Source of the DNA: Streptomyces sp. NBC_00341
GTDB lineage: Bacteria > Actinomycetota > Actinomycetes > Streptomycetales > Streptomycetaceae
Direction: 5' to 3'
Assembly: GCF_041435055.1 (NCBI RefSeq)
Contig: NZ_CP108002.1
Location: 186,001 to 250,000 of the forward strand
DNA: 64,000 nt
The stretch's first letter is position 1. Each line of letters opens with the position of its first letter. Shown here in pieces: positions 1 through 64,000 of the stretch. Made by a program: the position numbers and the translations under genes. The notes below the pieces were generated by a model. That model was given only the letters and a program-made list of their open reading frames with translations, ran no database searches and had not been told where the DNA came from.

Positions 1-137
1 GCCGGTGATCGCGGCGATCGGCGGGCATCTGAGGTCGTGTCAGCAGGGGGACCACCGCCGAGGAGAGAGCATCGGAGCAGGTCAACACCCGGCAGTAGGC
101 TGACGCTGCCCAGGATCATCCTCGAAGGAGTCCCGAC

Positions 138-839
138 GTGGCAGTGCGCCGCACCACGCTGTTCGACCAGGTCGCAAGCGAGATCATCACGCTGATCGAG
201 GAGACCGGCCTGAAGCCGGGCGACCAAGTACCGCCGGAGGGCGAACTGGCCGCGCGGTTCGGGGTGAACAGGCTCGCGGTCCGTGAGGCGATCCGGGCTC
301 TGGCGGCGCGGGAGATCCTCATCTCCAGCCAGGGCCGGCCGGCCCGCGTCAATGTACCGACCGCGCGTGTCTTCGCTCAGATCCTGGGGTTCCGGCTGCG
401 CCAGCAGTCGCTTCGTTTCGAGGACGTTCTGGATGCCCGTGGCGCGGTCGAAAGGGCCATGGCCTCGCGGGCGGCGGTGCGCGTGGGTGCGGGAGAGGCG
501 TCCACAGAGGATGCCACCGCACTGCTGGAGAAGATGGAGGAGGCGGTCGACGACCGCGACCGCTTCGTGGCGCTCGACCTGGCGTTCCATCACGAGATCG
601 CCAGGACGGCCGACAACGGCATCCTGGAACTGGTCCTGGAGTCCCTCGGCGACGTCCTGACCGAGCACCGGCTGGCCAGTTACGACGGCCGCTCGCGGCG
701 CGGCGAGAGCCAGCACGACACGATCACCGCCCATCGCGCGATCGTGGACGCCATCGCGGCGGGTGATCCCGAGAGGGCTGTCGCGGCCATGGCGGCGCAT
801 CTGACGGAGACGGGTGAGGACTTGGAGATCACGCCGTAG
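138..839 (+). CDS. GntR-family (FadR/FCD subgroup) transcriptional regulator
   Basis: A 233-residue metabolite-responsive repressor. The N-terminal winged helix (about residues 8-75) holds the GntR signature around GDQVPPEGELAARFGVNR and LAVREAIRAL. The C-terminal all-helical FCD ligand domain (about 95-225) has conserved acidic and histidine positions (DLAFHHEIAR, HRAIVDAI) that normally bind a metal and a carboxylate or sugar-acid effector. GTG at 138 is chosen because GAAGGAG lies 7 bases upstream. It converges on the next GntR gene with 23 bases between stops. The ligand is unknown; neighbouring sugar-uptake genes suggest a sugar acid, but this gene is not paralogous to the two similar GntR proteins at 0.9 and 8.2 kb. 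Confidence 0.9.
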   Translation: MAVRRTTLFDQVASEIITLIEETGLKPGDQVPPEGELAARFGVNRLAVREAIRALAAREILISSQGRPARVNVPTARVFAQILGFRLRQQSLRFEDVLDARGAVERAMASRAAVRVGAGEASTEDATALLEKMEEAVDDRDRFVALDLAFHHEIARTADNGILELVLESLGDVLTEHRLASYDGRSRRGESQHDTITAHRAIVDAIAAGDPERAVAAMAAHLTETGEDLEITP

Positions 840-862
840 CCACGCCCCCGCAAGGGCGCCGC

Positions 863-1591
863 TCAGGCGCCGTCCTCGTACCGGCTGAGATGCCGCGCGA
901 GGCTGAGCTCCAGATGCTCCCGCATGGCGTCCTCCGCCCGTTGGGCGTTGCGCCGCAGTACCGCTCGCAGGATCCGGCTGTGTTCGACGGCCGTGGCGGG
1001 GCTGCCGCCCGTGACCGGGCTGAGCCGGAAGAGGTGGAGGTGTGCGTGCAGGCGCTCCACCGCGGCGGCGAGCAAGGTGCGCCCCGAGGCGGCGGCGAGC
1101 GTGTCGTGGAAGCGCTGGTCCAGCGCCGCGAAGCGCCCGTAAACGGCGAAGCTGTGGCCCTTGTCGGGCAGGCCCTGCATCTCCTCCATCAGGGCCTCGA
1201 TCCGGTCCAGCGCCTTGTCTCCGGCGTGCTCGGCGGCCAGAGCCGCGGCCCGGGGCTCCAGAAGGAGCCGCATTTCGAAGAGTTCCTCCACGTCTCGCCG
1301 GCCCAGCAGTTCGGTGGTGCGGTAGCCCGACAGTGACCGCTTGAGGACCAGACCGTCCGCTTCGAGGCGGGCCAGCGCCTCACGCACCGGGGTGGGCGAG
1401 ACGCCCAGCGACCGGGACAGTGCCTCGATGCCGACCCGGGCGCCCGGCTGGATCACGTGGTCCATCACCATCGCCTTGACGGCCTCGTAGACGCTGTCCC
1501 CCAGCACCTCGCGCTTCACCCCCGCGCCGGCACCCCACTCAGTGGCCGCGAGCGGGACGGACTCCGTCCCATCGGTGTGATTCACCGGCAT
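863..1591 (-). CDS. GntR-family (FCD) repressor, divergent from the sugar operon
   Basis: A 242-residue regulator with a GntR winged helix (about 28-95; LGVSPTPVREALARLEADG) and an FCD domain (about 105-235; FAALDQRFHDTL supplies the metal-site D and H). It is transcribed away from the ABC-transporter operon starting at 1.8 kb and shares the intergenic region holding two copies of an AATC-N6-GATT element, so it is the best candidate for the operon's repressor. It is a clear paralogue of the regulator at 8178-8894, which closes the operon on the other side; long stretches are identical (for example VEELFEMRLLLEPRAAALAA). The effector is inferred to be an intermediate of the imported sugar. Confidence 0.9.
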   Translation of the reverse strand: MPVNHTDGTESVPLAATEWGAGAGVKREVLGDSVYEAVKAMVMDHVIQPGARVGIEALSRSLGVSPTPVREALARLEADGLVLKRSLSGYRTTELLGRRDVEELFEMRLLLEPRAAALAAEHAGDKALDRIEALMEEMQGLPDKGHSFAVYGRFAALDQRFHDTLAAASGRTLLAAAVERLHAHLHLFRLSPVTGGSPATAVEHSRILRAVLRRNAQRAEDAMREHLELSLARHLSRYEDGA

Positions 1592-1614
1592 AGCGCTACT
1601 CCCCCAAGCTCAAC

Positions 1615-1632
1615 AATCCTATGTGATTCAAC
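1615..1632. promoter_or_regulatory. Putative GntR operator, copy 1
   Basis: AATCCTATGTGATTCAAC, an AATC-N6-GATT inverted repeat 24 bases upstream of the divergent GntR start. It matches the second copy at 1791 in 17 of 18 positions. The position suits autorepression. A looser TGTGATTCAC match lies inside the first codons of the GntR gene (1576-1585). Confidence 0.55.
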
Positions 1633-1790
1633 ATGCCTCAACCCCGAAAGGCCATACGCCGGAAGGCCGGACTCCCGCCCGGATCAGGAGCAACGGCAGC
1701 TCATCACAACGATTTGCACACCTCATACAAAGTATTCGACGCACAGGCCTTGACGATCCGATCCCTCCTCCCACAACATCTCGGCAACAG

Positions 1791-1808
1791 AATCCTATCT
1801 GATTCAAC
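1791..1808. promoter_or_regulatory. Putative GntR operator, copy 2
   Basis: AATCCTATCTGATTCAAC, 17/18 identical to the copy at 1615. Here the inverted repeat extends to GAATC-N6-GATTC (1790-1805). It sits directly upstream of the binding-protein start, where a bound repressor would block the operon promoter or the first transcribed bases. Confidence 0.55.
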
Positions 1809-1821
1809 TGAGGCAATGATC

Positions 1822-2910
1822 ATGATCCTTCGCAGATCCGCGGTGTCCGTCGCCGCCACCCTCGCCCTCCTGGCCATCGCTTCGACCGCATGCACCGTGA
1901 AGACCTCCGACGGCAGCGGGCCGGCCGGCACCGCGACCGCCAAGACCGGCAAGGGGAGCGCCGAACTCGCCGACGGTTCCGGCACCAAGGTCGCACTCGT
2001 CCCGGGCGGCGCCCACCCGTACTTCCAGCCATGGAAGAAGGCGGGCGCGGATGCCGAGAAGACGCTGAAGCTGGGCGATGTGACGTTCGACGAGACGGCC
2101 GAGTGGGACCAGCAGAAGCAGAACAACCTGCTGTCGACCCTGGCCGCGCGCGGCTACAACGCCTTCGGTGTCTTCGGGGTGTCCCCCACCGACGTCAACA
2201 CCACCTTCTCCGACCTCAAGTCCCAGGGCTTCGCGGTGGCCTCCCTGGGGTCGTGCCCCGCCGGCGGCAGGAACGAGGCCGACTTCTGCCTCTCCACCGA
2301 TGTGGAACTCGCCGCCTACAAGGCGGCCGAGGCCACCATCGAGGCGATGGGCGGCAAGGGCACGATCGTTCACCTGACGGGCAACAACGTCGACGCCAAC
2401 ACGCAGCTTCGGATCAAGGGCGTGCAGAAGGCCGTGAAGGAGACCGGCGGCAAGGTCGACCTGCTGCAGAACATCACCGATATCGACAAGGACCTCCAGA
2501 CCGCGCAGAAGGCCGTCTCCGACCTGCTCGCGACCAAGGGCTCACGGATCCAGGGCATCGTCTCGACCGCGTACAACCCGGCGGTCGCCGCGGCCGAGGC
2601 CGTTCAGGAGACGGGCTCGAAAGCCAAGGTCGTGGCGATCGACGACGACGCCAAGATCCTCTCCTCGATCAAGAACGGCTCGGTGAGCGCCACGGTCGTG
2701 CAGAACCCGGTGGGTCAGGCCGAGATCGGCGCCTGGGCGCTCGCGCTCCTGCAGACCAAGCAGTGCACGGTCAAGCAGCCGGGCCAGGTCATCGACTCGG
2801 GTTCCTTCGTCGTCACGAAGCCGAACCTCGGGACGTACGACAAGGCGCGCGACACCAAGACAGCGGAGCTGAAGAAGCAGTTCGCCGACGAGTACCTCTC
2901 CTGCGGCTGA
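1822..2910 (+). CDS. Sugar ABC transporter substrate-binding lipoprotein (RbsB/RhaS type)
   Basis: A 362-residue lipoprotein that would capture a monosaccharide outside the membrane for the RbsC/RbsA-type importer encoded just downstream. The signal peptide is followed by a lipobox (IASTAC, lipidated Cys24). The mature part is a Peripla_BP_4 periplasmic-binding fold: the N-lobe begins VALVPGGAHPYFQPWKKA, the hinge region contains GTIVHLTGNNVDANTQLR, and the C-lobe contains VVAIDDDAKILSSI. ATG 1822 is preferred over in-frame ATG 1816 because a GAGG ribosome site then lies 8 bases away; a longer open frame back to 1633 has no signal-peptide logic. It heads an operon of six genes. Confidence 0.9.
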   Translation: MILRRSAVSVAATLALLAIASTACTVKTSDGSGPAGTATAKTGKGSAELADGSGTKVALVPGGAHPYFQPWKKAGADAEKTLKLGDVTFDETAEWDQQKQNNLLSTLAARGYNAFGVFGVSPTDVNTTFSDLKSQGFAVASLGSCPAGGRNEADFCLSTDVELAAYKAAEATIEAMGGKGTIVHLTGNNVDANTQLRIKGVQKAVKETGGKVDLLQNITDIDKDLQTAQKAVSDLLATKGSRIQGIVSTAYNPAVAAAEAVQETGSKAKVVAIDDDAKILSSIKNGSVSATVVQNPVGQAEIGAWALALLQTKQCTVKQPGQVIDSGSFVVTKPNLGTYDKARDTKTAELKKQFADEYLSCG

Positions 2911-2946
2911 CCGTCCCGGCACAACGACAGAAAGTCAGCAACCGGC

Positions 2947-4035
2947 ATGACCATGATCACGAAAGCGACGGCCCTGCTGGCCGACATCGCGGTGGAGACC
3001 GACCGCACCGACGCCGTGCAGTCCTTCGTCAAACAGGAGACGGTCCTCGTCACCCTGACGACCACGGACGGCATCGAGGGAACCGGCTACGCCTACACCA
3101 TCGGCACCGGCGGCACGTCCGTCCTGGCCCTCCTGCGCGACCATCTGCTGCCACTCCTCGCCGGGAAGGACGCCCGCAACGTTGAGGGGCTCTGGCAGGA
3201 GCTGTTCGGCCTGACCCGTGCCACCACCACCGGCGCGATCACCTCGCTCGCGCTCGCCGCGATCGACACGGCGCTGTGGGACCTGCGCTGCAAGCGCGCC
3301 GGCGAACCCCTGTGGCGGCTGGCCGGCGGTCACCGCCGGGAGATACCGGTGTACGACACCGAGGGCGGCTGGCTCCACCTGGGCACCGACGAGCTGGTCA
3401 AGTCGGCCCTCGCCGCGAAGGAGGCGCAGTTCTCGGGCGTCAAGATCAAGGTCGGCAAGCCGCACCCGGCTGAGGACGCGGAGCGCCTGCGTGCCGTACG
3501 CGAGGCCGTGGGACCGTTCCTGCACATCATGACCGACGCGAACCAGTCGCAGTCGCTGTCCTCCGCCGTGCGGTTGGCCGCCGCCCTCGAACCGTACGAT
3601 CCGTACTGGCTCGAGGAACCCATGCCCGCCGACGACATCAGCGGCCATGCCCGGCTCGCCCGCTCGACCCGGATCCCGATCGCGGTCGGCGAGTCGATGT
3701 ACGCGCCCATGCAGTTCCGCAGCTACCTGGAGACCGGCGCGGCCTCTGTCGTACAGGTCGACGTGGCCAGGGTCGGCGGGATCACGCCGTGGCTGAAGGT
3801 CGCCCACCTCGCCGAGACGTTCAACGTCGAGGTGTGCCCGCACTTCCTGATGGAACTGCACGTCAGCCTCGTCGCCGCCGTCGCCAACGGCGCGTACGTG
3901 GAGTACATCCCGCAGCTGCGCGCGGTCACCCGCACCGAGCTGACCGTGCGGGACGGTCTGGCCGTCGCTCCGGACGAGCCGGGCATCGGGATCGACTGGG
4001 ACATGGACGCCATCGACCGGCGGAGGGTGTCATGA
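2947..4035 (+). CDS. Mandelate racemase/muconate lactonizing enzyme family protein (probable sugar-acid dehydratase)
   Basis: A 362-residue enolase-superfamily enzyme of the mandelate racemase subgroup. All subgroup residues are visible: the base pair K166-x-K168, metal ligands D197, E223 and E249, and the D272/H299 dyad; each number is two higher than in the classic mandelate racemase. Members abstract the alpha proton of an acid sugar, usually dehydrating it to a 2-keto-3-deoxy acid. Being inside a sugar ABC operon next to a rhamnose-mutarotase-like gene, it is probably an L-fuconate- or L-rhamnonate-type dehydratase, but substrate cannot be read from sequence. Its stop overlaps the next start (ATGA). 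Confidence 0.9.
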   Translation: MTMITKATALLADIAVETDRTDAVQSFVKQETVLVTLTTTDGIEGTGYAYTIGTGGTSVLALLRDHLLPLLAGKDARNVEGLWQELFGLTRATTTGAITSLALAAIDTALWDLRCKRAGEPLWRLAGGHRREIPVYDTEGGWLHLGTDELVKSALAAKEAQFSGVKIKVGKPHPAEDAERLRAVREAVGPFLHIMTDANQSQSLSSAVRLAAALEPYDPYWLEEPMPADDISGHARLARSTRIPIAVGESMYAPMQFRSYLETGAASVVQVDVARVGGITPWLKVAHLAETFNVEVCPHFLMELHVSLVAAVANGAYVEYIPQLRAVTRTELTVRDGLAVAPDEPGIGIDWDMDAIDRRRVS

Positions 4036-5108
4036 AGACGGCCGTCGCTCCACCCGGCAGCGAGACGGACCGCCCCACCGACGGGGCCCGGCCGGCACAC
4101 CGGCTGCCGTTCTGGGTCAACCAGCGGCTCGGGCTCCTCGTCATCATCATCGCGCTCGCCGCTCTGTTCGGTGTTCTGCGCCCGGCGTTCTTCGACGAGC
4201 GGCTGGTGCTCTTCCCGCTCCTGAGGGACATCTCGACGCTGACGGTGGTGGCACTGGCGCAGATGGTGGTGCTGTCCATCGGGCACATGAACCTCGCCGT
4301 CGGGCGCATGGCCGCCTTCGGCGCGTTCTTCGCCGGCTTCGGCTACGACCGGCTCGGTCTGTCGCTGCCGCTCGGCCTGGTGCTGTGCCTGGTGGCGGGC
4401 TGTGCGATCGGCGCGCTGACCGGCTGGATCATCGCCCGTACCGGGGTGAACTCCTTCGTCGTGACGCTGGCCATGGACTTCGCCCTGCTGGGACTCGTCT
4501 CTCTGCTCTACTCGGCCCTCACGGACAACGCCGCGTTCACCGCCCGTCCGGACGGGCTGGCGGAGCTGCGTTCCTACTCGCTCGCCGACATCTGTGTCGG
4601 GCCCGTCTGCGGCTCGCCGGCCGTCCCGCAGATCATCCAGTTCACCGTGATCGCCCTCGTCGGCCTCGGCTTCCTCTACTCCCGTACCCGGATGGGACGC
4701 GAGCTGCTGCTCACCGGCGCCAACCCGAGTGCCGCCGAGCTGTCCGGCATCCCCACCGGACGCAGGATCGTGCTCGCGCACGCGCTCTCGGGGCTGCTCG
4801 CCGCACTGGCCGGTTTCATGGCCGCCGTCGGCACGGGCACGTTCCGCGCGTCCATCGGCGACGACTTCATGCTCCCCTCGTTCCTGGGCGCGGTCCTGGG
4901 CGGGACCCTGCTCACCGGCGGCGTCGTCTCCGTCGTCGGCGCTCTGCTCGGCACCTCACTGGTCGGTGTGATCCGCAAGGGTCTGGACCTGCTCGGCGTC
5001 GGTCTCGAAAGCCTCAACATCTACCTCGGCTGCGTCCTGCTCCTGGCCCTGTCCGCCGACCGGGTGCGCACCGTCGTGTCCTACCGCAAGGTGGTGCGTT
5101 CCACATGA
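4032..5108 (+). CDS. Sugar ABC transporter permease 1 (RbsC/RhaP type)
   Basis: A 358-residue inner-membrane permease of the BPD_transp_2 family with about eight to ten hydrophobic segments starting at residue 35. Family hallmarks are AQMVVLSIGHMNLAVGRMAA near the first third and the GANPSAAELSGIPTGRR loop, which corresponds to the coupling segment contacted by the ATPase. ATG 4032 overlaps the preceding stop as ATGA, making translational coupling likely and fixing the start against a longer open frame. It should form a heterodimer with the permease encoded next, with which it shares the same loop and the LAHALSGLL / LAHTLSGLL motif. Confidence 0.93.
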   Translation: MKTAVAPPGSETDRPTDGARPAHRLPFWVNQRLGLLVIIIALAALFGVLRPAFFDERLVLFPLLRDISTLTVVALAQMVVLSIGHMNLAVGRMAAFGAFFAGFGYDRLGLSLPLGLVLCLVAGCAIGALTGWIIARTGVNSFVVTLAMDFALLGLVSLLYSALTDNAAFTARPDGLAELRSYSLADICVGPVCGSPAVPQIIQFTVIALVGLGFLYSRTRMGRELLLTGANPSAAELSGIPTGRRIVLAHALSGLLAALAGFMAAVGTGTFRASIGDDFMLPSFLGAVLGGTLLTGGVVSVVGALLGTSLVGVIRKGLDLLGVGLESLNIYLGCVLLLALSADRVRTVVSYRKVVRST

Positions 5109-6184
5109 CCCCGCTCCAGGACAGCAGTACGGCGGCATGGTCCGCGCTGCGGCGCTTCTCGCGCTCCACGACGACCACCCTGCTGGGCGTGGTCGTCGTC
5201 GGCTACGTCGCCCTCGGCATCTCGTCGTCCGGGACCTTCTTCGAAGGGCCCTCACTCCGTACGTTCCTGCAGTACCTCGCCACACCGGTCCTGATCGGGC
5301 TGGCCCAGATGGTCGCCCTCAGTGTGGGGCAGCTCAATCTCGCGGTCGGGGCGCTGGGCGGGTTCAGCGCCTGCCTGATGGGCGTCCTGATGGTCGACGC
5401 CGGTGTCCCTGCCGGACTCGCCGTCCTGATCGGTGTGCTGGGCGCGACCCTGATCGGCCTGATCACCGGCGTGTTCATCGTCGCCACACGTATCAACGGC
5501 TTCATCGTGACGCTCGGCACCATGACCATCCTGCTGGGTGCGCAGTACCGGCTCTCCGGGACCCGCACCATCGACGGGTACTCCGCCACGCTGCGCGACT
5601 TCGGCCGCGCAGCGCCGCTGAACATCCCGCTGGTCTTCGTCACGGCCCTGGTCGCGGCCGGTCTCCTCGCCGCCTTCATGTACCGCACGGTGGCGGGGCG
5701 GCGGCTGCTGGCCGCGGGCGGGAACCCGCTCGCCGCCAAGCTCTCCGGCATTTCCACCGACCGGCAGATCGTGCTCGCGCACACCCTGTCCGGGCTACTC
5801 ATCGGCATCGCCGCGCTGACCGCCACGGCCTCGCTGCCCGGGGTCAACCGCAGTGTCGGCGGAGACTGGCTGCTGCCCAGCTTCGCGGCGCCCATCATCG
5901 GCGGCGTGGCGTTGACCGGCGGCTCCGTCGCCGTGCTCGGGACCGTGCTCGCCGCCTTCGTCATGCGCCTGATCGACACGGCGCGGGCGCAGTTCTCGCT
6001 CGACCCGAGCTGGGTCAACTTCCTCATCGGGGTGGTCGTGCTCGGCACCGTCGTCGGCGGTCGCCTCCACCAGGGCCACCTCGCCAAGAAGGGCGTATCA
6101 CCCGGCGGCGCTCCCCCACCGCCACCTCCCGAGGAGACACCCCGGCCGACGGCCGTACCGACGCCGATGGGAGAGACCCGATGA
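5105..6184 (+). CDS. Sugar ABC transporter permease 2 (RbsC/RhaQ type)
   Basis: A 359-residue paralogue of the preceding permease and probable partner in the heterodimeric channel. Conserved elements are AQMVALSVGQLNLAVGALGG and the cytoplasmic loop GGNPLAAKLSGISTDRQ. About eight to ten membrane segments are visible from residue 24. The C-terminus carries an unusual proline run (GAPPPPPPPEETPRP) after the last membrane segment, probably an unstructured cytoplasmic tail. Start and stop both overlap their neighbours by four bases (ATGA), so the unit from 2947 to 8045 is probably translated as a coupled chain. Confidence 0.93.
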   Translation: MTPLQDSSTAAWSALRRFSRSTTTTLLGVVVVGYVALGISSSGTFFEGPSLRTFLQYLATPVLIGLAQMVALSVGQLNLAVGALGGFSACLMGVLMVDAGVPAGLAVLIGVLGATLIGLITGVFIVATRINGFIVTLGTMTILLGAQYRLSGTRTIDGYSATLRDFGRAAPLNIPLVFVTALVAAGLLAAFMYRTVAGRRLLAAGGNPLAAKLSGISTDRQIVLAHTLSGLLIGIAALTATASLPGVNRSVGGDWLLPSFAAPIIGGVALTGGSVAVLGTVLAAFVMRLIDTARAQFSLDPSWVNFLIGVVVLGTVVGGRLHQGHLAKKGVSPGGAPPPPPPEETPRPTAVPTPMGETR

Positions 6185-7725
6185 GCGAAGTCCTGCTGGA
6201 ATGCGATCAGATCGTCAAGGTCTTCCCCGGTGTCCGCGCCCTCGACGGCGTCGGCCTGCGGCTCACCGCAGGCTCCGTGCACGCCCTGCTGGGCGAGAAC
6301 GGGGCGGGGAAGTCCACCCTCATCAAGGTGATCACCGGCGTGCACGCGCCGGACGGCGGCAGGCTCCTCAGGGGCGGCCAGGAGATCCAGCCGCGCTCCC
6401 CGCTGGACGCCATGCGGGCCGGCGTCGGCGTCGTGCACCAGGAGCGCAATCTGATCCCCGGGTTCTCCGTGGCCGAGAACATCACGCTGCAGAACCCGCC
6501 CTCGCGCCGTGGCCTGGTCGACCGGGAGGCCATGACGGCTCCGGCCCGGCGCTGTCTGGCCGAACTCGGCCTCGACATCGATCCGCACCAACTTGTATCC
6601 GAACTGTCTGTCGCACAGCAGCAGTTGGTGGAGATCGCCAAAGCGCTCCACACCGACAGCAAGGTTCTCCTGCTCGACGAGCCGACCGCCTCCCTCTCCC
6701 CGCAGGAGGCCGAGCATCTCTTCGACGTCATCCGGCGGCTCACCGAACGCGGCACGTGTGTGGTCTTCGTCAGTCACAAGCTGGAGGAGGTCTTCGCGGT
6801 CTGCGACACCGTCACCGTGCTGCGCGACGGCCGGTCCGTGCTCGAATCCGCGCCGCTCGCGGAGCACACCCAGGACGACGTCGTGACCCTGATGGTCGGA
6901 CGCGCCCACGCGGTGACGGCGATGACCCCGCGGCCCGTGGACACGTCCGCGACGCCCGCGCTCTCCCTCACCGGGCTCTCGACGGCCTCCGGCCACCGTG
7001 ACATCTCCCTCGACGTGCTCCCCGGGGAGATCGTCGGGCTGTACGGCCTGGTCGGCGCGGGGCGCAGCGAACTGGTCAGGGCGGTGCTCGGTCTGGACCG
7101 GGTGACCGGCGGTGAGATCCGGGTGTACGGGGAGCCCGCGAGGATCGGCTCGCCGCGGCAGGCGCTGCACGGGTACGGGATCGGGTATCTGACGGAGAAC
7201 CGCAAGGAGGAGGGTGTCTTCCTGGAGCAGCCCATCCTCCGCAACATCACCGTGACGGTGTGGCGGAAGCTGGCGAACGCCATCGGATACGTTCCCGCCC
7301 GCCGGGAGCGCGAGACCGCGGAGGATCTTGTCGAGCGCCTCGGCATCAGGATCTCCGGGCTCGCGCAGAACGCCGGTGAGCTGTCGGGCGGCAACCAGCA
7401 GAAGGTCAGTCTGTCGAAGTGGCTGGCGGCCGACACCCGGCTGCTGGTCGTCGACGAACCGACCGTCGGTGTGGACGTGCGGACCAAGCACGCCTTCCAC
7501 GAGCTGATCTGGGAGCTCGCCCGCGGCGGACTGCCGATCCTGCTGATCAGCAGCGACCTGGCGGAGATGGTGACCCTGGCCGACCGGGTCGTCGTGATGG
7601 CCGGTCACCGCATCCGCGGCGAGGTGGCCAACGACCACGACTACGGCCGGATGAGCGGCCGGATCATCCGTATGATCCACGACCGGCCGGTCCTGGCCGG
7701 GTCCCCGAAGGGACCGACCGCGTGA
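6181..7725 (+). CDS. Sugar ABC transporter ATP-binding protein, two-domain (RbsA/RhaT type)
   Basis: A 514-residue double ATPase that energises the two permeases. The first half has Walker A GENGAGKST (residues 38-46), an atypical signature (LSVAQQQLVEIAKAL) and Walker B VLLLDEPTAS. The second half has a degenerate Walker A (GLVGAGRSE, lacking the lysine), signature LSGGNQQKVSLSKWL and Walker B LLVVDEPTVGVD. This asymmetry, with the second site likely unable to hydrolyse ATP efficiently, is normal for the RbsA/MglA/AraG family. ATG overlaps the permease stop; the stop overlaps the mutarotase-like gene start (GTGA). Confidence 0.95.
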   Translation: MSEVLLECDQIVKVFPGVRALDGVGLRLTAGSVHALLGENGAGKSTLIKVITGVHAPDGGRLLRGGQEIQPRSPLDAMRAGVGVVHQERNLIPGFSVAENITLQNPPSRRGLVDREAMTAPARRCLAELGLDIDPHQLVSELSVAQQQLVEIAKALHTDSKVLLLDEPTASLSPQEAEHLFDVIRRLTERGTCVVFVSHKLEEVFAVCDTVTVLRDGRSVLESAPLAEHTQDDVVTLMVGRAHAVTAMTPRPVDTSATPALSLTGLSTASGHRDISLDVLPGEIVGLYGLVGAGRSELVRAVLGLDRVTGGEIRVYGEPARIGSPRQALHGYGIGYLTENRKEEGVFLEQPILRNITVTVWRKLANAIGYVPARRERETAEDLVERLGIRISGLAQNAGELSGGNQQKVSLSKWLAADTRLLVVDEPTVGVDVRTKHAFHELIWELARGGLPILLISSDLAEMVTLADRVVVMAGHRIRGEVANDHDYGRMSGRIIRMIHDRPVLAGSPKGPTA

Positions 7726-8045
7726 GGCGGGTCGCGCAGGTCATCGGTCTGCGCCCGGGGAAGGCGGCGGAGTACCGGGAGCTGCACCGTGCCGTCCCCG
7801 GGCCCGTGCTCGACCGGCTGCGGCGCTCCCATATTGCCAACTACTCGATCCACCTGCTCGGCGACAGGCTGTTCAGCTACTTCGAGTACCACGGCGACGA
7901 CCTGGCCGCCGACCTCGCCCTGATGGCCGACGACCCGGCCACCCAGGAGTGGTGGCGGCTCACAGCTCCCTGCCAGCGGCCCGTGGACGAAGCCGGGCCC
8001 GGTGCCTGGTGGGCATCGGGCGAGCAGGTCTTCCTCATGGAGTAG
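7722..8045 (+). CDS. L-rhamnose mutarotase family protein (RhaM/RhaU, former DUF718)
   Basis: A 107-residue ferredoxin-like alpha/beta-barrel protein. The family pattern is clear: an N-terminal QVIGLRPGKAAEYRELH strand-helix, then SHIANYSIHLLGDRLFSYFEY, then the ATQEWWRLTAPCQRP block carrying the conserved tryptophan pair. Members interconvert the alpha and beta anomers of L-rhamnose or related 6-deoxy or keto sugars, feeding the form used by the next enzyme. GTG at 7722 overlaps the ATPase stop. Together with an RbsABC-like importer this resembles the rhizobial rhaSTPQU arrangement, which is the main reason to propose L-rhamnose or L-fucose as the imported sugar. Confidence 0.85.
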   Translation: MRRVAQVIGLRPGKAAEYRELHRAVPGPVLDRLRRSHIANYSIHLLGDRLFSYFEYHGDDLAADLALMADDPATQEWWRLTAPCQRPVDEAGPGAWWASGEQVFLME

Positions 8046-8094
8046 GCCGCCGGACAGGCCGTAGGCCCTCCGTACACGAGAACCGTCCGGCGGC
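8046..8094. terminator. Putative bidirectional terminator hairpin
   Basis: A perfect 10-bp inverted repeat, GCCGCCGGAC (8046-8055) and GTCCGGCGGC (8085-8094), begins immediately after the mutarotase stop. The 29-base loop is long. It lies between convergent genes, so it could end transcripts from either side. Confidence 0.45.
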
Positions 8095-8177
8095 GCCGGT
8101 GCGCCGTTCCCGCAGCCCCGGGAGGGCGCGGCCCTCGCTCTCCCGGGCACCCCGCGTCTTCGGCCCGGCCCCGTCGG

Positions 8178-8894
8178 TCATTTCTCCTGGAACCGGCTGA
8201 GCTGGCGCTCCAGGCTGTGTGTCAGATGGTCCGTCATCGCCTGTGCGGCCCGCTCGGCACTGCGGCGCAGGATCGCCCGGACGACCCGCTCGTGCTCGGC
8301 CAGGGTCGAATCGTCCTCGACGGGAAGGCTGCTGAGGCGGAAGACGTGGAGATGCGCGTGGAGCCGCTCGACCGCGTCCAGGAGGAGGGGGCGACGGGCG
8401 GCGACCGCGACGGCGTCGTGGAAGCGCTGGTCCAGGGCTGCGAATTCACGGTAGGACGCGTAGGGACCCGCGGGGCTGGGGTGGACCTCCATGTCCTCCT
8501 GGATGGCCTCGATGACGTCGAGCTGAGACTCGTCGGCGTGCAGGGCCGCCAGCGCCGCGGCCCGCGGTTCCAGGAGGAGCCGCATCTCGAACAGCTCCTC
8601 AACCCCTTGCCGGGTGAGCAGTTCCGTCGCCCGGTATCCGGAGAGGGAACGCTTGACCACGAGGCCGTCCGACTCCAGACGGGCCAGCGCCTCGCGGACC
8701 GGGGTCGGTGAGACGTCGAGCCTGCGGGAGAGGGCTTCGATGCCGACGCGGGCCCCCGGTGCGATCTCATGGTCCATGACCATGGCCTTGATGTCCTCGT
8801 AGACGCTGTCGGAGAGTGGCTGGCGGACCGGCGCCGTGGGGGGCTCTGGCGCCCCGGCCCGGTCGTCGAAGACGGGCGGGTCATTCACCGGCAT
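8178..8894 (-). CDS. GntR-family (FCD) repressor, paralogue of the 0.9-kb regulator
   Basis: A 238-residue regulator with a GntR winged helix (about 25-92; LDVSPTPVREALARLESDG) and an FCD domain (about 105-230; FAALDQRFHDAV). It closely resembles the protein at 863-1591 over the full length, including an identical N-terminal MPVN and matching RSLSGYR and HLSR/RQLSRF ends, so the two flank the sugar operon as duplicated regulators. It converges on the operon and reads back towards it. ATG 8894 has GAGGAGAT upstream. No copy of the operator repeat is seen near its own start, so the two paralogues may have diverged in target. Confidence 0.9.
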   Translation of the reverse strand: MPVNDPPVFDDRAGAPEPPTAPVRQPLSDSVYEDIKAMVMDHEIAPGARVGIEALSRRLDVSPTPVREALARLESDGLVVKRSLSGYRATELLTRQGVEELFEMRLLLEPRAAALAALHADESQLDVIEAIQEDMEVHPSPAGPYASYREFAALDQRFHDAVAVAARRPLLLDAVERLHAHLHVFRLSSLPVEDDSTLAEHERVVRAILRRSAERAAQAMTDHLTHSLERQLSRFQEK

Positions 8895-9260
8895 CCAGAT
8901 CTCCTCGCTTCACCACACGTGCGGCCACCAGCAGTTTAGCGAGCGGGCCGGGCGAACCCAGGTGCTCCGGGCTCCCTGGTGACGCCCCGCGTTCCTCGAA
9001 CGTCGGTGCGGACGATGGAGCGCTCCGTCTTCCCACTGGTCAACCGCCAGTCGGGCCGGGCGAGGGGCATCCCGAACGCCTCGGCGGCGGGCACCGGGGC
9101 CGTCCGGTACGCACCGCGTTCCGATGGGCGACCACCGTTCGGACCCGTCCGGGCTGCGGCAGCTCCGACGTGCGTCGAGGTTGGACGTATGCCAGCACAG
9201 AGCCCGGTCGGCGTTCCCGGCGGTCAGTCGTCCGCGCGCTTGCGCGGTGTCGGAGAAAGC

Positions 9261-10262
9261 ATGAGCGGGCGATCGGTACTCCTGGTCCTTGGGGTGTTGG
9301 TGCTGCAGACAGCGTTTGTGCTCTCGTGCGTCGGCGCGTTCCGCGATCCCGTCCCGCACCGCATTGCCCTGGCCGTCACGGACCCCACGACACGGATCGC
9401 CGACGACACCTTCTACCAGCTCGCGTTGCTTCCCGGTGAGCCGGTGGACCCGGTCCGGGTGGCCGACGAGGCTGCTGCCCTGGACCGCATCCACAGTCGT
9501 GAGGTGGACGGTGCGCTCGTCCTCTCCCGATCCGGCACCGCCGACCTGTTGCTGGTTGCCGGTGGGGCGGGCCCGTTGCTGGCCAAGGAACTTGCCACGC
9601 ACGTCGTCGCGGCAGAAGGGCACCAGGGCCGCACGGTCCGAGTCCGGGACGTGGTGCCGGTCGCGCCGGGTGACAAGCGTCTCCTCTCCTCCTTCTCGCT
9701 CGTTGTGGGCTGGTGTGCGGGCGGCGTCCTGTGCGCCTCGGTGCAGGCGTACGGTGCCGGGCGCCGTCGTCCGGCGGGATTGCGCGCATCGGCCGCCATG
9801 GGTGTGCTGCTGGTGTATTCGGTGCTTGCCGGGCTCCTAGGCGTGCTGGTCGCCAGGACTCTTCTGGACGCGGTGCCAGGAAACCTCTGGGCACTGTGGG
9901 CCCTCGGTTCCCTGCTGGTTCTGACGGTCGGAGCCCTCACACTCGCCCTGTACGAATCGGCCGGAGCGCTGGGAATCGGTCTGGCGCTCCTGCTCGTGGT
10001 CGTCCTCGGCGGGCCGAGCGCGGGCGGGGTGTATCCCACCGAGTTGCTGCCCGCGTTCTGGCGCACTGTGGGCCCGTTCCTGCCGCCCGGGGCGGGCCTG
10101 GACGCCGTGGATTCGATCGCCTATTTCCGTGGTGCGGGTGCCGGCGGGCCGTGGTGGACGCTTGTGGCCTGGGCCGGCGGCGGCGCGGCCGTGGTCCTGC
10201 TGGGCGGCGTTGTCGCGACCCGGTCCCGTCCTCCCGCAGCGCGGACCAAGCGTCGGCCCTGA
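9261..10262 (+). CDS. ABC-2-type integral membrane protein, YhgE/Pip-like
   Basis: A 333-residue membrane protein of unknown job. It has one N-terminal membrane helix (about 5-25), a roughly 125-residue extracytoplasmic region, then five clustered helices in the C-terminal half (for example LGSLLVLTVGALTLALYE and IGLALLLVVVLGGPSAGG). That layout, with an extracellular loop after helix 1 and a PTELLPAFWRTVGPFLPPGA motif before the last helix, is typical of ABC-2/YhgE-like permeases. ATG 9261 follows GGAGAAAG. No ATP-binding gene lies beside it, so a transport role is only inferred; a role in exporting lipids or antibiotics would be conjecture. Confidence 0.7.
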   Translation: MSGRSVLLVLGVLVLQTAFVLSCVGAFRDPVPHRIALAVTDPTTRIADDTFYQLALLPGEPVDPVRVADEAAALDRIHSREVDGALVLSRSGTADLLLVAGGAGPLLAKELATHVVAAEGHQGRTVRVRDVVPVAPGDKRLLSSFSLVVGWCAGGVLCASVQAYGAGRRRPAGLRASAAMGVLLVYSVLAGLLGVLVARTLLDAVPGNLWALWALGSLLVLTVGALTLALYESAGALGIGLALLLVVVLGGPSAGGVYPTELLPAFWRTVGPFLPPGAGLDAVDSIAYFRGAGAGGPWWTLVAWAGGGAAVVLLGGVVATRSRPPAARTKRRP

Positions 10263-10278
10263 CGTCCAGTCACCACAG

Positions 10279-10319
10279 CGACGTCACTGGCCCCGACGTC
10301 ACCGGCCCCCGGCGTCACC
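10279..10319. repeat. Short tandem repeat between convergent genes
   Basis: Two adjacent 15-bp units, CGACGTCACTGGCCC (10279-10293) and CGACGTCACCGGCCC (10294-10308), followed by a partial third (CCGGCGTCACC). They fill the 52-base gap between the convergent membrane-protein and phosphatase genes. Confidence 0.6.
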
Positions 10320-13050
10320 AGTCCTCGTCCGACCACTGGTCGAGCAGCGCTTCGCCGTTGAGGCTGCTGTGGGGTACCTCGGTGCCGAGGGACTGCTCGG
10401 CCCAGATGACTTTGCCGCGTGCGGTGTAGCGCGTGCCCCAGCGGTGCGCGAGCCGGGCGATGATGAACAGGCCGCGCCCGCCCTCATCGGTGCTGGCAGC
10501 CTGGCGGACGTGCGGGGCCGTACTGCTGCCGTCGGCGACTTCGCAGATCAGGGTGTCGTCGTCGTGCAGCAGCCGGAGCCGGATCGGCGGGGAGCCGTAT
10601 CGGATCGCGTTGGTGACCAGCTCGCTGACGATGAGCTCCGCCGTGTAGGTGGCGTCCGCCAGCCCCCACCCGTTCACCACACGTGCCGCTTCCGCACGGA
10701 TGCTGGAGACAGTCGTCGGGTCGTCGGGTACGTCCCAGTCGGCCACGCGGCCGGGATCCATCAGACGGGTGCGGGCGACGAGCAGGGCCACATCGTCCGT
10801 GGGCCGGTCGGTCAGCAGGGCGTCGAGGACCGCTTGGCATGTTGCCTCGGGGTCCGGGTCGCCGGGGCCGGCCAGCGTGGCGCGCAGGACGTCCAGCCCC
10901 ACGTCGATGTCGCGGCTGCGCCGCTCGACCAGCCCGTCGGTGAACAGGACCAGCCTGCTTCCTTCGGGCAGCGTCAGCTCGGTGGTCTCCACCGGCAGGC
11001 CCTCGTTGATCCCGAGCGGCGGCGAACCGGGGATCTCCGGATAGGTGACGGTGCCGTCCGGGAGCACCAGGGCCGGGCCCGGGTGACCGGCCCTGGCGAG
11101 GGTGCAGTGCCCGGTGACCGGGTCGTAAATGGCATAGAGGCAGGTGGCGCCGGAGACGTCGACGTCACTGTCCCCCTCCGCGTCGAGGCGGCTGACGAGA
11201 GCGTCGAGGTGGGCGAGGAGTTCGTCCGGGGACAGGTCCAGGGCGGAGAAGTTGTGCACCGCGGTACGCAACCGCCCCATGGTGGCGGCGGCATGGAGGC
11301 CATGGCCGACGACATCACCGACCACCAGCGCGACCCGGACTCCGGGCAGCGGGATGATGTCGTACCAGTCCCCGCCCACGCCCGGCTGGGCCGGGAGGTA
11401 GCGATGGGCCACCTCAAGGGCGGAATGCGTGGGCAGGGCGCTGGGCAGCAGGCTGCGCTGGAGTGTGACCGCCATGGCGTGCTCGCGGGTGAAGCGGCGC
11501 GCGTTGTCGATGGCCACGCCCGCTCGGGCCGCCAGTTCCTCCGCGACGGACAGGTCCTCGGGCTCGAAGGGACCCTTGTCCTTGCGCCAGAAGTCCACGC
11601 TCCCCAGCACCACACCACGTGCCTGCAGCGGGGCGGAGACCAGCGAGTGGATGCCGTAGTCCAGGACCGCACGCGCCCGTGGCCGGTCCAGGGCGAACCA
11701 GCCCTCTGAGGCCGAGAGATCGGCCGCGAGGACGGCCCGGCCGCCGTCCACACCGAGCGCCGCGGGACTGCCGGGAGGAAAGTGCAGCACCTCCCCCACC
11801 GGGGAGAGGGGGTGATCCTCGCGGATACCGGCGATCGCTGTGCGGCGCATGTCGGCGTCCGCTCCGGTGGGTTCCTCACCGCGCAGTACGGGGTCCAGCA
11901 GTTCCACGGTGACGAAGTCGGCGAACCGGGGCACCGCGACGGCCGCCAGTTCCTCGGCGGTGCGCACCACATCGAGCGTGGTGCCGATGTGCGTCCCCGC
12001 GTCGTAGAGCAGTTGCAGCCGTGACCGCGCCACTTCTGCCCGGCCCGCCAGTTCACTCAGCTCGGTGGTGTCGCGCAGGGTGACCACGCTGCCCCGAGGG
12101 CCTCCCGGCCCCTCGACGGTCCGGAGGTTGACGGCGAGGAGCCGGTCCCCGTTGGCGTGGACCTCGTCGCTGGCTGTCCGGCCCGAGACCAGGAGCTGCG
12201 TCGTGTCCGGGGTCAGACCGAGGTCGCTCACCTCGCGTTGCTCAGCGTTGCGCGGCAGGCCGAGCAGTCGTCGCGCCTCGTCGTTGGCCAGCGTGAGCAC
12301 GCCGCGGTCGTCGATGATGAGTACGCCTTCCCGAACCGAGTGCAGGACCGCGTCATGGTGCTCGTACATCCGTGTCATCTCGGCGGACCCCAGGCCGTGG
12401 GTCTGATGGCGCAGGCGTTTGCTCACGGCCGCCGACCCGGCCGCGGCCAGCAGGAGTGCCCCGCCCGCGACCGCCAGGATCGCGGGGAGCTGGTGCGTGA
12501 CCATCTCGTTCACGCTCTTGACGTAGATCCCCACCGAGATCAGTCCGACGACCCGGCCCTTGGCGTCGAACACGGCGACTGTCGTATCGACTGCTCGTCC
12601 CAGGGCGCTGTCGAACGTCTCCTGGAAGGGCTTGCCCGTGAGCGCGGGTCCGAAGCTGCCGGTGACGTGGCCGCCGATGCGGCTCGGGTCGGGGTGGGAC
12701 CAGCGGATGCCGTTCGGGTCGAACGCCACCACGTAGCCGACGTGGGCGCTCCTGCGCATCTTCTCCGAACTGGGCTGCAGCACTCGTGTCGGGTCGGCCG
12801 ACTGCATCGCCGCGGCGGTGCCCGGTGCGTCCCGGAACGCCACGGCCACGGCGAGCGATCTGTCCCGCGCCTCGTCTGTAGCGGTGTGCTGAGACTGGAC
12901 GAGGAGGACCAGGAAAGTGGCAGCGATGAGCAGGACTGCGACGACCACCTGCAGCAGGAACACCTGGCCTGCGACGCTCCGGGGCATCAGGTGGGAAAAC
13001 CGGCCACGACGCCCGGCCCGGAACCGCCACGGAGACCCTTTCTCGACCAT
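10315..13050 (-). CDS. Membrane sensor SpoIIE-type serine phosphatase with PAS, GAF and HATPase domains
   Basis: A 911-residue multidomain signalling protein. In order: membrane helix (29-51), extracytoplasmic Cache-like sensor resembling CitA/DcuS sensors (about 58-182; RWSHPDPSRIGGH), second membrane helix (187-208), PAS domain (about 225-335; VLHSVREGVLIIDDRG), GAF domain (about 365-515), PP2C/SpoIIE phosphatase (about 525-735; GVGGDWYDIIPL, DVVGHGLHAA, LVLFTDGLVE) and a C-terminal RsbW-like HATPase (about 785-895; ELVTNAIRYG, GGRGLFII). Such proteins control sigma factors by dephosphorylating anti-anti-sigma factors while also acting as the anti-sigma kinase. The partner genes are not adjacent. 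The sensor may respond to a small carboxylate, by analogy only. Confidence 0.93.
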   Translation of the reverse strand: MVEKGSPWRFRAGRRGRFSHLMPRSVAGQVFLLQVVVAVLLIAATFLVLLVQSQHTATDEARDRSLAVAVAFRDAPGTAAAMQSADPTRVLQPSSEKMRRSAHVGYVVAFDPNGIRWSHPDPSRIGGHVTGSFGPALTGKPFQETFDSALGRAVDTTVAVFDAKGRVVGLISVGIYVKSVNEMVTHQLPAILAVAGGALLLAAAGSAAVSKRLRHQTHGLGSAEMTRMYEHHDAVLHSVREGVLIIDDRGVLTLANDEARRLLGLPRNAEQREVSDLGLTPDTTQLLVSGRTASDEVHANGDRLLAVNLRTVEGPGGPRGSVVTLRDTTELSELAGRAEVARSRLQLLYDAGTHIGTTLDVVRTAEELAAVAVPRFADFVTVELLDPVLRGEEPTGADADMRRTAIAGIREDHPLSPVGEVLHFPPGSPAALGVDGGRAVLAADLSASEGWFALDRPRARAVLDYGIHSLVSAPLQARGVVLGSVDFWRKDKGPFEPEDLSVAEELAARAGVAIDNARRFTREHAMAVTLQRSLLPSALPTHSALEVAHRYLPAQPGVGGDWYDIIPLPGVRVALVVGDVVGHGLHAAATMGRLRTAVHNFSALDLSPDELLAHLDALVSRLDAEGDSDVDVSGATCLYAIYDPVTGHCTLARAGHPGPALVLPDGTVTYPEIPGSPPLGINEGLPVETTELTLPEGSRLVLFTDGLVERRSRDIDVGLDVLRATLAGPGDPDPEATCQAVLDALLTDRPTDDVALLVARTRLMDPGRVADWDVPDDPTTVSSIRAEAARVVNGWGLADATYTAELIVSELVTNAIRYGSPPIRLRLLHDDDTLICEVADGSSTAPHVRQAASTDEGGRGLFIIARLAHRWGTRYTARGKVIWAEQSLGTEVPHSSLNGEALLDQWSDEDW

Positions 13051-13108
13051 TCGCCCAGCATCACCGAGGATGGGCCCGCAGAGCGGCTGACCGCGCCGGT
13101 ACGCGGCA

Positions 13109-13303
13109 GTGCCTCACACGACGGGGGCACACAGGCCAGGCGACCGGGGCTACGAGCTGGTCCGCCGGCAGCGGGACGGGATCCGGGCCAGGACCTGCAC
13201 CCGGCTCCGAGCCAAGGCCGACGTGAACTTCTGGGTCCTGGGCGACGTCCACCGCGGGCGTGGGCAGCAGTGCCTCGCCATCATCGAGTGCCGCATAGAG
13301 TGA
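13109..13303 (+). CDS. Small hypothetical protein or gene remnant
   Basis: A 64-codon open frame beginning with GTG, with nearly all third positions G or C, as expected of coding DNA here. The deduced protein is basic with two cysteines near the C-terminus (QQCLAIIECRIE). No ribosome site is visible upstream and the frame is closed by a stop just before 13091, so it may be the tail of a decayed gene. I do not recognise the family. It ends 58 bases before the FKBP gene. Confidence 0.3.
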   Translation: MPHTTGAHRPGDRGYELVRRQRDGIRARTCTRLRAKADVNFWVLGDVHRGRGQQCLAIIECRIE

Positions 13304-13360
13304 CCGTGCGCCCGGCCGGTCCGGCATGAGGGCTTCCGGCGGCGAGCGAATGAGGCTGCG

Positions 13361-13741
13361 ATGAGTGAACTGACGAAGCCCGGGATCGACCGTCCGGAGG
13401 GTGACGCTCCCCACGAGCTGACAGTCCGCGACCTCGTCGTCGGGGACGGGCTTGAGGCGAAGCCGGGCAGGGTTGTCCAGGTTCACTACGTCGGCGTCAC
13501 CTTCGAGTCCGGAAAGGAATTCGACGCCTCCTGGGACCGGGGCAAGGCGTTCAAGTTCGCCGTGGGCGGTGGCAAGGTCATCAAGGGCTGGGACCGCGGG
13601 ATCAGAGGGATGAAGGTCGGCGGCCGGCGCGAGATCGTCGTTCCCCCGCGCCTCGGCTACGGCAACCAGTCACCCTCGTCGTTGATCCCGGCGGGCTCGA
13701 CACTCGTCTTCGTGGTGGACCTGCTCTCCGTCGCGGTCTGA
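13361..13741 (+). CDS. FKBP-type peptidyl-prolyl cis-trans isomerase
   Basis: A 126-residue single-domain cytoplasmic FKBP that speeds rotation about proline peptide bonds. The fold spans about 35-124; diagnostic positions are VQVHYVGVTFESGKEFDASW, FAVGGGKVIKGWDRGIRGMK (the conserved V-I-x-G-W active-site floor) and the ending LIPAGSTLVFVVDLL. There is no signal peptide and no extra domain, so it should be a general folding helper and the likely binding site for FK506-like macrolides if such are made or met. A monocistronic gene; ATG 13361 is the first codon compatible with family length. Confidence 0.95.
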   Translation: MSELTKPGIDRPEGDAPHELTVRDLVVGDGLEAKPGRVVQVHYVGVTFESGKEFDASWDRGKAFKFAVGGGKVIKGWDRGIRGMKVGGRREIVVPPRLGYGNQSPSSLIPAGSTLVFVVDLLSVAV

Positions 13742-13877
13742 GGCCTTCTGCTGCCCTGACTCTCCCCCGGATCAGAGGCCGTGCGACACCTGCCGGAGGA
13801 CCGCGGCACCACACGACTTCGGCGTCGCTCGACTGAGCCTGGGGGCCGTCGTGCCGTGGACGCGGGGCAGGTCGAGG

Positions 13878-14519
13878 TCAGCCACGGTTGGCGGCGTGGA
13901 GATGACGGGTGTCGCCGAGGCCGACGACTTGGCGGTTGTGGAAGAAGTCGTCTTCGCGCAGCGTGGTGATGCTGCCGGAGGGCGCCCGGAAGCTGGCATA
14001 GCCGACTGACTCGATCGGCATCTTGATCCAGGACGCAACGACGCACGTCAGGGAGCCGCCGTGGGTCACGATGATCTGCTGTTCGCAAGGGCTGAGCAGG
14101 ATCTCGTCCATGGCCGCGTAGATGCGCTGCGCCCATGCAGCCTTGGTCTCCGCACCCTGCACGCCCTCATCGTGGTGCATTCGTTCCCCGACAGCCGGCG
14201 GTGGGATGAAGCGACGGTCGAGCCACTCCTGCGGCATTCCCTCCGCCTCGCCGTAGGACTTCTCCCGCAGCCTGCGATCCAGGACCGGCTTCACGCCGAA
14301 TACTTCGGCGACCTCATTGGCCGTCCGCAGGGTGCGCTGCAGATCCGAGGAGAACAGCTCCACCTCGGCGCCGTCCGGAATCCGGGCCCGCAGCGCTTGA
14401 GCGATGGAGGCCGCCGCACGGACACCGTCGGGCGTCAGCTGCGAGTCATGCCATCCGCCGACGACTCCCTCGACGTGGTGGGTCGCCTCGGGATGGGTCA
14501 CGACGTAGAGGGTGCGCAT
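13878..14519 (-). CDS. Histidine phosphatase superfamily protein (phosphoglycerate-mutase-like)
   Basis: A 213-residue phosphatase-fold protein. The usual RHGE nucleophile motif appears here as [10 protein letters not shown]: the phospho-accepting histidine is kept but the arginine before it and glycine after it are not. The other catalytic positions are present: arginine in [11 protein letters not shown], glutamate in [11 protein letters not shown] and the second histidine in VTHGGS. ATG 14519 follows a GGGAG site; an upstream frame to 14579 adds an unlikely leader. Substrate unknown. The altered first motif puts it in a side branch of the family, possibly with changed phosphate binding. Confidence 0.82.
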
Positions 14520-14698
14520 GGGTGCTCGATCTCCCGTGGGTAGCGTCCTGCCTGGTTCGAGGGTGCAGCCCAGCGGCACAGCGATCCGGCCGATGCAGAG
14601 GGGCTGCGGCGTGCCTCGGCGGACCGACGGAGCTCGATCCGGTAATGGGGGCAGAAGTTGAAGCTCTCTGCGATGTCACCGCCACAGCCGCACAGCAA
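14498..14698 (-). CDS. Possible small zinc-ribbon-like protein
   Basis: A 66-codon open frame with TTG start 9 bases after AGGAG. Its first third, [19 protein letters not shown], looks like half of a zinc ribbon (CxC and CxxH groups). The remainder looks like unselected reading into the histidine-phosphatase start, which it overlaps by 22 bases. It could be a tiny coupled gene, or the remnant of a longer metal-binding protein cut by frameshift; another short cysteine-bearing frame (14738-14818, minus strand, CGSCDPHH) lies just upstream. Confidence 0.3.
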
Positions 14699-14812
14699 CT
14701 CGCGGATCTCCTGCCGCCCTTGTCAACACGTAAAAGGTTACGGCAGGCCGTGAGCCTCGGCTGCCTCACGGAGCAACTGACTGATCGCGTGGTGCGGGTC
14801 ACAGCTGCCGCA

Positions 14813-14840
14813 TGTCACGAACGGACGAGCAGCTTGCGTC
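14813..14840 (+). promoter_or_regulatory. Predicted ECF41-type promoter
   Basis: TGTCACG at 14813-14819, a 17-base spacer, then CGTC at 14837-14840, 54 bases before the flavoprotein start. Published ECF41 promoters have a TGTCACA -35 and CGTC -10 with similar spacing, so the sigma factor encoded in this operon probably drives its own expression from here. Confidence 0.6.
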
Positions 14841-14894
14841 TGGTGGTCGTTCGCAAGGCCCCGACGGCCACGAGACGAAGAAGGCGGCAACGCG

Positions 14895-16088
14895 ATGAAC
14901 GCAACAGAGGCACAGAAGCACGAGGTCCTGGTCCTGGGTGCCGGCTACGCCGGACTCGCCGCCGCGATCCAGCTCGCGGCCCGCACGAGGAAGCGTGGAG
15001 ACGTGCGCGTGACGCTGGTCAACCCCTTCGAGGAGTTCACCGAACGGCTCCGCTTGCACATGACCGCAACGGGTCAGGAGACGGCCGAGATGAGCATCCG
15101 GGAGCTGCTTGAGGGGACCGGCGCCGTTTTCGTCCGCGGCTGGGTCACCGCCTTGGACGTCGGGGCGAAGACCGTTCGGATCGACGACGACCGGGTCCTG
15201 GGCTACGACACCCTTGTCTACGGTCTGGGCAGCGTCGCGGATACCGTCGCCGTCCCCGGAGTCGATGCCCACGCCCACACCCTGAACAGCCCGCAGGACG
15301 CCGCCCTCCTCGCCGACCGGCTGGCCCGGCTCGGCGGCGGGACGGTAGTCGTCGCCGGCGGCGGCCTCACCGGAGTCGAGGCCGCCGCAGAGGTCGCCGA
15401 GCGATACCCGGAGCTCCAGGTGACGCTGCTGGGCCGGGGGGAACCCGGCGCGGGCATGCATCCGAGGGCCAAGGCCCATCTGGATGCCGGGCTCGCCCGG
15501 CTCGGAGTACGGGTACTCATCGGCGTCGAGGTCACCGAGGTGCGGCCGGACAGCGTCGAGCTGGCGGACGGCTCCAGCATCCCGGCGGCCGCCGTGCTGT
15601 GGACCAGCGGGACCCGCGTCTCACCGCTGGCCGCCGCCGCGGGCCTGAGCGTGGACGAGCGCGGCCGGCTGATCACCGACAGGGCGCTGCGCTCCGTCTC
15701 CCACCCCGATGTCCACGCCGTGGGCGACGCGGCGGCCATCCGGCAGGGCTATGGCGTGATGCACGGGACCTGTCAGGGCGGCATGCCCACCGGCGTCCAC
15801 GCGGCCCTCACGATCCTGCGCACGCTGGCCGGTAAGGAGCCCAAGCCCTTCCGCTTCGGCTACTACCACACACCGGTCAGCCTGGGCCGCGAAGACGGCG
15901 TCGTGCAGTTCACTCGCCCCGACGACAGCCCGCGCCGCATCGTGCTGACCGGAAAGCGGGCCGCGCGGTATAAGGAGACGGTCACCGCCTCGCCGTGGCC
16001 GGCCTTCGCCCGCATGAAGAAGATTCCCGCCTCGGGCGCGTTCTGGCCGCGCGGCGGCCGCTACACCCGTATCCGGAGTGCCGAATGA
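14895..16088 (+). CDS. NAD(P)/FAD-dependent oxidoreductase (NDH-2-like)
   Basis: A 397-residue pyridine-nucleotide disulphide-oxidoreductase-fold flavoprotein. The FAD dinucleotide fold opens the protein (VLGAGYAGLAAAIQLA, residues about 12-28), a central NAD(P)H fold follows (VVAGGGLTGVEAAAEVAERY, about 152-171), and an FAD-contacting VHAVGDAAAI motif lies near 275. The layout matches type II NADH dehydrogenases, but no C-terminal membrane anchor is obvious. It may reduce a quinone or small oxidant. Its stop overlaps the ECF41 sigma start (ATGA). ECF41 factors are usually paired with an oxidoreductase, epimerase or carboxymuconolactone decarboxylase, and this gene fills that role here. Confidence 0.88.
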   Translation: MNATEAQKHEVLVLGAGYAGLAAAIQLAARTRKRGDVRVTLVNPFEEFTERLRLHMTATGQETAEMSIRELLEGTGAVFVRGWVTALDVGAKTVRIDDDRVLGYDTLVYGLGSVADTVAVPGVDAHAHTLNSPQDAALLADRLARLGGGTVVVAGGGLTGVEAAAEVAERYPELQVTLLGRGEPGAGMHPRAKAHLDAGLARLGVRVLIGVEVTEVRPDSVELADGSSIPAAAVLWTSGTRVSPLAAAAGLSVDERGRLITDRALRSVSHPDVHAVGDAAAIRQGYGVMHGTCQGGMPTGVHAALTILRTLAGKEPKPFRFGYYHTPVSLGREDGVVQFTRPDDSPRRIVLTGKRAARYKETVTASPWPAFARMKKIPASGAFWPRGGRYTRIRSAE

Positions 16089-17002
16089 CTCAGCCGCAAC
16101 ATGCCGACCGCGACCAGCCGGCCTTCCAGCAGTACCGCACCCTGCTCTTCTCCGTCGCGTACCGCATCCTCGGCACCGCTGTCGATGCGGAGGACGTGGT
16201 CCAGGACGCCTGGCTCAAGTGGTCGGCGGCCGACCGTTCCCAGGTCGCCGACCCCAAGGCCTACCTGACCCGGATCGTCTCCAACCTGTCGATGGAGCTG
16301 CTCCGTTCGACCCGTCGCCGGCGGGAGACGTATGTCGGGCCCTGGCTCCCCGAACCGATCCTCACCGCTCCGGCCACGGCCGACGACGTCGCCGCGGCGG
16401 ACTCGGTCTCCGTAGCCCTGCTCGTCGTCCTGGAGACACTCAGCCCTCTGGAGCGTGCGGCCTTCGTGCTGAAGGAGGTGTTCGCCTTCAGCTACGCGGA
16501 GATCGCGGAGGCGGTGGAACGCGCCGAGCCGGCCGTCCGGCAGGCGGCGCACCGGGCCCGCGAACACGTACGGGCCCGGCGTCCTCGGTTCACCACCGAC
16601 CGTGCCGTCCAACGCGACGTGGCCGAGCGGTTCTTCGCGGCGGCGACCGGTGGTGACATCAACGCGCTCATGGAGTTGCTGTCTCCGGACGTCACCCTGT
16701 GGACCGATGGCGGCGGCAAGGTCCGTCAGGCACTCAAACCGGTGGTGGGCCTGAAGAGCGTGGCAGGCTGGTTCGCCGCACTCGGCACGGCCAGCTACCA
16801 GGGCGTCGAACCCCATGAGATGCGGGCCGAGTTCACCTCGATCAACGGCGGACCGGGTGTGGTCTTCCACGCCCCGGACCGTGTGCTCGCGACGATGTCG
16901 TTCGACTTCGCCCCGGAAGGTCGTATCTCGGCCATCCACAACGTGGCCAACCCCGACAAGCTCCGCGCCGTCACCGAGGGGACCCTGCGTGAACTCGCCT
17001 GA
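16085..17002 (+). CDS. ECF41-group RNA polymerase sigma factor (SigJ-like)
   Basis: A 305-residue extracytoplasmic-function sigma factor. Region 2 (about 14-80; DAEDVVQDAWLKW) and region 4 (about 115-170; LSPLERAAFVLKEVF, SYAEIAEAVE) are followed by a SnoaL/NTF2-like C-terminal extension (about 185-300). The extension carries the two group hallmarks, DGGGK in LWTDGGGKVRQ and NPDKL near the end. In ECF41 proteins this domain replaces a separate anti-sigma factor, both inhibiting and permitting activity. ATG 16085 overlaps the flavoprotein stop. Autoregulation through the motif at 14813 is inferred. Confidence 0.93.
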   Translation: MTQPQHADRDQPAFQQYRTLLFSVAYRILGTAVDAEDVVQDAWLKWSAADRSQVADPKAYLTRIVSNLSMELLRSTRRRRETYVGPWLPEPILTAPATADDVAAADSVSVALLVVLETLSPLERAAFVLKEVFAFSYAEIAEAVERAEPAVRQAAHRAREHVRARRPRFTTDRAVQRDVAERFFAAATGGDINALMELLSPDVTLWTDGGGKVRQALKPVVGLKSVAGWFAALGTASYQGVEPHEMRAEFTSINGGPGVVFHAPDRVLATMSFDFAPEGRISAIHNVANPDKLRAVTEGTLRELA

Positions 17003-17189
17003 AGAGCCCGGCGGGTGCCACGCCCCGTCGTGAGCCCGAGCCGGTTCTCGCCCAAGCGCAAGGGCGTGCGGTGGCCAAGTACCCACGTACGGTGTTGGGG
17101 TGTTCAATCGGCTTGAGGTCAGTGTGTTGCGCCCGGGGCCCCGATGGGCTGCCCAATTGCAGTTGAGGGTTGATGGCGAGGACGTGGTG

Positions 17190-17312
17190 TCAGAGGTGGT
17201 CGGCGAGGGAGGCCGCGGCCCGTTCGCGAAGGAGGCACTGCCCGCCGACGGACACGGCCCCCTCTGGGCGACCGGCGAGGGGCGACGGGTGATCGGGTGG
17301 TCCTGCGGTCAT
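17190..17312 (-). CDS. Possible small ORF coupled to the drug exporter
   Basis: A 40-residue frame whose ATG overlaps the exporter's TGA in the ATGA arrangement used throughout the window. Codon third positions are mostly G or C (the stretch encoding VSVGGQCLLRERAAASL). No family is recognised. It may be a chance extension. The rest of the gap from 17003 to 17309 shows only a loose CACGCCC/GGGCGTG inverted repeat after the sigma gene. Confidence 0.25.
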   Translation of the reverse strand: MTAGPPDHPSPLAGRPEGAVSVGGQCLLRERAAASLADHL

Positions 17313-18727
17313 CGGGTGGCCCTGCGGGGGAAGCCGAGGGCGACCATGGCCGTCAGGGCGATGCCCGCCGTTGCCACGAAGAGCGCGGTACGCGTGCCGT
17401 CCACCGTGGCCGCCGCCGAGGTGTGCTCGCCGAGACCCGCGATGCCGACCAGGACCGCCAGGCCCACCGCGCCGCCGATCTGCTGGGCCGTGGACGCCAT
17501 GCCGGAGGCGATGCCCTGCTCGTGGCCCTCGATGCCCGCGGCGGCGGCACCGAACATCAGGGTGTAGGCCGTCCCCTGGCCGAGGCCGAGGGCCAGGAAG
17601 CCGGGGATGAGCGCGGCGTAGGAGCCGTCGGCGGCCATGGCGAGGGCCACCGTCGCGGTGCCCGCCGCGCCGAGCGCCAGGCTGCCGGTCATCGCGGTGC
17701 GGGTGCCGAGCCGCGTGGTGGTCCGGCCCGCGAGGAGGGAGCCCGCGGTGATCGCCAGCATCGGGACGAGGTAGGCGAGGCCGGTGCGCAGCGCGCCGTA
17801 GCCGAGCACGCTCTGGAAATAGCCGGTGAGGAAGTACGCGAGGCTGCCGATCGTCGCCATGAAGAGGAACGTCACCGCCATGCCGGTGCACAGGCCGCGG
17901 CCGCGGAGCAGCCGCAGGGGCATCAAGGGGTCGCGGGTACGGGCCTCGATGAGGACGAAGGCGGCCAGCAGGGTCGCGCCCGCCGTGGCGGAGAGGACGA
18001 CCGTCGCGGACAGCCACCCCGACTCCGGGCCCTGGACCAGGGCGACGACCAGGCCCGTGACGCCGAGTGTGGAGGTCAGGGCGCCGGGGAGGTCGATCCG
18101 GCGGCCGGCCCGCCGGGTTGTGTCGGAGGTGATGAGGCGGAAGGCGGCCACCACCGCGATCAGGGCCAGCGGGACATTGACGTACAGCACCGAGCGCCAG
18201 CCGAGGAGTTGAGTCAGTACGCCGCCGAGCAGCGCGCCCACGATGAGTCCGCTGCCGCCCGCCGCGCCCCACACCGAGTAGGCGCGGTTGCGTTCGCGGC
18301 CCTCGGTGAAGAGGGTGCCGACGAGGGTGAGCGTCGCGGGGAAGAGGAACGCGCCGCCGATGCCCTGCACGGCGCGGGCCGCGACCAGCAGAGCGGGTCC
18401 GGTGGCGAGGCCGCCCGCCAGCGACGAGACCCCGTACAGGCTCAGTCCGAGCACGAACGTGCGGCGTGGGCCGAACAGGTCGCAGGCGCGGCCGCCGAGG
18501 AGCAGGAAGCCGCCGAAGGCGACGGCGTACGCGCTGATCACCCACTGGAGGTGCTGCGCGGAGAACCCCAGGCCGCTGCCGATCCGGGGCAGCGCCACGT
18601 AGACGATGTTGTAGTCGACGGAGATGATCAGTTGGGCGAAGGCGAGGAGGGCGAGCGTCGCGGCGCTCGCCCTCCCGCTCCGCGCGCGGGCCGGACGTGG
18701 GCCGGCCCCCGTCGCCGGGGTCGCCAT
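17309..18727 (-). CDS. MFS drug exporter, DHA2 (14-helix) family
   Basis: A 472-residue major-facilitator protein with about 14 hydrophobic helices, typical of EmrB/QacA-type proton-driven multidrug exporters. Landmarks are VALPRIGSGLG in helix 1, the A-loop GGRACDLFGPRRTF after helix 2 and motif C-like GIGGAFLFPATLTLVG in helix 5. Its start overlaps the stop of the AhpD-like gene (ATGA), and both are divergent from a MocR regulator, which is the likely controller. The substrate is unknown; export of an antibiotic or a toxic metabolite is the usual role. Confidence 0.92.
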   Translation of the reverse strand: MATPATGAGPRPARARSGRASAATLALLAFAQLIISVDYNIVYVALPRIGSGLGFSAQHLQWVISAYAVAFGGFLLLGGRACDLFGPRRTFVLGLSLYGVSSLAGGLATGPALLVAARAVQGIGGAFLFPATLTLVGTLFTEGRERNRAYSVWGAAGGSGLIVGALLGGVLTQLLGWRSVLYVNVPLALIAVVAAFRLITSDTTRRAGRRIDLPGALTSTLGVTGLVVALVQGPESGWLSATVVLSATAGATLLAAFVLIEARTRDPLMPLRLLRGRGLCTGMAVTFLFMATIGSLAYFLTGYFQSVLGYGALRTGLAYLVPMLAITAGSLLAGRTTTRLGTRTAMTGSLALGAAGTATVALAMAADGSYAALIPGFLALGLGQGTAYTLMFGAAAAGIEGHEQGIASGMASTAQQIGGAVGLAVLVGIAGLGEHTSAAATVDGTRTALFVATAGIALTAMVALGFPRRATR

Positions 18728-19293
18728 CAGTGGGCTGCCCTCTCGTCCTCGCCCGCGATCTTCGCGGTGCTCAGGGCGATGCGGTTCCAGGTGTTGATGG
18801 TGAAGATCAGGGCGAGGACGCGGGCCAGTTCCGGCTCGTCGAAGTGGCGGGCGGCCTGCGCGTAGACGTCATCGGGAACGCCGTCGTGGGAGACCAGGGT
18901 GACCGCCTCGGTCAGGGCGAGGGCGGCCTGCTCCTTCTCGGTGAAGAAGCGACGGGCCTCGCGCCATACGCCGATCATGTGCAGCCTGGCCTCGTCCTCG
19001 CCGGCCTTGCGGGCGTCGGAGGTGTGCATGTGGAGGCAGTAGGCGCAGCCGTTGAGGAGCGAGGCACGGATCTGGATCAGCTCGACGAGGGCCGGGTCGA
19101 GGCCCTCGCGGGCGGCGGCATCGAAGCCGATGAGGGCCTTGAACGCTTTGGGGGCGGCTTTGGCGAAGTTGATGCGCGGTGCGTGGTCGTGGGCGGTGGC
19201 GGGCGCGTGGGGTGCGGTCCGGGTGGTGTGGGGTGCGGTCGGAGTGGTGTGCACTGCGGTCCGGGTGGTGCGCGCGTTGTCTGTCATGATCAT
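18727..19293 (-). CDS. AhpD-like / carboxymuconolactone decarboxylase family protein
   Basis: A 188-residue protein with a low-complexity N-terminus rich in Thr, Ala, Pro and His (residues 1-40; repeated TAPHTTRTAPH-like units) followed by a CMD/AhpD helical core. The redox motif is complete: GCAYCLHMHT gives C-x-x-C-x3-H, preceded by the ELIQIRAS helix. Such proteins act as alkylhydroperoxidases or thiol-disulphide partners. ATG at 19293 or 19287 is possible. It is the first gene of a two-gene unit with the exporter. CMD proteins are classic targets of ECF41 sigma factors, one of which lies 1.7 kb away, but no ECF41 promoter was found here. Confidence 0.88.
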   Translation of the reverse strand: MIMTDNARTTRTAVHTTPTAPHTTRTAPHAPATAHDHAPRINFAKAAPKAFKALIGFDAAAREGLDPALVELIQIRASLLNGCAYCLHMHTSDARKAGEDEARLHMIGVWREARRFFTEKEQAALALTEAVTLVSHDGVPDDVYAQAARHFDEPELARVLALIFTINTWNRIALSTAKIAGEDERAAH

Positions 19294-19334
19294 GAATCTA
19301 GGGCCGTGAAAGACCTCGGGTAAGGTTCATTTTC

Positions 19335-20798
19335 ATGTCGGAATCATGGGTCAATCTGGCGGAGCGCATCGGCAGTGACCTGTATCTGGAGCTGTCGGGT
19401 CCCGGCAGTCGCCGCGCCGTTCTCATCCGCGCGCTGCGGGACGCCGTGCGCGAGGGACTGCTCGCGCCGGGCACCCGTCTGCCGCCCTACCGCTCACTCG
19501 CCGCCGACCTGGGCCTGGCCCGCAACACGGTCGCCGACGCCTACGCGGAACTGGTCGCCGAGGGCTGGCTGACCGCGCGTCAGGGTTCCGGGACGCGGGT
19601 GGCGGAAGGTGCCGCGCCGTCCCCGCGCGCCCGGAAGCCGAAGCCCGCTCCCGTGCGGCCCACCCCCCACCCGCACAACCTGCGCCAGGGCGTTCCGGAG
19701 GCCGCCTCCTTCCCTCGCACGGCCTGGCTCGCGGCCGCCCGGCGCGCGCTCGGCGCCGCACCGGACGAGGTCTTCGGGCCCGGCGATCCACGTGGCCGAA
19801 TCGAGCTGCGCCGCGCGCTCACCGACTATCTGACGCGCGTCCGCGGGGTTCGCGTCGATCCCGAGCGGATCGTGGTGTGCTCAGGCTTCGCGCACGCGCT
19901 GCGGCTGCTTTTCGACGGCTCGCGCGGCGCTGGCGGCGCGACGCTGCGCGGTCCCTTCGCGGTGGAGTCGTACGGGCTCCGCTTCCACACCGACATCCTG
20001 GAGGGCTCCGGCGTTCGGACGGTACCGCTGGACCTGGACGAACAGGGCGCCCTTGTCGAGCAGTTGGCCGAGAGGCCACGGGTGCGCGGCGTACTGCTCA
20101 CGCCCGCACACCAATTCCCGACCGGCGGCCCGCTGCACCCGGCCCGACGCGCCGCGGTCATCGACTGGGCCCGCACCAGTGACGGACTGGTCCTCGAGGA
20201 CGACTACGACGGGGAGTTCCGCTACGACCGCGTGCCGGTCGGCGCCGTGCAGGGCCTGGATCCCGAACGGGTCGTCTACCTCGGCTCCGTCAGCAAGAGC
20301 CTGTCCCCCGCGGTGCGCGTCGGCTGGATGGTGCTGCCCGTCCGGCTCGTCGACAGCGTGCTCGCCGCCAAGGGCACACGGGAGGCGTCGGTGAGCGTCC
20401 TCGACCAGCTCACGCTCGCCGACTTCATCGCATCCGGGCAGTACGACCGTCACATCCGCCGGATGCGGCAGCGCTACCGGCTCCGCCGCGACCGGCTCGT
20501 CACGGCCCTCGCCGAACAGGCCCCGCACATCGCGGCAACCGGCGTCGCGGCGGGACTTCATGCCGTCCTTCGGCTGCCGCCCGGCACGGAGGCGTCCGCG
20601 GTCAAGGCCGCGTCCTGGCAGGGGATCGCGCTGGACGGCCTCGCCGGGTTCCGGCACCCTCGGGCCTCGATGCCGGCCAGGGACGGTCTGGTCATCGGGT
20701 ACTCGACGCCGGCGGAACACGCGTACGGGGCAGCGGTCGAGGCGTTGCTCCGGGCGCTGCCACCCGGCGCCGCCGAGTCCCTGGCCTCGTGGCCGTGA
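19335..20798 (+). CDS. MocR/PdxR-type regulator (GntR helix-turn-helix fused to aminotransferase domain)
   Basis: A 487-residue regulator. The GntR winged helix (about 22-90; TRLPPYRSLAADLGLARNTV) is joined by a proline-rich linker (about 95-115; ARKPKPAPVRPTP) to a fold-type I aminotransferase domain (about 130-480). The lysine that would bind pyridoxal phosphate is present in GSVSKSLSPAVRVGW (about residue 320), and the preceding EDDYDGEFRYD motif is conserved. It is divergent from the AhpD/exporter unit with only 41 bases between starts, so it very likely controls that pair and itself. Effector is probably PLP with an amine or amino acid. Confidence 0.93.
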   Translation: MSESWVNLAERIGSDLYLELSGPGSRRAVLIRALRDAVREGLLAPGTRLPPYRSLAADLGLARNTVADAYAELVAEGWLTARQGSGTRVAEGAAPSPRARKPKPAPVRPTPHPHNLRQGVPEAASFPRTAWLAAARRALGAAPDEVFGPGDPRGRIELRRALTDYLTRVRGVRVDPERIVVCSGFAHALRLLFDGSRGAGGATLRGPFAVESYGLRFHTDILEGSGVRTVPLDLDEQGALVEQLAERPRVRGVLLTPAHQFPTGGPLHPARRAAVIDWARTSDGLVLEDDYDGEFRYDRVPVGAVQGLDPERVVYLGSVSKSLSPAVRVGWMVLPVRLVDSVLAAKGTREASVSVLDQLTLADFIASGQYDRHIRRMRQRYRLRRDRLVTALAEQAPHIAATGVAAGLHAVLRLPPGTEASAVKAASWQGIALDGLAGFRHPRASMPARDGLVIGYSTPAEHAYGAAVEALLRALPPGAAESLASWP

Positions 20799-20955
20799 GG
20801 CCGCCCCGGTCTTCTCGACCGTCTTCTCGACGACGTACGGGATCCTCGTGAGCTCGGGGCTCCTCGGATCGCGGCCCGGCGAACGGCCCCGTTCTTTACG
20901 CGCCCTGCGTGGAGTGGGAAGTTGGAGGGCCGACGGCTCCTGCGGAAGGGATCGC

Positions 20956-21456
20956 ATGGCCTCGGACCACGACATGCTGTGGCCTCGCTGCGCGTACCTG
21001 GGTCGTGCCCTGCTGCCACTACTCGACCAGGAGGTGTGGCGCCGGGATCGCCGACGAGAGGGGCTGCGGGGTTGGGGCATCGACACGGCGGTGGGGGAAC
21101 GGCTCATCGAGGTCATCGCGGCCTTGACAGGCCACGCTGTCGCACTGGACGCTTCCTTGTCCGCAGCCGAGTTCGAGAACCTGCCCCTCAGCACCGTGGC
21201 CGACGCGGCGACCGGCAAGTGCGACTTCGAGCTACTCGTCGGACTCCCGGACATCTTCGCCGACGAGCGCGACGAAATCGCCGTCAAGATCTTCCGGCTC
21301 TACGCCTACAGAGGCGGCCGGACCAGTCTCCAGCTCATTCGACTGGGCACGGAAGTACGCCGTACGTTGACCGTCCTTGCCGCCCGCGAGCCGTCACCGT
21401 CCCCGACGTGCGCGGACATCTTCCGCCGGGCGGCCGCGGCCAACCTGCCGCAGTAG
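20956..21456 (+). CDS. Hypothetical protein
   Basis: A 166-residue protein of no recognised family. ATG 20956 follows GGAAGGG at good spacing, and third positions are strongly G/C. It is a mixed helical protein with no signal peptide or membrane segment; notable stretches are ERLIEVIAALTGHAVALD and DEIAVKIFRLYAYRGGRTSL, and it ends FRRAAAANLPQ. It stands alone between the MocR gene and a decayed region. It could be a soluble accessory protein; no function is proposed. Confidence 0.6.
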   Translation: MASDHDMLWPRCAYLGRALLPLLDQEVWRRDRRREGLRGWGIDTAVGERLIEVIAALTGHAVALDASLSAAEFENLPLSTVADAATGKCDFELLVGLPDIFADERDEIAVKIFRLYAYRGGRTSLQLIRLGTEVRRTLTVLAAREPSPSPTCADIFRRAAAANLPQ

Positions 21457-21574
21457 GCACACCGGCTCCGCGCCGTTGCCCCTCACCCGACCGGGTGGCT
21501 CCGCAGATCCTGACTCCGTCAACATCCGCTCCTCCAGGTCCAGTACTGGTCCCGGGACTTCGGCCCGGCCCCTG

Positions 21575-22120
21575 TCATGCGGCTCGCGGCCCACCCGGTG
21601 AGGAAGCCCACCGGTTTGGGCAGGATGGCGGCTGACTCCCTGATCCTGCCCCAGAGCGCGCCGCCAAGACGGCCTCCGGCCTCGTCATGATCGACAAGCC
21701 GCAGAACGCGAGGGCCGGAGCCCGCCCGCGTTCATATCCGGCCTCAAAGAGGGGAACTGAGCCCCGCTCCCGTGGGCAGGGAATGACCGCCCTGCATGAC
21801 GTAGGCGAGAGACCGTCCGCGACCAGGGTCGGGAACTCCCGCCGGCTCTCGGTGTACGGGAACATCTCGGCGTCCCTGCCGAAGGCGATCTTCGCCTCGG
21901 CCTCCGTGGGACGCCGCAGTCCTTCCGCCAGATCCTCCCCGAAACGGCGGTAGGCACCGCGCATCTTGGGCGGCTGGTCCTCCCAGAGATCCTCGTCGTC
22001 CAGCCTCTCCAGGAAGTACGTCTGTGCGTACTGGGTCGGTACGAGGTAGGTGCCGTACTCGGCCGTGAGCGCGTAGGCCGTAGGGGTGGCCAGACAGGCG
22101 TGCTCGATGAGCGGATCCAA
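21575..22120 (-). pseudogene. Decayed hypothetical gene
   Basis: The frame starts at a TTG and its first 100 or so codons look genuine, with G/C third positions and a natural composition (TAYALTAEYGTYLVP, EDLWEDQPPKMRGAYRRFGE). The last 70 residues look like random reading, and a better continuation appears in another frame near 21800 (LAYVMQGGHSLP), so a frameshift is likely. No family is recognised. The stretch 21457-22404 holds nothing else I can support. Confidence 0.35.
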
Positions 22121-22404
22121 CCGCCCTGTCGACGGCCGGCGGGCGTGCTGCCGTGGGGGTGGGTCGGGTTTGATGCCCGGGTGGGGTCAGGATGTCGCAC
22201 GCTGCCATCGCTCCCGCCGGGCCGGAACGGACACCGAGCGAGGCCGCGGGCCGCTGCGGTCCTGCCCACACGGCTGCGGTGGGGTGCCCGGCCGTCAAAA
22301 AATCTCCCGAACACCGAACCGCTCTGAGACATCACACATCTTCAGGGGCGTAGGCGCGCATCACCTCGCGCGCCGATTCGTACACGAGGGGAACCCGAAA
22401 CTTC

Positions 22405-22947
22405 ATGAAGAGCAAGCTGACCGTCGTGACCCTAGCGGCCGTCGTCGTCGCCGGGACCGCCACTTTCGCAGTACCGGCGTCGGCCGCCTCCGCCAAAGCG
22501 CAGCCGACCCGCTGTCACACCGCTGACTTGAAGGCAGGCTTCGCCCTGGGCGGTGACGCGACGCCGGAGATGAATCAGACCAAGAAGCAGACCCAGGCGT
22601 TCATCTGGTTCACCAACCAGAGCAAGCGCACCTGCACCCTGTCCGGCTTCGCCGGTGTCGACATGATCGGCGCTCAGAAGACTGACGGCACCTGGTCGGT
22701 GGCGCGTTCATCCAAGAAGGCCCCGAAGTTCCCCCTGAAGCACGGGGACACGGTGGACTTCAGCATCACCCTGCTGCCGGTGGCCAAGTCCACGCCGCAG
22801 AAGCAGAAGTTCGTTCCGGCGAAGTTCCTGGTCACCCCGCCGAACGAGACGAAGCACTTCACCCTGAAGTGGCCGTTCGGCGGCCAGATCCTCAAGCAGG
22901 ATGGCGCCACGCACCCGGCGACCTACCTCAACCCGATCGGGCTGTAA
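22405..22947 (+). CDS. Secreted DUF4232-domain protein
   Basis: A 180-residue exported protein. A signal peptide (1-27) ends at VPASAASA. The mature part is one DUF4232-like domain: TRCHTADLKAGFALGG at the front with its cysteine, SKRTCTLSGFAGVDMIG with the second cysteine, then FVPAKFLVTPPNET and TYLNPIGL at the end. The two cysteines probably form a disulphide. These domains are common in secreted or lipid-linked actinobacterial proteins and may bind a ligand or the cell wall; function is unknown. The coding sequence is unusually lysine-rich for this genome, suggesting a basic surface protein. Monocistronic. Confidence 0.85.
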   Translation: MKSKLTVVTLAAVVVAGTATFAVPASAASAKAQPTRCHTADLKAGFALGGDATPEMNQTKKQTQAFIWFTNQSKRTCTLSGFAGVDMIGAQKTDGTWSVARSSKKAPKFPLKHGDTVDFSITLLPVAKSTPQKQKFVPAKFLVTPPNETKHFTLKWPFGGQILKQDGATHPATYLNPIGL

Positions 22948-23117
22948 CCAAGCGCGCGGCCTCGGAGCCTCCCTCCGGTAACGGGCGCTCACAACAGGGC
23001 ACTTCTTGGAGACGAGCGTCTCGTGGGCGGCCACGGTCCACGTGGTGGTGGGGGCAAGCGGGGTACGGGCTTCGGCGCCGGATCGCAGTGTGTCGGTCAG
23101 GGGCGCCGGGCCTGGTC

Positions 23118-23335
23118 GCATGACGGTTCGGGGGCGGTCGGGCTGCCGGGGCGCGGTTGCTCGCTGGTCTCGCTGAGGTGACCGGACTGACCGCCGCGTA
23201 CTCCACTGCGCTCAGGCCGCTGCGGCCGCCGGGCATGAGCCGGGCCGGATCGCCGCCGATCTACCGCCTCACTCACGGTGGACGCCGCTTGCGCCGGCGG
23301 ATCTCAGCGAGCTTGCCATGGCGACACGAACCGGC
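23118..23335 (+). pseudogene. IS1380-family transposase N-terminal remnant, frameshifted
   Basis: Around 23150-23230 the sequence encodes ARLLAGLAEVTGLTAAYST and ALRPLRPPG, which matches the start of IS1380-type transposases from memory. The expected HEPGRIAADL continuation follows at about 23234-23263 but in another frame, and an ADLSELAMATRT-like piece follows in yet another. At least two frameshifts and the loss of the rest of the gene show an old, dead insertion. Boundaries are approximate and no terminal repeats were found. The rest of 22948-23751 shows only a small GCCC-ATAA-GGGC hairpin near 23635. Confidence 0.6.
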
Positions 23336-23751
23336 CACGGCATTCCACCGCCTTGCCCACTGACCCGACCAGTCGGCTGACCGACGCCACCTGCCCGCCC
23401 ACGATCCGAGGGGCCCCCGGAAAACCTGGCCACAGCGCCGGAATTCCGCCATGACCTGACAGCGAAATCGCCTCGCTCGCCCAACGGTTGATGATCATGG
23501 ATACCACTTCATCGCAACCGAAACAGTGAGGCTGGCAGCCCGTCGGCCGCCTGGGCGCCGGGCACCGGGCGCGGAGCTCCCGGTCTCTGCCCGGACGGCC
23601 GCAGGCGGGGAGAGTTAAGGACAAATTTCGCCCATAAGGGCTGTTTGAGGTCGTTGGATCATTGTGTGAAGTTTGGGGTGGTGTGTTCGTGTGCAGATTG
23701 CGAGTGTCGGCCGTGGAGCATCTGCGGTCACGCACTTCGAGAGGCTTCCTC

Positions 23752-24378
23752 ATGCGCTTCATGCGCACCACTGCTCTTTCCCGGACACTCCTGGTCTCAG
23801 TGATCACGGTGACCGGGCTCACCGCCGCCCCTGCCCTGGCTTCCGCGTCGGCCCGTGCCGAGATGGGCAGCGTCCGGGACGTGGGTGGCTTCAGTCTCCT
23901 GGGGCTTCCGGGGGGTAATGGGGCTAACGGTGTGGGCACCGGTGGTGGGATCGGCGGCCTGGGCGGTACCGGTGGCGCGGCCGGTGCCAACGGCAATGGC
24001 GGCACCGGGGGTGACGGCGGCAATGCAAGCGGCAGCGCCGGCGTCGGTGGCGCGGGCGGTGCCGGCGGCGCCGGGGGTGCCAACGGCAACGGCGGTAGCG
24101 GCGGTTCCGGAGGCGGAGCCGCCCTGGGGGGTATCGGAGGCAAGGGCGGTGCGGGCGGTGTCGGCAACGCGGGTGCCGGTATCGCCGGTGGCAGGGGCGG
24201 CAACGGCGGAGCGTCCACGGTCGGTGGCGGACACAAGGGCGGTACCGGCGGTGCGGGTGGCGCGGCCAGCCCGGTGTGTCCCGGCAAGCCCGGTGGCAAC
24301 GGCACTGCCGCCACGTTCACTGCGGACGGCACTACCGGTGCCACCGGCGCCGCCGGAAACTCCACCCTTCCCTGCTGA
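23752..24378 (+). CDS. Glycine-rich secreted repeat protein 1
   Basis: A 208-residue exported protein. The signal peptide (1-34) ends APALASASA. The mature chain is almost entirely GGxGG and GGAGG-type repeats with interspersed Ala, Asn, Thr and Ser (for example GGTGGAAGANGNGGTGGDGG), superficially like mycobacterial PGRS regions. Two cysteines sit near the C-terminus (SPVCPGKPGG and the last residue), which may form a disulphide or anchor the end. There is no LPXTG or membrane anchor. ATG 23752 has AGAGG 7 bases upstream. A hairpin terminator follows. It is probably a cell-surface or matrix protein; function unknown. A paralogue follows at 24765. Confidence 0.85.
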   Translation: MRFMRTTALSRTLLVSVITVTGLTAAPALASASARAEMGSVRDVGGFSLLGLPGGNGANGVGTGGGIGGLGGTGGAAGANGNGGTGGDGGNASGSAGVGGAGGAGGAGGANGNGGSGGSGGGAALGGIGGKGGAGGVGNAGAGIAGGRGGNGGASTVGGGHKGGTGGAGGAASPVCPGKPGGNGTAATFTADGTTGATGAAGNSTLPC

Positions 24379-24437
24379 ACCGACCCCCGCGGGGACTGCC
24401 GAGCCAGCTCCCGTAGGACGACACGTATCCCTCGGTG

Positions 24438-24474
24438 CCGCCCCGCCTCTACAGACGCTGTAAATGCGGGGCGG
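24438..24474 (+). terminator. Strong hairpin after glycine-rich gene 1
   Basis: CCGCCCCGC (24438-24446) pairs with GCGGGGCGG (24466-24474). The loop itself contains TACAG-acg-CTGTA, so the stem continues to about 14 bp with a small internal mismatch. It starts 60 bases after the stop. There is no T run, which is common for terminators in this kind of genome. Confidence 0.7.
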
Positions 24475-24672
24475 TTCCAGCCTGACGGTCCGGCCCGCAG
24501 GCTTACCCGTCCGCACGGTATGCCTGACAGAGAGATGCTTGGGTGCCGCGAAGTTCAGACTTGCCGGGCGCCATGACCTGGCCGTCTATGGCGAGCAGGA
24601 CATGCCTGCCCCACTGGAAACAGTCCGGGATCTCGCCGACTTCCGGCCGGCCCGCGGCACGAAAACCGGTTC

Positions 24673-24690
24673 GGGGAACGGATATTCCCC
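24673..24690. promoter_or_regulatory. Inverted repeat upstream of glycine-rich gene 2
   Basis: GGGGAA-cggata-TTCCCC, a perfect 6-bp inverted repeat 75 bases upstream of the second glycine-rich gene. It could be an operator. A direct repeat containing CTGACCCGC lies between it and the start. Nothing else is seen in 24475-24764. Confidence 0.3.
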
Positions 24691-24764
24691 ACTTGATTCC
24701 GCACCGGCCTGATGCAGTGACCCGCACTGACCCGCGCTTTACCTGAGTCCGAGGAAACCCCGTC

Positions 24765-25412
24765 ATGAACAGGAACCAGACCGCCACTCTCCTCGCCCTG
24801 CCCACGTTCTTCGCCGGCGCAGCACTCTTTCTCGGCTCTCCCGTCGCGGCCTCCGCCCTCGCCTGCACCGCCGGCACCGCGGGCGTCGCGGGTGCCAATG
24901 GCAACTCCTCCCATCCCAACGGTTTTCCCGGCACCGCGGGCGGCCCCGCGACCGGAGCCGGGGACTGCGCCGGCGGTGCGGGGGGTCCCCCCGGCGGCAA
25001 CGGTGTTCTGGGCGGTGTCGGCGGTGTCGGCGGCAACGGCGGTGCCGGCCTCGGCAGTGGTTCCGGCGGAGCAGGTGCTCTCGGTGGCAACGCCGGCCCC
25101 AACGGCGCCGCGGGCGGCAACGGCGGCAACGGCGGCAACGGCAGCTCCGGTGGCGCCTACCCGGGTGGTGCCGCAGGTATCGGCGGGGCGGGGGGCCTGA
25201 GCTCTGGAGGCGCCCTCAACTTCGGCGGCAACGGCGGTGACGGGGGCAACGGCGGCGCCAAGTCGGGTGCCGGCGCCGACGGCGTCTGCGGTATCGGCGG
25301 CGCCGGCGGCAACGCCACCGGTGGCCTCCTCTTCCACGGCGGAATCGGAGGGACGGGCGGGACCTTCGGCTTGGGAAGCCCCTGCGCGAACGGAGCCCAC
25401 GGAACACCGTGA
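24765..25412 (+). CDS. Glycine-rich secreted repeat protein 2
   Basis: A 215-residue exported paralogue of the preceding protein. The signal peptide (about 1-30) ends GSPVAASA. The mature chain opens with LACTAGTAGVAGANGN and then runs through GGNGG, GGVGG and GGAGG repeats. Four cysteines are spread along it (ALAC, GDCAGG, GVCGIGG, GSPCANG), unlike copy 1, so disulphide bonding may fix separate loops. ATG 24765 follows GAGGAAA. A strong hairpin 85 bases past the stop probably ends the transcript. Function is unknown; a surface or spore-coat role is a guess based on composition and export. Confidence 0.85.
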   Translation: MNRNQTATLLALPTFFAGAALFLGSPVAASALACTAGTAGVAGANGNSSHPNGFPGTAGGPATGAGDCAGGAGGPPGGNGVLGGVGGVGGNGGAGLGSGSGGAGALGGNAGPNGAAGGNGGNGGNGSSGGAYPGGAAGIGGAGGLSSGGALNFGGNGGDGGNGGAKSGAGADGVCGIGGAGGNATGGLLFHGGIGGTGGTFGLGSPCANGAHGTP

Positions 25413-25496
25413 CCCACCGCCACCGGTGCCCCGCGCCATCCCCTGGCCGAGGACACCGGGTGCGGCCCCCGCCTGTGACGGCCGCATGCTGACCAT

Positions 25497-25536
25497 CTCG
25501 CCACTGAGAGCCGGAGAGCCGACTCCCAGTGGCGAG
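25497..25536 (+). terminator. Strong hairpin after glycine-rich gene 2
   Basis: CTCGCCACTG (25497-25506) pairs perfectly with CAGTGGCGAG (25527-25536), and the stem can be extended inward past a bulge. It lies 85 bases after the stop codon. Confidence 0.65.
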
Positions 25537-25847
25537 GAGCCCCCGGATCTGGCGTGCGCACGGACCGGGTAACGCCGGGAAGCGACGGCGTACGCACGGG
25601 CCACGGCTGCGTCCCCGCCGTACCCGCTTCCCTGACGCCGTCTCTTGTAGTCCGACCGGTTCTGCCTGGTGTGTTTCCTCAACGGCTCCGACGCGCACCG
25701 TCGTGTTCCTGGGACAAGTCCACCAGGGGTGTCAGGACGCCGGGAGGGGCGGGACAGCAACGGGCAGCACACAACCTGCTGCTGCTGCGGCGGTCTTGAG
25801 GGCGGGGGCAGCCGCATCGTTGGCCGTTTTCTGGGCCTTGAGGGCCG
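25537..25847. other. Intergenic stretch without a recognisable gene
   Basis: Both strands were read. Codon third-position bias is weak in every frame and no family motif, repeat or inverted repeat of note was seen. It separates the hairpin after glycine-rich gene 2 from the convergent alanine-rich gene. Confidence 0.5.
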
Positions 25848-26258
25848 CTAGGCCTTGCAGGCGGCGACTGCCGCCGCGGCGGCAGTGGCGGCGGTGGCGT
25901 CGGCATCGACCGCCGCGTTGGCCGAGGTGACAGCGGCGGCTGCGGTGGCGGTGGCGGTCGTGCTGGCGGCAGCGATGGCGGCCGCGTCCGGCGGGACGGC
26001 GGCCAGGGCCGCGGTGAGGGTCTTGAGGGCTGCCGCGGCGCTGGACGCGTCTGCCGCAGCGGCAACCGCAGCGGTACTGGCATTGGTTACGGCGGCAGCA
26101 GTAGTGGTCGTGGCGGCGGCGCAGGCTGCGGGGTCGGGGGCGGCCACCCGGGGCGCGGATGCCGGGGCGGCGCCGGCGGGAGCCGTGAGGAGCGCTGCGC
26201 CGCCGAGGGTGAGGGCCACGGTGGCCAGGGACGCGGCAGCGATGCGGTGGATCGGCAT
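25848..26258 (-). CDS. Alanine-rich secreted protein with terminal cysteines
   Basis: A 136-residue exported protein. The signal peptide (1-30) ends TAPAGAAPA. The mature chain is overwhelmingly Ala with Thr, Ser, Val and Asp (for example STAAVAAAADASSAAAALKT), with only two lysines, and predicts as long helices broken by AAVPPDAAA near the middle, suggesting a helical hairpin. One cysteine lies at each end of this region (DPAACAAA and VAACKA), positioned to clamp the hairpin. ATG 26258 has GGAG at proper spacing. It converges on the glycine-rich genes. No family is recognised; it may be a structural surface protein. Confidence 0.75.
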   Translation of the reverse strand: MPIHRIAAASLATVALTLGGAALLTAPAGAAPASAPRVAAPDPAACAAATTTTAAAVTNASTAAVAAAADASSAAAALKTLTAALAAVPPDAAAIAAASTTATATAAAAVTSANAAVDADATAATAAAAAVAACKA

Positions 26259-26569
26259 GCGGAACTCCAGGGGACGAGTAGCGGGGGTTCTCGAGTACCC
26301 GGCGGGACAGCCAGAGCGCGGGAACCCGGGGCGGCCCGGGACCGGGCCGACTCACACTGAGAAGAAGATCAGCGAATGTCCCCTATGTCCTGCTGAAGGT
26401 CGCGGCCGCGCAGACGAAAGCGCCTTGGGTGAACCCGTTTTGACCATAGATAGGAGATAGTTCAACATCCCGCTGGACCGGCCCGCCCTTGGTGGGGCGC
26501 TGATTCGCGCCGCACCACACGTCGTGGTCGTGGCCGTCGGGACCACCCCGGCGTTCCTCCCCCGCTGCG

Positions 26570-26680
26570 CAGCAGTGGTGGCAACTCAGGGCCGGATGGC
26601 GGCGCCAGCGGGACCGCCGGATTCGGCGATACGGGCGGGACGGGCAACTCCGGCGGCCGGCGCGGAGGGAAGACCACCTC
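26570..26680 (+). pseudogene. Fragment of a third glycine-rich gene
   Basis: One frame reads GGNSGPDGGASGTAG and then GDTGGTGNSGGRRGG, the same GGx style as the two intact glycine-rich genes upstream. There is no start, signal peptide or in-frame stop at a sensible place, and the frame runs into unrelated glycosyltransferase-like sequence. It looks like a spliced leftover. The rest of 26259-26833 shows nothing clear beyond a frame ending HFTSRRFPVNAATAA at about 26758 that I do not recognise. Confidence 0.4.
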
Positions 26681-26759
26681 CGGAGCGGCAAGACCACCGG
26701 CTTCGGCTTCGACCACTTCACCTCCCGCCGCTTCCCGGTCAACGCCGCCACGGCAGCCT

Positions 26760-26865
26760 GATGGGGCGCTCGCCCATGGTCTGGCGTCGGTCCTGCTCCC
26801 CCTCGGGGCGGACCAGCCCTACAACGCGCGGCGGTGCGTCGAACTCGGTACGGCCCAGGTTCGGA
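26760..26865 (+). pseudogene. Glycosyltransferase (MGT-type) C-terminal fragment
   Basis: The frame encodes GALAHGLASVLLPLGADQPY followed by NARRCVELGTAQV, which matches the nucleotide-sugar binding signature near the C-terminus of macrolide/UDP-glycosyltransferases (HG-x-P-x-V-x-x-P-x-x-ADQ-x-x-NA). Only about 35 residues remain. At about 26855-26865 the sequence switches, in another frame, to a saccharopine-dehydrogenase-like gene, so this is a deletion or recombination scar. Confidence 0.6.
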
Positions 26866-27439
26866 AGTGCGCACGTCCGTATCGGCCGTACTCGCCGACG
26901 TTGCCTACCGCCGCGCCGCCGAGCGGGTCGGAGAGGAGATCAACGCGCTGCCGGGACCCGAGCAGACGCTTCCCCAGCAGACCGTCCTCCCCGACGGGCA
27001 GACGGTGACGTCCGCGAGTGTGCCGTCGGGCGAGCTCCTGGCGGCGCAGCGGGCGAGCGGAGCACCATCGGTTGCCGTCACCTCTGCCCTGGCCCCGGGC
27101 TCATTTGCCGTGCGGGCGGCGCTGCCCGTGCTCGGGACGCTGATGTCCGTCCCTGCTCTGCAGCTCCTGGTCACCCGCCGGATGGCAGGGATGACGGCCG
27201 AGGCCGCGCCCCGGCCCCGGCAGCACTTCTGGGGGCACGCCGTCATCACCTGGACCGACGGCACCAGGCGCGAAGGGTGGCTGCGGGCAGGTGACGGAAT
27301 GGACTACACCGCCGACGTCGCCGCAGAGACCGCCATGCGGCTGGTGCGGGGTGGCGCGGAGCCCGGCGCCTATACACCGGCGGCCGCCTTCGGGCCCGGC
27401 CTCGCCGTCGCGGCCGGGGGTGCGTTCATCCTCGGCTGA
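26834..27439 (+). pseudogene. Saccharopine-dehydrogenase-like oxidoreductase, N-terminus missing
   Basis: A 201-codon frame carrying only the C-terminal half of a saccharopine-dehydrogenase/trans-acting-enoyl-reductase-type protein (normally about 350-400 residues). Recognisable blocks are SAVLADVAYRRAAERVGEE, LPDGQTVTSASVPSGELLAA, FWGHAVITWTDGTRREGWL and the ending YTPAAAFGPGLAVAAGG. The N-terminal NADP-binding GxxGxxG fold is absent; the first 10 residues or so come from the fused glycosyltransferase scar. Even if translated it should lack activity. Confidence 0.7.
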
Positions 27440-27575
27440 GCCGGCGCGGCGCGCATGGCCGACCGGGCGTCCGTCCTGTGCGCCGGAGCGACGGTGGCCG
27501 CGGTTTCGCTGCCGGTCAGCTGCTGGTTCGCTGCTGGTTGTGGGAGCAATTACGGGCCGGGCAGTATGTCTTGCT

Positions 27576-29126
27576 GTGAACCATGTACTGTGCGGCCTCG
27601 CCGTCAACGCGGCTCTGCCCTCCGAGCTGGTCCAGCACCTGATCACGGTCGCGGACGCGGACATCGCCGAGAGCCTGGCCGGCCGTGCCGGCCTCAGCCC
27701 CGAGCAGGCGGTCGCCCTGGCCGCCCGGGTCGAGGAGAGTGCCGAACGGCTCGCGTACGAGGGGCTGCTGACCGCCGCCGACATCGATCCCGTCACACAG
27801 CCGGGCGCCGCGCTCGCCCTGCTCGACGCGCGTGCCGGGGATCCGCAGTGGGCACGGCTCCTCGCCACGGACCCGGATGTCCGGCGCCGGGAGAAGCTGG
27901 CCGCCTGCCCCGGGCTTCCGGACGATGTACGGGAGACGCTCGCCGCCGACCCGGACATCCGGGTCGTCGCGGAGCTGGCGCTGTGGACAACAGCCGACAT
28001 GGCGGCCCGGCTTGCCCGTCATCCTCATGAGGAGGTCCGCCGCGCGGCCGCGGCGAACGAGGCCACGCCACCGGGCCTCCTGGCCGCGCTCGCCACCGGT
28101 GAGGGGCTTCCCCCGGCGGAACGGTGCCTGGTCTGCGACAGCGTGGAAGTGCCGTTCACGCACGACCCGTACTGTCCGCGGCCCGACTGCGATCTGCGTT
28201 CCGGTGCTTCCTGCGACGGCTCGCACGAGTCCACCGTCCATGAGACGGCCGAGCGGGTCCTGCGGAACCCCGCCGCGCCGGTCGAGGCCCTCCTCCGGTT
28301 CGCCGGTCACCCCTCCATGATGCTGCGCTGGGCGCTCGCCGCCCGCCCCGGACTGCCGCCGGAGACAGGGCTGAAGCTCGCGGACGATCCCGTTCCCGGA
28401 GTCCGGGCCGAGCTCGCGGGGAACCCGGGGATCGACGCGGCGCTCATCCGGAAGCTGGCCGCCGACCACGGTCACGATGTGCGGCGCACACTCGCACACA
28501 ACCCCCGCCTGCCGCTGGACGTACTCCCCCGGCTTGCGGCCGCCGTCAGGATCGGACCGACGCTGCTGCCGCGGATCTCCGCCGCCACCGCCTCCGAGGC
28601 CGAGGATCTTTCCCGCTCGTCGAGTCCCTCGGTACGGATGTTCCTGGCCCAACGACGGGATCTGCCGGCCGGGGTCCGCGACAGGCTTGCCGCCGACCCC
28701 GACGCGAAGGTGGTCAAGTCCATAGCAGCGCACCCGGGCCTGTCGGAGGATCAGCTGCGGACGATGGTCGAACGGCACGGAGCCCAGGTCATGACCGGGG
28801 TGGCGGCCAATCCGGAGGCACCGTCGGCCCTGCTTGAGGAGTTTTCCCGCCATGTTCCACCGGCCCGCAAGGCACTGCGTGAGATCGCCCGGCACCGCCA
28901 CGCGACGGGACCGGCGCTGCTCGGCTGTCTCGCCGACAGCCGGGCCCGGCCCCTGGCCGCCCGTCACCCGGCCCTTCCGCCCCTGACCATCGTCGAACTG
29001 CTCGCCGACGACGACTGGCAGGTGGTGGAGGCCGCCGCCGCCAACCCCTCGCTGCCGCCGGCCGTCATGAGAGATCTGGTACCCGGAGCCGAGCGGACTC
29101 CCGCAACGCCCACAGCCCGTCACTGA
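27576..29126 (+). CDS. Leucine-rich-repeat-variant (LRV) protein with an internal cysteine cluster
   Basis: A 516-residue cytoplasmic helical-repeat protein. From about residue 85 onward it is built of about 24-residue LRV-type repeats with the pattern LA-x-[DN]P-x-x-x-[VP]-R-x-x-[VA]A, for example HPHEEVRRAAAANEATP, DDPVPGVRAELAGNPG and DPDAKVVKSIAAHPG. The array is interrupted at about 184-213 by CLVCDS...DPYCPRPDC...SC (C184, C187, C200, C205, C213), a likely zinc or iron-sulphur site. GTG 27576 is the most sensible start; the longer frame to 27291 begins inside the decayed upstream gene. Its last 62 bases overlap the convergent LysR gene. Probably a protein-interaction scaffold. Confidence 0.8.
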   Translation: MNHVLCGLAVNAALPSELVQHLITVADADIAESLAGRAGLSPEQAVALAARVEESAERLAYEGLLTAADIDPVTQPGAALALLDARAGDPQWARLLATDPDVRRREKLAACPGLPDDVRETLAADPDIRVVAELALWTTADMAARLARHPHEEVRRAAAANEATPPGLLAALATGEGLPPAERCLVCDSVEVPFTHDPYCPRPDCDLRSGASCDGSHESTVHETAERVLRNPAAPVEALLRFAGHPSMMLRWALAARPGLPPETGLKLADDPVPGVRAELAGNPGIDAALIRKLAADHGHDVRRTLAHNPRLPLDVLPRLAAAVRIGPTLLPRISAATASEAEDLSRSSSPSVRMFLAQRRDLPAGVRDRLAADPDAKVVKSIAAHPGLSEDQLRTMVERHGAQVMTGVAANPEAPSALLEEFSRHVPPARKALREIARHRHATGPALLGCLADSRARPLAARHPALPPLTIVELLADDDWQVVEAAAANPSLPPAVMRDLVPGAERTPATPTARH

Positions 29127-29982
29127 CCAGGGGTGTGCTCCCCCCACCGCGTCGAACGAAACCGACCAGCCGCCGCCTCGGTAGCACATCGCCGGTCAGC
29201 GGTACGCGTACGAGCTCATAGCCCTGCGGGAACGTCGCGAGGCGGGGCAGCAGGCAGATGCCGTGGCCGCCGGCGACCAGCGCCGCGATCGCGGACCAGT
29301 CGACGGCGTTGTGGGTGACGCGGGGTGAGAAGCCCGCTGCCGCGCACGCCGAGGTGAGCAGCAGGTGCTGGTCCCGGGGGTCGCCGGCGCGGAGCCAGGT
29401 CTCGGTGTCCGCCTCGTGCAGTTCGACCGCGGCGCGGTCGGCGAACCGGTGGCCACGCGGGACCAGGAGGTCCTGCGGCTCCTGGAGGAGCAGGTGCTGT
29501 TCGAAGCGTTCGTCGTCGGCGGCGGGCGTGCCAGGGGCGGGAATGACGATGGCGATGTCGCGTTCACGGGTCAGCAGCATTCGGAAGCGGTCGGCCTCCG
29601 GATCCTCGCCGATGTAGTACGTCATCCCCGGATGCCGGGAGAGCAGCCGGGCGACGGCCGGTATTACCAGGGGGCCGAGCGCCGTCGCCACCGAGGTGAT
29701 ACGCAGCTCACCCGGGCCGTTGTTCCGGTGCGCGGCCAGGTCTGCGGCGGCCCGCTCCCACTGGGCGTGCAGGACGTCCGCGTGTTCGACGAGTGTGCGG
29801 GCGGCGGGCGTGAGCCGGACCCGGCGGCCGTGCGGTTCGAGCAGACGCACATTCAGCTCGGCGGCGAGACGGCGCAGCTGCTGAGAGACGGTCGAGGGGG
29901 TGAGGTGCAGGGACTCTGCCGTGGCGGTGACGGTACCGGTCTCGGCAAGTACCCGGAGGGTCTGCAGACGCGGGTCGATCAT
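29065..29982 (-). CDS. LysR-family transcriptional regulator
   Basis: A 305-residue regulator: N-terminal winged helix (1-60; TATAESLHLTPSTVSQQLRR) and a LysR substrate-binding domain (about 90-300; SVATALGPLVIPAVARLLSR, DWSAIAALVAGGHGICLLP). It is divergent from a LysE-type exporter, the classic LysR/LysE arrangement, with a 263-base gap between starts. It is therefore likely to activate export of an amino acid or analogue on sensing it. Its 3' end overlaps the LRV gene by 62 bases on the opposite strand. Confidence 0.93.
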   Translation of the reverse strand: MIDPRLQTLRVLAETGTVTATAESLHLTPSTVSQQLRRLAAELNVRLLEPHGRRVRLTPAARTLVEHADVLHAQWERAAADLAAHRNNGPGELRITSVATALGPLVIPAVARLLSRHPGMTYYIGEDPEADRFRMLLTRERDIAIVIPAPGTPAADDERFEQHLLLQEPQDLLVPRGHRFADRAAVELHEADTETWLRAGDPRDQHLLLTSACAAAGFSPRVTHNAVDWSAIAALVAGGHGICLLPRLATFPQGYELVRVPLTGDVLPRRRLVGFVRRGGGSTPLVSDGLWALRESARLRVPDLS

Positions 29983-30245
29983 GTGGCTTCCTCACACGAT
30001 TCCGTGCACAACTCTTCGATGGACGCGAACGATCTTAGTCCTCCAGTCTGAACGTCGGACCGGTTCTCTCACCTGGTCCTCGCGGCGCTGTCGCCGCCCT
30101 CCCGTCGAAGGAGCAGCTGAACCATGATCAAAGATGTTGAGGTGGCCGTCTCCGACGCGTCCGCATGCTGCCAACGCCCGTTCATCGGTGGGGCGGTGGA
30201 GTCCGGCCGGTCGGGAGGGGTGTCCGTGCGCGGCGGGGCCACGTC

Positions 30246-30869
30246 GTGACCGCCGCGGTCGTCGCCGGGCTGCTCGCCGGATACGGCCTCGCGATGCCGG
30301 TCGGGGCCGTCGCCGTGCTGATGGTGAACATGACCGCGGCGACCTCGTTTCGGACCGGTGCCGCGGCCGCGCTCGGCGCGGCCACCGCCGACTCGGGCTA
30401 TGCGGTGGCGGCGGTTCTCGGCGGCAGCTCGCTGGTGGTGGCCGTGCGGCCGGTGCTGGGACCGCTGCGCTGGGCCGCCTTCGCGATACTGGCCGTCATG
30501 GCGGCGCGCGTCCTCCGTGCGGCGCTGCGACGCGGGCCTGATGCCGCCGCGGACGCCACGGCCCACCCGCCCGTCACCCCGCTGCGCGCCTACGTCACCT
30601 ATCTGTCGCTGACCGCGCTCAACCCGTGGCCCGCCATCTACTTCGTCACGCTCGTGTTCGGGCAGCAGGCTCAACAGCCCATGAGCGGAGCCGAGTCGGT
30701 CGTCTACCTGACCGCCATCACCTTCGCCTCCGCGAGCTGGCAGCTGCTACTGGCCGGCGGCGGGCGGCTGCTCGGGGGCGCCCTCACCGGTCCTCGCGGC
30801 CGTACTGTCACCGCCGCGGTCTCCAGCTGCCTGATTCTCGGCCTCGGTCTGCACATGGCCGTCGGCTGA
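30246..30869 (+). CDS. LysE-family amino-acid exporter
   Basis: A 207-residue membrane protein with about six hydrophobic helices, matching LysE/RhtB exporters in size and in the opening VVAGLLAGYGLAMPVGAVAV (the G-x-x-x-P-G first helix) and the TYLSLTALNPWPAIYF motif (the family's N-P in helix 4). GTG 30246 is chosen because the hydrophobic first helix begins right there; upstream frame adds an arginine-rich leader. It should expel an amino acid or related metabolite by proton exchange under control of the divergent LysR protein. Confidence 0.88.
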   Translation: MTAAVVAGLLAGYGLAMPVGAVAVLMVNMTAATSFRTGAAAALGAATADSGYAVAAVLGGSSLVVAVRPVLGPLRWAAFAILAVMAARVLRAALRRGPDAAADATAHPPVTPLRAYVTYLSLTALNPWPAIYFVTLVFGQQAQQPMSGAESVVYLTAITFASASWQLLLAGGGRLLGGALTGPRGRTVTAAVSSCLILGLGLHMAVG

Positions 30870-30913
30870 CGCCGGACAGCGAATTCCGCATGACCTGACG
30901 GAAACCCCTTGCC

Positions 30914-30939
30914 CAATGGTCAAGAAACGTTGACCATTG
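30914..30939. promoter_or_regulatory. Perfect operator palindrome for the ArsR-type regulator
   Basis: CAATGGTCAA (30914-30923), six bases GAAACG, then TTGACCATTG (30930-30939): 10-bp arms with no mismatch. It ends five bases before the regulator's ATG, so bound repressor would cover the start of the transcript and the ribosome site. This strongly suggests autorepression of the regulator/exporter pair. Confidence 0.75.
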
Positions 30940-30944
30940 AGCCC

Positions 30945-31484
30945 ATGCCTACCGATGACCTTCCCGAGACGCTTCACGTCACCACCGAGGAGCAGCTGCG
31001 CGCCGTCTCCAGCCTCACGCGCCACCGGATCATGGCCGTGCTCCGCTTCGAGCCTGCGACGATCACGCAGATCGCCGGGCGGGTGGGCCTCGCGAAGGGG
31101 AGTTCCAGCTATCACGTGCGGCTGCTCGAGCGGGCCGGTCTGGTGAAGGTCGTGCGGACGCGGAAGGTGCGGGGGGTCACCGAGCGGTACTACGCGATGG
31201 CCGCGCGGGCGATCGTGCTGCCGGATCCGGGGACCGGACAGCCGGATGTGCTGATGCGGCATGCGGTGGCGGACCTGGAAGCGGCGCCCGTGGACGGCGA
31301 GCGGTACGTACGGATGGCTCATCTGCGGCTCACCGAGGAGCAGTTCGCGGAGCTGGGGGCACGGCTGGAGGAGCTGGCCGACGAGTACCGGCAGCTGTCG
31401 GATCCGTCGCTGCCGGACGTGTCGCTCGCCTTCGCCCTGTTCCGGCCGGGGCCGCGCGAGCAGGCCGAGGGGGAAGCCAAGTGA
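30945..31484 (+). CDS. ArsR-type helix-turn-helix regulator
   Basis: A 179-residue regulator with an ArsR/HTH_20 winged helix (about 14-80; LTRHRIMAVLRFEPATITQI, KGSSSYHVRLLERAGLVKVV) and a helical C-terminus (about 95-170; LTEEQFAELGARLEELADEY) that probably dimerises and binds ligand. There is no obvious metal-binding CxC, so it belongs to the drug- or metabolite-responsive branch. ATG 30945 lies five bases after a perfect palindrome. The stop overlaps the exporter start (GTGA). Confidence 0.9.
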   Translation: MPTDDLPETLHVTTEEQLRAVSSLTRHRIMAVLRFEPATITQIAGRVGLAKGSSSYHVRLLERAGLVKVVRTRKVRGVTERYYAMAARAIVLPDPGTGQPDVLMRHAVADLEAAPVDGERYVRMAHLRLTEEQFAELGARLEELADEYRQLSDPSLPDVSLAFALFRPGPREQAEGEAK

Positions 31485-32782
31485 CCTCTGAAATACGGAA
31501 GTTGCCGACCGGGTTCGGGCGGCTGTGGACCGCTCAGACCGTTTCCTCGCTCGGTGACGGCGTGACACATGCCGCGCTGCCGCTGCTCGCGTTGACGCTG
31601 ACACGGGATCCGATGGCGCTCGCCGCCGTGACGGCCGCCGGGACGCTGCCGTGGCTGCTCTTCGGGGTGGTCGGCGGCGCCCTGATGGACCGCTGGGACC
31701 GCCGGCGCACGATGTGGGTCGCGGACAGCGCTCGTGCGCTGCTGCTGGCGATACCGGCGGCGGCCGCCGCGCTCGACGTGCTGAGCATCGCGCTGCTCGC
31801 GGCCGTCGCCTTCCTGCTCGGCCTCGGCGGACTGTTCTTCGACACGGCCGCCACCGCCTATCTGCCCGATCTGCTCGGCCGCGACCCCGTACACCTGGAG
31901 CGGGCCAACTCCCGGCTGCGGGGCGCCCAGACCGCCATGTCGGGATTCGCCGGGCCGCCCGCGGGCAGTGCGCTGCTCGCGCTCGGGCGGGCCGTTCCGC
32001 TGGTCGCCGACGCGGTGTCGTTCGCGCTCTCCGCACTGCTCGTACGGTCGCTGCCCGCCGTGCCCCGGCCTGCCGGGGGCGTCGTCCGCGCGTCGCTGCT
32101 CCGGGAGGCGCGGGAAGGGGCCTCGTACGTGTTCCGGGACCGGTTGCTGCTCGGGCTCGCGCTCCGCCCGGCGGTCGGGAACGTGGCCTTCCTCGCCGTG
32201 GAGACCGTCCTCGCCCTCTTCGCGCACGACCGTCTCGGCATCGGCTCCTTCGGCTTCGGCCTGCTGCTCACGGCCGAGGCCACCGGCGGGCTGCTCGGTG
32301 CGGGCACCGCCTCCTTCCTCGGCCGGCGGCTCGGCACCGGCACCGCGCTGACCTGCACGGCCGCGGTCGAGGGGCTTGCCGTCCTGGGGCTTGCCGCCGC
32401 CCCGAATCCGTACGTGGCCGGGTTCGCGCTCGCCGTCTGCGGGGCGGGCATGGGCGCCACGATGGTGCTCGCGCCCTCCCTCCGGCAGGCGATCGTCCCG
32501 GCCCGGCTGATGGGGCGGGTCTCCTCCACCTCCCGCATGCTCGCCATGTGCGCGGCCCCGTTCGGTGCTTTCGCCGGAGGATGGCTGGCCACCGCGTACG
32601 ACATCCGCACCCCGCTCTACGCCGCCGCCGGACTTCTCCTCACCATGACGGCCCTCACCGCGACCATGACCGGCAACCGCCGCGTCGAGGCCGCGCTGCG
32701 GGGCGCCGCACCGGCCGGCGGTCCGGCTCGGCCGTTGTCCGAGGGGCCTGTTCGGGAGGGTGCGACCGGCTCGTCGTCGTGA
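31481..32782 (+). CDS. MFS exporter (DHA3/macrolide-efflux type)
   Basis: A 433-residue major-facilitator protein with about 12 helices. The opening FGRLWTAQTVSSLGDGVTHA and the loop GGALMDRWDRRRTMWVADS are typical of MefA/DHA3 exporters, as is the RLRGAQTAMSGFAGPPAGSA region before helix 6. GTG 31481 overlaps the regulator stop, so regulator and exporter form a coupled operon controlled by the palindrome at 30914. The expected role is export of a macrolide-like or other hydrophobic compound sensed by the regulator. Confidence 0.92.
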   Translation: MTSEIRKLPTGFGRLWTAQTVSSLGDGVTHAALPLLALTLTRDPMALAAVTAAGTLPWLLFGVVGGALMDRWDRRRTMWVADSARALLLAIPAAAAALDVLSIALLAAVAFLLGLGGLFFDTAATAYLPDLLGRDPVHLERANSRLRGAQTAMSGFAGPPAGSALLALGRAVPLVADAVSFALSALLVRSLPAVPRPAGGVVRASLLREAREGASYVFRDRLLLGLALRPAVGNVAFLAVETVLALFAHDRLGIGSFGFGLLLTAEATGGLLGAGTASFLGRRLGTGTALTCTAAVEGLAVLGLAAAPNPYVAGFALAVCGAGMGATMVLAPSLRQAIVPARLMGRVSSTSRMLAMCAAPFGAFAGGWLATAYDIRTPLYAAAGLLLTMTALTATMTGNRRVEAALRGAAPAGGPARPLSEGPVREGATGSSS

Positions 32783-32791
32783 GCCGGTCGC
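32762..32791. terminator. Hairpin terminator overlapping the exporter stop
   Basis: GCGACCGGCTC (32762-32772) pairs perfectly with GAGCCGGTCGC (32781-32791) around an 8-base loop. The stop codon lies at the loop edge. It separates the exporter from the convergent PEBP gene. Confidence 0.7.
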
Positions 32792-32824
32792 GGAAGGTGT
32801 CGCGATGACCTCATGTGCCCGCGG

Positions 32825-33397
32825 TCAGCGTTCGTAGGTGCCGGTCAGCCGGGATCGGGCGAGGACGGGTGCGGTGACGGCGCCCAGGAGTGCGCGGGGC
32901 CGCGCCCGGTCGGCCGCCGCCGCGCCGGAGGCGCCGTCCACAGGAGCCGCGAGGGCGAACAGCTGGAAGGTGTAGCGGTGTGGTCCGTGGCCCTTGATGG
33001 GCGCGGGGCCGTGGTAGCCCCGTCCGATGGTGGAGCGGAGCACCCGCACCCCGGTGGCGGGCCGCCGCGCGTCGAGGGCGCCGTGGGCGAGCTCTCCGGA
33101 TGCCGGGTCGACGAGGGCCACGCAGTGCACGGCAGGCCTGGGCAGGGGGACGTCGATGTCCTCGACGACCAGGAGGAGTTGGGCGGTTCCGGATGGCGGC
33201 GCCGTCCAGGCCAGGTGGGGCGACAGGTTCTCGCCGCCGATGTTCTTCGCACCGTGTCGCGGTGGCATGGGGTCGCCGTGGGCGAAGTCCCGGCTGGTGA
33301 GGGTCAGTAGTGCGGGGCCGTGGAGGTTCGGCAGGTTCCACGCCGTGTGGGCCTCGCCCGCTCTGCGGTTGTTCAGGAGCCTGCCGAGCAGCGTCAT
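32825..33397 (-). CDS. YbhB/YbcL-family (PEBP, Raf-kinase-inhibitor-like) protein
   Basis: A 190-residue phosphatidylethanolamine-binding-protein fold. The ligand-pocket signature is present: GENLSPHLAW, VEDIDVPLPRPAVHCVALVD and GRGYHGPAPIKGHGPHRYTF. No signal peptide is seen, so it is cytoplasmic. Its ATG overlaps the stop of the isochorismatase-like gene (ATGA), and both appear to be the tail of the MarR/MFS group. The molecular role of bacterial members is poorly known; anion or lipid binding is inferred from the fold. Confidence 0.9.
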   Translation of the reverse strand: MTLLGRLLNNRRAGEAHTAWNLPNLHGPALLTLTSRDFAHGDPMPPRHGAKNIGGENLSPHLAWTAPPSGTAQLLLVVEDIDVPLPRPAVHCVALVDPASGELAHGALDARRPATGVRVLRSTIGRGYHGPAPIKGHGPHRYTFQLFALAAPVDGASGAAAADRARPRALLGAVTAPVLARSRLTGTYER

Positions 33398-33963
33398 CGT
33401 GTCGCCTCGACCATGTCGAGGACCTCGGCGGTGGTGGCGGTTTCACCGATCTTGGGAAAGACGCGTTCGATGCTGTGGCGGTGGGCCTCGGGATCGGGGT
33501 CGCCCATGGCGTCGGTGGCCATCACGACGTGGTACCCGTAGTCGGAGGCCGAGCGTGCGGTCGACTCGACGCCCGCGCTGGTCGAGATGCCCGCGAGCAC
33601 GATCTGGGTGACGCCCAGGTCTCGCAGGAGGGTGTCGAGGCCGGTGTCGTGGAACGCGCTGCGCCGCCGCTTGGTGATCAGGTGGTCGGCCGGCTGGACA
33701 TCGAGTTCGTCGATGAGGTCTGCCCAGCCGGCGGGCAGGCCGCCGTTGCTCCCGGGCCGTCCGGTGTCGGTACGCCCCGACGCGCGTCCGGTGACGTTGA
33801 CGAGGACCACGGGCAGGTCGTGACGCCGGAAGGAGGCGGCCAGGTGAGTCGCCCGGCCGACAGCGGCGGTGGCGAGTGGACTGCCGGCCAGGGCGGAGAC
33901 GATGCCCTTCTGCAGGTCGATCACGACGAGCGCGGGCCTGGGATCGATCGTTGTCAGTGTCAT
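33394..33963 (-). CDS. Isochorismatase-like (cysteine hydrolase family) protein lacking the cysteine
   Basis: A 189-residue isochorismatase-fold protein. The aspartate of the usual triad (LVVIDLQKG) and the lysine (HLITKRRRSAF) are present, but the loop that normally holds the nucleophile reads GISTSAGVESTARSA, with glycine where the cysteine belongs. Many actinobacterial relatives show the same change from memory, so this may be a distinct subfamily rather than a broken gene. ATG 33963 has AGGAG 9 bases upstream; a longer frame to 34005 is less likely. The stop overlaps the PEBP start. Confidence 0.88.
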   Translation of the reverse strand: MTLTTIDPRPALVVIDLQKGIVSALAGSPLATAAVGRATHLAASFRRHDLPVVLVNVTGRASGRTDTGRPGSNGGLPAGWADLIDELDVQPADHLITKRRRSAFHDTGLDTLLRDLGVTQIVLAGISTSAGVESTARSASDYGYHVVMATDAMGDPDPEAHRHSIERVFPKIGETATTAEVLDMVEATR

Positions 33964-34031
33964 GCGGTTGTTTCTCCTGTGTATGCCGGCCGGTTGCCTG
34001 GCCAAACGGTTCGGTGGTCTCGGCCGCTGAG

Positions 34032-35780
34032 CTACCCCTGCGGTCGCGCGAGGGGGTCGGCGGCCTGGGTCTCGTGCGGCGTTGGGGCCTTGGCGGCGGG
34101 GTTGCTGCCGCGCAGGACGGAGGCGATCGCGGCGAGCAGCGCGAGAGCGGCGCCGAAGGCGAACACGATGATCAGGCCGGAGTGGAACGGGCCGGCGATC
34201 AGGGACGGGAAGAACTCACTTCCGGTCAGGGCCTGTTGCTGCGCCTCGGTGAGGTGAGTGAGAGCGCCGGTGGGCTGGAGCAGGTGCTGGATCGGATTGA
34301 CTCCCAGCTGGGCGGCGAAGAGCGACGAGACCGGGGGCAGGCTGCCGACCTGGGCGGCGACCTGCGCCGGCACGCCTTGCTGCTGCAGTGCGCTGGTCAG
34401 CGTGTGCGGGAGGCTGCCGGCCAGCCCGGCGATCATGAGGGAGAAGAACACGCCGATGGAGACGGCGGTGCCGGAGTTCTGGAATGTGGCACGCATGCCG
34501 GAGGCGACGCCACGCAGCCGCGCGGGGACACTGCCCATGATCGAGGAGGAGTTGGGGGAGGCGAACATGCCGCTGGCGATCCCGTTCAGCGTGATCAGCA
34601 CAGCGAATATCCAGTAACTGAAGTCGATCGGCAGGAACATCAGTCCCAGGAAGCTCGCGCCGAACAGCAGCGCACCGCCGGTCGCCAGGCCCCGGGAACC
34701 GATCCGGTCGGACAGATAGCCGGAGACGGGACCGGCGGCGAGAAATCCGGCCGTCAGCGGCAGCATGAAGATGCCGGCCCACAGGGGCGTGTCGCTGTAG
34801 TCGTAGCCGTGCAACGGCAGCCAGATGCCCTGCAGCCAGATGATCAGTACGAACTGCATCCCGCCTCGGCCGATCGAGATGGCCAGTCCCGCCAGGTTGC
34901 CGAAGGTGAAGGCCCGCAGGCGGAACAGGCTCAGTTCGATCAAGGGTGCGGAGACGCGGTTCTCGATGACGACGAACGCGGCCAGGAGGATCAGTCCCCC
35001 GGCTATCAGTCCGTCAGCCAGCGGATTGGTCCAGCCCATGGTGTGCCCGCCGTAGGGCTGCAGGCCGAAGGTGACCGCGATCAGGACCGCGCTGAGTCCG
35101 ACCGCGAAGGTGACGTTGCCCCACCAGTCGATCCGGCCGCCGCCGCACTTTCCGGTCTCCCGCAGGGTGCGGTAGGCCCAGACCGTGAAGAACACCCCGA
35201 CCGGCACGTTCACCCAGAACACCGCCCGCCAGTCCCAGGCCGCCAGCAGTCCCCCGGCGACCAGACCGATGAACATCCCGGCCAGGGCGGCGACCTGATT
35301 GATGCCCAGGGCGAAGCCGCGCTGTTCCTCGGGAAACGCGTCGGTCAGGATCGCGGCCGAGTTCGCCGTCAGCATCGAGCCGCCGACGGCCTGCAACAGG
35401 CGCCAGGCGATCAGCCACATCGCTCCGTGGCCCCCGTCGAACGGGTCGAAGGACAGCAGTATCGAGGCGAAGGTGAAGACCGCGAACCCGGAGTTGTAGA
35501 TCAGGACCCGGCCGTACATGTCTCCCAGTCGCCCCACCGTGACCACCAGGACGGCCTGGACCAGCCGGTACCCCATGATCATCCACAGCAGGTAGGCGAT
35601 GTTGCCCGGGGCCAGCGGGTCCAGGTGCACACCCCTGAAGATGGCCGGCAGGGCGATCAGCACGATGGAGCCGTCCAACGCGGACATGAAGACCGCGGCG
35701 GTCGTGTTCGTCAGTGCCGTCCACTTGTACCGGTCACCGGGCGAGCTGCGCGTGGCGCGCGTCCTGGCTGGGTCCGTCAT
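34032..35780 (-). CDS. MFS exporter, DHA2 (14-helix) family
   Basis: A 582-residue multidrug-exporter-type protein with about 14 helices. The first helix holds NTTAAVFMSALDGSIVLIAL (the family's D in helix 1), the A-loop is VGRLGDMYGRVLIYN, and motif C-like LQAVGGSMLTANSAAILTD lies in helix 5. A long hydrophilic insertion near the C-terminus (about 440-525) is rich in Gln, Leu and Pro and precedes the last helix. It lies just downstream of a MarR regulator on the same strand (37-base gap), which probably represses it. The substrate is unknown. Confidence 0.92.
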   Translation of the reverse strand: MTDPARTRATRSSPGDRYKWTALTNTTAAVFMSALDGSIVLIALPAIFRGVHLDPLAPGNIAYLLWMIMGYRLVQAVLVVTVGRLGDMYGRVLIYNSGFAVFTFASILLSFDPFDGGHGAMWLIAWRLLQAVGGSMLTANSAAILTDAFPEEQRGFALGINQVAALAGMFIGLVAGGLLAAWDWRAVFWVNVPVGVFFTVWAYRTLRETGKCGGGRIDWWGNVTFAVGLSAVLIAVTFGLQPYGGHTMGWTNPLADGLIAGGLILLAAFVVIENRVSAPLIELSLFRLRAFTFGNLAGLAISIGRGGMQFVLIIWLQGIWLPLHGYDYSDTPLWAGIFMLPLTAGFLAAGPVSGYLSDRIGSRGLATGGALLFGASFLGLMFLPIDFSYWIFAVLITLNGIASGMFASPNSSSIMGSVPARLRGVASGMRATFQNSGTAVSIGVFFSLMIAGLAGSLPHTLTSALQQQGVPAQVAAQVGSLPPVSSLFAAQLGVNPIQHLLQPTGALTHLTEAQQQALTGSEFFPSLIAGPFHSGLIIVFAFGAALALLAAIASVLRGSNPAAKAPTPHETQAADPLARPQG

Positions 35781-35817
35781 CCGCCTGACTCCTCGTGGTC
35801 GCGTCGGTGCCGGATGT

Positions 35818-36258
35818 TCAGATGTTCTGGGCCAGCCGGTCCAGCAGTGGCCCTGCCGCCGCGAGCTGTTCCAGCTCGGCCGGAGTGAACGCGCCGCCGG
35901 CCAGGGCCTGGGCGATGAGCTCGGTGCGCGCGTTGCGCTTGTCCTTCAGCTCCCGCCGGCCGGCCTGGCTCACCGTCAGCACCACGCGCCTGCCGTCGTC
36001 CGGGTCGGGGCTGCGCTCGACCAGGCCCCTGGACCTCAGCGCGGCGAGCGTCGCCCCCATGGCCTGGGCGGTGATCTGCACGTCCCGGGCCAGCGCGGAG
36101 GACGTGGTGGGCCCCGAACGCTCCAGATGCGACAGAGCGGTCCGCTCGGGCATCGTGAGCCCGCCCCCGGTGGGCACCTGCCGCACACGCCGCAGCAGCG
36201 CGCCGACGCCCACGAGCAGGGAGGCGGCGACCTTTCCGGGATCCAGATCTTCATTCAT
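35818..36258 (-). CDS. MarR-family transcriptional regulator
   Basis: A 146-residue winged-helix regulator: SGPTTSSALARDVQITAQAM (recognition helix region) and RGLVERSPDPDDGRRVVLTV (wing with the conserved DxR/DGR). It heads a minus-strand unit with the DHA2 exporter and probably the hydrolase/PEBP pair. A 13-bp palindrome centred 12 bases upstream of its ATG is a likely operator, so the regulator should repress itself and the exporter until a phenolic or drug ligand releases it. Confidence 0.92.
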   Translation of the reverse strand: MNEDLDPGKVAASLLVGVGALLRRVRQVPTGGGLTMPERTALSHLERSGPTTSSALARDVQITAQAMGATLAALRSRGLVERSPDPDDGRRVVLTVSQAGRRELKDKRNARTELIAQALAGGAFTPAELEQLAAAGPLLDRLAQNI

Positions 36259-36262
36259 GTAC

Positions 36263-36288
36263 TAAGGCTACCTTATCAACCAGCCTTA
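36263..36288. promoter_or_regulatory. Putative MarR operator
   Basis: TAAGG-CTA-CCTTA (36263-36275), a perfect 5-bp-arm palindrome 5 bases upstream of the MarR start. A second AGCCTTA (36282-36288) repeats its half and forms a 7-bp inverted repeat with TAAGGCT at 36263. The local A/T content is high, as for a promoter. Confidence 0.6.
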
Positions 36289-36346
36289 TTTGTTTTTGAA
36301 CGCGATCGGGCTCTCGGCACACCTGTTGCGGCGTCGACCGAGGAAC

Positions 36347-36979
36347 TCAGCCGTCCAGCAGGGACCCGAGCGCCGACTGGAGGTCTGCTGGTCCGCGGTA
36401 GTGCACGCCGGTCATCCCGAGCGCGACCGCGGCTTCGATGTTCTCCAGCCGGTCGTCCACGAAAAGGCATCGGTCCACGGTGACGCCGGCCCGCTCGGCA
36501 GCGATCTCGTAGATCTTCGGGTCCGGCTTGGCCACCCCCACCCGGGCACTGCTCACGACGTGGTCCGCGAAGTCCGCCAGCCCCAGCGACACCAGATCGC
36601 TCTCCAACTCCAGGGTCGCGTTGGTCACCAGGACCAGGGGCATGTGAGCGCGCGCCCGACGGAGCAGGCCCACCACCGCCTCGTCGGCGCGGAACGGCGC
36701 CTCGGCAAGCGCCGCGCCCAGTTCGTGAGCCCGCGCCCGTGGCACCCGGCAGGACAGGCCGAGCGCGATGGACTCCACCCACTGCTTCTGCGTGATCTCA
36801 CCGAGGAGCAGTGGCAGATCCGTCTCCGGCGCGAAGGCCACTTCCATGGTCGTGCCCGGGGCCAGCCCCGCGAGGCGCTCCAGGCTCGTCAACCGCGTCG
36901 TGTCATAGAACCGGATCACGTTGTCGAAATCGCACAGCACCGCGTCGAAGGCCCTGCCGGAGGGATGAGAAGTCGTCAC
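36347..36979 (-). CDS. HAD-superfamily hydrolase
   Basis: A 210-residue haloacid-dehalogenase-fold phosphatase. Motif I is CDFDNVI (nucleophile D17, acid D19), with Asn in place of the usual Gly after the second Asp. Motif II is VLVTNAT, motif III the lysine of GVAKPDPKIY and motif IV FVDDRLENIEAA. A helical cap lies between motifs I and II (about 25-100). Such subfamily IA proteins dephosphorylate small phosphorylated metabolites. It stands alone; the substrate is unknown. Its last codons lie 60 bases downstream of the MarR operator on the opposite flank. Confidence 0.9.
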   Translation of the reverse strand: MTTSHPSGRAFDAVLCDFDNVIRFYDTTRLTSLERLAGLAPGTTMEVAFAPETDLPLLLGEITQKQWVESIALGLSCRVPRARAHELGAALAEAPFRADEAVVGLLRRARAHMPLVLVTNATLELESDLVSLGLADFADHVVSSARVGVAKPDPKIYEIAAERAGVTVDRCLFVDDRLENIEAAVALGMTGVHYRGPADLQSALGSLLDG

Positions 36980-37050
36980 CGCCCCTGGATAGCACAGGGG
37001 CGGTGAGCGGCTGGTGTCTCAGGTGTCCTTGTTCCGGAGTGCCCGCCGGG

Positions 37051-37464
37051 TCAGGCGGCGAGGGTCTTCTCCAGTGCGGCGAGTCCGTCGCGGTAGATGC
37101 CCTCGAAGAGGGCGGTCGCCTCGCCGTCGGCGACTCCGTCCGGCGTGAACGTTCCCGACCACTCCACCCTGGACCCCGCCGCGCCCAGGTCGACAACCTG
37201 GAGCGTGGAGCGGTAGCCCGTGACCGGGAAGGGGGCCCGGACTATGGAGTAGGCGTAGCTGCGGGCCTGCTCGTCGAAGGACTCCAGGCGTTCCACGATG
37301 ACGCCGCCCTCCTCGTTCGTCAGAGTGCGCAGCCGGGCACCCTCGCCGAGCCGGCTCTCCTTGATGTACGGGAGCCAGTCCGGCAGGGAGCCGAAACCGC
37401 CGATGAGCTGCCAGACCCGGTCCGCGGACCACGCGGTGGTGAGGGTGACGGTGGTGGCGGTCAT
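37051..37464 (-). CDS. SRPBCC-family (START-like) protein
   Basis: A 137-residue helix-grip protein. The N-terminal strand-helix (TTAWSADRVWQLIGGFGSLP) and the long C-terminal helix (DGEATALFEGIYRDGLAALE) frame a seven-stranded sheet (SYAYSIVRAPFPVTGYRSTL, RVEWSGTF) that forms a hydrophobic pocket. Its ATG overlaps the stop of the aldo/keto reductase upstream (ATGA), so it is co-translated with it and may bind or deliver a lipid-like or aromatic substrate or product of that enzyme. No catalytic residues can be named. Confidence 0.88.
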   Translation of the reverse strand: MTATTVTLTTAWSADRVWQLIGGFGSLPDWLPYIKESRLGEGARLRTLTNEEGGVIVERLESFDEQARSYAYSIVRAPFPVTGYRSTLQVVDLGAAGSRVEWSGTFTPDGVADGEATALFEGIYRDGLAALEKTLAA

Positions 37465-38480
37465 GACGCCTCCCGCACCGGAACGGGTGCGTCATGGGCG
37501 ATGATCTTCTGGTCCCGCAGTGACTTCCAGAAGGCGTACGACACGTTCTCGGTGAGGGCGCCGAGATCCTCGGCTATGCGGCTGGGGCGGGTCGCGCCGG
37601 GGATGGCCGCGGCGACGGCCGGGTGCGCCAGGACGAACTGGAGCGCGGCGGACTTGATGCCGATGCCGTGCTCCTGCGCCAGTGCCTTGATCCGGCTCAC
37701 CTTCTCGACGATGCCGGCGGGCGCCTCGGCGTACTCGTAGTGGTTGCCGCCGGCGAGGATGCCGGAGCTGTAGGGTCCGCCGACGACGATGTCGACGTCG
37801 CGCTCGGCCGCGGCGGGCAGCAGGCGCTGCAGGGCCCGTGAGTGGTCGAGCAGGGTGTAGCGGCCGGCGAGGAGGAACGCGTCGGGGCGGGGCTCGTCCA
37901 GGTCCAGTGTCATCTCCAGCGGTTCGACCTTGTTGACGCCGAGCCCCCAGGCCTTGATGACCCCCTCCTCGCGCAGCCGGGTCAGGGCGCGGAACGCACC
38001 GGTGCGGGCGCTCTCGTACATGGCCAGCCAGTCGTCGCCGTAGAAGTCCTGGGCGATGTCGTGGACCCAGACGATGTCGAGGCGGTCCGTCCCGAGGCGC
38101 TTGAGGCTGTCCTCGACGGAACGCAGCGTCGCGTCGGCGCTGTAGTCGTTGACGATCCTGTTGGGGCGTCCGTGCTCGAAGAGGGCGCCCTTTTCTCCGA
38201 GTCGGCGGCTCGCGGGGTCCTCGACCTCGTCGAGGATGACCCGGCCGACCTTGGTGGACAGGACGTACTCCTCGCGCGGCTTGTCGGCGAGGACGTGGCC
38301 GAGGCGGATCTCGGCGAGGCCTGCGCCGTACAGCGGGGCGGTGTCGAAGTAGCGGATGCCCTGGTCCCAGGCGGCCTGCACGGTGGCGGCGGCCTCTTCG
38401 TCGGGGATGGCGCGGAACATGTTGCCCAGGGGCGCGGTGCCGAAGCCGATGCGGCCGGGCAGCAGGGAGCGGATGGTCAT
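37461..38480 (-). CDS. Aldo/keto reductase (aldose/fucose-dehydrogenase-like)
   Basis: A 339-residue NAD(P)-dependent reductase with a TIM barrel. The catalytic tetrad is visible: Asp and Tyr in RYFDTAPLYG, Lys in YVLSTKVGRVI and His in DIVWVHDIAQD. The length and the GFGTAPLGNMF start resemble D-threo-aldose/L-fucose 1-dehydrogenase-type members. ATG 38480 matches the barrel start; a longer frame runs back into the neighbouring gene. The second reductase at 38531 lies 50 bases upstream on the same strand, and the SRPBCC gene is coupled downstream. Confidence 0.9.
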   Translation of the reverse strand: MTIRSLLPGRIGFGTAPLGNMFRAIPDEEAAATVQAAWDQGIRYFDTAPLYGAGLAEIRLGHVLADKPREEYVLSTKVGRVILDEVEDPASRRLGEKGALFEHGRPNRIVNDYSADATLRSVEDSLKRLGTDRLDIVWVHDIAQDFYGDDWLAMYESARTGAFRALTRLREEGVIKAWGLGVNKVEPLEMTLDLDEPRPDAFLLAGRYTLLDHSRALQRLLPAAAERDVDIVVGGPYSSGILAGGNHYEYAEAPAGIVEKVSRIKALAQEHGIGIKSAALQFVLAHPAVAAAIPGATRPSRIAEDLGALTENVSYAFWKSLRDQKIIAHDAPVPVREAS

Positions 38481-38530
38481 GGTGGTGCCTCGATCTTGTG
38501 CGTGGGGGGTGTGGTGGTGGCCGGCGAGTG

Positions 38531-39355
38531 TCAGTTGAGGGTGTCGGAGTCCGGGCCGGTGCGCAGGGCGCGGTCCAGGGCGGTGAGGGCCTCGATGTCC
38601 TCGGTGCTCAGCCTGAAGCCGAAGACGTCGAGGTTCTCGCGGATGCGGGCCTCGGTCACCGACTTGGGGATGACCACGTTGCCGGTCTGCAGGTGCCAGC
38701 GCAGGACGATCTGGGCCGGGCTCCTGCCGTGCTTCGCCGCGAGCGAGACGACTGCCTCGTCGCTCAGGACGGCGCCCTGGGCGAGCGGGCTCCAGGCCTC
38801 GGTGGCGATGCCGTGGCGGGCGTGGAAGTCGCGCAGTTCCCGCTGCTGGAGGCCGGGGTGCAGCTCGATCTGGTTGACGGCAGGGACGACGGAGGCGCTC
38901 TTCAGCAGGCGCTCCAGGTGGGCGGGCTGGAAGTTGGAGACGCCGATGGCGCGGGTGCGCCCGTCCGCGAGGAGCTTCTCCAGGGCGCGCCAGGTCTCTG
39001 AGTAGAGGTCGCGGGCCGGGGTCGGCCAGTGGATCAGGTAGAGGTCGACGTGATCGAGCCCGAGCTTGTCCAGGGAGGCGTCGAAAGCGGTCAGCGCGGA
39101 GTCGTAGCCCTGGTCGGCGTTCCACAGCTTGGTGGTGATGAACAGCTCGTCACGGGCGATGTCGGATTCGGCGAGCGCGCGGCCGACGCCCCGCTCGTTG
39201 CCGTAGACCGCGGCGGTGTCGATGCTGCGGTATCCGGCATCGAGGGCCGTGGCGACGGCGGCGGTGGTCTCCTCGTCGGGGACCTGGAAGACCCCGAAGC
39301 CGAGCTGCGGCATGGTGACGCCGTTGTTGAGGGTGATGGTCGGGATGGAGCTCAT
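38531..39355 (-). CDS. Aldo/keto reductase (2,5-diketo-D-gluconate-reductase-like)
   Basis: A 274-residue AKR5-type reductase. Motifs: LNNGVTMPQLGFGVFQVP at the start, tetrad Asp/Tyr in RSIDTAAVYGNE, Lys in LFITTKLWN, His in VDLYLIHWP, the NADPH-binding VVIPKSVTEARIRENL near the end. Members reduce diketo-sugar acids, methylglyoxal and varied carbonyls. ATG 39355 has GGAGAG upstream. It is the first gene of the AKR/AKR/SRPBCC unit and is preceded by an unusual A/T-rich region with TTGCA-type repeats that is probably its operator. Confidence 0.92.
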   Translation of the reverse strand: MSSIPTITLNNGVTMPQLGFGVFQVPDEETTAAVATALDAGYRSIDTAAVYGNERGVGRALAESDIARDELFITTKLWNADQGYDSALTAFDASLDKLGLDHVDLYLIHWPTPARDLYSETWRALEKLLADGRTRAIGVSNFQPAHLERLLKSASVVPAVNQIELHPGLQQRELRDFHARHGIATEAWSPLAQGAVLSDEAVVSLAAKHGRSPAQIVLRWHLQTGNVVIPKSVTEARIRENLDVFGFRLSTEDIEALTALDRALRTGPDSDTLN

Positions 39356-39382
39356 GATGTCTCGTTCTCTCCGGGGGGGCAC

Positions 39383-39438
39383 GCATGCAACAGCGCCTTA
39401 CAAGCGATAACAATAATTGCATGCGCGGGCTATTGCAA
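39383..39438. promoter_or_regulatory. Operator-like repeats upstream of the aldo/keto reductase unit
   Basis: GCATGCAA (39383-39390) and TTGCATGC (39417-39424) form a perfect 8-bp inverted repeat, and a further TTGCAA follows at 39433-39438. The region between is A/T-rich (GATAACAATAATTG), standing out from the surroundings. No regulator gene of the unit is adjacent, so the controlling protein is unknown. Confidence 0.5.
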
Positions 39439-39469
39439 ACGCATCATGACGGCTTGCGCCTTATGCCCT

Positions 39470-39503
39470 GGGGAGCCCCGGCCCGCATGCCCTGGGGCTC
39501 CCC
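39470..39503. terminator. Hairpin terminator after the ROK gene
   Basis: GGGGAGCCCC (39470-39479) pairs perfectly with GGGGCTCCCC (39494-39503), 14-base loop. It begins 31 bases beyond the ROK stop and marks the end of the minus-strand glycan locus. The arms are also partly a direct repeat (ATGCCCTGGGG). Confidence 0.7.
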
Positions 39504-39534
39504 CGGCCCGTGTGCCCCCTCGCCCGTTGTCCCC

Positions 39535-40749
39535 TCAGCCCAGCAGCAGCGACCTCGGCTGGGCGGAGAGCGCCCGGTCCAGGACGAGGGAGGCCGCACC
39601 GACGGCGGCCACGTTCTCGCCCAGGGTGGTCGAGGCGACGGTCGTGGCATGGGTCGCCCTGACGAACGGGGACCTGGCCACCATCGGCTCGATGGTGGCC
39701 AGGAGACGCTCACCCAGCACGTGCCAGGCAGGTCCGCCGAAGACGATGCTGTCGACGTCGAGGAGGGTCGCCGCCGCGCACACCCCCCGGCCGACGCGCA
39801 GCCCCAGGCGCTCGATGATGCCGTCCGCCTGGGCGTCCCCCTCCGCGGCGAGCCGCCCGAGGCGCTCCAGGCCGCTCTGCGCGTCGGCCGGATCGAGCAC
39901 GGTGTACTCGCCCCCGAGCACGCCGAGGGCGATGGCCTCCTCGACCAGGGTCCGCGTCGAGCAGGCGGCGCCGAGCCCGCCCACCTCGCCCGCGTTCCCG
40001 GAGACGCCGCGCAGCACGGTGTCGTCCACCACCAGCCCCATGCCGGACCCCGTACCGAGGTAGAAGAAGAGCAGGTTGCGGCTGTCGGTGGCCGCTCCCG
40101 CCCAGCGCTCGGCGACGACGGCGGCCGTGACGTCCTTGTCGAGCAGGGCCGGGAACCCGGTCGCCTCGCTGAGCCGGTCGCGCAGCGGATAGCGGCCCCA
40201 GCCATGCAGTTCGGGCGGCTCCACCACCCACCCCGCGGTGACGTCGATGGGGCCCGGCGCGGCGATGCCGAGGCCGAGGATCCGTCCGTCGTCGATCCCG
40301 GACTCCGCCACGATCCCGGACACGGACGCGGCCATGTCCGCGACGGTGCCGTCGGTGTCGCCGCCACTGGGGGTACGCCGGCTGCGCTGGGCCACGACCT
40401 TCCCGAGCAGGTCCACCAGGACGCAGGTGATCACGGCGGGGTCGAGATGGACACCCACCGCGTACCGGGAGGTGGGGACGATCTCCAGCAGGGTGCGGGG
40501 CTTTCCGCTGCCGGTGTTGTGCTTGCCCGACTCGCGGGCGAGGCCCTGGTCCAGCAGGCGTCGGGTGATGTTGGAGACGGTCTGCGCGGACAGCCCGGTG
40601 GCCTGCGCGAGCTCCACCCGGCTCAGGCCGCCGCGCCCCCGCCGGCGGATGGCGTCGAGGATCACGGACTCGTTGAAGTCCCCCATCCTCGGCAGGTTGG
40701 TGCCACGCCGGATGGCGCCCTTCTCCGTGCTCGCCGTCTTGCTCGTCAA
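39535..40749 (-). CDS. ROK-family transcriptional regulator (NagC/Mlc-like)
   Basis: A 404-residue repressor with a MarR-like winged helix (about 25-85; GGLSRVELAQATGLSAQTVS) and a ROK sugar-kinase-like domain (about 95-400; LGLGIAAPGPIDVTAG, FFYLGTGSGMGLVV). The usual ROK zinc site (GHxxx..CxCGxxGC) is reduced: only NAGEVGGLGAACSTRTLVEE is seen, so zinc binding is doubtful. TTG 40749 is chosen because GGGAGAGG precedes it; the next in-frame ATG is 22 codons later. At the downstream end of the glycan locus, it most likely represses the locus until a sugar or sugar phosphate binds. Confidence 0.88.
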   Translation of the reverse strand: MTSKTASTEKGAIRRGTNLPRMGDFNESVILDAIRRRGRGGLSRVELAQATGLSAQTVSNITRRLLDQGLARESGKHNTGSGKPRTLLEIVPTSRYAVGVHLDPAVITCVLVDLLGKVVAQRSRRTPSGGDTDGTVADMAASVSGIVAESGIDDGRILGLGIAAPGPIDVTAGWVVEPPELHGWGRYPLRDRLSEATGFPALLDKDVTAAVVAERWAGAATDSRNLLFFYLGTGSGMGLVVDDTVLRGVSGNAGEVGGLGAACSTRTLVEEAIALGVLGGEYTVLDPADAQSGLERLGRLAAEGDAQADGIIERLGLRVGRGVCAAATLLDVDSIVFGGPAWHVLGERLLATIEPMVARSPFVRATHATTVASTTLGENVAAVGAASLVLDRALSAQPRSLLLG

Positions 40750-40901
40750 CGTGCCTCTCCCAGCCTCGGCGCGCGGCGGCGGCGAAATCGCCGCCTCGCC
40801 TGCGACGGCAACAGAATCGATGGAATGGTACGACGCGGGTGGGACAGTGCGTCGGGGGCGGACGCGCCCCGCGGCACAACTGTCCCTCTCTCCGGGTGAC
40901 T

Positions 40902-43900
40902 TCACTTCCTCGCCGCCGGTCGCAGGCGCAGCGTACGGATCTGGAAGGGCCGGAACGCGAGGGCGACGGCCCCGTCCTCCGGCGCCAGCTCGCGCTCCGG
41001 CTGCTCCAGCAGGTCGCAGTCCTGTGCCCCGGCGAGCGGGAATCCGGCGCTCAGGCCGGCCCTGACCGCTCCCCCGCACGCCTCGTACAGCCGGACCACG
41101 ACGTCGCCGCTCCGGTCGTCGGCGAGCTTGACGGATTCCACCACCACATCCGTGGTGTCGAGCGTGACCAGTGCGGCCGTCTCCGCCGGGGCCGCCCGCA
41201 GCGGCAGGTTCAGCGCGTAGCCGCCCGCGACGGCCTCCTCGATCCCGGCGCCGGCCAGCAGCGCGTAGCCGAAGCGGTGGGTGCCCCGGTCGGCCTGCGG
41301 GTCGGGGCTGTGCGGGGAGCGCAGCAGGGTCAGGCGCAGCGTCGTGGTGGTCCCGCCGTCCTGGCGGGTGTCGCGGCGCACGTCGTGCCCGTAGGTCGAG
41401 TCGGTCAGCAGTGCGGCGCCCCAGCGCCGCTCGCCCACATGCACCCAGCGGTGCGCCCACAGTTCGAAGCGGGCGGCGTCCCAGCTGGTGTTCTCGTGGG
41501 TGGGCCGCTGCACATGGCCGAACTGGATCTCCGCGCTCTCCCGTTCCGCGTGCACGTCCAGCGGCCAGGCCGCCTTCAGCACCGTGTCGCGTTCCTGCCA
41601 GTCGATATCGTTGCGGACGGTCACCTGGCGGCTCTCGGCGGCGAGTTCGATGTGCTGGACGAACCGCGAGTCGCCGTGAACGCGCTCGACGCGCACCGAC
41701 GCGAGCAGCGGGCCCTCGTCCGCGAGTGCCACCGACTCGCACGTGTCGACGTCGTGCACGACGTCGCGGTAGTACGAGTCGATGTTCCACGCGGACCACA
41801 AGTTCGGGTCGTCGGGGTGGAGCTGGAGGAGGTTGCCGACGGCGCCGGGGGCGATCGCCTCCCGCCGTGCCGCGTGGTCGTACACCGAGGTGACCAGGCC
41901 GCGCCGGTCCACGACGACGGTCAGCACCCCGTTGTCGAGGACGAATCCGCCGTCCTGTGCGCGGGCCGTGACGGGCTCGCGGGCCTCTGCCGCGCCGCCG
42001 GAGGCCAGCGGTCCGGTCTCCGCGAGGACGGCCGTACGCCCGTCGGCGAGGCGCTGTGCGCCGGGGAACCCCGGGTCGCCGGCGAGCACGGCGACCTCGC
42101 GGCGCGCGTACGGCCCGGCGTTGAGCAGTGCGGGCCGGCCCGGCAGCCGCTCGGCCGCGTCTGCGATCAGCGTCTCCAGTTCGGCGTGGATCCCGCCGTA
42201 CTCCCGCTCGGCCTGCTGGTGCACCCAGGCGATGGACGAGCCCGGCAGGATGTCGTGGAACTGGTTGAGCAGGACCCGCTGCCACAGCGATTCGAGCCGT
42301 TCGTACGGGTAGGGCGCGCCGGACCGTACGGCGGCGGTGGCCGCCCACAGCTCGGCCTCGCGCAGCAGCGCCTCGCTGCGCCGGTTGCCCCGCTTGGTGC
42401 GGGCCTGGCTGGTGTAGGTGCCGCGATGGTTCTCCAGGTACAACTCGCCGCGCCAGACGGGCAGTCGCGCGCCCTCGCGTTCGGCGCGCGCCGCCTCGAA
42501 GAAGGCGTCGGGTGATTCGACCACGACCTTCGGTGAGCCTTCGAGGTCGCGCAGTCGGCGCGCCTTCTCCAGCATCGAGCGGCTGGGGCCGCCGCCGCCG
42601 TCCCCGTAGCCGAACGGGACGAGGGAGCGGGTGGCGACGCCCTTGTCGCTGAAGTTGCCCTCTGCGTGGGCGTTCTCCCTGGCCGTCAGTGAGGCGTTGT
42701 AGCTGTCGACGGGCGGGCAGTGGGTGAAGATGCGCGAGCCGTCGATGCCCTCCCATTCGAAGGTGTGGTGGGGCAGCCGGTTCGTCTCGTTCCAGGAGAG
42801 CTTCTGGGTGAGGAACCACTCGGCGCCCGCCAGTCTGGCGAGCTGCGGGTAGGCGGCGGTGTACCCGAACGAGTCGGGCAGCCAGATCCCGGGCTGATCC
42901 ACGCCGAACTCCTCGGCGAAGAAGCGCCGCCCGTAGACGAGTTGGCGGGCGAGCGCCTCACCGCCCGGCAGGTTTCCGTCCGCCTCGACCCACATGCCGC
43001 CGACCGGGACCCAGTTGCCGTCGGCCGCCGCCTTCTTCATCCGGGCGTAGATGTCCGGGCGCTGTTGCTTCATCCACGCGTACTGCTGGGCGGAGGAGCA
43101 GGCGAAGACCAGCTCGGGGTATTCCTGGGCGAGGGTGGTCATGTTGGTGAAGGTGCGCGCGCACTTGCGTACGGTCTCGCGCACCGGCCACAGCCATGCC
43201 GAGTCGATGTGTGCGTGGCCGACGGCGGAGAGGGTGTGCGCGGAGGCGTGCGCGGGCCGGGACAGCACGTCGGCCAGGAGCCCCCTGGCCCGCGCCGCCG
43301 TTCCGGCGACATCCGCCGGGTCCACGGCGTCGGCGGCGTGGCGCAGGGCGTAGAGGATCTCGTGGCGCCTGGTGGAGCTGAGCGGCAGCTCGTGCATCAG
43401 CTCGTCGAGCACTTCGATGTCGTGGACGAGGTGCCACACGTCTTCCTCGCGCACCGCGATGTCGGCCTGCTTGAGGTGGTAGAGCGGAGCGTTTCCGGCG
43501 GTCTCCAGGGAGCCGTGGTGCAGGTGGAGTCCGGCGCTGCCGACGATCGGCGGGTTGGCGGCCAGCTCGATCAGCAGGTCGACGGTGGCGCCTCCGGCGG
43601 CGGAGTCGTCGAGGAGCACGCTGCGGTTGTACGGGTGCAGGCCCTGGAGTGGCGTGCCCAGGCCGTCGTGGACCAGGCCCTCGGCCTGGCCGCCGGGCCC
43701 CTTGGACAGGTCGAAGTCGAGGTCGAAGACCGCCTCCACGCGGCGCCCCGACCAGTCGCCGGGAATGTCGGTGCGGGCCCGCATCCAGGTCGTCTGCCAG
43801 GGGCTGCCCCAGGCGTCACCGACCGTGAAGGGCTCGTAGTCGGCGCCCAGTGCCTCGGCGACGGGGACGGGCTCGCCGTCCACGCGCCAGGCGCTCAGGG

Positions 43901-43994
43901 CCAGCGGGCGTACGGCGCTGTAGACGGCGGGGCGAACGACCCGGTCGAGCAGCTTGCGGATCCGGGCCTCGATGATCCGGCGGTCGTCATGCAC
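40902..43994 (-). CDS. Alpha-mannosidase, glycoside hydrolase family 38 (first copy)
   Basis: A 1030-residue cytoplasmic exo-alpha-mannosidase. After an N-terminal jelly-roll-like region (1-245) the catalytic domain opens with GHAHIDSAWLWPVRETVRK (about 259-277), giving the zinc ligands His and Asp. The nucleophile Asp lies in WLPDSFGYTAAYPQ (about residue 374). MWVEADGNLPGGEAL and FEWEGIDGSRIFTHCPPVD are further family blocks, followed by the long beta C-terminal domain. There is no signal peptide. GTG 43994 follows GGAAGG. It overlaps the DUF2264 gene by 8 bases. It should release alpha-linked mannose from imported oligosaccharides. Paralogue at 50909. Confidence 0.95.
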   Translation of the reverse strand: MHDDRRIIEARIRKLLDRVVRPAVYSAVRPLALSAWRVDGEPVPVAEALGADYEPFTVGDAWGSPWQTTWMRARTDIPGDWSGRRVEAVFDLDFDLSKGPGGQAEGLVHDGLGTPLQGLHPYNRSVLLDDSAAGGATVDLLIELAANPPIVGSAGLHLHHGSLETAGNAPLYHLKQADIAVREEDVWHLVHDIEVLDELMHELPLSSTRRHEILYALRHAADAVDPADVAGTAARARGLLADVLSRPAHASAHTLSAVGHAHIDSAWLWPVRETVRKCARTFTNMTTLAQEYPELVFACSSAQQYAWMKQQRPDIYARMKKAAADGNWVPVGGMWVEADGNLPGGEALARQLVYGRRFFAEEFGVDQPGIWLPDSFGYTAAYPQLARLAGAEWFLTQKLSWNETNRLPHHTFEWEGIDGSRIFTHCPPVDSYNASLTARENAHAEGNFSDKGVATRSLVPFGYGDGGGGPSRSMLEKARRLRDLEGSPKVVVESPDAFFEAARAEREGARLPVWRGELYLENHRGTYTSQARTKRGNRRSEALLREAELWAATAAVRSGAPYPYERLESLWQRVLLNQFHDILPGSSIAWVHQQAEREYGGIHAELETLIADAAERLPGRPALLNAGPYARREVAVLAGDPGFPGAQRLADGRTAVLAETGPLASGGAAEAREPVTARAQDGGFVLDNGVLTVVVDRRGLVTSVYDHAARREAIAPGAVGNLLQLHPDDPNLWSAWNIDSYYRDVVHDVDTCESVALADEGPLLASVRVERVHGDSRFVQHIELAAESRQVTVRNDIDWQERDTVLKAAWPLDVHAERESAEIQFGHVQRPTHENTSWDAARFELWAHRWVHVGERRWGAALLTDSTYGHDVRRDTRQDGGTTTTLRLTLLRSPHSPDPQADRGTHRFGYALLAGAGIEEAVAGGYALNLPLRAAPAETAALVTLDTTDVVVESVKLADDRSGDVVVRLYEACGGAVRAGLSAGFPLAGAQDCDLLEQPERELAPEDGAVALAFRPFQIRTLRLRPAARK

Positions 43995-45990
43995 GGAGCT
44001 GGTCCTTCCAGGGGTCGTACGCGGAGTCGTCGGGGGCGGGCAGCCGGATGGTGTCGTGCGCGCCGTCGGCCCAGGTGACGTCCGCGAGCAGGGCGTCGCC
44101 CTCGGCGCGGGTGGTGACCTGGGGCAGGGCGCCGGGGCCGGTGCCGCCGAGGTGGACGAGGGCGACGTGGATCGCGCCGTCTGTGACGGGTCCCTCGGTC
44201 GCCACGACCGGGGTGGCGGAGGTGCCTCCGAGGGCGTTGGAGCCGGCTCCGGCCACCGAGGCCGCGCGGGGCAGCCCGTGTGCCCCGATGACGACGGAGA
44301 CCAGCCCGTCGGCTCCCTCGACCCGGGCCGCGGCCCCCTCCACGGTTGCGGCGCCGGCCCCGGAGCGGGGATCGACGGCCAGCGCCCAGCCACCGACACG
44401 CAGCCGGTGACCGGCCGCCGCGCCGCCGTCCGCACGGTCCTCGGCACAGCCGTCGACCCGTACGGCGCGCACCTCGACGGACCCCCGCAGGGCCGACCCC
44501 GTGGTGATCCAGGGGCCCAGGGTGTAGGGGGTGTCGGGCCCGCCGAAGACGTCCCAGGTCGCATCCTTCGGCCAGTGCGCGCGGGACCGGGAGACGGCCG
44601 TGGCCCCGTCGATGGAGATCCTTTCCGCGGGGCGCCGGTGCGAGGCGCGTCCCGCCGCGTCCAGCAGGACGACCGCGTTGTCGAGCGGCTCCGCGTCCGC
44701 GCTGCCGCCGGGGACGGTGGGGTCGCCGGGGGTCTCAGGGGCGGTGTGCGTCGAGTAGGCGAAGCGGGCGTAGCCGGGGTCGTCGGCGTGCGGGCGGGCC
44801 GGGTCCGCGTGGTCGCCGCCGTGGTTGACGACGCGGACGACCCCGTCGGCGGCGGTGCCGGAGACGAGCCAGCCGGGCGCGGTCAGGGTCCGCGTGAAGT
44901 CGCCCTGTTCGACGGGCAGCGGGGGCGCCGCCTCGGTCCACACCGGGTGCTCGGGCGGCAGGGCGAGGCCGATGAACCCCTTGCTCGCCCAGTACGGGGA
45001 CGCGGGGCCCGAGTACCCCTGCAAAATGCCGCGGAAGGGCCGGTGCCAGCCGAGTGTCAGCAGGCCGTGCTCGTCGGTGGCGCCGTGGTCGGTGAAGTGG
45101 TCCAGCATCCGGCCGGCGAGCGCCCGGGTCTCCCCCGGCGCGAGCGGTGTGGCGTCGAACAGTGCGCCGGTCCACAGCGGGGCGAGCGCGGCGTGCCGGT
45201 AGGTGAGGGAGCGGCCGTGGACGAGCGGTGAGCCGTTGCCGCCGATCAGGAGCCGCTGGTCCGCCAGGAAGCGGTGCAGCCTGGTCCGGTAGCGGTCGAG
45301 GAGTCCGGCGGGCGCGGCGTCGCCGAGGATGCGGCAGAACCACAGCGGGTACAGGTGCATGGCCCAGCCGTTGTAGTGGTCGAAGTTGCGGTGGGCGGCG
45401 CCGGTGAGCCCGTCCGAGTACCAGCCCTCGCCCGCGTACCAGCCGTCGGTGAGGGCGATGACCCGGTCGAGGTCCTGCTGGCGCCACTGTCCGCCGGCCG
45501 TGCGGGCGAACGCCTCGGTGACGCCCTGGAACCAGATCCAGTTGTTGCCCGGCATCGGGTCGCCCACCATGGGCGCCAGCCAGTCCAGGACCCGCTGCCG
45601 GACCCGGTCGTCGAGGCGGTCCCAGATCCACGGCCGGGTCTCGTGCAGGGCGATCGCGATCGACGCGGCCTCGACCTTCGCCTGGCCGCGTTCGGCGAAG
45701 GTGGGCCAGCGCTCCGGGTTCGCGGGGTCGGTGCCCGCGGCCAGGCCCGCGGCGTACCAGCCGGCGAGGTCGAGCGGGTCGGCTCCGCCCGCTCCCGCCA
45801 GCCGGAATCCGGCCAGCAGGAAGGTGCGGGCGAAGCCTTCGAGCCCGTCGCTGTGCGCGCCGTTGTGGCTCGGGACGCCGGGCAGGCTGATCAGGGCGTG
45901 CTCGTCGGTGGCGTACGGCCGTACGGCGAGCAGCATCCGGTCTGCGGTGCGCTCCCAGTGGGCGCGGTCCTCTGCGGGGGTGCGGTTCAT
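43987..45990 (-). CDS. DUF2264-domain protein
   Basis: A 667-residue cytoplasmic protein. The N-terminal two thirds (about 1-380) is a DUF2264 (alpha/alpha)6-type region with NNWIWFQGVTEAFARTAGGQ, NFDHYNGWAMHLYPLWF and SLTYRHAALAPLW; the rest is beta-rich, as in heparinase II/III-like proteins. DUF2264 proteins cluster with polysaccharide-degradation genes and are suspected glycosidases or lyases, but no proven reaction can be assigned. It overlaps both neighbours (ATGA with the binding protein, 8 bases with the mannosidase), so it belongs to the transporter/mannosidase operon. Confidence 0.88.
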   Translation of the reverse strand: MNRTPAEDRAHWERTADRMLLAVRPYATDEHALISLPGVPSHNGAHSDGLEGFARTFLLAGFRLAGAGGADPLDLAGWYAAGLAAGTDPANPERWPTFAERGQAKVEAASIAIALHETRPWIWDRLDDRVRQRVLDWLAPMVGDPMPGNNWIWFQGVTEAFARTAGGQWRQQDLDRVIALTDGWYAGEGWYSDGLTGAAHRNFDHYNGWAMHLYPLWFCRILGDAAPAGLLDRYRTRLHRFLADQRLLIGGNGSPLVHGRSLTYRHAALAPLWTGALFDATPLAPGETRALAGRMLDHFTDHGATDEHGLLTLGWHRPFRGILQGYSGPASPYWASKGFIGLALPPEHPVWTEAAPPLPVEQGDFTRTLTAPGWLVSGTAADGVVRVVNHGGDHADPARPHADDPGYARFAYSTHTAPETPGDPTVPGGSADAEPLDNAVVLLDAAGRASHRRPAERISIDGATAVSRSRAHWPKDATWDVFGGPDTPYTLGPWITTGSALRGSVEVRAVRVDGCAEDRADGGAAAGHRLRVGGWALAVDPRSGAGAATVEGAAARVEGADGLVSVVIGAHGLPRAASVAGAGSNALGGTSATPVVATEGPVTDGAIHVALVHLGGTGPGALPQVTTRAEGDALLADVTWADGAHDTIRLPAPDDSAYDPWKDQLRA

Positions 45991-47615
45991 GACTGGCGGC
46001 TCTCCCATGCCTGTTCGTACTCCGCGCGGATCCGGTCGCCGGCCTGCTTGCGCCAGTTCCGCATCGCCTCGTCCCACTCCTTGAGGGGGACGCGGCCCTG
46101 CATGATGCCCTTGCGGGTGTCGTCCAGGGTCTTCTGGAGCAGCGCGGACATCTTGGCGTTGGTCGGCGAGTAGAGGTCCTCGGTCGGATTGGCGAGCAGC
46201 CGTTCGACCGCTTCCTTCTGGAACGCGTACTGCGTCTTCACGATCTCCGGCCCGGACGGGTAGTACAGCGTGAAGGGCGCGTCCGTGGCGAAGATCGTCG
46301 GCAGGGTGACCTCGGCCTGGCCCTTCGGGGTGAGGATCGGGTCGGTTCCCTTGAGGGTGTGGTCCGCGCCGGGGACGCCGTACTTGCGCAGCAGGTAGCC
46401 GTCCGTACCGAAGGGCGAGGCGAGTGCGTTCATCGCGCGCAGGATCTGCTTGATCCGCTCCTTGGGCGCCTTCTTGATGATGAGCATGCCGTAGTAGGAC
46501 TGGCCCTGCCATTGGACGCCCTCGCCGCCGTCCCAGCCGGGCGCGAGCAGGTAGCCGAGTTCGAAGCCCTTCGTGGCCGGGGCGTACATGGAGTAGTAGT
46601 CGTTCCAGGCCACGGGCCCGTCGGGGTTCAGGACAGTCTGTCCGGTGCCGAACCAGTCCTTCACCTTCCCGGTGACGCTGTAGGCGTCCGGGTGCATCAC
46701 GCCGGCCTTGGTCATCCGGCGGACCGCGTCCAGGGTCTGCCTGGCCTCCTCGGTCTCGAACCACCAGGTGAACTTCCCTCCTTCCTCACGCCACTTGTTG
46801 GGTCCCCCGAGCATCTGCATCACGGTGTCGAACGCGGTGATGGGGTCGCCCATGGCGTACTGGCTGTGCTTGCGGTCGGTGACGTCCTTGCACAGCCGGA
46901 AGAACTCCTGCCAGCTCTTCGGGTCCGGGTCGAGACCGCGTGCGCGGATCAGGTCGAGCCGGGTGAAGATCGGGCCGCCGGAGAGCGGGCGGGGCATCGG
47001 TATCGCGTAGATACCGCCGTTGAGCACGCAGGGCGCCCAGGAGGGGGACGGGATGTTCGCGAGGTACGGGTAGTCCCGGATGCCGTCACCGGAGAGATGC
47101 TCGGTCAGGTCCTGGAAGAGCGCGTCCAGCATGCCCGGTGTGGCGGCGGAGTTCTGGCTCGGCGGCAGCATCAGCATGGTGTCGGGCAGATCGCCGCCCG
47201 CGACGGTCACGGCGAACTTGTTCGGGTAGTCGCTGACCGGTGAGATCTGGAAGTTGAGATCGCACCCGACGCTCCTGTTCAGGGCCTGCCACATGACGTT
47301 GTCCGTGACCGGCGGCGGCACCGGGTTGAAGATCAGCGTCATGATGTCGATGGCCGGGCCCTTGGCGGGCGGGCCGCCCGGCAGTGACTTCACCGGCTTG
47401 GCCGGGAAGTTGAGATACCCGGGCGCGACACCGGCGGCGGTGGCCGGCATGGATGTCGGGACGCCGTTGTACGGGATGTAGGCGGGCAGCGGGACCTTGG
47501 CGTTGGCGGCCTTGGTCGACACGGGGCGGTAGTCCCCGCAGCCGGCCAGGGTCAGGCCGGCCGTGACACCGGCGGCCGAGGCGAGGAAGCCGCGACGACT
47601 GAGTGATGAGTTCAT
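45987..47615 (-). CDS. Carbohydrate ABC transporter substrate-binding lipoprotein (CUT1, LplA/YtcQ-like)
   Basis: A 542-residue exported binding protein, larger than usual, as in LplA/YtcQ-type oligosaccharide systems. The N-terminus has a twin-arginine-like signal (SLSRRGFLASAAG) ending in lipobox LTLAGC, so it may be Tat-exported and lipidated. The mature fold includes DLPDTMLMLPPSQNS, FTRLDLIRARGLDPDPKSWQ and NPDGPVAWNDYYSMY. ATG 47615 has AGGGG upstream. It follows the two permease genes and overlaps the DUF2264 start. It should bind an oligosaccharide released outside the cell, perhaps mannose-containing judged by the downstream enzymes. Confidence 0.92.
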   Translation of the reverse strand: MNSSLSRRGFLASAAGVTAGLTLAGCGDYRPVSTKAANAKVPLPAYIPYNGVPTSMPATAAGVAPGYLNFPAKPVKSLPGGPPAKGPAIDIMTLIFNPVPPPVTDNVMWQALNRSVGCDLNFQISPVSDYPNKFAVTVAGGDLPDTMLMLPPSQNSAATPGMLDALFQDLTEHLSGDGIRDYPYLANIPSPSWAPCVLNGGIYAIPMPRPLSGGPIFTRLDLIRARGLDPDPKSWQEFFRLCKDVTDRKHSQYAMGDPITAFDTVMQMLGGPNKWREEGGKFTWWFETEEARQTLDAVRRMTKAGVMHPDAYSVTGKVKDWFGTGQTVLNPDGPVAWNDYYSMYAPATKGFELGYLLAPGWDGGEGVQWQGQSYYGMLIIKKAPKERIKQILRAMNALASPFGTDGYLLRKYGVPGADHTLKGTDPILTPKGQAEVTLPTIFATDAPFTLYYPSGPEIVKTQYAFQKEAVERLLANPTEDLYSPTNAKMSALLQKTLDDTRKGIMQGRVPLKEWDEAMRNWRKQAGDRIRAEYEQAWESRQS

Positions 47616-47629
47616 GACAGTTTATCCCC

Positions 47630-48571
47630 TTATCCCTTCACCGCTCCGACCATCACGCCCTTGTTCATGTGGCGCTGGAGGAAGGGGTAGACGATCACGA
47701 TGGGCACGATCGACAGCACGAGGATCGCGGCCTGGAGGGACTGGGCGGGCGGCAGCGGCGCCCCGGCGGCGACGTCCACCTGACCGCCGCTGAGCGCCGC
47801 GTTGTTGACGACATAGGTACGCAGCACGAGCTGCATGGGCCACTTGGACGCGTCGTTGATGTAGAGCAGCGCGTTGAAGAAGGCGTTCCAGTAGGTCACC
47901 GCGTAGAACAGGCCGATGACGGCCACCGCGGCTTTGGAGAGCGGGAGCACGATCCTGGTGAGGATCGTCGTCTCGGAGGCGCCGTCGATGCGCGCGGAGT
48001 CCAGGAGCTCCTTGGGGATGCTCATGAAGAAGGACCGCAGCACGATCACGTTGAACGCGTTGATCATGGTCGGCAGGATCAGCGACCAGTAGCTGTTGAT
48101 CAGGCCGAGCTGTTTGACCATCAGGTAGCTGGGGATGACGCCCGGGGCGAACAGCATGGTCATCAGCAGCATGATGAGGACCGGCCGGTGGCCGAAGGAG
48201 CCGGGCCGGCTGAGCCCGTACGCCAGCATGATGGAGCAGACGAGGCTCAGCGCGGTGCCGACCACGGTGATGCCGACGCTGACCAGCATGGCCTTGGACA
48301 CCAGGCCGCCGGAGAGCAGCGCCGAGTAGGCGGACCAGCTGGGGTTGTCGGGCCACAGGACGTAGCCGCCGGCCCTGGTGACCTGGCCGGTGTCGGCGAG
48401 CGAGGTCGAGATGATCGCGAGGAACGGCAGCAGGACCAGCACGACGCAGATCAGCAGGATCAGCGATTTGAGGGTGCGCCACGGCAGGGAGCCCGGCGTT
48501 TCCCCGGGGATGGCGCTGTAGGACCTGCGGGGCCTGCGGCGCACCGGGTGTGCGGGCGACAGTGTTGTCAT
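47630..48571 (-). CDS. Carbohydrate ABC transporter permease (CUT1, LplC/YtcP-like)
   Basis: A 313-residue permease with six membrane helices from about residue 38. The ATPase-coupling EAA loop reads ELLDSARIDGASETTILTRI (the conserved DGA). Other features are LADTGQVTRAGGYVLWP after helix 1 and the C-terminal FLQRHMNKGVMVGAVKG, which matches LplC/YtcP proteins closely. ATG 48571 overlaps the first permease stop (ATGA). It forms the channel with the next-upstream permease. No ATPase gene lies in the cluster, so a shared MsiK-type ATPase elsewhere is presumed. Confidence 0.94.
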   Translation of the reverse strand: MTTLSPAHPVRRRPRRSYSAIPGETPGSLPWRTLKSLILLICVVLVLLPFLAIISTSLADTGQVTRAGGYVLWPDNPSWSAYSALLSGGLVSKAMLVSVGITVVGTALSLVCSIMLAYGLSRPGSFGHRPVLIMLLMTMLFAPGVIPSYLMVKQLGLINSYWSLILPTMINAFNVIVLRSFFMSIPKELLDSARIDGASETTILTRIVLPLSKAAVAVIGLFYAVTYWNAFFNALLYINDASKWPMQLVLRTYVVNNAALSGGQVDVAAGAPLPPAQSLQAAILVLSIVPIVIVYPFLQRHMNKGVMVGAVKG

Positions 48572-49539
48572 GACTTGTACACTCCTTCCTCGCCGAACAG
48601 GTGGGCGATCTTGTTGGCGCCCAGGACGAGCGCGACCCCGATGACTCCCTTGACGAGGCCGACGGCGGCGCTGACGCCCCAATCCCCGCCGATGAGGCCG
48701 TGGTTGTAGACGTAGGTGTCCAGGACCTCGCTGTTCTCCAGGCCGACACCTCCCTGTTGCAGCAGGATCTGTTCGAAGCCGACGGACAGGGCGTCACCGA
48801 GGCGCAGGATGAGGAGCAGGATCACCAGTCCGCGCAGGGCGGGCAGGGTGACGTGCCAGGTCTGCCGCAGCCGGCTCGCGCCGTCCATGGCCGCCGCCTC
48901 GTAGAGGTCGTTGTCGACGCGGGAGAGCGCGGCCAGGAAGAGGATCGTGCCCCAGCCGGTGTCCTTCCAGATGACTTGGGAGGTGAGCAGGGTCTTGAAC
49001 AGCTCGGGGTTCCCGATGATGTTCCAGGTGCCCATGTCGTGGGCCTGGAGGAACAGGTTGAGCATGCCGCCGTTGCCCAGCAGCTGTTGGAAGAGGGCGA
49101 CGACGACCACCCAGGACAGGAAGTGCGGCAGGTACAGGACGTTCTGCACCCACTTCTTGACCCGTTCGCTCACCAGGCTGTTCAGCGCCAGGGCCAGCAG
49201 AATCGGCACCGGGAAGACGAACACCACCTGGATCAGGGTGAGTTCGAGCGTGTTGACGAGCGCGCGGACGAACTGGTCGTCGCCGTTGAAGAGGACCTCG
49301 AAGTTCTTCAGCCCGTTCCACGGACTGTGCAGTATGCCGATGTAGGGCTGATAGTCCTGGAACGCGATGACGTTGCCCAGCAGCGGTATGTAGTGGAACA
49401 GCAGCAGGACCACGGTGCCCGGGATCAGGAACCAGAACAGGGCGGTGTCGCGTCGGCGGCGTGGGCGGCCGGGCCGCTCGCGGCCCGCCTGCCCGCCCTC
49501 CTCGGCCGCGCGGGCGGCCGGTTGCTCAAGTGTTGTCAT
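48568..49539 (-). CDS. Carbohydrate ABC transporter permease (CUT1, LplB-like)
   Basis: A 323-residue permease, first gene of the transporter operon. An arginine-rich cytoplasmic N-terminus (15-37) precedes six helices. Recognisable blocks are HYIPLLGNVIAFQDYQPYIG, VLYLPHFLSWVVVVALFQQL and the EAA loop DLYEAAAMDGASRLRQTW. The C-terminal ANKIAHLFGEEGVYKS is typical of LplB proteins. ATG 49539 is preferred over GTG 49557 because AAAGGG lies 9 bases before it. The downstream permease overlaps its stop. The 131 bases upstream, before the hydroxyacid-dehydrogenase gene, may hold the promoter; no clear operator was seen there. Confidence 0.94.
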   Translation of the reverse strand: MTTLEQPAARAAEEGGQAGRERPGRPRRRRDTALFWFLIPGTVVLLLFHYIPLLGNVIAFQDYQPYIGILHSPWNGLKNFEVLFNGDDQFVRALVNTLELTLIQVVFVFPVPILLALALNSLVSERVKKWVQNVLYLPHFLSWVVVVALFQQLLGNGGMLNLFLQAHDMGTWNIIGNPELFKTLLTSQVIWKDTGWGTILFLAALSRVDNDLYEAAAMDGASRLRQTWHVTLPALRGLVILLLILRLGDALSVGFEQILLQQGGVGLENSEVLDTYVYNHGLIGGDWGVSAAVGLVKGVIGVALVLGANKIAHLFGEEGVYKS

Positions 49540-49670
49540 GACATCAAGCCCTTTCACCGGGGATCAGGCGTGGTCGGCCGCGTCTCGGGGCCGGCTGCGT
49601 GAGGTGGTGCGATGAGTGATGTGACGTCCATGGGGGGGTGGCGAGTGAGCGAGCGGTTCGCGCCGCCGGG

Positions 49671-50774
49671 TCAGGCCAGCCGCGGGAGTGCTTCGCGGGT
49701 GACCTCGCCGAGCAGCGGTTCCCCCGCCACCCAGCGTTCGGTCTCCTCGACCGCGTACTGTCCGAGCCGTCGCACCTCGCTGCCCTGTGCGCCGGCGATG
49801 TGCGGAGTGAGCAGCACGTTCGGCAGGGCCGACAGCGGATGGCCCACGGGCAGGGGTTCGGGGTCCGTCACGTCGAGGTAGGCCTCGATGCGGCCGGTCG
49901 TGCACTCCCGGGCGAGGGCGTCCGTGTCGACGACGGCGCCCCTGGCGGTGTTGATCAGCGCGCCTCCGTCGGGCAGGAGCGCGAGCATGGCGGCGTCGAT
50001 CAGGCCCTCCGTCTCCGGCAGCAGCGGGACGTGAACGCTCACCACCCGGGACAGCCGGCACAGCTCGGCGAGGCCGGTCCGCCGCGCGCCGAGCAGGCGC
50101 GCGGTCTCATCCGTGACATACGGGTCGTACAGCAGGATCTCGTGGCCCGCGCCGGATCTGGCCAGTTCGGCCATCACCCGGCGGCCGATGCGCGAGGCGC
50201 CGACGATGCCCACGGTGAGCCCGTCGGCGCCGGAGCGGTCGGCGGCGCCGGGCCACACGCCGGGGTATCCGGCGGCCATCGTCAGGGTCCGGCGGGCGGC
50301 GAGGCCGATGAGGGCGACGGTGTAAGAGGCGACGGGCCCCGCATTGGCGTCGGCGGCCGAGGAGACCACGATGCCGCGTTCCCACACCGCTTCGCTCACC
50401 AGGGACTTGACGGTCCCGGCGGCATGGATGACGGCGCGCAGCCGGGGCGCGTGCGCGAGGACTCCGGCGGTGAGCCGGGGGCAGCCCCAGCCGCTGATCA
50501 GGATCTCCGCGTCGCCCAGGGCGGCCGCCAGATCGTGTCCGACGGGGGCGGGAGCGAGGCGGACCACGTCGGAGAGGCGGGTGCGCAGGTCTGCGGGGAG
50601 TACGGAATCGGCCACGGCGGGGTCCATGACGCAGACCGCTGCCGGCCGCTCGGACGGCTCCGGCGGTCCGGGTGGTTCGGGCCGTTGCTGCGGCTGCGGT
50701 GGGGTGGGGGGTTCTGGTGGGCCGGGTGGTTCCTGCGGCTCCGGTGGTCCGGGGTGTGCGGCTCGGGCTGTCAT
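49671..50774 (-). CDS. D-2-hydroxyacid dehydrogenase family protein
   Basis: A 367-residue NAD(P)-dependent dehydrogenase. The first 45 residues are an unusual proline/glutamate-rich leader (PPGPPEPPTPPQPQQRPEPP). The enzyme then follows family order: nucleotide-binding GIVGASRIGRRVMAEL, catalytic Arg in LINTARGAVVD, Glu in DVTDPEPLP and His in LLTPHIAGAQGS. Members oxidise or reduce 2-hydroxy acids such as phosphoglycerate, glyoxylate or sugar acids. Lying between the second mannosidase and the transporter operon, it may process a sugar-acid product. ATG 50774 follows a triplicated AAAGAGG ribosome-site-like repeat. Confidence 0.88.
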   Translation of the reverse strand: MTARAAHPGPPEPQEPPGPPEPPTPPQPQQRPEPPGPPEPSERPAAVCVMDPAVADSVLPADLRTRLSDVVRLAPAPVGHDLAAALGDAEILISGWGCPRLTAGVLAHAPRLRAVIHAAGTVKSLVSEAVWERGIVVSSAADANAGPVASYTVALIGLAARRTLTMAAGYPGVWPGAADRSGADGLTVGIVGASRIGRRVMAELARSGAGHEILLYDPYVTDETARLLGARRTGLAELCRLSRVVSVHVPLLPETEGLIDAAMLALLPDGGALINTARGAVVDTDALARECTTGRIEAYLDVTDPEPLPVGHPLSALPNVLLTPHIAGAQGSEVRRLGQYAVEETERWVAGEPLLGEVTREALPRLA

Positions 50775-50781
50775 GCGGGGG

Positions 50782-50814
50782 CCCTCTTTCGGTCCTCTTT
50801 CGGTCCTCTTCCGG
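50782..50814 (-). repeat. Triplicated 11-bp unit containing a ribosome-binding-site sequence
   Basis: Three adjacent copies of TCCTCTTTCGG with minor changes (50782-50792, 50793-50803, 50804-50814). On the minus strand each contains AAAGAGG or GAAGAGG, so the dehydrogenase gene at 50774 is preceded by three tandem Shine-Dalgarno-like sites. Slippage here could tune translation. Confidence 0.6.
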
Positions 50815-50908
50815 TACGTACAGGCCGTCCGGCCCACCGGGACGTCGGCGGCGGGTTGTGCGCCGCCGGCGTCCCGGCACGGGTGCCGCCGTCCCGGGCG
50901 GCAGGTCG

Positions 50909-53900
50909 TCAGGCGCGGGGCAGGCGCAGGGTGACCAGTTGGAACGGCCGCAGCGCGAGCACCACGCCGCCGGCGTTCTCCGCCGGCGGTTCGGCGTCGG
51001 TGAGCGGGCGCTCCAGGAGGTCCGTCGGGACGGCCCTCGCGGTGGCGAAGCCGTCGGCGCGCACGGTGGCGCGGGCCCGTCCGCCATGCGCTTCGTAGAG
51101 GCGTACGACCAGGTCACCGCTGCGGTCGTCGGCCAGCTTCACCGCGCTGACCACGACGGCGTCGTTGTCCACCGTCACCAGTGGCGCGACCTCGGCGGCG
51201 GTGCCGGTGACCCGGCGCTCCGGCAGGTTGGCCCGGTGGCCCTCGCGGACCGCGTCACCGATCGTCGCGCCCGGCACCAGTGCGTGGTGGAACCGGTGGA
51301 CGCCCTGGTCGGTCTCGGGGTCGGGGTAGCGGGGCGCACGCAGCAGCGACGCCCGTACGGTCGTGGTCGTGCCGGCGTCGGTCCCGGTCCGCACGGCACG
51401 CGTCACGTCGTGGCCGTACGTCGCGTCGTTCACGATCGCGACACCCCAGCCCGGCTCGTCGACGTGCACGAAACGGTGGTTGCAGGCCTCGAACTTGGCC
51501 CACTCCCAGCTCGTGTTCTGGTGGGTGGGCCGGTACACGTGGCCGAACTGGGTCTCGGAGGCGTACCGGTCGGCCTTCACGTCCAGGGGGAAGGCCAGTT
51601 TCAGGAAGCGTTCGGTCTCGTGCCAGTCGACCTCGGTGGCGATGTCGAGCCGCTTGGCACGGGCCGGGACCGTCAGGTGCTGGACGACGCGGGAGTCACC
51701 GAAGGACCGCTCGACGCGCACCGCCGCTCCCTCGACGCCCAGTTCGGTGACGTCGGTGAGGTCACTGCCGACGTTCCGGTAGAAGGCGTCGACGTCCCAG
51801 GCGTCCCACTGGTTGGGGAAGTCGGGGTGCAGTTGGAGGAGGTTGGCCGCCTGGCCCGGCGCGATGGCCTCGCGCTCCGCGCCGTGGTCGTACACGGAGA
51901 CGACAAGGCCGCGTCCGTCGATCTCGACCCGCAACAGTCCGTTGTCCAGGACGTATCCGCCACCGTCGAGCGGTACGGGAACTACCGCCTCTTTGTGGGC
52001 CGGCCGGGGCGAAGCACCACCGGCGGGTACCGAACCACGGTTGTGCGGTGCCGAGTTGAAGGCCAGATCGGTGCCGCCGGACGCGTCACCGGCCAGTGCG
52101 CGCTGCGCCCCGCCGATGATGTCCTCCAGCTCGGCGGCGAGCCGGGCGTAGGTCTCGCGCGCCTCGCGGTGCACCCAGGCGATGGACGAGCCGGGCAGGA
52201 TGTCGTGGAACTGGTGCAGCAGCACCGTCTTCCAGATCCGGTCCAGTTCCTCGTAGGGGTAGGGGAACGCGGTCCGCACCGCAGCGGTCGTGGCCCACAG
52301 TTCGGCCTCCGACAGAAGGGACTCGCTGCGCCGGTTGCCGCGCTTCGTCTGCGCCTGGCTGGTCAGGGTGGCGCGGTGCAGTTCGAGGTACAGTTCACCG
52401 ACCCAGACGGGCGGGTCGGGGTACTCGGCCTCGGCCTTGGTGAAGAAGCCGGCGGGAGTCTCCCACTCCACGGTCGCCGAGCCTTCGAGGCTGCCCATGC
52501 GCGCGGCCTTGGCGACCATCTCGCGGGTGGTGCCGCCCCCGCCGTCACCGAATCCGGTCGGTGCGAGCGACCGCGAGGCGACCCCCTTCTCCTTGAAATT
52601 CCGTGCGGCGTGGGCGATCTGCCGGCCGTTCATCTCGCAGTTGTACGAGTCGACGGGCGGGAAGTGCGTGAAGATCCGGGTGCCGTCGATGCCCTCCCAC
52701 TGGAAGGTGTGGTGCGGGAACTTGTTGGTCCTGCTCCAGGAGATCTTCTGCGTCAGCAGCCACTTGGAGCCGGCCGCCTTGATGATCTGCGGCAGCCCGG
52801 CCGCGAAGCCGAAGGTGTCGGGCAGCCACGCCTCGTCGTTCTCGATGCCGAACTCGTCGAGGAAGAACCGCTTGCCGTGCACGAACTGACGGGCCATCGC
52901 CTCCGAGCCCGGCATGTTCGTGTCCGACTCGACCCACATCCCGCCGGTGGGCACGAACCGGCCCTCCGCGACCGCCTTCTTGACCTTCGTGTACACCTGC
53001 GGCCGGTGCTCCTTGATCCAGGCGAACTGCTGCGCCTGCGACATCGCGAAGACGAAGTCCGGCTCCTCCTCCAGGAGGGCCGTCATGTTCGATGTCGTAC
53101 GGGCGACCTTGCGCACCGTCTCACGCAGCGGCCACAGCCAGGCGGAGTCGATGTGCGCGTGCCCGACCGCGCTGATCCGGTGCGCGGCGGGAGCGGCCGG
53201 AGCGGCGAGCACACCGGCCAGTTCCTCGCGCGCGGCCCGCGCCGTACCGTTCACGTCCTGGAGGTCGACGGCGTCCAGCGCCCGGCCGACCGCCCGCAGG
53301 ATCTCCCAGCGGCGCGCTCCCTCGACCGGCAGTTCCGCCATCAGCCCGCCGAGGACCTCCAGGTCCATGACCAGGTTCCACACCGTCTCGTCGAACACGG
53401 CCAGGTTCATCTCGCCCAGGACGTACTGCGGCGCATCGCCGGCGGTGGCCCTGTCGCCCATCGGCGTCGGCTGGAACGGCACCCCGCTCGCGTCGATGTC
53501 GGGGTTGGAGGCGGCCTCGATCCGCCAGTCGACCTGCTCCCCGCCGGCCACCGGTGATCCGACCCGTACGTAGGAGTTGCGCGGGTGAAGGCCCTTGACC
53601 GGGGTGCCGTCGGGCCGGTGGACGAGGCCCTCGCACTGGAAGCCGGGCGTACGCGGGGTGAAGCCGAGGTCGAGCACGGCCTCGACGGTGCGGCCCGCCC
53701 ACTCCGCGGGGACCGTCCCGGTGACCTTGAACCAGCTGGTCCCCCATGGCGCACCCCACGCGGTGCCCGGGGTGATGGGACGGTCCGGCGCCGTGAGGCC
53801 CTCGGCCACGGGGACGGGCTCGCCCGACGTGGACCAGATCTCCACGTTCAGGGGGGTGGTGACGGGGTGGACGGCCGGCCGAATGCGTTCGTTGAGGACG

Positions 53901-53941
53901 CGGTCCAGACGTGCTTCGACCAGGTTCCGGTCGTCGTGCAT
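50909..53941 (-). CDS. Alpha-mannosidase, glycoside hydrolase family 38 (second copy)
   Basis: A 1010-residue paralogue of the mannosidase at 40.9 kb. Matching landmarks: GHAHIDSAWLWPLRETVRK (about 259-277) with zinc-binding His and Asp, nucleophile Asp in WLPDTFGFAAGLPQ (about residue 375), MWVESDTNMPGSEAM, FQWEGIDGTRIFTHFPPVD. No signal peptide. ATG 53941 has AGGAG 9 bases upstream. The two copies differ through the N-terminal and C-terminal beta domains, so they probably split the substrate range (different linkages or aglycones). It lies downstream of the Gfo/Idh gene and may share its transcript. Confidence 0.95.
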   Translation of the reverse strand: MHDDRNLVEARLDRVLNERIRPAVHPVTTPLNVEIWSTSGEPVPVAEGLTAPDRPITPGTAWGAPWGTSWFKVTGTVPAEWAGRTVEAVLDLGFTPRTPGFQCEGLVHRPDGTPVKGLHPRNSYVRVGSPVAGGEQVDWRIEAASNPDIDASGVPFQPTPMGDRATAGDAPQYVLGEMNLAVFDETVWNLVMDLEVLGGLMAELPVEGARRWEILRAVGRALDAVDLQDVNGTARAAREELAGVLAAPAAPAAHRISAVGHAHIDSAWLWPLRETVRKVARTTSNMTALLEEEPDFVFAMSQAQQFAWIKEHRPQVYTKVKKAVAEGRFVPTGGMWVESDTNMPGSEAMARQFVHGKRFFLDEFGIENDEAWLPDTFGFAAGLPQIIKAAGSKWLLTQKISWSRTNKFPHHTFQWEGIDGTRIFTHFPPVDSYNCEMNGRQIAHAARNFKEKGVASRSLAPTGFGDGGGGTTREMVAKAARMGSLEGSATVEWETPAGFFTKAEAEYPDPPVWVGELYLELHRATLTSQAQTKRGNRRSESLLSEAELWATTAAVRTAFPYPYEELDRIWKTVLLHQFHDILPGSSIAWVHREARETYARLAAELEDIIGGAQRALAGDASGGTDLAFNSAPHNRGSVPAGGASPRPAHKEAVVPVPLDGGGYVLDNGLLRVEIDGRGLVVSVYDHGAEREAIAPGQAANLLQLHPDFPNQWDAWDVDAFYRNVGSDLTDVTELGVEGAAVRVERSFGDSRVVQHLTVPARAKRLDIATEVDWHETERFLKLAFPLDVKADRYASETQFGHVYRPTHQNTSWEWAKFEACNHRFVHVDEPGWGVAIVNDATYGHDVTRAVRTGTDAGTTTTVRASLLRAPRYPDPETDQGVHRFHHALVPGATIGDAVREGHRANLPERRVTGTAAEVAPLVTVDNDAVVVSAVKLADDRSGDLVVRLYEAHGGRARATVRADGFATARAVPTDLLERPLTDAEPPAENAGGVVLALRPFQLVTLRLPRA

Positions 53942-54069
53942 GAAGGGTGTCTCCTGTTGCTGCGGGCGGGCGCGGGGCTCGGTGGGTGGCGCCGGGCGGG
54001 ATGTCTTCGGCCGAGTGGCGCCGAGCGGGGGTGTTGTCGGGGACGCCGCCGGCGGCGGACGAGGGCCGG

Positions 54070-55167
54070 TCAGAGGCTGGTGTCCGCCACCGGAGCGGGG
54101 CGCTCGCAGGTGGTGGTCACCGGCAGTGCCCGGCCCTCGTCCGCCGCGTCCATGAGCGTGAGCATGACGTCCAGGACATGTGCGGCGAGCTCTGCGGACG
54201 CGCGGTGCGGGCGGCCGCTGTGGAGCGCCTCGGCCAGATCCGCGAGACCCGCGCCCCGGCCCGCGCCCCGGTATCCGGCCGACACGGGCAGCGTTTCCCA
54301 GCCGTCGCCGCGGTGGATCTCGACGGGGCCGTCGAAGTGGTTCGGGTCCGGCACGGACAGGGAGGCGCCGGTGCCGTGCACCTCGATGCGGGGCAGCCGC
54401 GCGGCACGAACGTCGAAGCTCATCACCAGCGTGGACAGGGCCCCGTCCGCGTGCTCCAGGACGCCCGTGATGTGGGTGTCCACCTCGACCTGGAAGGTCT
54501 GCCCCGCGCGGGGTCCGCTGCCGATGGTCCGCTCGGCGCGGGGCCGGGAGGACGCACCGGTCACCTTGACCACGGGGCCGAGCAGGTGGACCAGAGCCGA
54601 CAGGTAGTACGGGCCCATGTCGAGCAGGGGGCCGCCGCCGGGGCGGTAGTAGAACTCCGGATCCGGGTGCCACTTCTCGTGGCCCGCGGTCGTCATGAAG
54701 GCGGTGGCCGCGACCGGGCGGCCGATCAGACCGTCGTCAACGGCCTTGCGCGCGGTCTGCGTTCCGGTGCCCAGGACGGTGTCGGGGGCGCAGCAGAGCC
54801 GCAGTCCGGCCGCACGAGCCGCGGCGAGCACGGCGTCGGCCTCCTTGCGGTCGGCGGCGAGGGGCTTCTCGCCGTACACGTGCTTGCCCGCGGCGAGTGC
54901 CGTCAGCGCGACGTCCGCGTGCGCGGCCGGGACGGTGAGGTTGAGGACGGCGTCCACGTCGTCGCGGGCGACCAGGCCGGCGACGGTCGGCGCGAGGGAG
55001 ACCCCGTCACCGGCCTGCTCCGCGACGGCCCGCGCGCGGCCGGCGTCGAGGTCGGTGACGGCGGTGAGCCGCACGGACGTCAGCCGTTCCAGCGTGGACA
55101 GATACGCGCCGCTGATCTTTCCCGCGCCGACGATGCCGATGTTCAAGGGCTTCAGCGGCACGCCCAC
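54070..55167 (-). CDS. Gfo/Idh/MocA-family oxidoreductase
   Basis: A 365-residue NAD(P)-dependent sugar dehydrogenase-like enzyme. The Rossmann start is LNIGIVGAGKISGAYL, the catalytic-lysine motif is VYGEKPLA, and the substrate-side blocks are KWHPDPEFYYRPGGGPLLDM and YYLSALVHLLGPV. GTG 55167 follows GAGGGG; a second GTG at 55161 is also possible. It overlaps the ThuA gene end by about 16 bases. Gfo/Idh and ThuA proteins recur together in disaccharide-oxidising (3-keto-glucoside) pathways, so this pair may oxidise a sugar released in this locus. Confidence 0.9.
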   Translation of the reverse strand: MGVPLKPLNIGIVGAGKISGAYLSTLERLTSVRLTAVTDLDAGRARAVAEQAGDGVSLAPTVAGLVARDDVDAVLNLTVPAAHADVALTALAAGKHVYGEKPLAADRKEADAVLAAARAAGLRLCCAPDTVLGTGTQTARKAVDDGLIGRPVAATAFMTTAGHEKWHPDPEFYYRPGGGPLLDMGPYYLSALVHLLGPVVKVTGASSRPRAERTIGSGPRAGQTFQVEVDTHITGVLEHADGALSTLVMSFDVRAARLPRIEVHGTGASLSVPDPNHFDGPVEIHRGDGWETLPVSAGYRGAGRGAGLADLAEALHSGRPHRASAELAAHVLDVMLTLMDAADEGRALPVTTTCERPAPVADTSL

Positions 55168-55808
55168 AGCAGTCCCCTCTCGGTGAGCGTGCGGACCTGA
55201 GGCACCTCGAAATCGTCGGGCTTGTGCCCGATGGTCGAGACGAAGACCCGGCCTGCTCCCCAGGTCCTGGTCCACACGGCGGGCATCACAGCGGGCCCGT
55301 CGTGCGGTTCCGCGGCCGGGAAGGTGGTGGTGGCCAGGACGTCGATACGCGGGTCGGTGAGGACCCAGTACTGCTCGGTGTGCACGGAGAAGTCGTCGAG
55401 GCCCGCGATGACCGGGTGGTCCGCGCGCTCGGGCAGGAAGTTGTAGGTGTGGTCGTGGTAGCCGGGCGGGTGCATCACGAACTTGCCGCCGGTCAGCAGG
55501 TGGTAGCCGTGGTCGTGGAAGCAGTCGACGATGCCACCGTGCCAGCCGGCGAGACCGGTGCCCGCCCGTACGGCCGCGGACAGGTTCTCGCGCTGCTCGG
55601 GGGTGATGGTGCCCATCGTCCAGCAGTGCACGATGAGGTCGGTTGCGGCGAGTCTCTCCGCGTCCTCGTACACCGCGAGATCCTCGGAGGTCTCGACGGC
55701 GAACCCCTGCTCCTTGAGGAACGGAAGGAATCCGTCGCTGATCGTCACGGGCTGGTGCCCGTTCCAACCGCCGCGGACGACGAGCGCCCGCCTGGTGTGG
55801 GTGGTCAC
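55152..55808 (-). CDS. ThuA-domain (trehalose-utilisation-like) protein
   Basis: A 218-residue class-I-glutamine-amidotransferase-like fold of the ThuA family. Conserved blocks: RALVVRGGWNGHQPVTISDG, LIVHCWTMGTITPEQRENL, GWHGGIVDCFHDHGYHLLTG and FVSTIGHKPDDFE. The cysteine of true amidotransferases is not at the usual place. In rhizobia ThuA and its partner ThuB (a Gfo/Idh protein, as next here) convert disaccharides to 3-keto forms. GTG 55808 is chosen over GTG 55838 because GGGAG precedes it. First gene of the ThuA/Gfo/mannosidase unit, with a sigma-70-like promoter about 130 bases upstream. Confidence 0.88.
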   Translation of the reverse strand: MTTHTRRALVVRGGWNGHQPVTISDGFLPFLKEQGFAVETSEDLAVYEDAERLAATDLIVHCWTMGTITPEQRENLSAAVRAGTGLAGWHGGIVDCFHDHGYHLLTGGKFVMHPPGYHDHTYNFLPERADHPVIAGLDDFSVHTEQYWVLTDPRIDVLATTTFPAAEPHDGPAVMPAVWTRTWGAGRVFVSTIGHKPDDFEVPQVRTLTERGLLWACR

Positions 55809-55941
55809 GGTGATTGCACGCTCCCATCGGCGCCGCACGTGCGGGGTGCGGCGGTAGGGGTCTGGGCGAGTTCGGCCGGCCGACCGGGGTGAAGCGGGGG
55901 TTACCGCTGCTCAGGCCGGTCGTCGGCTGGGTGCGATAAGA

Positions 55942-55970
55942 ACGTACGAACGGCGAACATACTTTGTCAA
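55942..55970 (-). promoter_or_regulatory. Sigma-70-like promoter of the ThuA/Gfo/mannosidase unit
   Basis: On the minus strand TTGACA (55965-55970), 17 bases, then GTACGT (55942-55947), or TACGTT with an 18-base spacer. The -35 lies in the element GTATTGACAAA, which is repeated upstream of the beta-helix gene at 58068. The start of transcription would be near 55935. Confidence 0.55.
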
Positions 55971-56029
55971 TACACTTTACGAAGTGCGTCGCAGAGGCTT
56001 CGGCCGGGCCGCCTCGGCCAGGCGTGATG

Positions 56030-57871
56030 TCAGTCGGTGATGTGGAACGTGGCCGGGGAATCGTTCCGCAGCGCCACTTGGCCCGGACGGAGATTCGTGA
56101 CCGTGTTGCCCGCGAACGCTCCGGTGCCGGTGACGCCGGAACCGACCAGGATTCCCTGAGTCTCGGGACTGTCGATGGTGTTGTTCTTCAGCGTCACATC
56201 GACCCGCGTCAGGTCGATGAAGAGGCCGGCCCGGAAGGCCCCGCGCATCACGTTGTCGCTCAGGGTGACATGCGTATAGGCGTCGGGGAAGAGCGAGGTG
56301 CTGTTCGGGGAACCGATTCGGACCCCGTGCCGGACGCTGTTCCAGCCGCCACCGCCGATCAGGACGTTGCCGCTGATCGTGGCGGACTCCAGGGGGTGTC
56401 CGGTGTCCCCGAACACGCCGATGTCCAGGGCACTGTTCGAGGACACGCTGTTCACGAGGTTGTCGCGGACCTCGACGTTCTCGCCGCCGGCCACTCGAAG
56501 GCCGTTGGCCCACCAGGGCGCGATCGCGGTGTTGTTGAGGATCTTCGCCCCCGTCACCTGACCGTTGGTGCCGCTCGCGCCCGCGTCGGAGTACGTCGCG
56601 AAGGAGTCGTCACCGGTGTTCCGGGCAAAGTTGTTGCGGACGGTGATGTTGTCGCCCAGCTTGTCCGGATCCTTCGTGTTGCCGTTGTTGATGTTGAACC
56701 CGTCGCCGTAGCCGTCCGAGGTCCGGCTGTTCTCGATGAGGCCGTTCGATCCGGAGAGCCAGTTCGCGTCGGTGTGCCGCGTCCAGATCCGCTGGACGAG
56801 CCATCCGCCGGCACCGCTGGCGTTGATGCCGTAGTCCGCGCCGCCGGTGCCGCCGACCCCGCGCCACACGGCGTTCGAATCGATCTGGATGTCGCGCAGC
56901 GTGGTGCCAGAACCCACCAGGGTCTTCGAGCGCCACGACGTGGCCGGCAGCGGGCTCTTGCGGTACAGCGTCGAATACCACATCCCGGCGCCCTCCACCG
57001 TCACACCGGTGAAGTCGAGCGGCGTGGGTTCGAGGCTGTTCGTCAGGTATCTGCCGCGCGGGATCCACACCGTCTTCCCCTGCAGGCGGGCGGCGTTCAC
57101 CGTGTTCTGGATGGCGACCGTGGAGTCCTTCCCGGACTCCGGATCTGCGCCATTACTGACCACGGAGAGGGAGTTCGCAGGCTGGGACCGCGCGGGTCCC
57201 ACGTTTTCCAGGTCGACGGAGTCGATGTCGTAGACCGAGGCCGTGTTGCCGGTTCCCTTACGGAACGTGACGGCGCTGCCGGCCGGTACCGGGGTGCCCG
57301 AGATCCAGACGGGGAAGTCGTTGTAGAAGCGGTAGGGCATCCCGCCGGCCTTGGGGTCGTCCGGGTTCGTGGTCGCCTCGCGGTAGTTCCACGCCTGCGC
57401 GGAACTCAGCGTGATCGCCTGACGGAACGTGCCGTTGACGTACAGGTCCAGCGACGCGCTGGTGCCGCCGCCGTCCGGCGCGTCGGGGATCGAGGCACGG
57501 ACCACGAGGGTGTTGGCGCTCCGGCCCGAGCTGTTCGGCACCGACACGGCGTCACCCGGGTTCGTGAGCTCGACCAGCGCGTTGCCCGACGCCTCGGTCT
57601 CCAGGGAGGCCGAGGTCGGGACCGTCGCTCCGGGCCTGATCGAGCGGACGCGGGCGGCGCCGCCGAGCGTCCCGGATTCGGCCTCGACCGTCACGAACGG
57701 CGTGGTGGCACCGGCCGTCTCGGCTATCCCGGCGGAGGCCCCCGCGCCGGCCCCCGCAGCGGCCTCCGCGTAGCCTCCGGCGCCGGGAAATACGCCGAAC
57801 AGCGTTCCGGCGACAACGGCAGCGACGCCACCGAGCCAACGGGAGTGTCCTCGAAGTCTTCTGCGGTGCAT
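56030..57871 (-). CDS. Secreted right-handed beta-helix polysaccharide-degrading enzyme (GH87-like) with N-terminal CBM
   Basis: A 613-residue exported enzyme. The signal peptide (1-38) ends GGYAEAAA. A carbohydrate-binding module of CBM6/35 type follows (about 58-225; TVEAESGTLGG, YDIDSVDLENV). The catalytic part (about 235-612) is a pectate-lyase-like beta-helix opening GKTVWIPRGRYLTNSL and GVTVEGAGMWYSTLYRKS. Acidic clusters SDGYGDGFNINNG and NTGDDSFATYSD sit where GH87 alpha-1,3-glucanases and mycodextranases keep their catalytic aspartates. It is probably an endo-acting glycanase that starts degradation outside the cell. The promoter at 58047 resembles that of the ThuA unit. Confidence 0.82.
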   Translation of the reverse strand: MHRRRLRGHSRWLGGVAAVVAGTLFGVFPGAGGYAEAAAGAGAGASAGIAETAGATTPFVTVEAESGTLGGAARVRSIRPGATVPTSASLETEASGNALVELTNPGDAVSVPNSSGRSANTLVVRASIPDAPDGGGTSASLDLYVNGTFRQAITLSSAQAWNYREATTNPDDPKAGGMPYRFYNDFPVWISGTPVPAGSAVTFRKGTGNTASVYDIDSVDLENVGPARSQPANSLSVVSNGADPESGKDSTVAIQNTVNAARLQGKTVWIPRGRYLTNSLEPTPLDFTGVTVEGAGMWYSTLYRKSPLPATSWRSKTLVGSGTTLRDIQIDSNAVWRGVGGTGGADYGINASGAGGWLVQRIWTRHTDANWLSGSNGLIENSRTSDGYGDGFNINNGNTKDPDKLGDNITVRNNFARNTGDDSFATYSDAGASGTNGQVTGAKILNNTAIAPWWANGLRVAGGENVEVRDNLVNSVSSNSALDIGVFGDTGHPLESATISGNVLIGGGGWNSVRHGVRIGSPNSTSLFPDAYTHVTLSDNVMRGAFRAGLFIDLTRVDVTLKNNTIDSPETQGILVGSGVTGTGAFAGNTVTNLRPGQVALRNDSPATFHITD

Positions 57872-58046
57872 GGTTCACCTCGTGTGGGAGTAGGCCATGG
57901 GATACGCGGCAGAGCCAGAAGAGCGGGCCGCACGACGCGACCGTGTTCCGTCACCCGACCGGGACCTGAGCACTCATCAGGAACAGCCAACAGCCTTGTG
58001 AATCACCGGAGTCGGCGGGACGCGGCAACAGGCGGGATCGCCCGAG

Positions 58047-58075
58047 AACTTAGGAACGTCGCCACGGTTTGTCAA
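58047..58075 (-). promoter_or_regulatory. Sigma-70-like promoter of the beta-helix enzyme gene
   Basis: On the minus strand TTGACA (58070-58075), 17 bases, TAAGTT (58047-58052), about 175 bases upstream of the start codon. The -35 lies in the element GTATTGACAAA shared with the promoter at 55942, and both are preceded by a GTA(A/C)A-type sequence. A common activator or repressor site is plausible. Confidence 0.65.
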
Positions 58076-58147
58076 TACGTTGTACTAACGCGGTCGCATT
58101 CCGCTCAAGCGGCACCACGCGCACCCCTCGCCGCCTACGATGACCTG

Positions 58148-58834
58148 ATGAAATTCGTCATGGTGCCGGGCGGCTGGCACGGCGGGTGGGTATTCGACTC
58201 CGTGGCCGTCGAACTGAACCGAGCCGGTCATCAGGTCGAGGCGGTGACCCTGGCGGGGCTGGAGCCGGACAGCCCGGTCGACGCGGACCGTCCGCCGAAC
58301 CTCGACACCCATATCGACCAGGTAGCAGAGATCATCGACCGCTGTGACGGGACGCCGCTGGCGCTGTGCGGGCACAGCTACGGCGGGATGGTGATCGCCG
58401 GGGTCGCGGACAGGCTCGGCCCCCGCCTGGACCACCTCGTCTTCATCGACGCCTATGTTCCGGACGACGGGGATTCGTGCTGGTCCCTGACCAGCGACAG
58501 CTTCCGGGAGTTGTTCATCGCCGGTTCCCGCGCCGACGGCCGATGGGTCACGGTCCCCGACGGGCTCGACCCCCGCGCGCGACCGCACCCGCTGGCGAGC
58601 TTCATCCAGTCGGTCAGGCTGCGGGAGGACTCCGGACACACGCCGCCCGCCCGGACGTTCATCAGCGGTGGCGTGTGGCCGGACAGCCCGTTCCTCACCC
58701 TGACCGAACGGTTGCGCAACGACTCGGCCTGGCGGGTTCACGAACTTCCCGTCGGTCACAACATCGCCCGCCACGACCCCCATGGCCTCGCGGCCGTTCT
58801 GCGCGCACTGCCACCGGCCGGTGGGCGACCATGA
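58148..58834 (+). CDS. Alpha/beta hydrolase
   Basis: A 228-residue alpha/beta-hydrolase of the salicylate-esterase/MEKC-like type. It begins directly with strand 3 (MKFVMVPGGWHGGWVF, oxyanion-hole region), has the nucleophile elbow CGHSYGGMV and the catalytic histidine in LPVGHNIARHDP. DAYVPDDGD after the nucleophile is typical of this group. No signal peptide. ATG 58148 fits the family start; upstream sequence in the same frame is intergenic. It is divergent from the beta-helix gene and convergent with the methyltransferase. The substrate is unknown, probably a small ester. Confidence 0.9.
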   Translation: MKFVMVPGGWHGGWVFDSVAVELNRAGHQVEAVTLAGLEPDSPVDADRPPNLDTHIDQVAEIIDRCDGTPLALCGHSYGGMVIAGVADRLGPRLDHLVFIDAYVPDDGDSCWSLTSDSFRELFIAGSRADGRWVTVPDGLDPRARPHPLASFIQSVRLREDSGHTPPARTFISGGVWPDSPFLTLTERLRNDSAWRVHELPVGHNIARHDPHGLAAVLRALPPAGGRP

Positions 58835-58934
58835 ATCCGATGCCGAGGCCGCCGAGCCGAGGGAATGATCCGACGGCCCGGCCCCGGCCGACCGGCAAGG
58901 CAGGCACGGCGCTTGGTGACAGCGAACCGACCCG

Positions 58935-59735
58935 TTACGCCTTGCGGGCCACAGCACACCACATGGGCAGGGTGTCGTCCGCGACGTCGGACGGGCCCGG
59001 ACGCCAGCGGGTCAGCGTGACGAGCCCCGGTTCCAGGATCTCCAGGCCGTCGAAGAAGCGCTGCACCTCGGCGTGGGTGCGGGGAGTGGCCGAGGCGTGG
59101 CTGGCGGCGCGCTCGTTGTAGATCCGCATGGACTCGGCGACCTCGGGCGCGGTGACGTCGGCGGCCGGGTGCGACAGCACCAGGTGACTCCCGGGGGCCA
59201 GGCGGTCCAGCAGTCGGCGGGTGATGTCCCAGGGGTCCTCGGTGTCCTTGATGTACTGAAGGATCGCCACGAGCATGAGGCCGACCGGCTGGTCGAGGTC
59301 CAGGTTCCGGGCGGCCGCTTCGAGGATCGCTTCCACGTCGCGCACGTCGGCCTGCACGTAGTCCGTCTGTCCCTCGGGTCCGCTGACCAGGAGCGCCCGC
59401 GCGTGGGTGAGCACGATCGGGTCGTTGTCGACGTAGACGACACGCGATTCGGGGGCTGCCTGCTGCGCTACCTCGTGGGTGTTCGCCGCGGCGGGAATTC
59501 CCGTGCCGACGTCGAGGAACTGACGGATACCCAGACCCGTGAGGTGACGTACGGCGCGGCCGAGGAAGGCGCGGTTGGCCCGGACCGACGGCACGATCGT
59601 CGGGTTGGCCTGGGCTGCGAGCTCTGCCGCCTCCTGATCCACGACGTAGTGGTCCTTCCCGCCCAGCCAGACGTTGTACACGCGGGCGGGGTGCGCGCTC
59701 ACGGGATGCGGTGCGGAAAGCGTGTTCTCATTCAT
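58935..59735 (-). CDS. SAM-dependent methyltransferase, DUF574 family
   Basis: A 266-residue protein of the actinobacterial S-adenosylmethionine methyltransferase family formerly DUF574. Family blocks: HPARVYNVWLGGKDHYVVDQ near the start, the SAM-binding QFLDVGTGIPAAANTHEVAQ, and VVYVDNDPIVLTHARALL for the adenine/ribose contact. ATG 59735 has GAGGAG 9 bases upstream; the longer frame to 59807 lacks a site. Target unknown. These genes are abundant in Streptomyces and often single, as here. Confidence 0.92.
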   Translation of the reverse strand: MNENTLSAPHPVSAHPARVYNVWLGGKDHYVVDQEAAELAAQANPTIVPSVRANRAFLGRAVRHLTGLGIRQFLDVGTGIPAAANTHEVAQQAAPESRVVYVDNDPIVLTHARALLVSGPEGQTDYVQADVRDVEAILEAAARNLDLDQPVGLMLVAILQYIKDTEDPWDITRRLLDRLAPGSHLVLSHPAADVTAPEVAESMRIYNERAASHASATPRTHAEVQRFFDGLEILEPGLVTLTRWRPGPSDVADDTLPMWCAVARKA

Positions 59736-60150
59736 TGTTCTGTCTCCTCGTGCGGCCGCCACAGCCAGCTCGAACTCAAGTACGGACACGGTACATCCGT
59801 GATCCACCGCTCATCACCCATCAGCCCATGTCACTTGGTTACGGGCGGGCCCGGCCCGGGAGTTGCGCCGCTCGGGCTCCGCCCACGTGGCGCTCCGTCA
59901 CTCGTACCGGCACTTCGGTGAGTTCGCCTCGAGACGGGGTGAGCCGAAGGATCACATCCGTGAGCGGCAGCAAATCCGGACCGTTCGTGCCCGCCACGGC
60001 CCCGAGGTGTCGGCCCGCCGCTTCCCCGCTCTGCCCCGCCTTCTGGATTGAACTGGATCGAATTCGCCTCCTGCACCGCTGCCGCCGTGGGCGAGGTACT
60101 CACCGCGGGCAAGGAACTACGGTCATTGCATTTGCTGCCGTACAGGTTGT

Positions 60151-60167
60151 ACTTTGCTCGCGAAAGT
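60151..60167. promoter_or_regulatory. Inverted repeat upstream of the dienelactone-hydrolase-like gene
   Basis: ACTTT-gctcgcg-AAAGT, 5-bp arms, preceded by TACAGGTTGT. It is 87 bases before the gene and resembles HxlR/MarR-type half sites. The rest of the 59736-60253 gap holds nothing else I can support. Confidence 0.3.
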
Positions 60168-60253
60168 GAACTGACGTCCCGGACTCACGGGTTGACGTCT
60201 TCGCTCCGTCGCCCTCCGACGGTGTATCCGCATCAGTCCGAAGAAGGAAGAAC

Positions 60254-61003
60254 GTGCCTACCAAAACGCTGTTGATTTCCACCGCCGACGGCCGGGCCGA
60301 CGCGTTCGCCGCCTTCCCCGACGGTGACGAGCGGCACCCGGGCGTGCTGCTGTACCCGGACGCCTTCGGCGTGCGGCCGGTGCTGGAGGAGATGGCCCGC
60401 GAACTGGCCGGGCACGGGTACTACGTGCTCGTCCCCAACATCTTCTACCGGCACGGCGCGGCACCGGTGATCGAGCTTCCCGAGCACATCAGCGGCGAGA
60501 ACCGGCCCGCGGTCTTCGCCCAGGTGATGCCCTTGATCAAGGCGCACACGAGCGAACGCGCCCTGCGCGACGCCGAGGCCTACCTCGGGTTCCTCACCGG
60601 CCAGGCCGAGGTCAGCGCCGGACCGGTCGCCGCGATCGGCTACTGCATGGGCGGGACCCTGGCGATGCGCACCGCGGCCGCACATCCCGATCAGGTGGCG
60701 GCCGTCGCCGGATTCCACCCCAGTGCCCTGGTCACCGACGCACCCGACAGCCCGCACCACGGCTTCCCCGAGGTCTCCGCCCAGGTCCACCTCGGCCTGG
60801 CCGAGGGCGACATGACCCCGGAGACCCTCAGGGAGCTCGACCAGGCCCTGGACGCCGCGGGCGTCAGCCACACCTGCGAGGTCTACCCGGGCACCACCCA
60901 TGGCTTCACCATGTCCGACACCGACGCGTTCAGCGCCTCCGGGCTGCAGCGGCATTGGGACCGCCTGCTGCCGCTCCTCGACCGCGCGTTCGCCGGCCGC
61001 TGA
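60254..61003 (+). CDS. Dienelactone-hydrolase family protein
   Basis: A 249-residue alpha/beta hydrolase. The nucleophile is Cys in IGYCMGGTLAMR (about residue 132), as in true dienelactone hydrolases; the catalytic His lies in YPGTTHGFTM and the acid in HLGLAEGDMT. The opening HPGVLLYPDAFGVRPVLEEM gives the oxyanion region. GTG 60254 has AAGGAAG directly upstream. It hydrolyses a lactone or ester in aromatic breakdown or detoxification. It stands alone and converges on an SDR gene with 21 bases between. Confidence 0.92.
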   Translation: MPTKTLLISTADGRADAFAAFPDGDERHPGVLLYPDAFGVRPVLEEMARELAGHGYYVLVPNIFYRHGAAPVIELPEHISGENRPAVFAQVMPLIKAHTSERALRDAEAYLGFLTGQAEVSAGPVAAIGYCMGGTLAMRTAAAHPDQVAAVAGFHPSALVTDAPDSPHHGFPEVSAQVHLGLAEGDMTPETLRELDQALDAAGVSHTCEVYPGTTHGFTMSDTDAFSASGLQRHWDRLLPLLDRAFAGR

Positions 61004-61024
61004 GGCTCCGGGCCGGCCCCTGCG

Positions 61025-61726
61025 CTACCAGCGGACGGTCCGGCCCTCGTAGTCCAGGAACCGCAGTCCGCCCCTGGCCCTCTGGGACTCGATCGTATCG
61101 ACCACGCCGGGGATGCTCTGGTCGGTCGTCAGACGCGCGGCGGGGCCGCCCAGGTCGGTCTTCACCCAGCCGGGGGCCATGAGCAGCAGGGTGCGCGGGT
61201 CGTCGGCGTGCCGTGCGGCGAAACTGCGCATCAGCTGGTTCAGGGCGGATTTGCTCGCCCGGTAGACCTCGAAGCCGCCCTTGTCGTTGTTGGCGACGCT
61301 CCCCTGGCCCGAGGACATCACCGCGATCGTGCCGTCCGGGGCGACGAGGTCCCGCAGCGCCTCGACCACCCGCATCGGGCTGAGCGCGTTGGTCACCATC
61401 AGGTGCACAAAGGTCTCCGTCGGCACGTCGGCAACGGTCTCCTCGGGGTCGTTGGTCACCCCGGCACTGACGAACAGCAGGTCGAAAGTCGTCGGCGCCA
61501 GGCGCTCGTGCAACGCCGCGATCTGCTCCGGAACCGTGATGTCGACCCTCTCCACGACCAGTCGGCCGCCTGAGGAGTCGGCCAGGTCATGCAGACCGGT
61601 CCGCCCGGTGCCCCGTACCGTCGCGGTCACCCGTCGGCCCCGGGCCAGGTACTCGGCCGCCAGCGCGTACCCGAGCCCGCGTGACGCGCCGATGATCAGA
61701 GCGGTCCTACCGTCAGTTACTGTCAC
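61025..61726 (-). CDS. Short-chain dehydrogenase/reductase
   Basis: A 233-residue NAD(P)-dependent SDR. The nucleotide motif is ALIIGASRGLGYALAAEYLA, the catalytic Ser lies in AVMSSGQGSVA and the YxxxK pair in FEVYRASKSALNQL. VERVDITVPEQ supplies the adenine-binding Asp. GTG 61726 is preferred, with GAGGAGGG 10 bases upstream; the longer frame back to 62785 is a shadow of the kinase gene. Family members of this length reduce small carbonyls; the substrate is unknown. Divergent from a PfkB-type kinase. Confidence 0.92.
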   Translation of the reverse strand: MTVTDGRTALIIGASRGLGYALAAEYLARGRRVTATVRGTGRTGLHDLADSSGGRLVVERVDITVPEQIAALHERLAPTTFDLLFVSAGVTNDPEETVADVPTETFVHLMVTNALSPMRVVEALRDLVAPDGTIAVMSSGQGSVANNDKGGFEVYRASKSALNQLMRSFAARHADDPRTLLLMAPGWVKTDLGGPAARLTTDQSIPGVVDTIESQRARGGLRFLDYEGRTVRW

Positions 61727-61942
61727 GACGATGTGTCCCTCCTCGATGGCGGGTTCGCGGCGCGGCGGCCGTCGTACTCGATCACAGTATGTGATGACCG
61801 CGGTGCCGGCCTCATGGCGGTCGCCCACGTGCCGGCGATCCCGTACTCCTTGTACACGCGGCAGGATCGGGCCCAAGGTGTTCGGAGGCCGTGCCGCCTG
61901 CCAGGACACCCACGTCACCGCACTCCAGGAGACCCCACCCTC

Positions 61943-62881
61943 ATGCTCGACAGAAACGACCTGCTGGTCATCGGTGAATGCGTCGCCGACATCGTCCGGC
62001 TGCCGGGTACGGCCGACCAGGTCCACCCGGGAGGCAGCCCGGCCAATGTCGCGTACGGCCTGGCCAGGCTCGGACACGGTGTCACCCTGCTCACCCAGCT
62101 CGGGCCGGACGCCCACGGGCGGCGGATCCGCGGCCATCTGGCCGGTGCCGGGGTCGAGGTCCGCACGGACGGTGCCACTGCCCCGACTCCGTCCGCCGCC
62201 GTCACTCTGGACGGTGCCGGGCGGGCCGCGTACACCTTCGAGATCACCTGGACGCTGGGCCCGGTCTCCTTGGAGCAGCCTCCCCGGCACGTCCATACCG
62301 GGTCGATCGCGGCCGTGATGGCACCGGGCGCGTCCGCGGTCGTCGCCGCCGTCGAGTCGCTGCGGACGGCGGCGACCGTCAGTTACGACCCCAATGTGCG
62401 GCCGGAGCTGATGGGGGACCACGAGGCGGCCGTGCGCGAGGTCGAGCGCTGTGTCGCGCTCAGCGATGTGGTCAAGGCGAGCGACGAGGATCTGGAGTGG
62501 CTGTACCCGGGTCAGGAGCCGGGGCGGGTCGCCGAACGGTGGCTCGCCGCCGGGCCGGCCCTGGTACTGGTCACCCGGGGCGGTGACGGGGCCCTGGCCG
62601 TACTGCCCGGCGGCCGGGTGTCGGTCGGCGCGCCGCCGGTCGACGTCGCGGACACGGTGGGGGCGGGGGACGCCTTCATGTCGGGCACCCTCCACGCACT
62701 CGCCGCGCACGGGCTGCTCGGCGTGGAGGGACGGGAGCGGCTCCGCTCGGTGGACCGGGCCACCGTCACCGATGTCCTGCGCCACGCGGCGGCCTCTGCG
62801 GCCGTGACCGTCGCGAGGGCCGGTGCCAACCCGCCCGACGTGCCGGAACTCGCCGTGGCGCTCGGCCGGACCGGCCGCTGA
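61943..62881 (+). CDS. PfkB-family carbohydrate kinase (fructokinase-like)
   Basis: A 312-residue ribokinase-fold sugar kinase. The substrate-binding GGSPANVAYGLARLG is near residue 35 and the ATP/anion-hole motif DTVGAGDAFMSG near 240, with the catalytic Asp in it. The SYDPNVRPELMGD and ASDEDLEWLYPG blocks match fructokinase-type members. ATG 61943 has AGGAG 11 bases upstream. The gene lies alone between an SDR and the coupled sigma-factor pair, and is convergent with the latter with only 9 bases between. It could phosphorylate fructose or a related hexose, but the sugar is inferred. Confidence 0.92.
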   Translation: MLDRNDLLVIGECVADIVRLPGTADQVHPGGSPANVAYGLARLGHGVTLLTQLGPDAHGRRIRGHLAGAGVEVRTDGATAPTPSAAVTLDGAGRAAYTFEITWTLGPVSLEQPPRHVHTGSIAAVMAPGASAVVAAVESLRTAATVSYDPNVRPELMGDHEAAVREVERCVALSDVVKASDEDLEWLYPGQEPGRVAERWLAAGPALVLVTRGGDGALAVLPGGRVSVGAPPVDVADTVGAGDAFMSGTLHALAAHGLLGVEGRERLRSVDRATVTDVLRHAAASAAVTVARAGANPPDVPELAVALGRTGR

Positions 62882-62890
62882 CGCCCGCCG

Positions 62891-63757
62891 CTACCCCCAG
62901 CACCACTTCGGTTCCCGGCGGGCGGCGGCGATGAGCGGGCGGGCGGACTTGGGGCGGGGCTGGAGCCGGTTGCGCACGGACGGTCTTCCGGGGGCGGGCG
63001 TGCTGCCGGCGGTGAGGCTGCGGATGTGGTCCGTGAAGCCGGGGGCGGGCAGGGGCAGCTCGAAGTCGTCTATGTGGCCGACCGCCGCGGGTACGTAGTC
63101 GAGCACGGCTCCGACCATGGCGGGCACCGGGGCCGGGTCGGTCCTGAGCGCGCCGAGGATGCGCAGCGCTGTCGGCAGCAGGCTCGCGTCGCTGGTCGTC
63201 ACGGCGTTGAGCGCGTCGCTGACGATGCCCGGCACGTCGTCGGCGGTGACGTCGGGCACGGCGTCGGTGAAGTCGTCGGTGGAGGGGGGCGCGCTCTGGA
63301 TCTGCTCGGTCTGCTCGTACCACCAGCGGGCTTCACCGTGCTCGCCGAGTGCGAGGTGGTGGAGGTAGAGGCAGTAGGAGGCCGCGGGGTCGCCGGCGCC
63401 GGCCGCGTACTGCCACCAGAAGCGGGCGTTCTCCTCGGATTCCGCGAGTTGGAGGATGCAGCCGAGGACCCGTGCGCCCGGGGGTTCGGGGAGCTGCGGG
63501 GTGAGGAAGGTGTCCAGGGTGCTGAGGGCGGTGTTGCGGGTGACGACGGTCTGGCAGAGGGTCTGAAGGTTCTGGGCCGCTTCGTGCTCCGTCGGCTCCT
63601 CCGGTACGGGAACGGTCGACGGCGGCGGCGAGCAGGACGGGCCGGAGGCGTGGAGTCGGGCGAGGAGACGGGTCTCCGCGGCGTTGATGTCCTCCTGGGT
63701 GTAGGGGGTGGTGACGAGGCGTGCGCGGGAGAGGAACTCCGTGATGTGGCGTGTCAT
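62891..63757 (-). CDS. Hypothetical protein with Sel1-like segment, coupled to a sigma factor
   Basis: A 288-residue soluble protein with no signal peptide or membrane helix. A central Sel1/TPR-like segment (NARFWWQYAAGAGDPAASYC followed by LYLHHLALGEHGEARWWYEQ) suggests a helical protein-interaction region. The N-terminus (1-60) is helical then proline-rich, and the C-terminus is basic (RPKSARPLIAAARREPKW). Its ATG overlaps the stop of the upstream sigma factor (ATGA), which argues that it works with or modulates that factor. It has no known anti-sigma motif such as a ZAS HxxxCxxC. Function is not known. Confidence 0.7.
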   Translation of the reverse strand: MTRHITEFLSRARLVTTPYTQEDINAAETRLLARLHASGPSCSPPPSTVPVPEEPTEHEAAQNLQTLCQTVVTRNTALSTLDTFLTPQLPEPPGARVLGCILQLAESEENARFWWQYAAGAGDPAASYCLYLHHLALGEHGEARWWYEQTEQIQSAPPSTDDFTDAVPDVTADDVPGIVSDALNAVTTSDASLLPTALRILGALRTDPAPVPAMVGAVLDYVPAAVGHIDDFELPLPAPGFTDHIRSLTAGSTPAPGRPSVRNRLQPRPKSARPLIAAARREPKWCWG

Positions 63758-64000
63758 CGTCGCCCTTCCATGGCGCGGTCCGGTCCCAGGATGTCCCGCA
63801 GCCGGCGCGTCGCGTGCCGGACCGTGGAGCGCACGGTGGCGCTGGTGATGCCGAGTACGTCGGCCACTTCGGGTGCGTTGAGCCCGTGGAGGTAGGTCAT
63901 CACCATGACGTCGAGCTGACGCTCGGTGAGCTGCCGCATGGCCCTCATGAGGGCGAGGGTCTCGGTGATCTGCCCGTACGGATCCACGGCGTCGCGCAGG
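63754..64000 (-). CDS. Sigma-70-family protein, region 4 (5' end beyond the window)
   Basis: The last 81 codons or so of a sigma factor; the open frame runs off the right edge (upstream residues LRDAV precede DPYGQITE). Region 4 is evident: LTERQLDVMVMTYLHGL, then the helix-turn-helix LNAPEVADVLGITSATVRST and a basic end RHATRRLRDIL. The true start, and whether region 2 is present, cannot be seen. Its stop overlaps the ATG of the Sel1-like gene, so the two are translated together. Confidence 0.8.
   Translation of the reverse strand, partial: LRDAVDPYGQITETLALMRAMRQLTERQLDVMVMTYLHGLNAPEVADVLGITSATVRSTVRHATRRLRDILGPDRAMEGRR

What the first reader, a model, noticed from the sequence alone, without database searches (positions are those of the whole stretch)
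39535..57871. An 18-kb glycan-utilisation locus with twin GH38 alpha-mannosidases
ROK repressor, two GH38 enzymes, DUF2264, CUT1 transporter, hydroxyacid dehydrogenase, Gfo/Idh, ThuA and a secreted GH87-like beta-helix enzyme are all on one strand. The combination suggests an uptake-first route for an alpha-mannoside- or alpha-glucan-containing polymer (fungal or plant wall) with an oxidative 3-keto-sugar step. I know of no described pathway with this exact set.
Basis: partly seen in the sequence, partly recalled or inferred. Interest (0 to 1): 0.7.

Follow-up and report, generated by a model that had tools for sequence, protein, structure and literature searches.

The report
Streptomyces uptake locus for acidic mannans
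A soil Streptomyces carries a co-regulated gene set that probably cuts an acidic, mannose-containing polysaccharide outside the cell, imports the pieces and takes off mannose and glucuronic acid inside; it matters because the glucuronic-acid step seems to run without the enzyme usually needed for it.

Summary
In detail: eleven genes, one strand, stated coordinates. The interpretation needs changing. DUF2264 matches the beta-D-glucuronate dehydratase (ex-GH154) fold with its active-site residues conserved, and its relatives recur with the hydroxyacid dehydrogenase beside uronate lyases and sugar importers. So the substrate very likely carries glucuronic acid as well as alpha-mannose: import first, then exo-trimming by two GH38 enzymes plus a uronate cassette. 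The GH38 enzymes are old paralogs (55% identical), not twins. Of 16 loci with a close GH38b relative, 10 also carry DUF2264 and 11 the Gfo/Idh gene; of 82 control GH38 loci, none. A 14-base promoter element lies ahead of the operon in 13 of 16, in none of 109 control loci (2.2 Mb), and ahead of the secreted GH87-like gene: co-regulation is supported. No GH88/GH105 gene was found in the genome; what removes the unsaturated uronate is open, as in published actinobacterial xanthan degraders, the closest known system. The polymer (fungal glucuronoxylomannan favoured; glucuronomannan or xanthan-like next) is not shown. New variant of a known kind.

The parts
39535..40686 (-). ROK-family repressor (winged HTH + ROK)
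   Evidence: Pfam PF00480 1.3e-30, MarR_2; orthologs at 77-89% in 8 of 16 related loci
40902..43994 (-). GH38a alpha-mannosidase, cytoplasmic by its N-terminus (by eye)
   Evidence: Pfam GH38N/mid/C; HAHID, WLPD, QFHD motifs present, own clade in the GH38 tree
43987..45990 (-). DUF2264: predicted uronate (beta-glucuronate) dehydratase with C-terminal beta-sandwich
45987..47615 (-). Lipoprotein solute-binding protein of the CUT1 importer
   Evidence: PF13416 4e-10; RR and LAGC motifs seen in the translation
47630..48571 (-). CUT1 permease (UgpE/MalG type)
   Evidence: NCBIfam matches to UgpE and GlcU, below their cut-offs
48568..49539 (-). CUT1 permease (UgpA/MalF type)
   Evidence: PF00528 2.8e-13; NCBIfam UgpA, below cut-off
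49671..50774 (-). HADH: D-2-hydroxyacid dehydrogenase, proposed to act on the alpha-keto acid from the uronate
   Evidence: PF02826 5.7e-42; relatives in 11 of 21 fetched DUF2264 loci
50909..53941 (-). GH38b alpha-mannosidase
   Evidence: Pfam GH38N 8.5e-93; PDB 7ufs 849 bits; clade sister to other streptomycete GH38
54070..55161 (-). Gfo/Idh/MocA oxidoreductase
   Evidence: PF01408, PF22725; in 11 of 16 related loci; best PDB sugar 3-ketoreductase 9e-20
55152..55808 (-). ThuA-family protein, first gene of the operon
   Evidence: PF06283 2.6e-49; in 10 of 16 related loci
55963..55973 (-). Promoter element in front of thuA (GTATTGACAAA core; 3 mismatches to the 14-base form)
   Evidence: element at 13 of 16 related loci
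56030..57871 (-). Secreted GH87-like beta-helix enzyme (proposed depolymerase)
   Evidence: PF22815 1.3e-32; 7c7d/5zru alpha-1,3-glucanases; D390, D421, D422 invariant in 25 sequences; model
58067..58080 (-). Same promoter element (perfect ACGTATTGACAAAC) in front of the GH87-like gene
   Evidence: its first 13 bases occur once in the 9.06-Mb assembly at up to 1 mismatch, and the backward control also once

Best explanation
An uptake-first utilisation locus for an acidic polysaccharide that contains alpha-mannose and beta-glucuronic acid. Shown by sequence: the gene set, its partial conservation, the shared promoter element, and the glucuronate-dehydratase fold and active site of DUF2264. Inferred: the secreted GH87-like enzyme cuts the polymer; the lipoprotein and two permeases, with an ATPase from elsewhere in the genome, import oligosaccharides; in the cytoplasm GH38a and GH38b remove alpha-mannose and DUF2264 dehydrates each newly exposed terminal beta-GlcA to the 4,5-unsaturated form; after its release HADH acts on the resulting alpha-keto acid; Gfo/Idh and ThuA carry out a further redox step; ROK represses both promoters until sugar arrives. 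The confidence below is for this general claim. The polymer I favour is fungal glucuronoxylomannan (alpha-1,3-mannan with beta-GlcA branches), at roughly 0.25-0.3 by itself; rival 1 differs only in the polymer.
Confidence: 0.58

Rival explanations
1. Same uronate-plus-mannose logic, but the polymer is a plant-gum type glucuronomannan (alternating 4-linked beta-GlcA and 2-linked alpha-Man) or a xanthan-like side chain, not glucuronoxylomannan.
For: Alternating exo-cleavage by GH38 and DUF2264 would suit such a backbone, like the GH109/GDH cycle proposed for chondroitin. Sister locus has a PL33-type lyase and esterases. Actinobacterial xanthan regions share GH38, ABC importer and HADH and lack GH88.
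Against: No PL8, GH9 or GH3 in this locus; the secreted enzyme is GH87-like, a family known for alpha-1,3 bonds.
Confidence: 0.27
2. A neutral alpha-mannan or N-glycan locus, as in bifidobacteria; DUF2264 and HADH do something unrelated to uronates.
For: GH38b's closest solved relatives are GH38 alpha-mannosidases 7ufs/7ufr/7ufu/7uft (that these are bifidobacterial N-glycan enzymes is recalled, and a paper search for them found none). ROK plus importer plus GH38 is a set I recall from such loci.
Against: No endo-glycosidase, GH125 or hexosaminidase in the locus; the dehydratase active site is intact; none of 82 other actinobacterial GH38 loci carries DUF2264 or HADH in the stretch held.
Confidence: 0.1
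3. One reading: alpha-glucan (mutan) use with an oxidative 3-keto step by Gfo/Idh and ThuA.
For: GH87 domains with the catalytic Asp triad; Gfo/Idh best PDB match is a sugar 3-ketoreductase, DgpA among the others; ThuA and Gfo/Idh are kept together in 10 of 16 loci.
Against: No alpha-glucosidase and no 3-keto-glycoside hydrolase domain in the locus; NCBIfam 3-dehydrogenase models far below cut-off.
Confidence: 0.05

Closest known systems
Xanthan utilisation region of Paenarthrobacter ilicis 6C and Microbacterium sp. XT11 (PMC12772297; passages read)
   Same: Actinobacterial; GH38 (in P. ilicis one gene and one pseudogene copy, in XT11 one named), ABC importer with solute-binding protein, hydroxyacid dehydrogenase, no GH88 although glucuronic acid must be removed; import before side-chain trimming.
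   Different: Has PL8, GH9, GH3 and LacI regulators; no DUF2264, ThuA, Gfo/Idh or GH87-like gene is named in its gene list. Here no PL8/GH9/GH3, a ROK repressor, two intact GH38 genes and DUF2264.
Bacteroides caccae PUL25 chondroitin cycle with the ex-GH154 dehydratase BcGDH (PMC12269599; abstract, section 9 and passages read)
   Same: DUF2264-family dehydratase primes terminal beta-GlcA; an exo-glycosidase for the other sugar is thought to alternate with it; same fold and active-site residues.
   Different: Uses PL35 + GH88 + GH109 on chondroitin; here GH38 would take the place of GH109, no GH88 was found in the genome, HADH is present, and the protein has an extra C-terminal beta-sandwich.
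GH87 alpha-1,3-glucanases (7c7d Streptomyces thermodiastaticus; Paenibacillus FH11 6k0m)
   Same: Two-domain architecture, catalytic Asp residues aligned.
   Different: About 21-31% identity in structural alignments; shares a promoter element with an alpha-mannosidase/uronate operon, not with alpha-glucosidases; substrate unknown.
Bifidobacterium longum GH38 N-glycan loci (recalled; 7ufs/7ufr)
   Same: ROK, importer and several GH38 enzymes acting after uptake (recalled).
   Different: No endo-glycosidase or GH125 in this locus; DUF2264 and HADH present.

Membership tests
DUF2264 / ex-GH154 uronate dehydratases | (alpha/alpha)6 toroid fold of BcGDH | tested here: met
DUF2264 / ex-GH154 uronate dehydratases | Ten active-site residues whose alanine mutants lost activity in BcGDH | tested here: met
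   Eight line up in the HMMER alignment (residues named); two (E74, R78) lie outside it and were matched by motif spacing only; all ten columns invariant in A1 and A2
DUF2264 / ex-GH154 uronate dehydratases | Dehydratase activity on a beta-glucuronide | not testable with these tools
   needs an assay
Dehydratase-GH88 pathway | A GH88/GH105 unsaturated uronyl hydrolase partner | tested here: not met
   PF07470: 0 in own genome. Of 30 genomes examined 11 have a match over the cut-off, 19 do not; not all of the 30 hold DUF2264 and some are drafts
GH38 | Catalytic domains and Zn/nucleophile motifs (motifs recalled) | tested here: met
GH87 | Two-domain catalytic unit and the three Asp mutated in 6k0p/6k0q/6k0s (D1045, D1068, D1069) | tested here: met
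   Pfam above cut-off; D390, D421, D422 aligned with 7c7d residues of the same 23/24 spacing and invariant; GH87 fills Foldseek ranks 1-7
GH87 | Endo-hydrolysis of alpha-1,3-glucan | not testable with these tools
   needs an assay
Actinobacterial xanthan region | PL8 lyase, GH9 endoxanthanase and GH3 in the region | tested here: not met
   None among the locus genes; a PL8 lies at C1:7.90 Mb with another DUF2264
Actinobacterial xanthan region | GH38, ABC importer, hydroxyacid dehydrogenase, no GH88 | tested here: met
   against PMC12772297; orthology of the genes was not tested
3-keto-glycoside pathway | Gfo/Idh glycoside 3-dehydrogenase of a named family | tested here: inconclusive
   BT_2158_fam and BT_2159_fam 26 and 24 bits, cut-offs 750 and 650; a sugar 3-ketoreductase is best by PDB sequence
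3-keto-glycoside pathway | 3-keto-glycoside hydrolase (DUF1080, recalled) in the locus | tested here: not met
   no such domain in the locus genes; genome not searched for it
Bifidobacterial N-glycan locus | Endo-beta-N-acetylglucosaminidase or GH125 companion (recalled) | tested here: not met
   none in the locus; genome not searched

The most novel reading that the evidence does not exclude
This is the first utilisation locus for fungal glucuronoxylomannan in a Streptomyces: the GH87-like enzyme is an endo-alpha-1,3-mannan depolymerase, and glucuronic acid is removed without any GH88/GH105, by a DUF2264-HADH cassette (with or without Gfo/Idh-ThuA) that also answers who removes glucuronate in GH88-less xanthan and GAG degraders.
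Probability: 0.15. Interest if true: 0.8.

Novelty: new variant of a known kind. Interest (0 to 1): 0.52.

Why it matters
The family called GH154 was reported in 2025 to be a dehydratase that works with a GH88 partner (PMC12269599). Streptomycetes and some other Actinobacteria carry it in import loci, several with uronate lyases, and in genomes where no GH88/GH105 was found; who removes glucuronate is stated as an open question for actinobacterial xanthan degraders (PMC12772297). The recurring DUF2264-HADH pair gives a concrete, testable candidate. The locus also offers genes to try on acidic fungal or plant mannans; two searches of the held papers listed no gene-level bacterial pathway for glucuronoxylomannan, only a Tremella-degrading soil consortium (PMC11858309, one passage seen).

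Tried and rejected
Recent GH38 duplication: rejected; 55% identity and separate clades. A second real copy of the locus at C1:1-51531: treated as an assembly fold-back, because the start of the contig is palindromic; first read the centre as non-palindromic because of an off-by-one shift, corrected. KduI as an indicator of the classical uronate route: PF04962 was found in 9 of 11 genomes, own included, but I did not tell KduI from IolB, so it says little. Sigma-70 scan: 0 promoter-like sites, 6 terminator-like sites against 4.5 expected, uninformative. Phylum-wide GH38a search: 18 loci fetched, none with DUF2264 or HADH, used as control. Own-genome search for further copies of the promoter element: counts no higher than the backward controls, so no further target is claimed. 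Tremella-degrading consortium paper: GH38, GH87 and PL8 do not occur in its text, GH47 and GH163 do. PDB by sequence gave nothing for the solute-binding protein or ThuA. Papers with GH154 and hydroxyacid dehydrogenase: 0; with DUF2264: 0; with GH38, GH154 and Streptomyces: 3, of which I read passages of one, a CAZyme list. AlgE-like epimerase reading of the GH87-like protein: not favoured since the Asp triad of GH87 is kept and the DPH motif of epimerases (recalled) is not seen, but ranks AlgE6 first on the beta-helix alone.
Full report
Check of the observation. Exact genes are in the parts list. GH38a/DUF2264, DUF2264/SBP, the two permeases, and Gfo-Idh/ThuA overlap by 4-10 bases; the other gaps are 14, 128-134, 215 and 221 bases. 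The order of transcription is thuA, gfo, GH38b, HADH, permease, permease, SBP, DUF2264, GH38a, rok, with the secreted GH87-like gene upstream under its own promoter. No transport ATPase is encoded in the locus. The two GH38 proteins both keep HAHID, WLPD and QFHD motifs, but they are 55% identical and sit in different clades of a 44-sequence tree: GH38b is sister to other streptomycete GH38 enzymes, GH38a forms its own clade. They are paralogs brought together, not twins.

What travels with it. I fetched the surroundings of 21 DUF2264 loci reached by DUF2264 or SBP searches, besides the window type (L045, L143-L154, L156-L158, L162-L165, L167). Eleven have an HADH relative in the stretch (L045, L144, L145, L146, L152, L154, L156, L158, L162, L163, L165) and 8 have a PL33, PL8 or heparinase-type lyase (L045, L143, L144, L146, L154, L158, L162, L164). 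Many more DUF2264 hits listed were not looked at. Two loci beside which a gene was identified by Pfam (L147, L148) have a GH43 with a ricin-type lectin domain and no HADH, so the family is not tied to one glycan. Two more loci, reached through HADH and therefore not counted, show DUF2264 and HADH overlapping by 4 bases in Streptomyces fungicidicus and Chelatococcus plasmids; a third shows a polysaccharide lyase, importer and HADH without DUF2264. The window's own genome has two more DUF2264 loci, one with a PL8 lyase, an importer and HADH. In Rhizobium the set is heparinase-type lyase, importer, GH88 and DUF2264; in Glaciihabitans it is DUF2264, Gfo/Idh, a dihydrodipicolinate-synthase-family protein, glycerate kinase, importer and HADH. 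This ties DUF2264 and HADH to uronate-containing glycans. HADH as a reductase of the released alpha-keto acid is my inference.

The missing partner. PF07470 (GH88 and GH105) gave no match in the own genome. Over 30 genomes examined have a match over the family cut-off and 19 do not, among them two (G646, G620) with PL33-DUF2264-HADH loci and G121, with PL8 and PL33 loci and only sub-threshold matches. In G530 a GH88-type gene does sit in the DUF2264-PL33 locus, so both arrangements exist. Not all 30 genomes hold DUF2264 and some are drafts. The authors of the Paenarthrobacter xanthan study say the same step is unexplained there (PMC12772297, passages read).

Conservation of the locus. A scan of genome contigs with GH38b confirmed 465 stretches and kept 80 loci: 16 at 82-89% identity and 64 at 75-78%. 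Among the 16 (Streptomyces, Streptacidiphilus, Actinacidiphila): Gfo/Idh in 11, ThuA in 10, DUF2264 in 10, GH38a orthologs (75% or more) in 10, HADH in 6 at 71% or more and 2 more at 46-47%, SBP in 5 at 49% or more, orthologous ROK in 8, GH87-like in 2 at 68-74% and 1 at 34%. Several loci are cut by the 10-kb flank or a contig end, so these are lower bounds. L059 keeps none of these genes except GH38b and has a different importer. The 64 other loci and 18 further GH38 loci from the phylum contain none of DUF2264, HADH, ThuA, Gfo/Idh or SBP by the same test; some of them are short. In 297 family genomes the SBP at 49% or more occurs in three (own, G121, G095), and the GH87-like protein at 70% or more in two (own, G121); in G121 it directly follows the SBP. 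The GH87-like family itself is wider (509 proteins), so the link is not exclusive.

Regulation. GTATTGACAAA (up to 1 mismatch) occurs twice in the window, in front of thuA and of the GH87-like gene; 0.06 expected. The longer element ACGTATTGACAAAC (up to 2 mismatches) is found ahead of the operon in 13 of 16 loci and nowhere in 109 control loci of 2,214,674 bases; in L051 a further one-mismatch site lies ahead of its divergent GH87-like gene, in L056 none does. Sixteen sites share a TTGACA box, about 17 bases, and TTCgTAggTTC. The thuA site of the window has 3 mismatches to the 14-mer. In the 9.06-Mb assembly the first 13 bases occur once at up to 1 mismatch, at the GH87-like gene; the backward control also gives 1. 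A longer 25-base pattern gives 5 hits, the two locus sites among them, against 5 for its control, so no further target is shown. Where ROK can be judged, 9 of 9 loci with the orthologous ROK have the element (8 of the 16 plus the window), and 1 of 5 without it (L125 yes; L057, L059, L065, L034 no); Fisher p 0.005. The loci are related, the motif was first seen in the window, and four loci cut before rok (L051, L054, L055, L056, all with the element) are left out.

Substrate. Alpha-mannose is indicated by GH38, beta-GlcA by DUF2264, and an alpha-1,3 backbone only weakly by GH87. Glucuronoxylomannan fits all three (its structure is recalled), and a 74% DUF2264 relative is found in Streptomyces tremellae, described as isolated from a Tremella fuciformis culture (title in the reference list of PMC9090473); I did not see that strain's gene neighbourhood. 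Against it: a PL33-type lyase and esterases in the sister locus would suit a polymer with 4-linked GlcA, and no xylosidase is in the locus. So the polymer remains open.

Verdict. A real, partly conserved, co-regulated locus of a known general kind (secreted enzyme, importer, exo-enzymes, repressor), with a new combination and an unsolved uronate step. Closest known: actinobacterial xanthan regions; closest enzyme logic: the B. caccae chondroitin cycle.

Noticed in passing
G000 contig C1:1-237531 (window = C1:186001-250000): The contig starts with what looks like a 237.5-kb palindrome (centre about 118766): the compared stretches, about 102 kb of each 118.8-kb arm, agree at every base but one at the centre. 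Probably an assembly fold-back at a chromosome end, which would put the locus about 107-125 kb from the telomere.
   Followed up: partly
window 138-8894: A separate sugar-acid locus: GntR/FCD regulators, mandelate-racemase/enolase-type enzyme, ribose-type ABC importer and L-rhamnose mutarotase.
   Followed up: no
G000:C1:7.89-7.92 Mb (L045) and C1:7.94 Mb (L156): Two more DUF2264 loci in the same genome, one with PL8 lyase, M60 and M1 peptidases, a GH141-like beta-helix protein and an importer, looking like a glycosaminoglycan or glycoprotein locus.
   Followed up: partly
L060:19559-21724, L034:9242-11416, L057:678-2906: ROK genes called as about 720-aa frames, in L060 with an extra N-terminal helix-turn-helix stretch; may be a gene-caller artefact or an unusual long ROK regulator.
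   Followed up: no
window 58935-59807 and 58148-58834: Methyltransf_19 SAM-methyltransferase and a plus-strand alpha/beta hydrolase bound the locus upstream; not counted as part of it.
   Followed up: no
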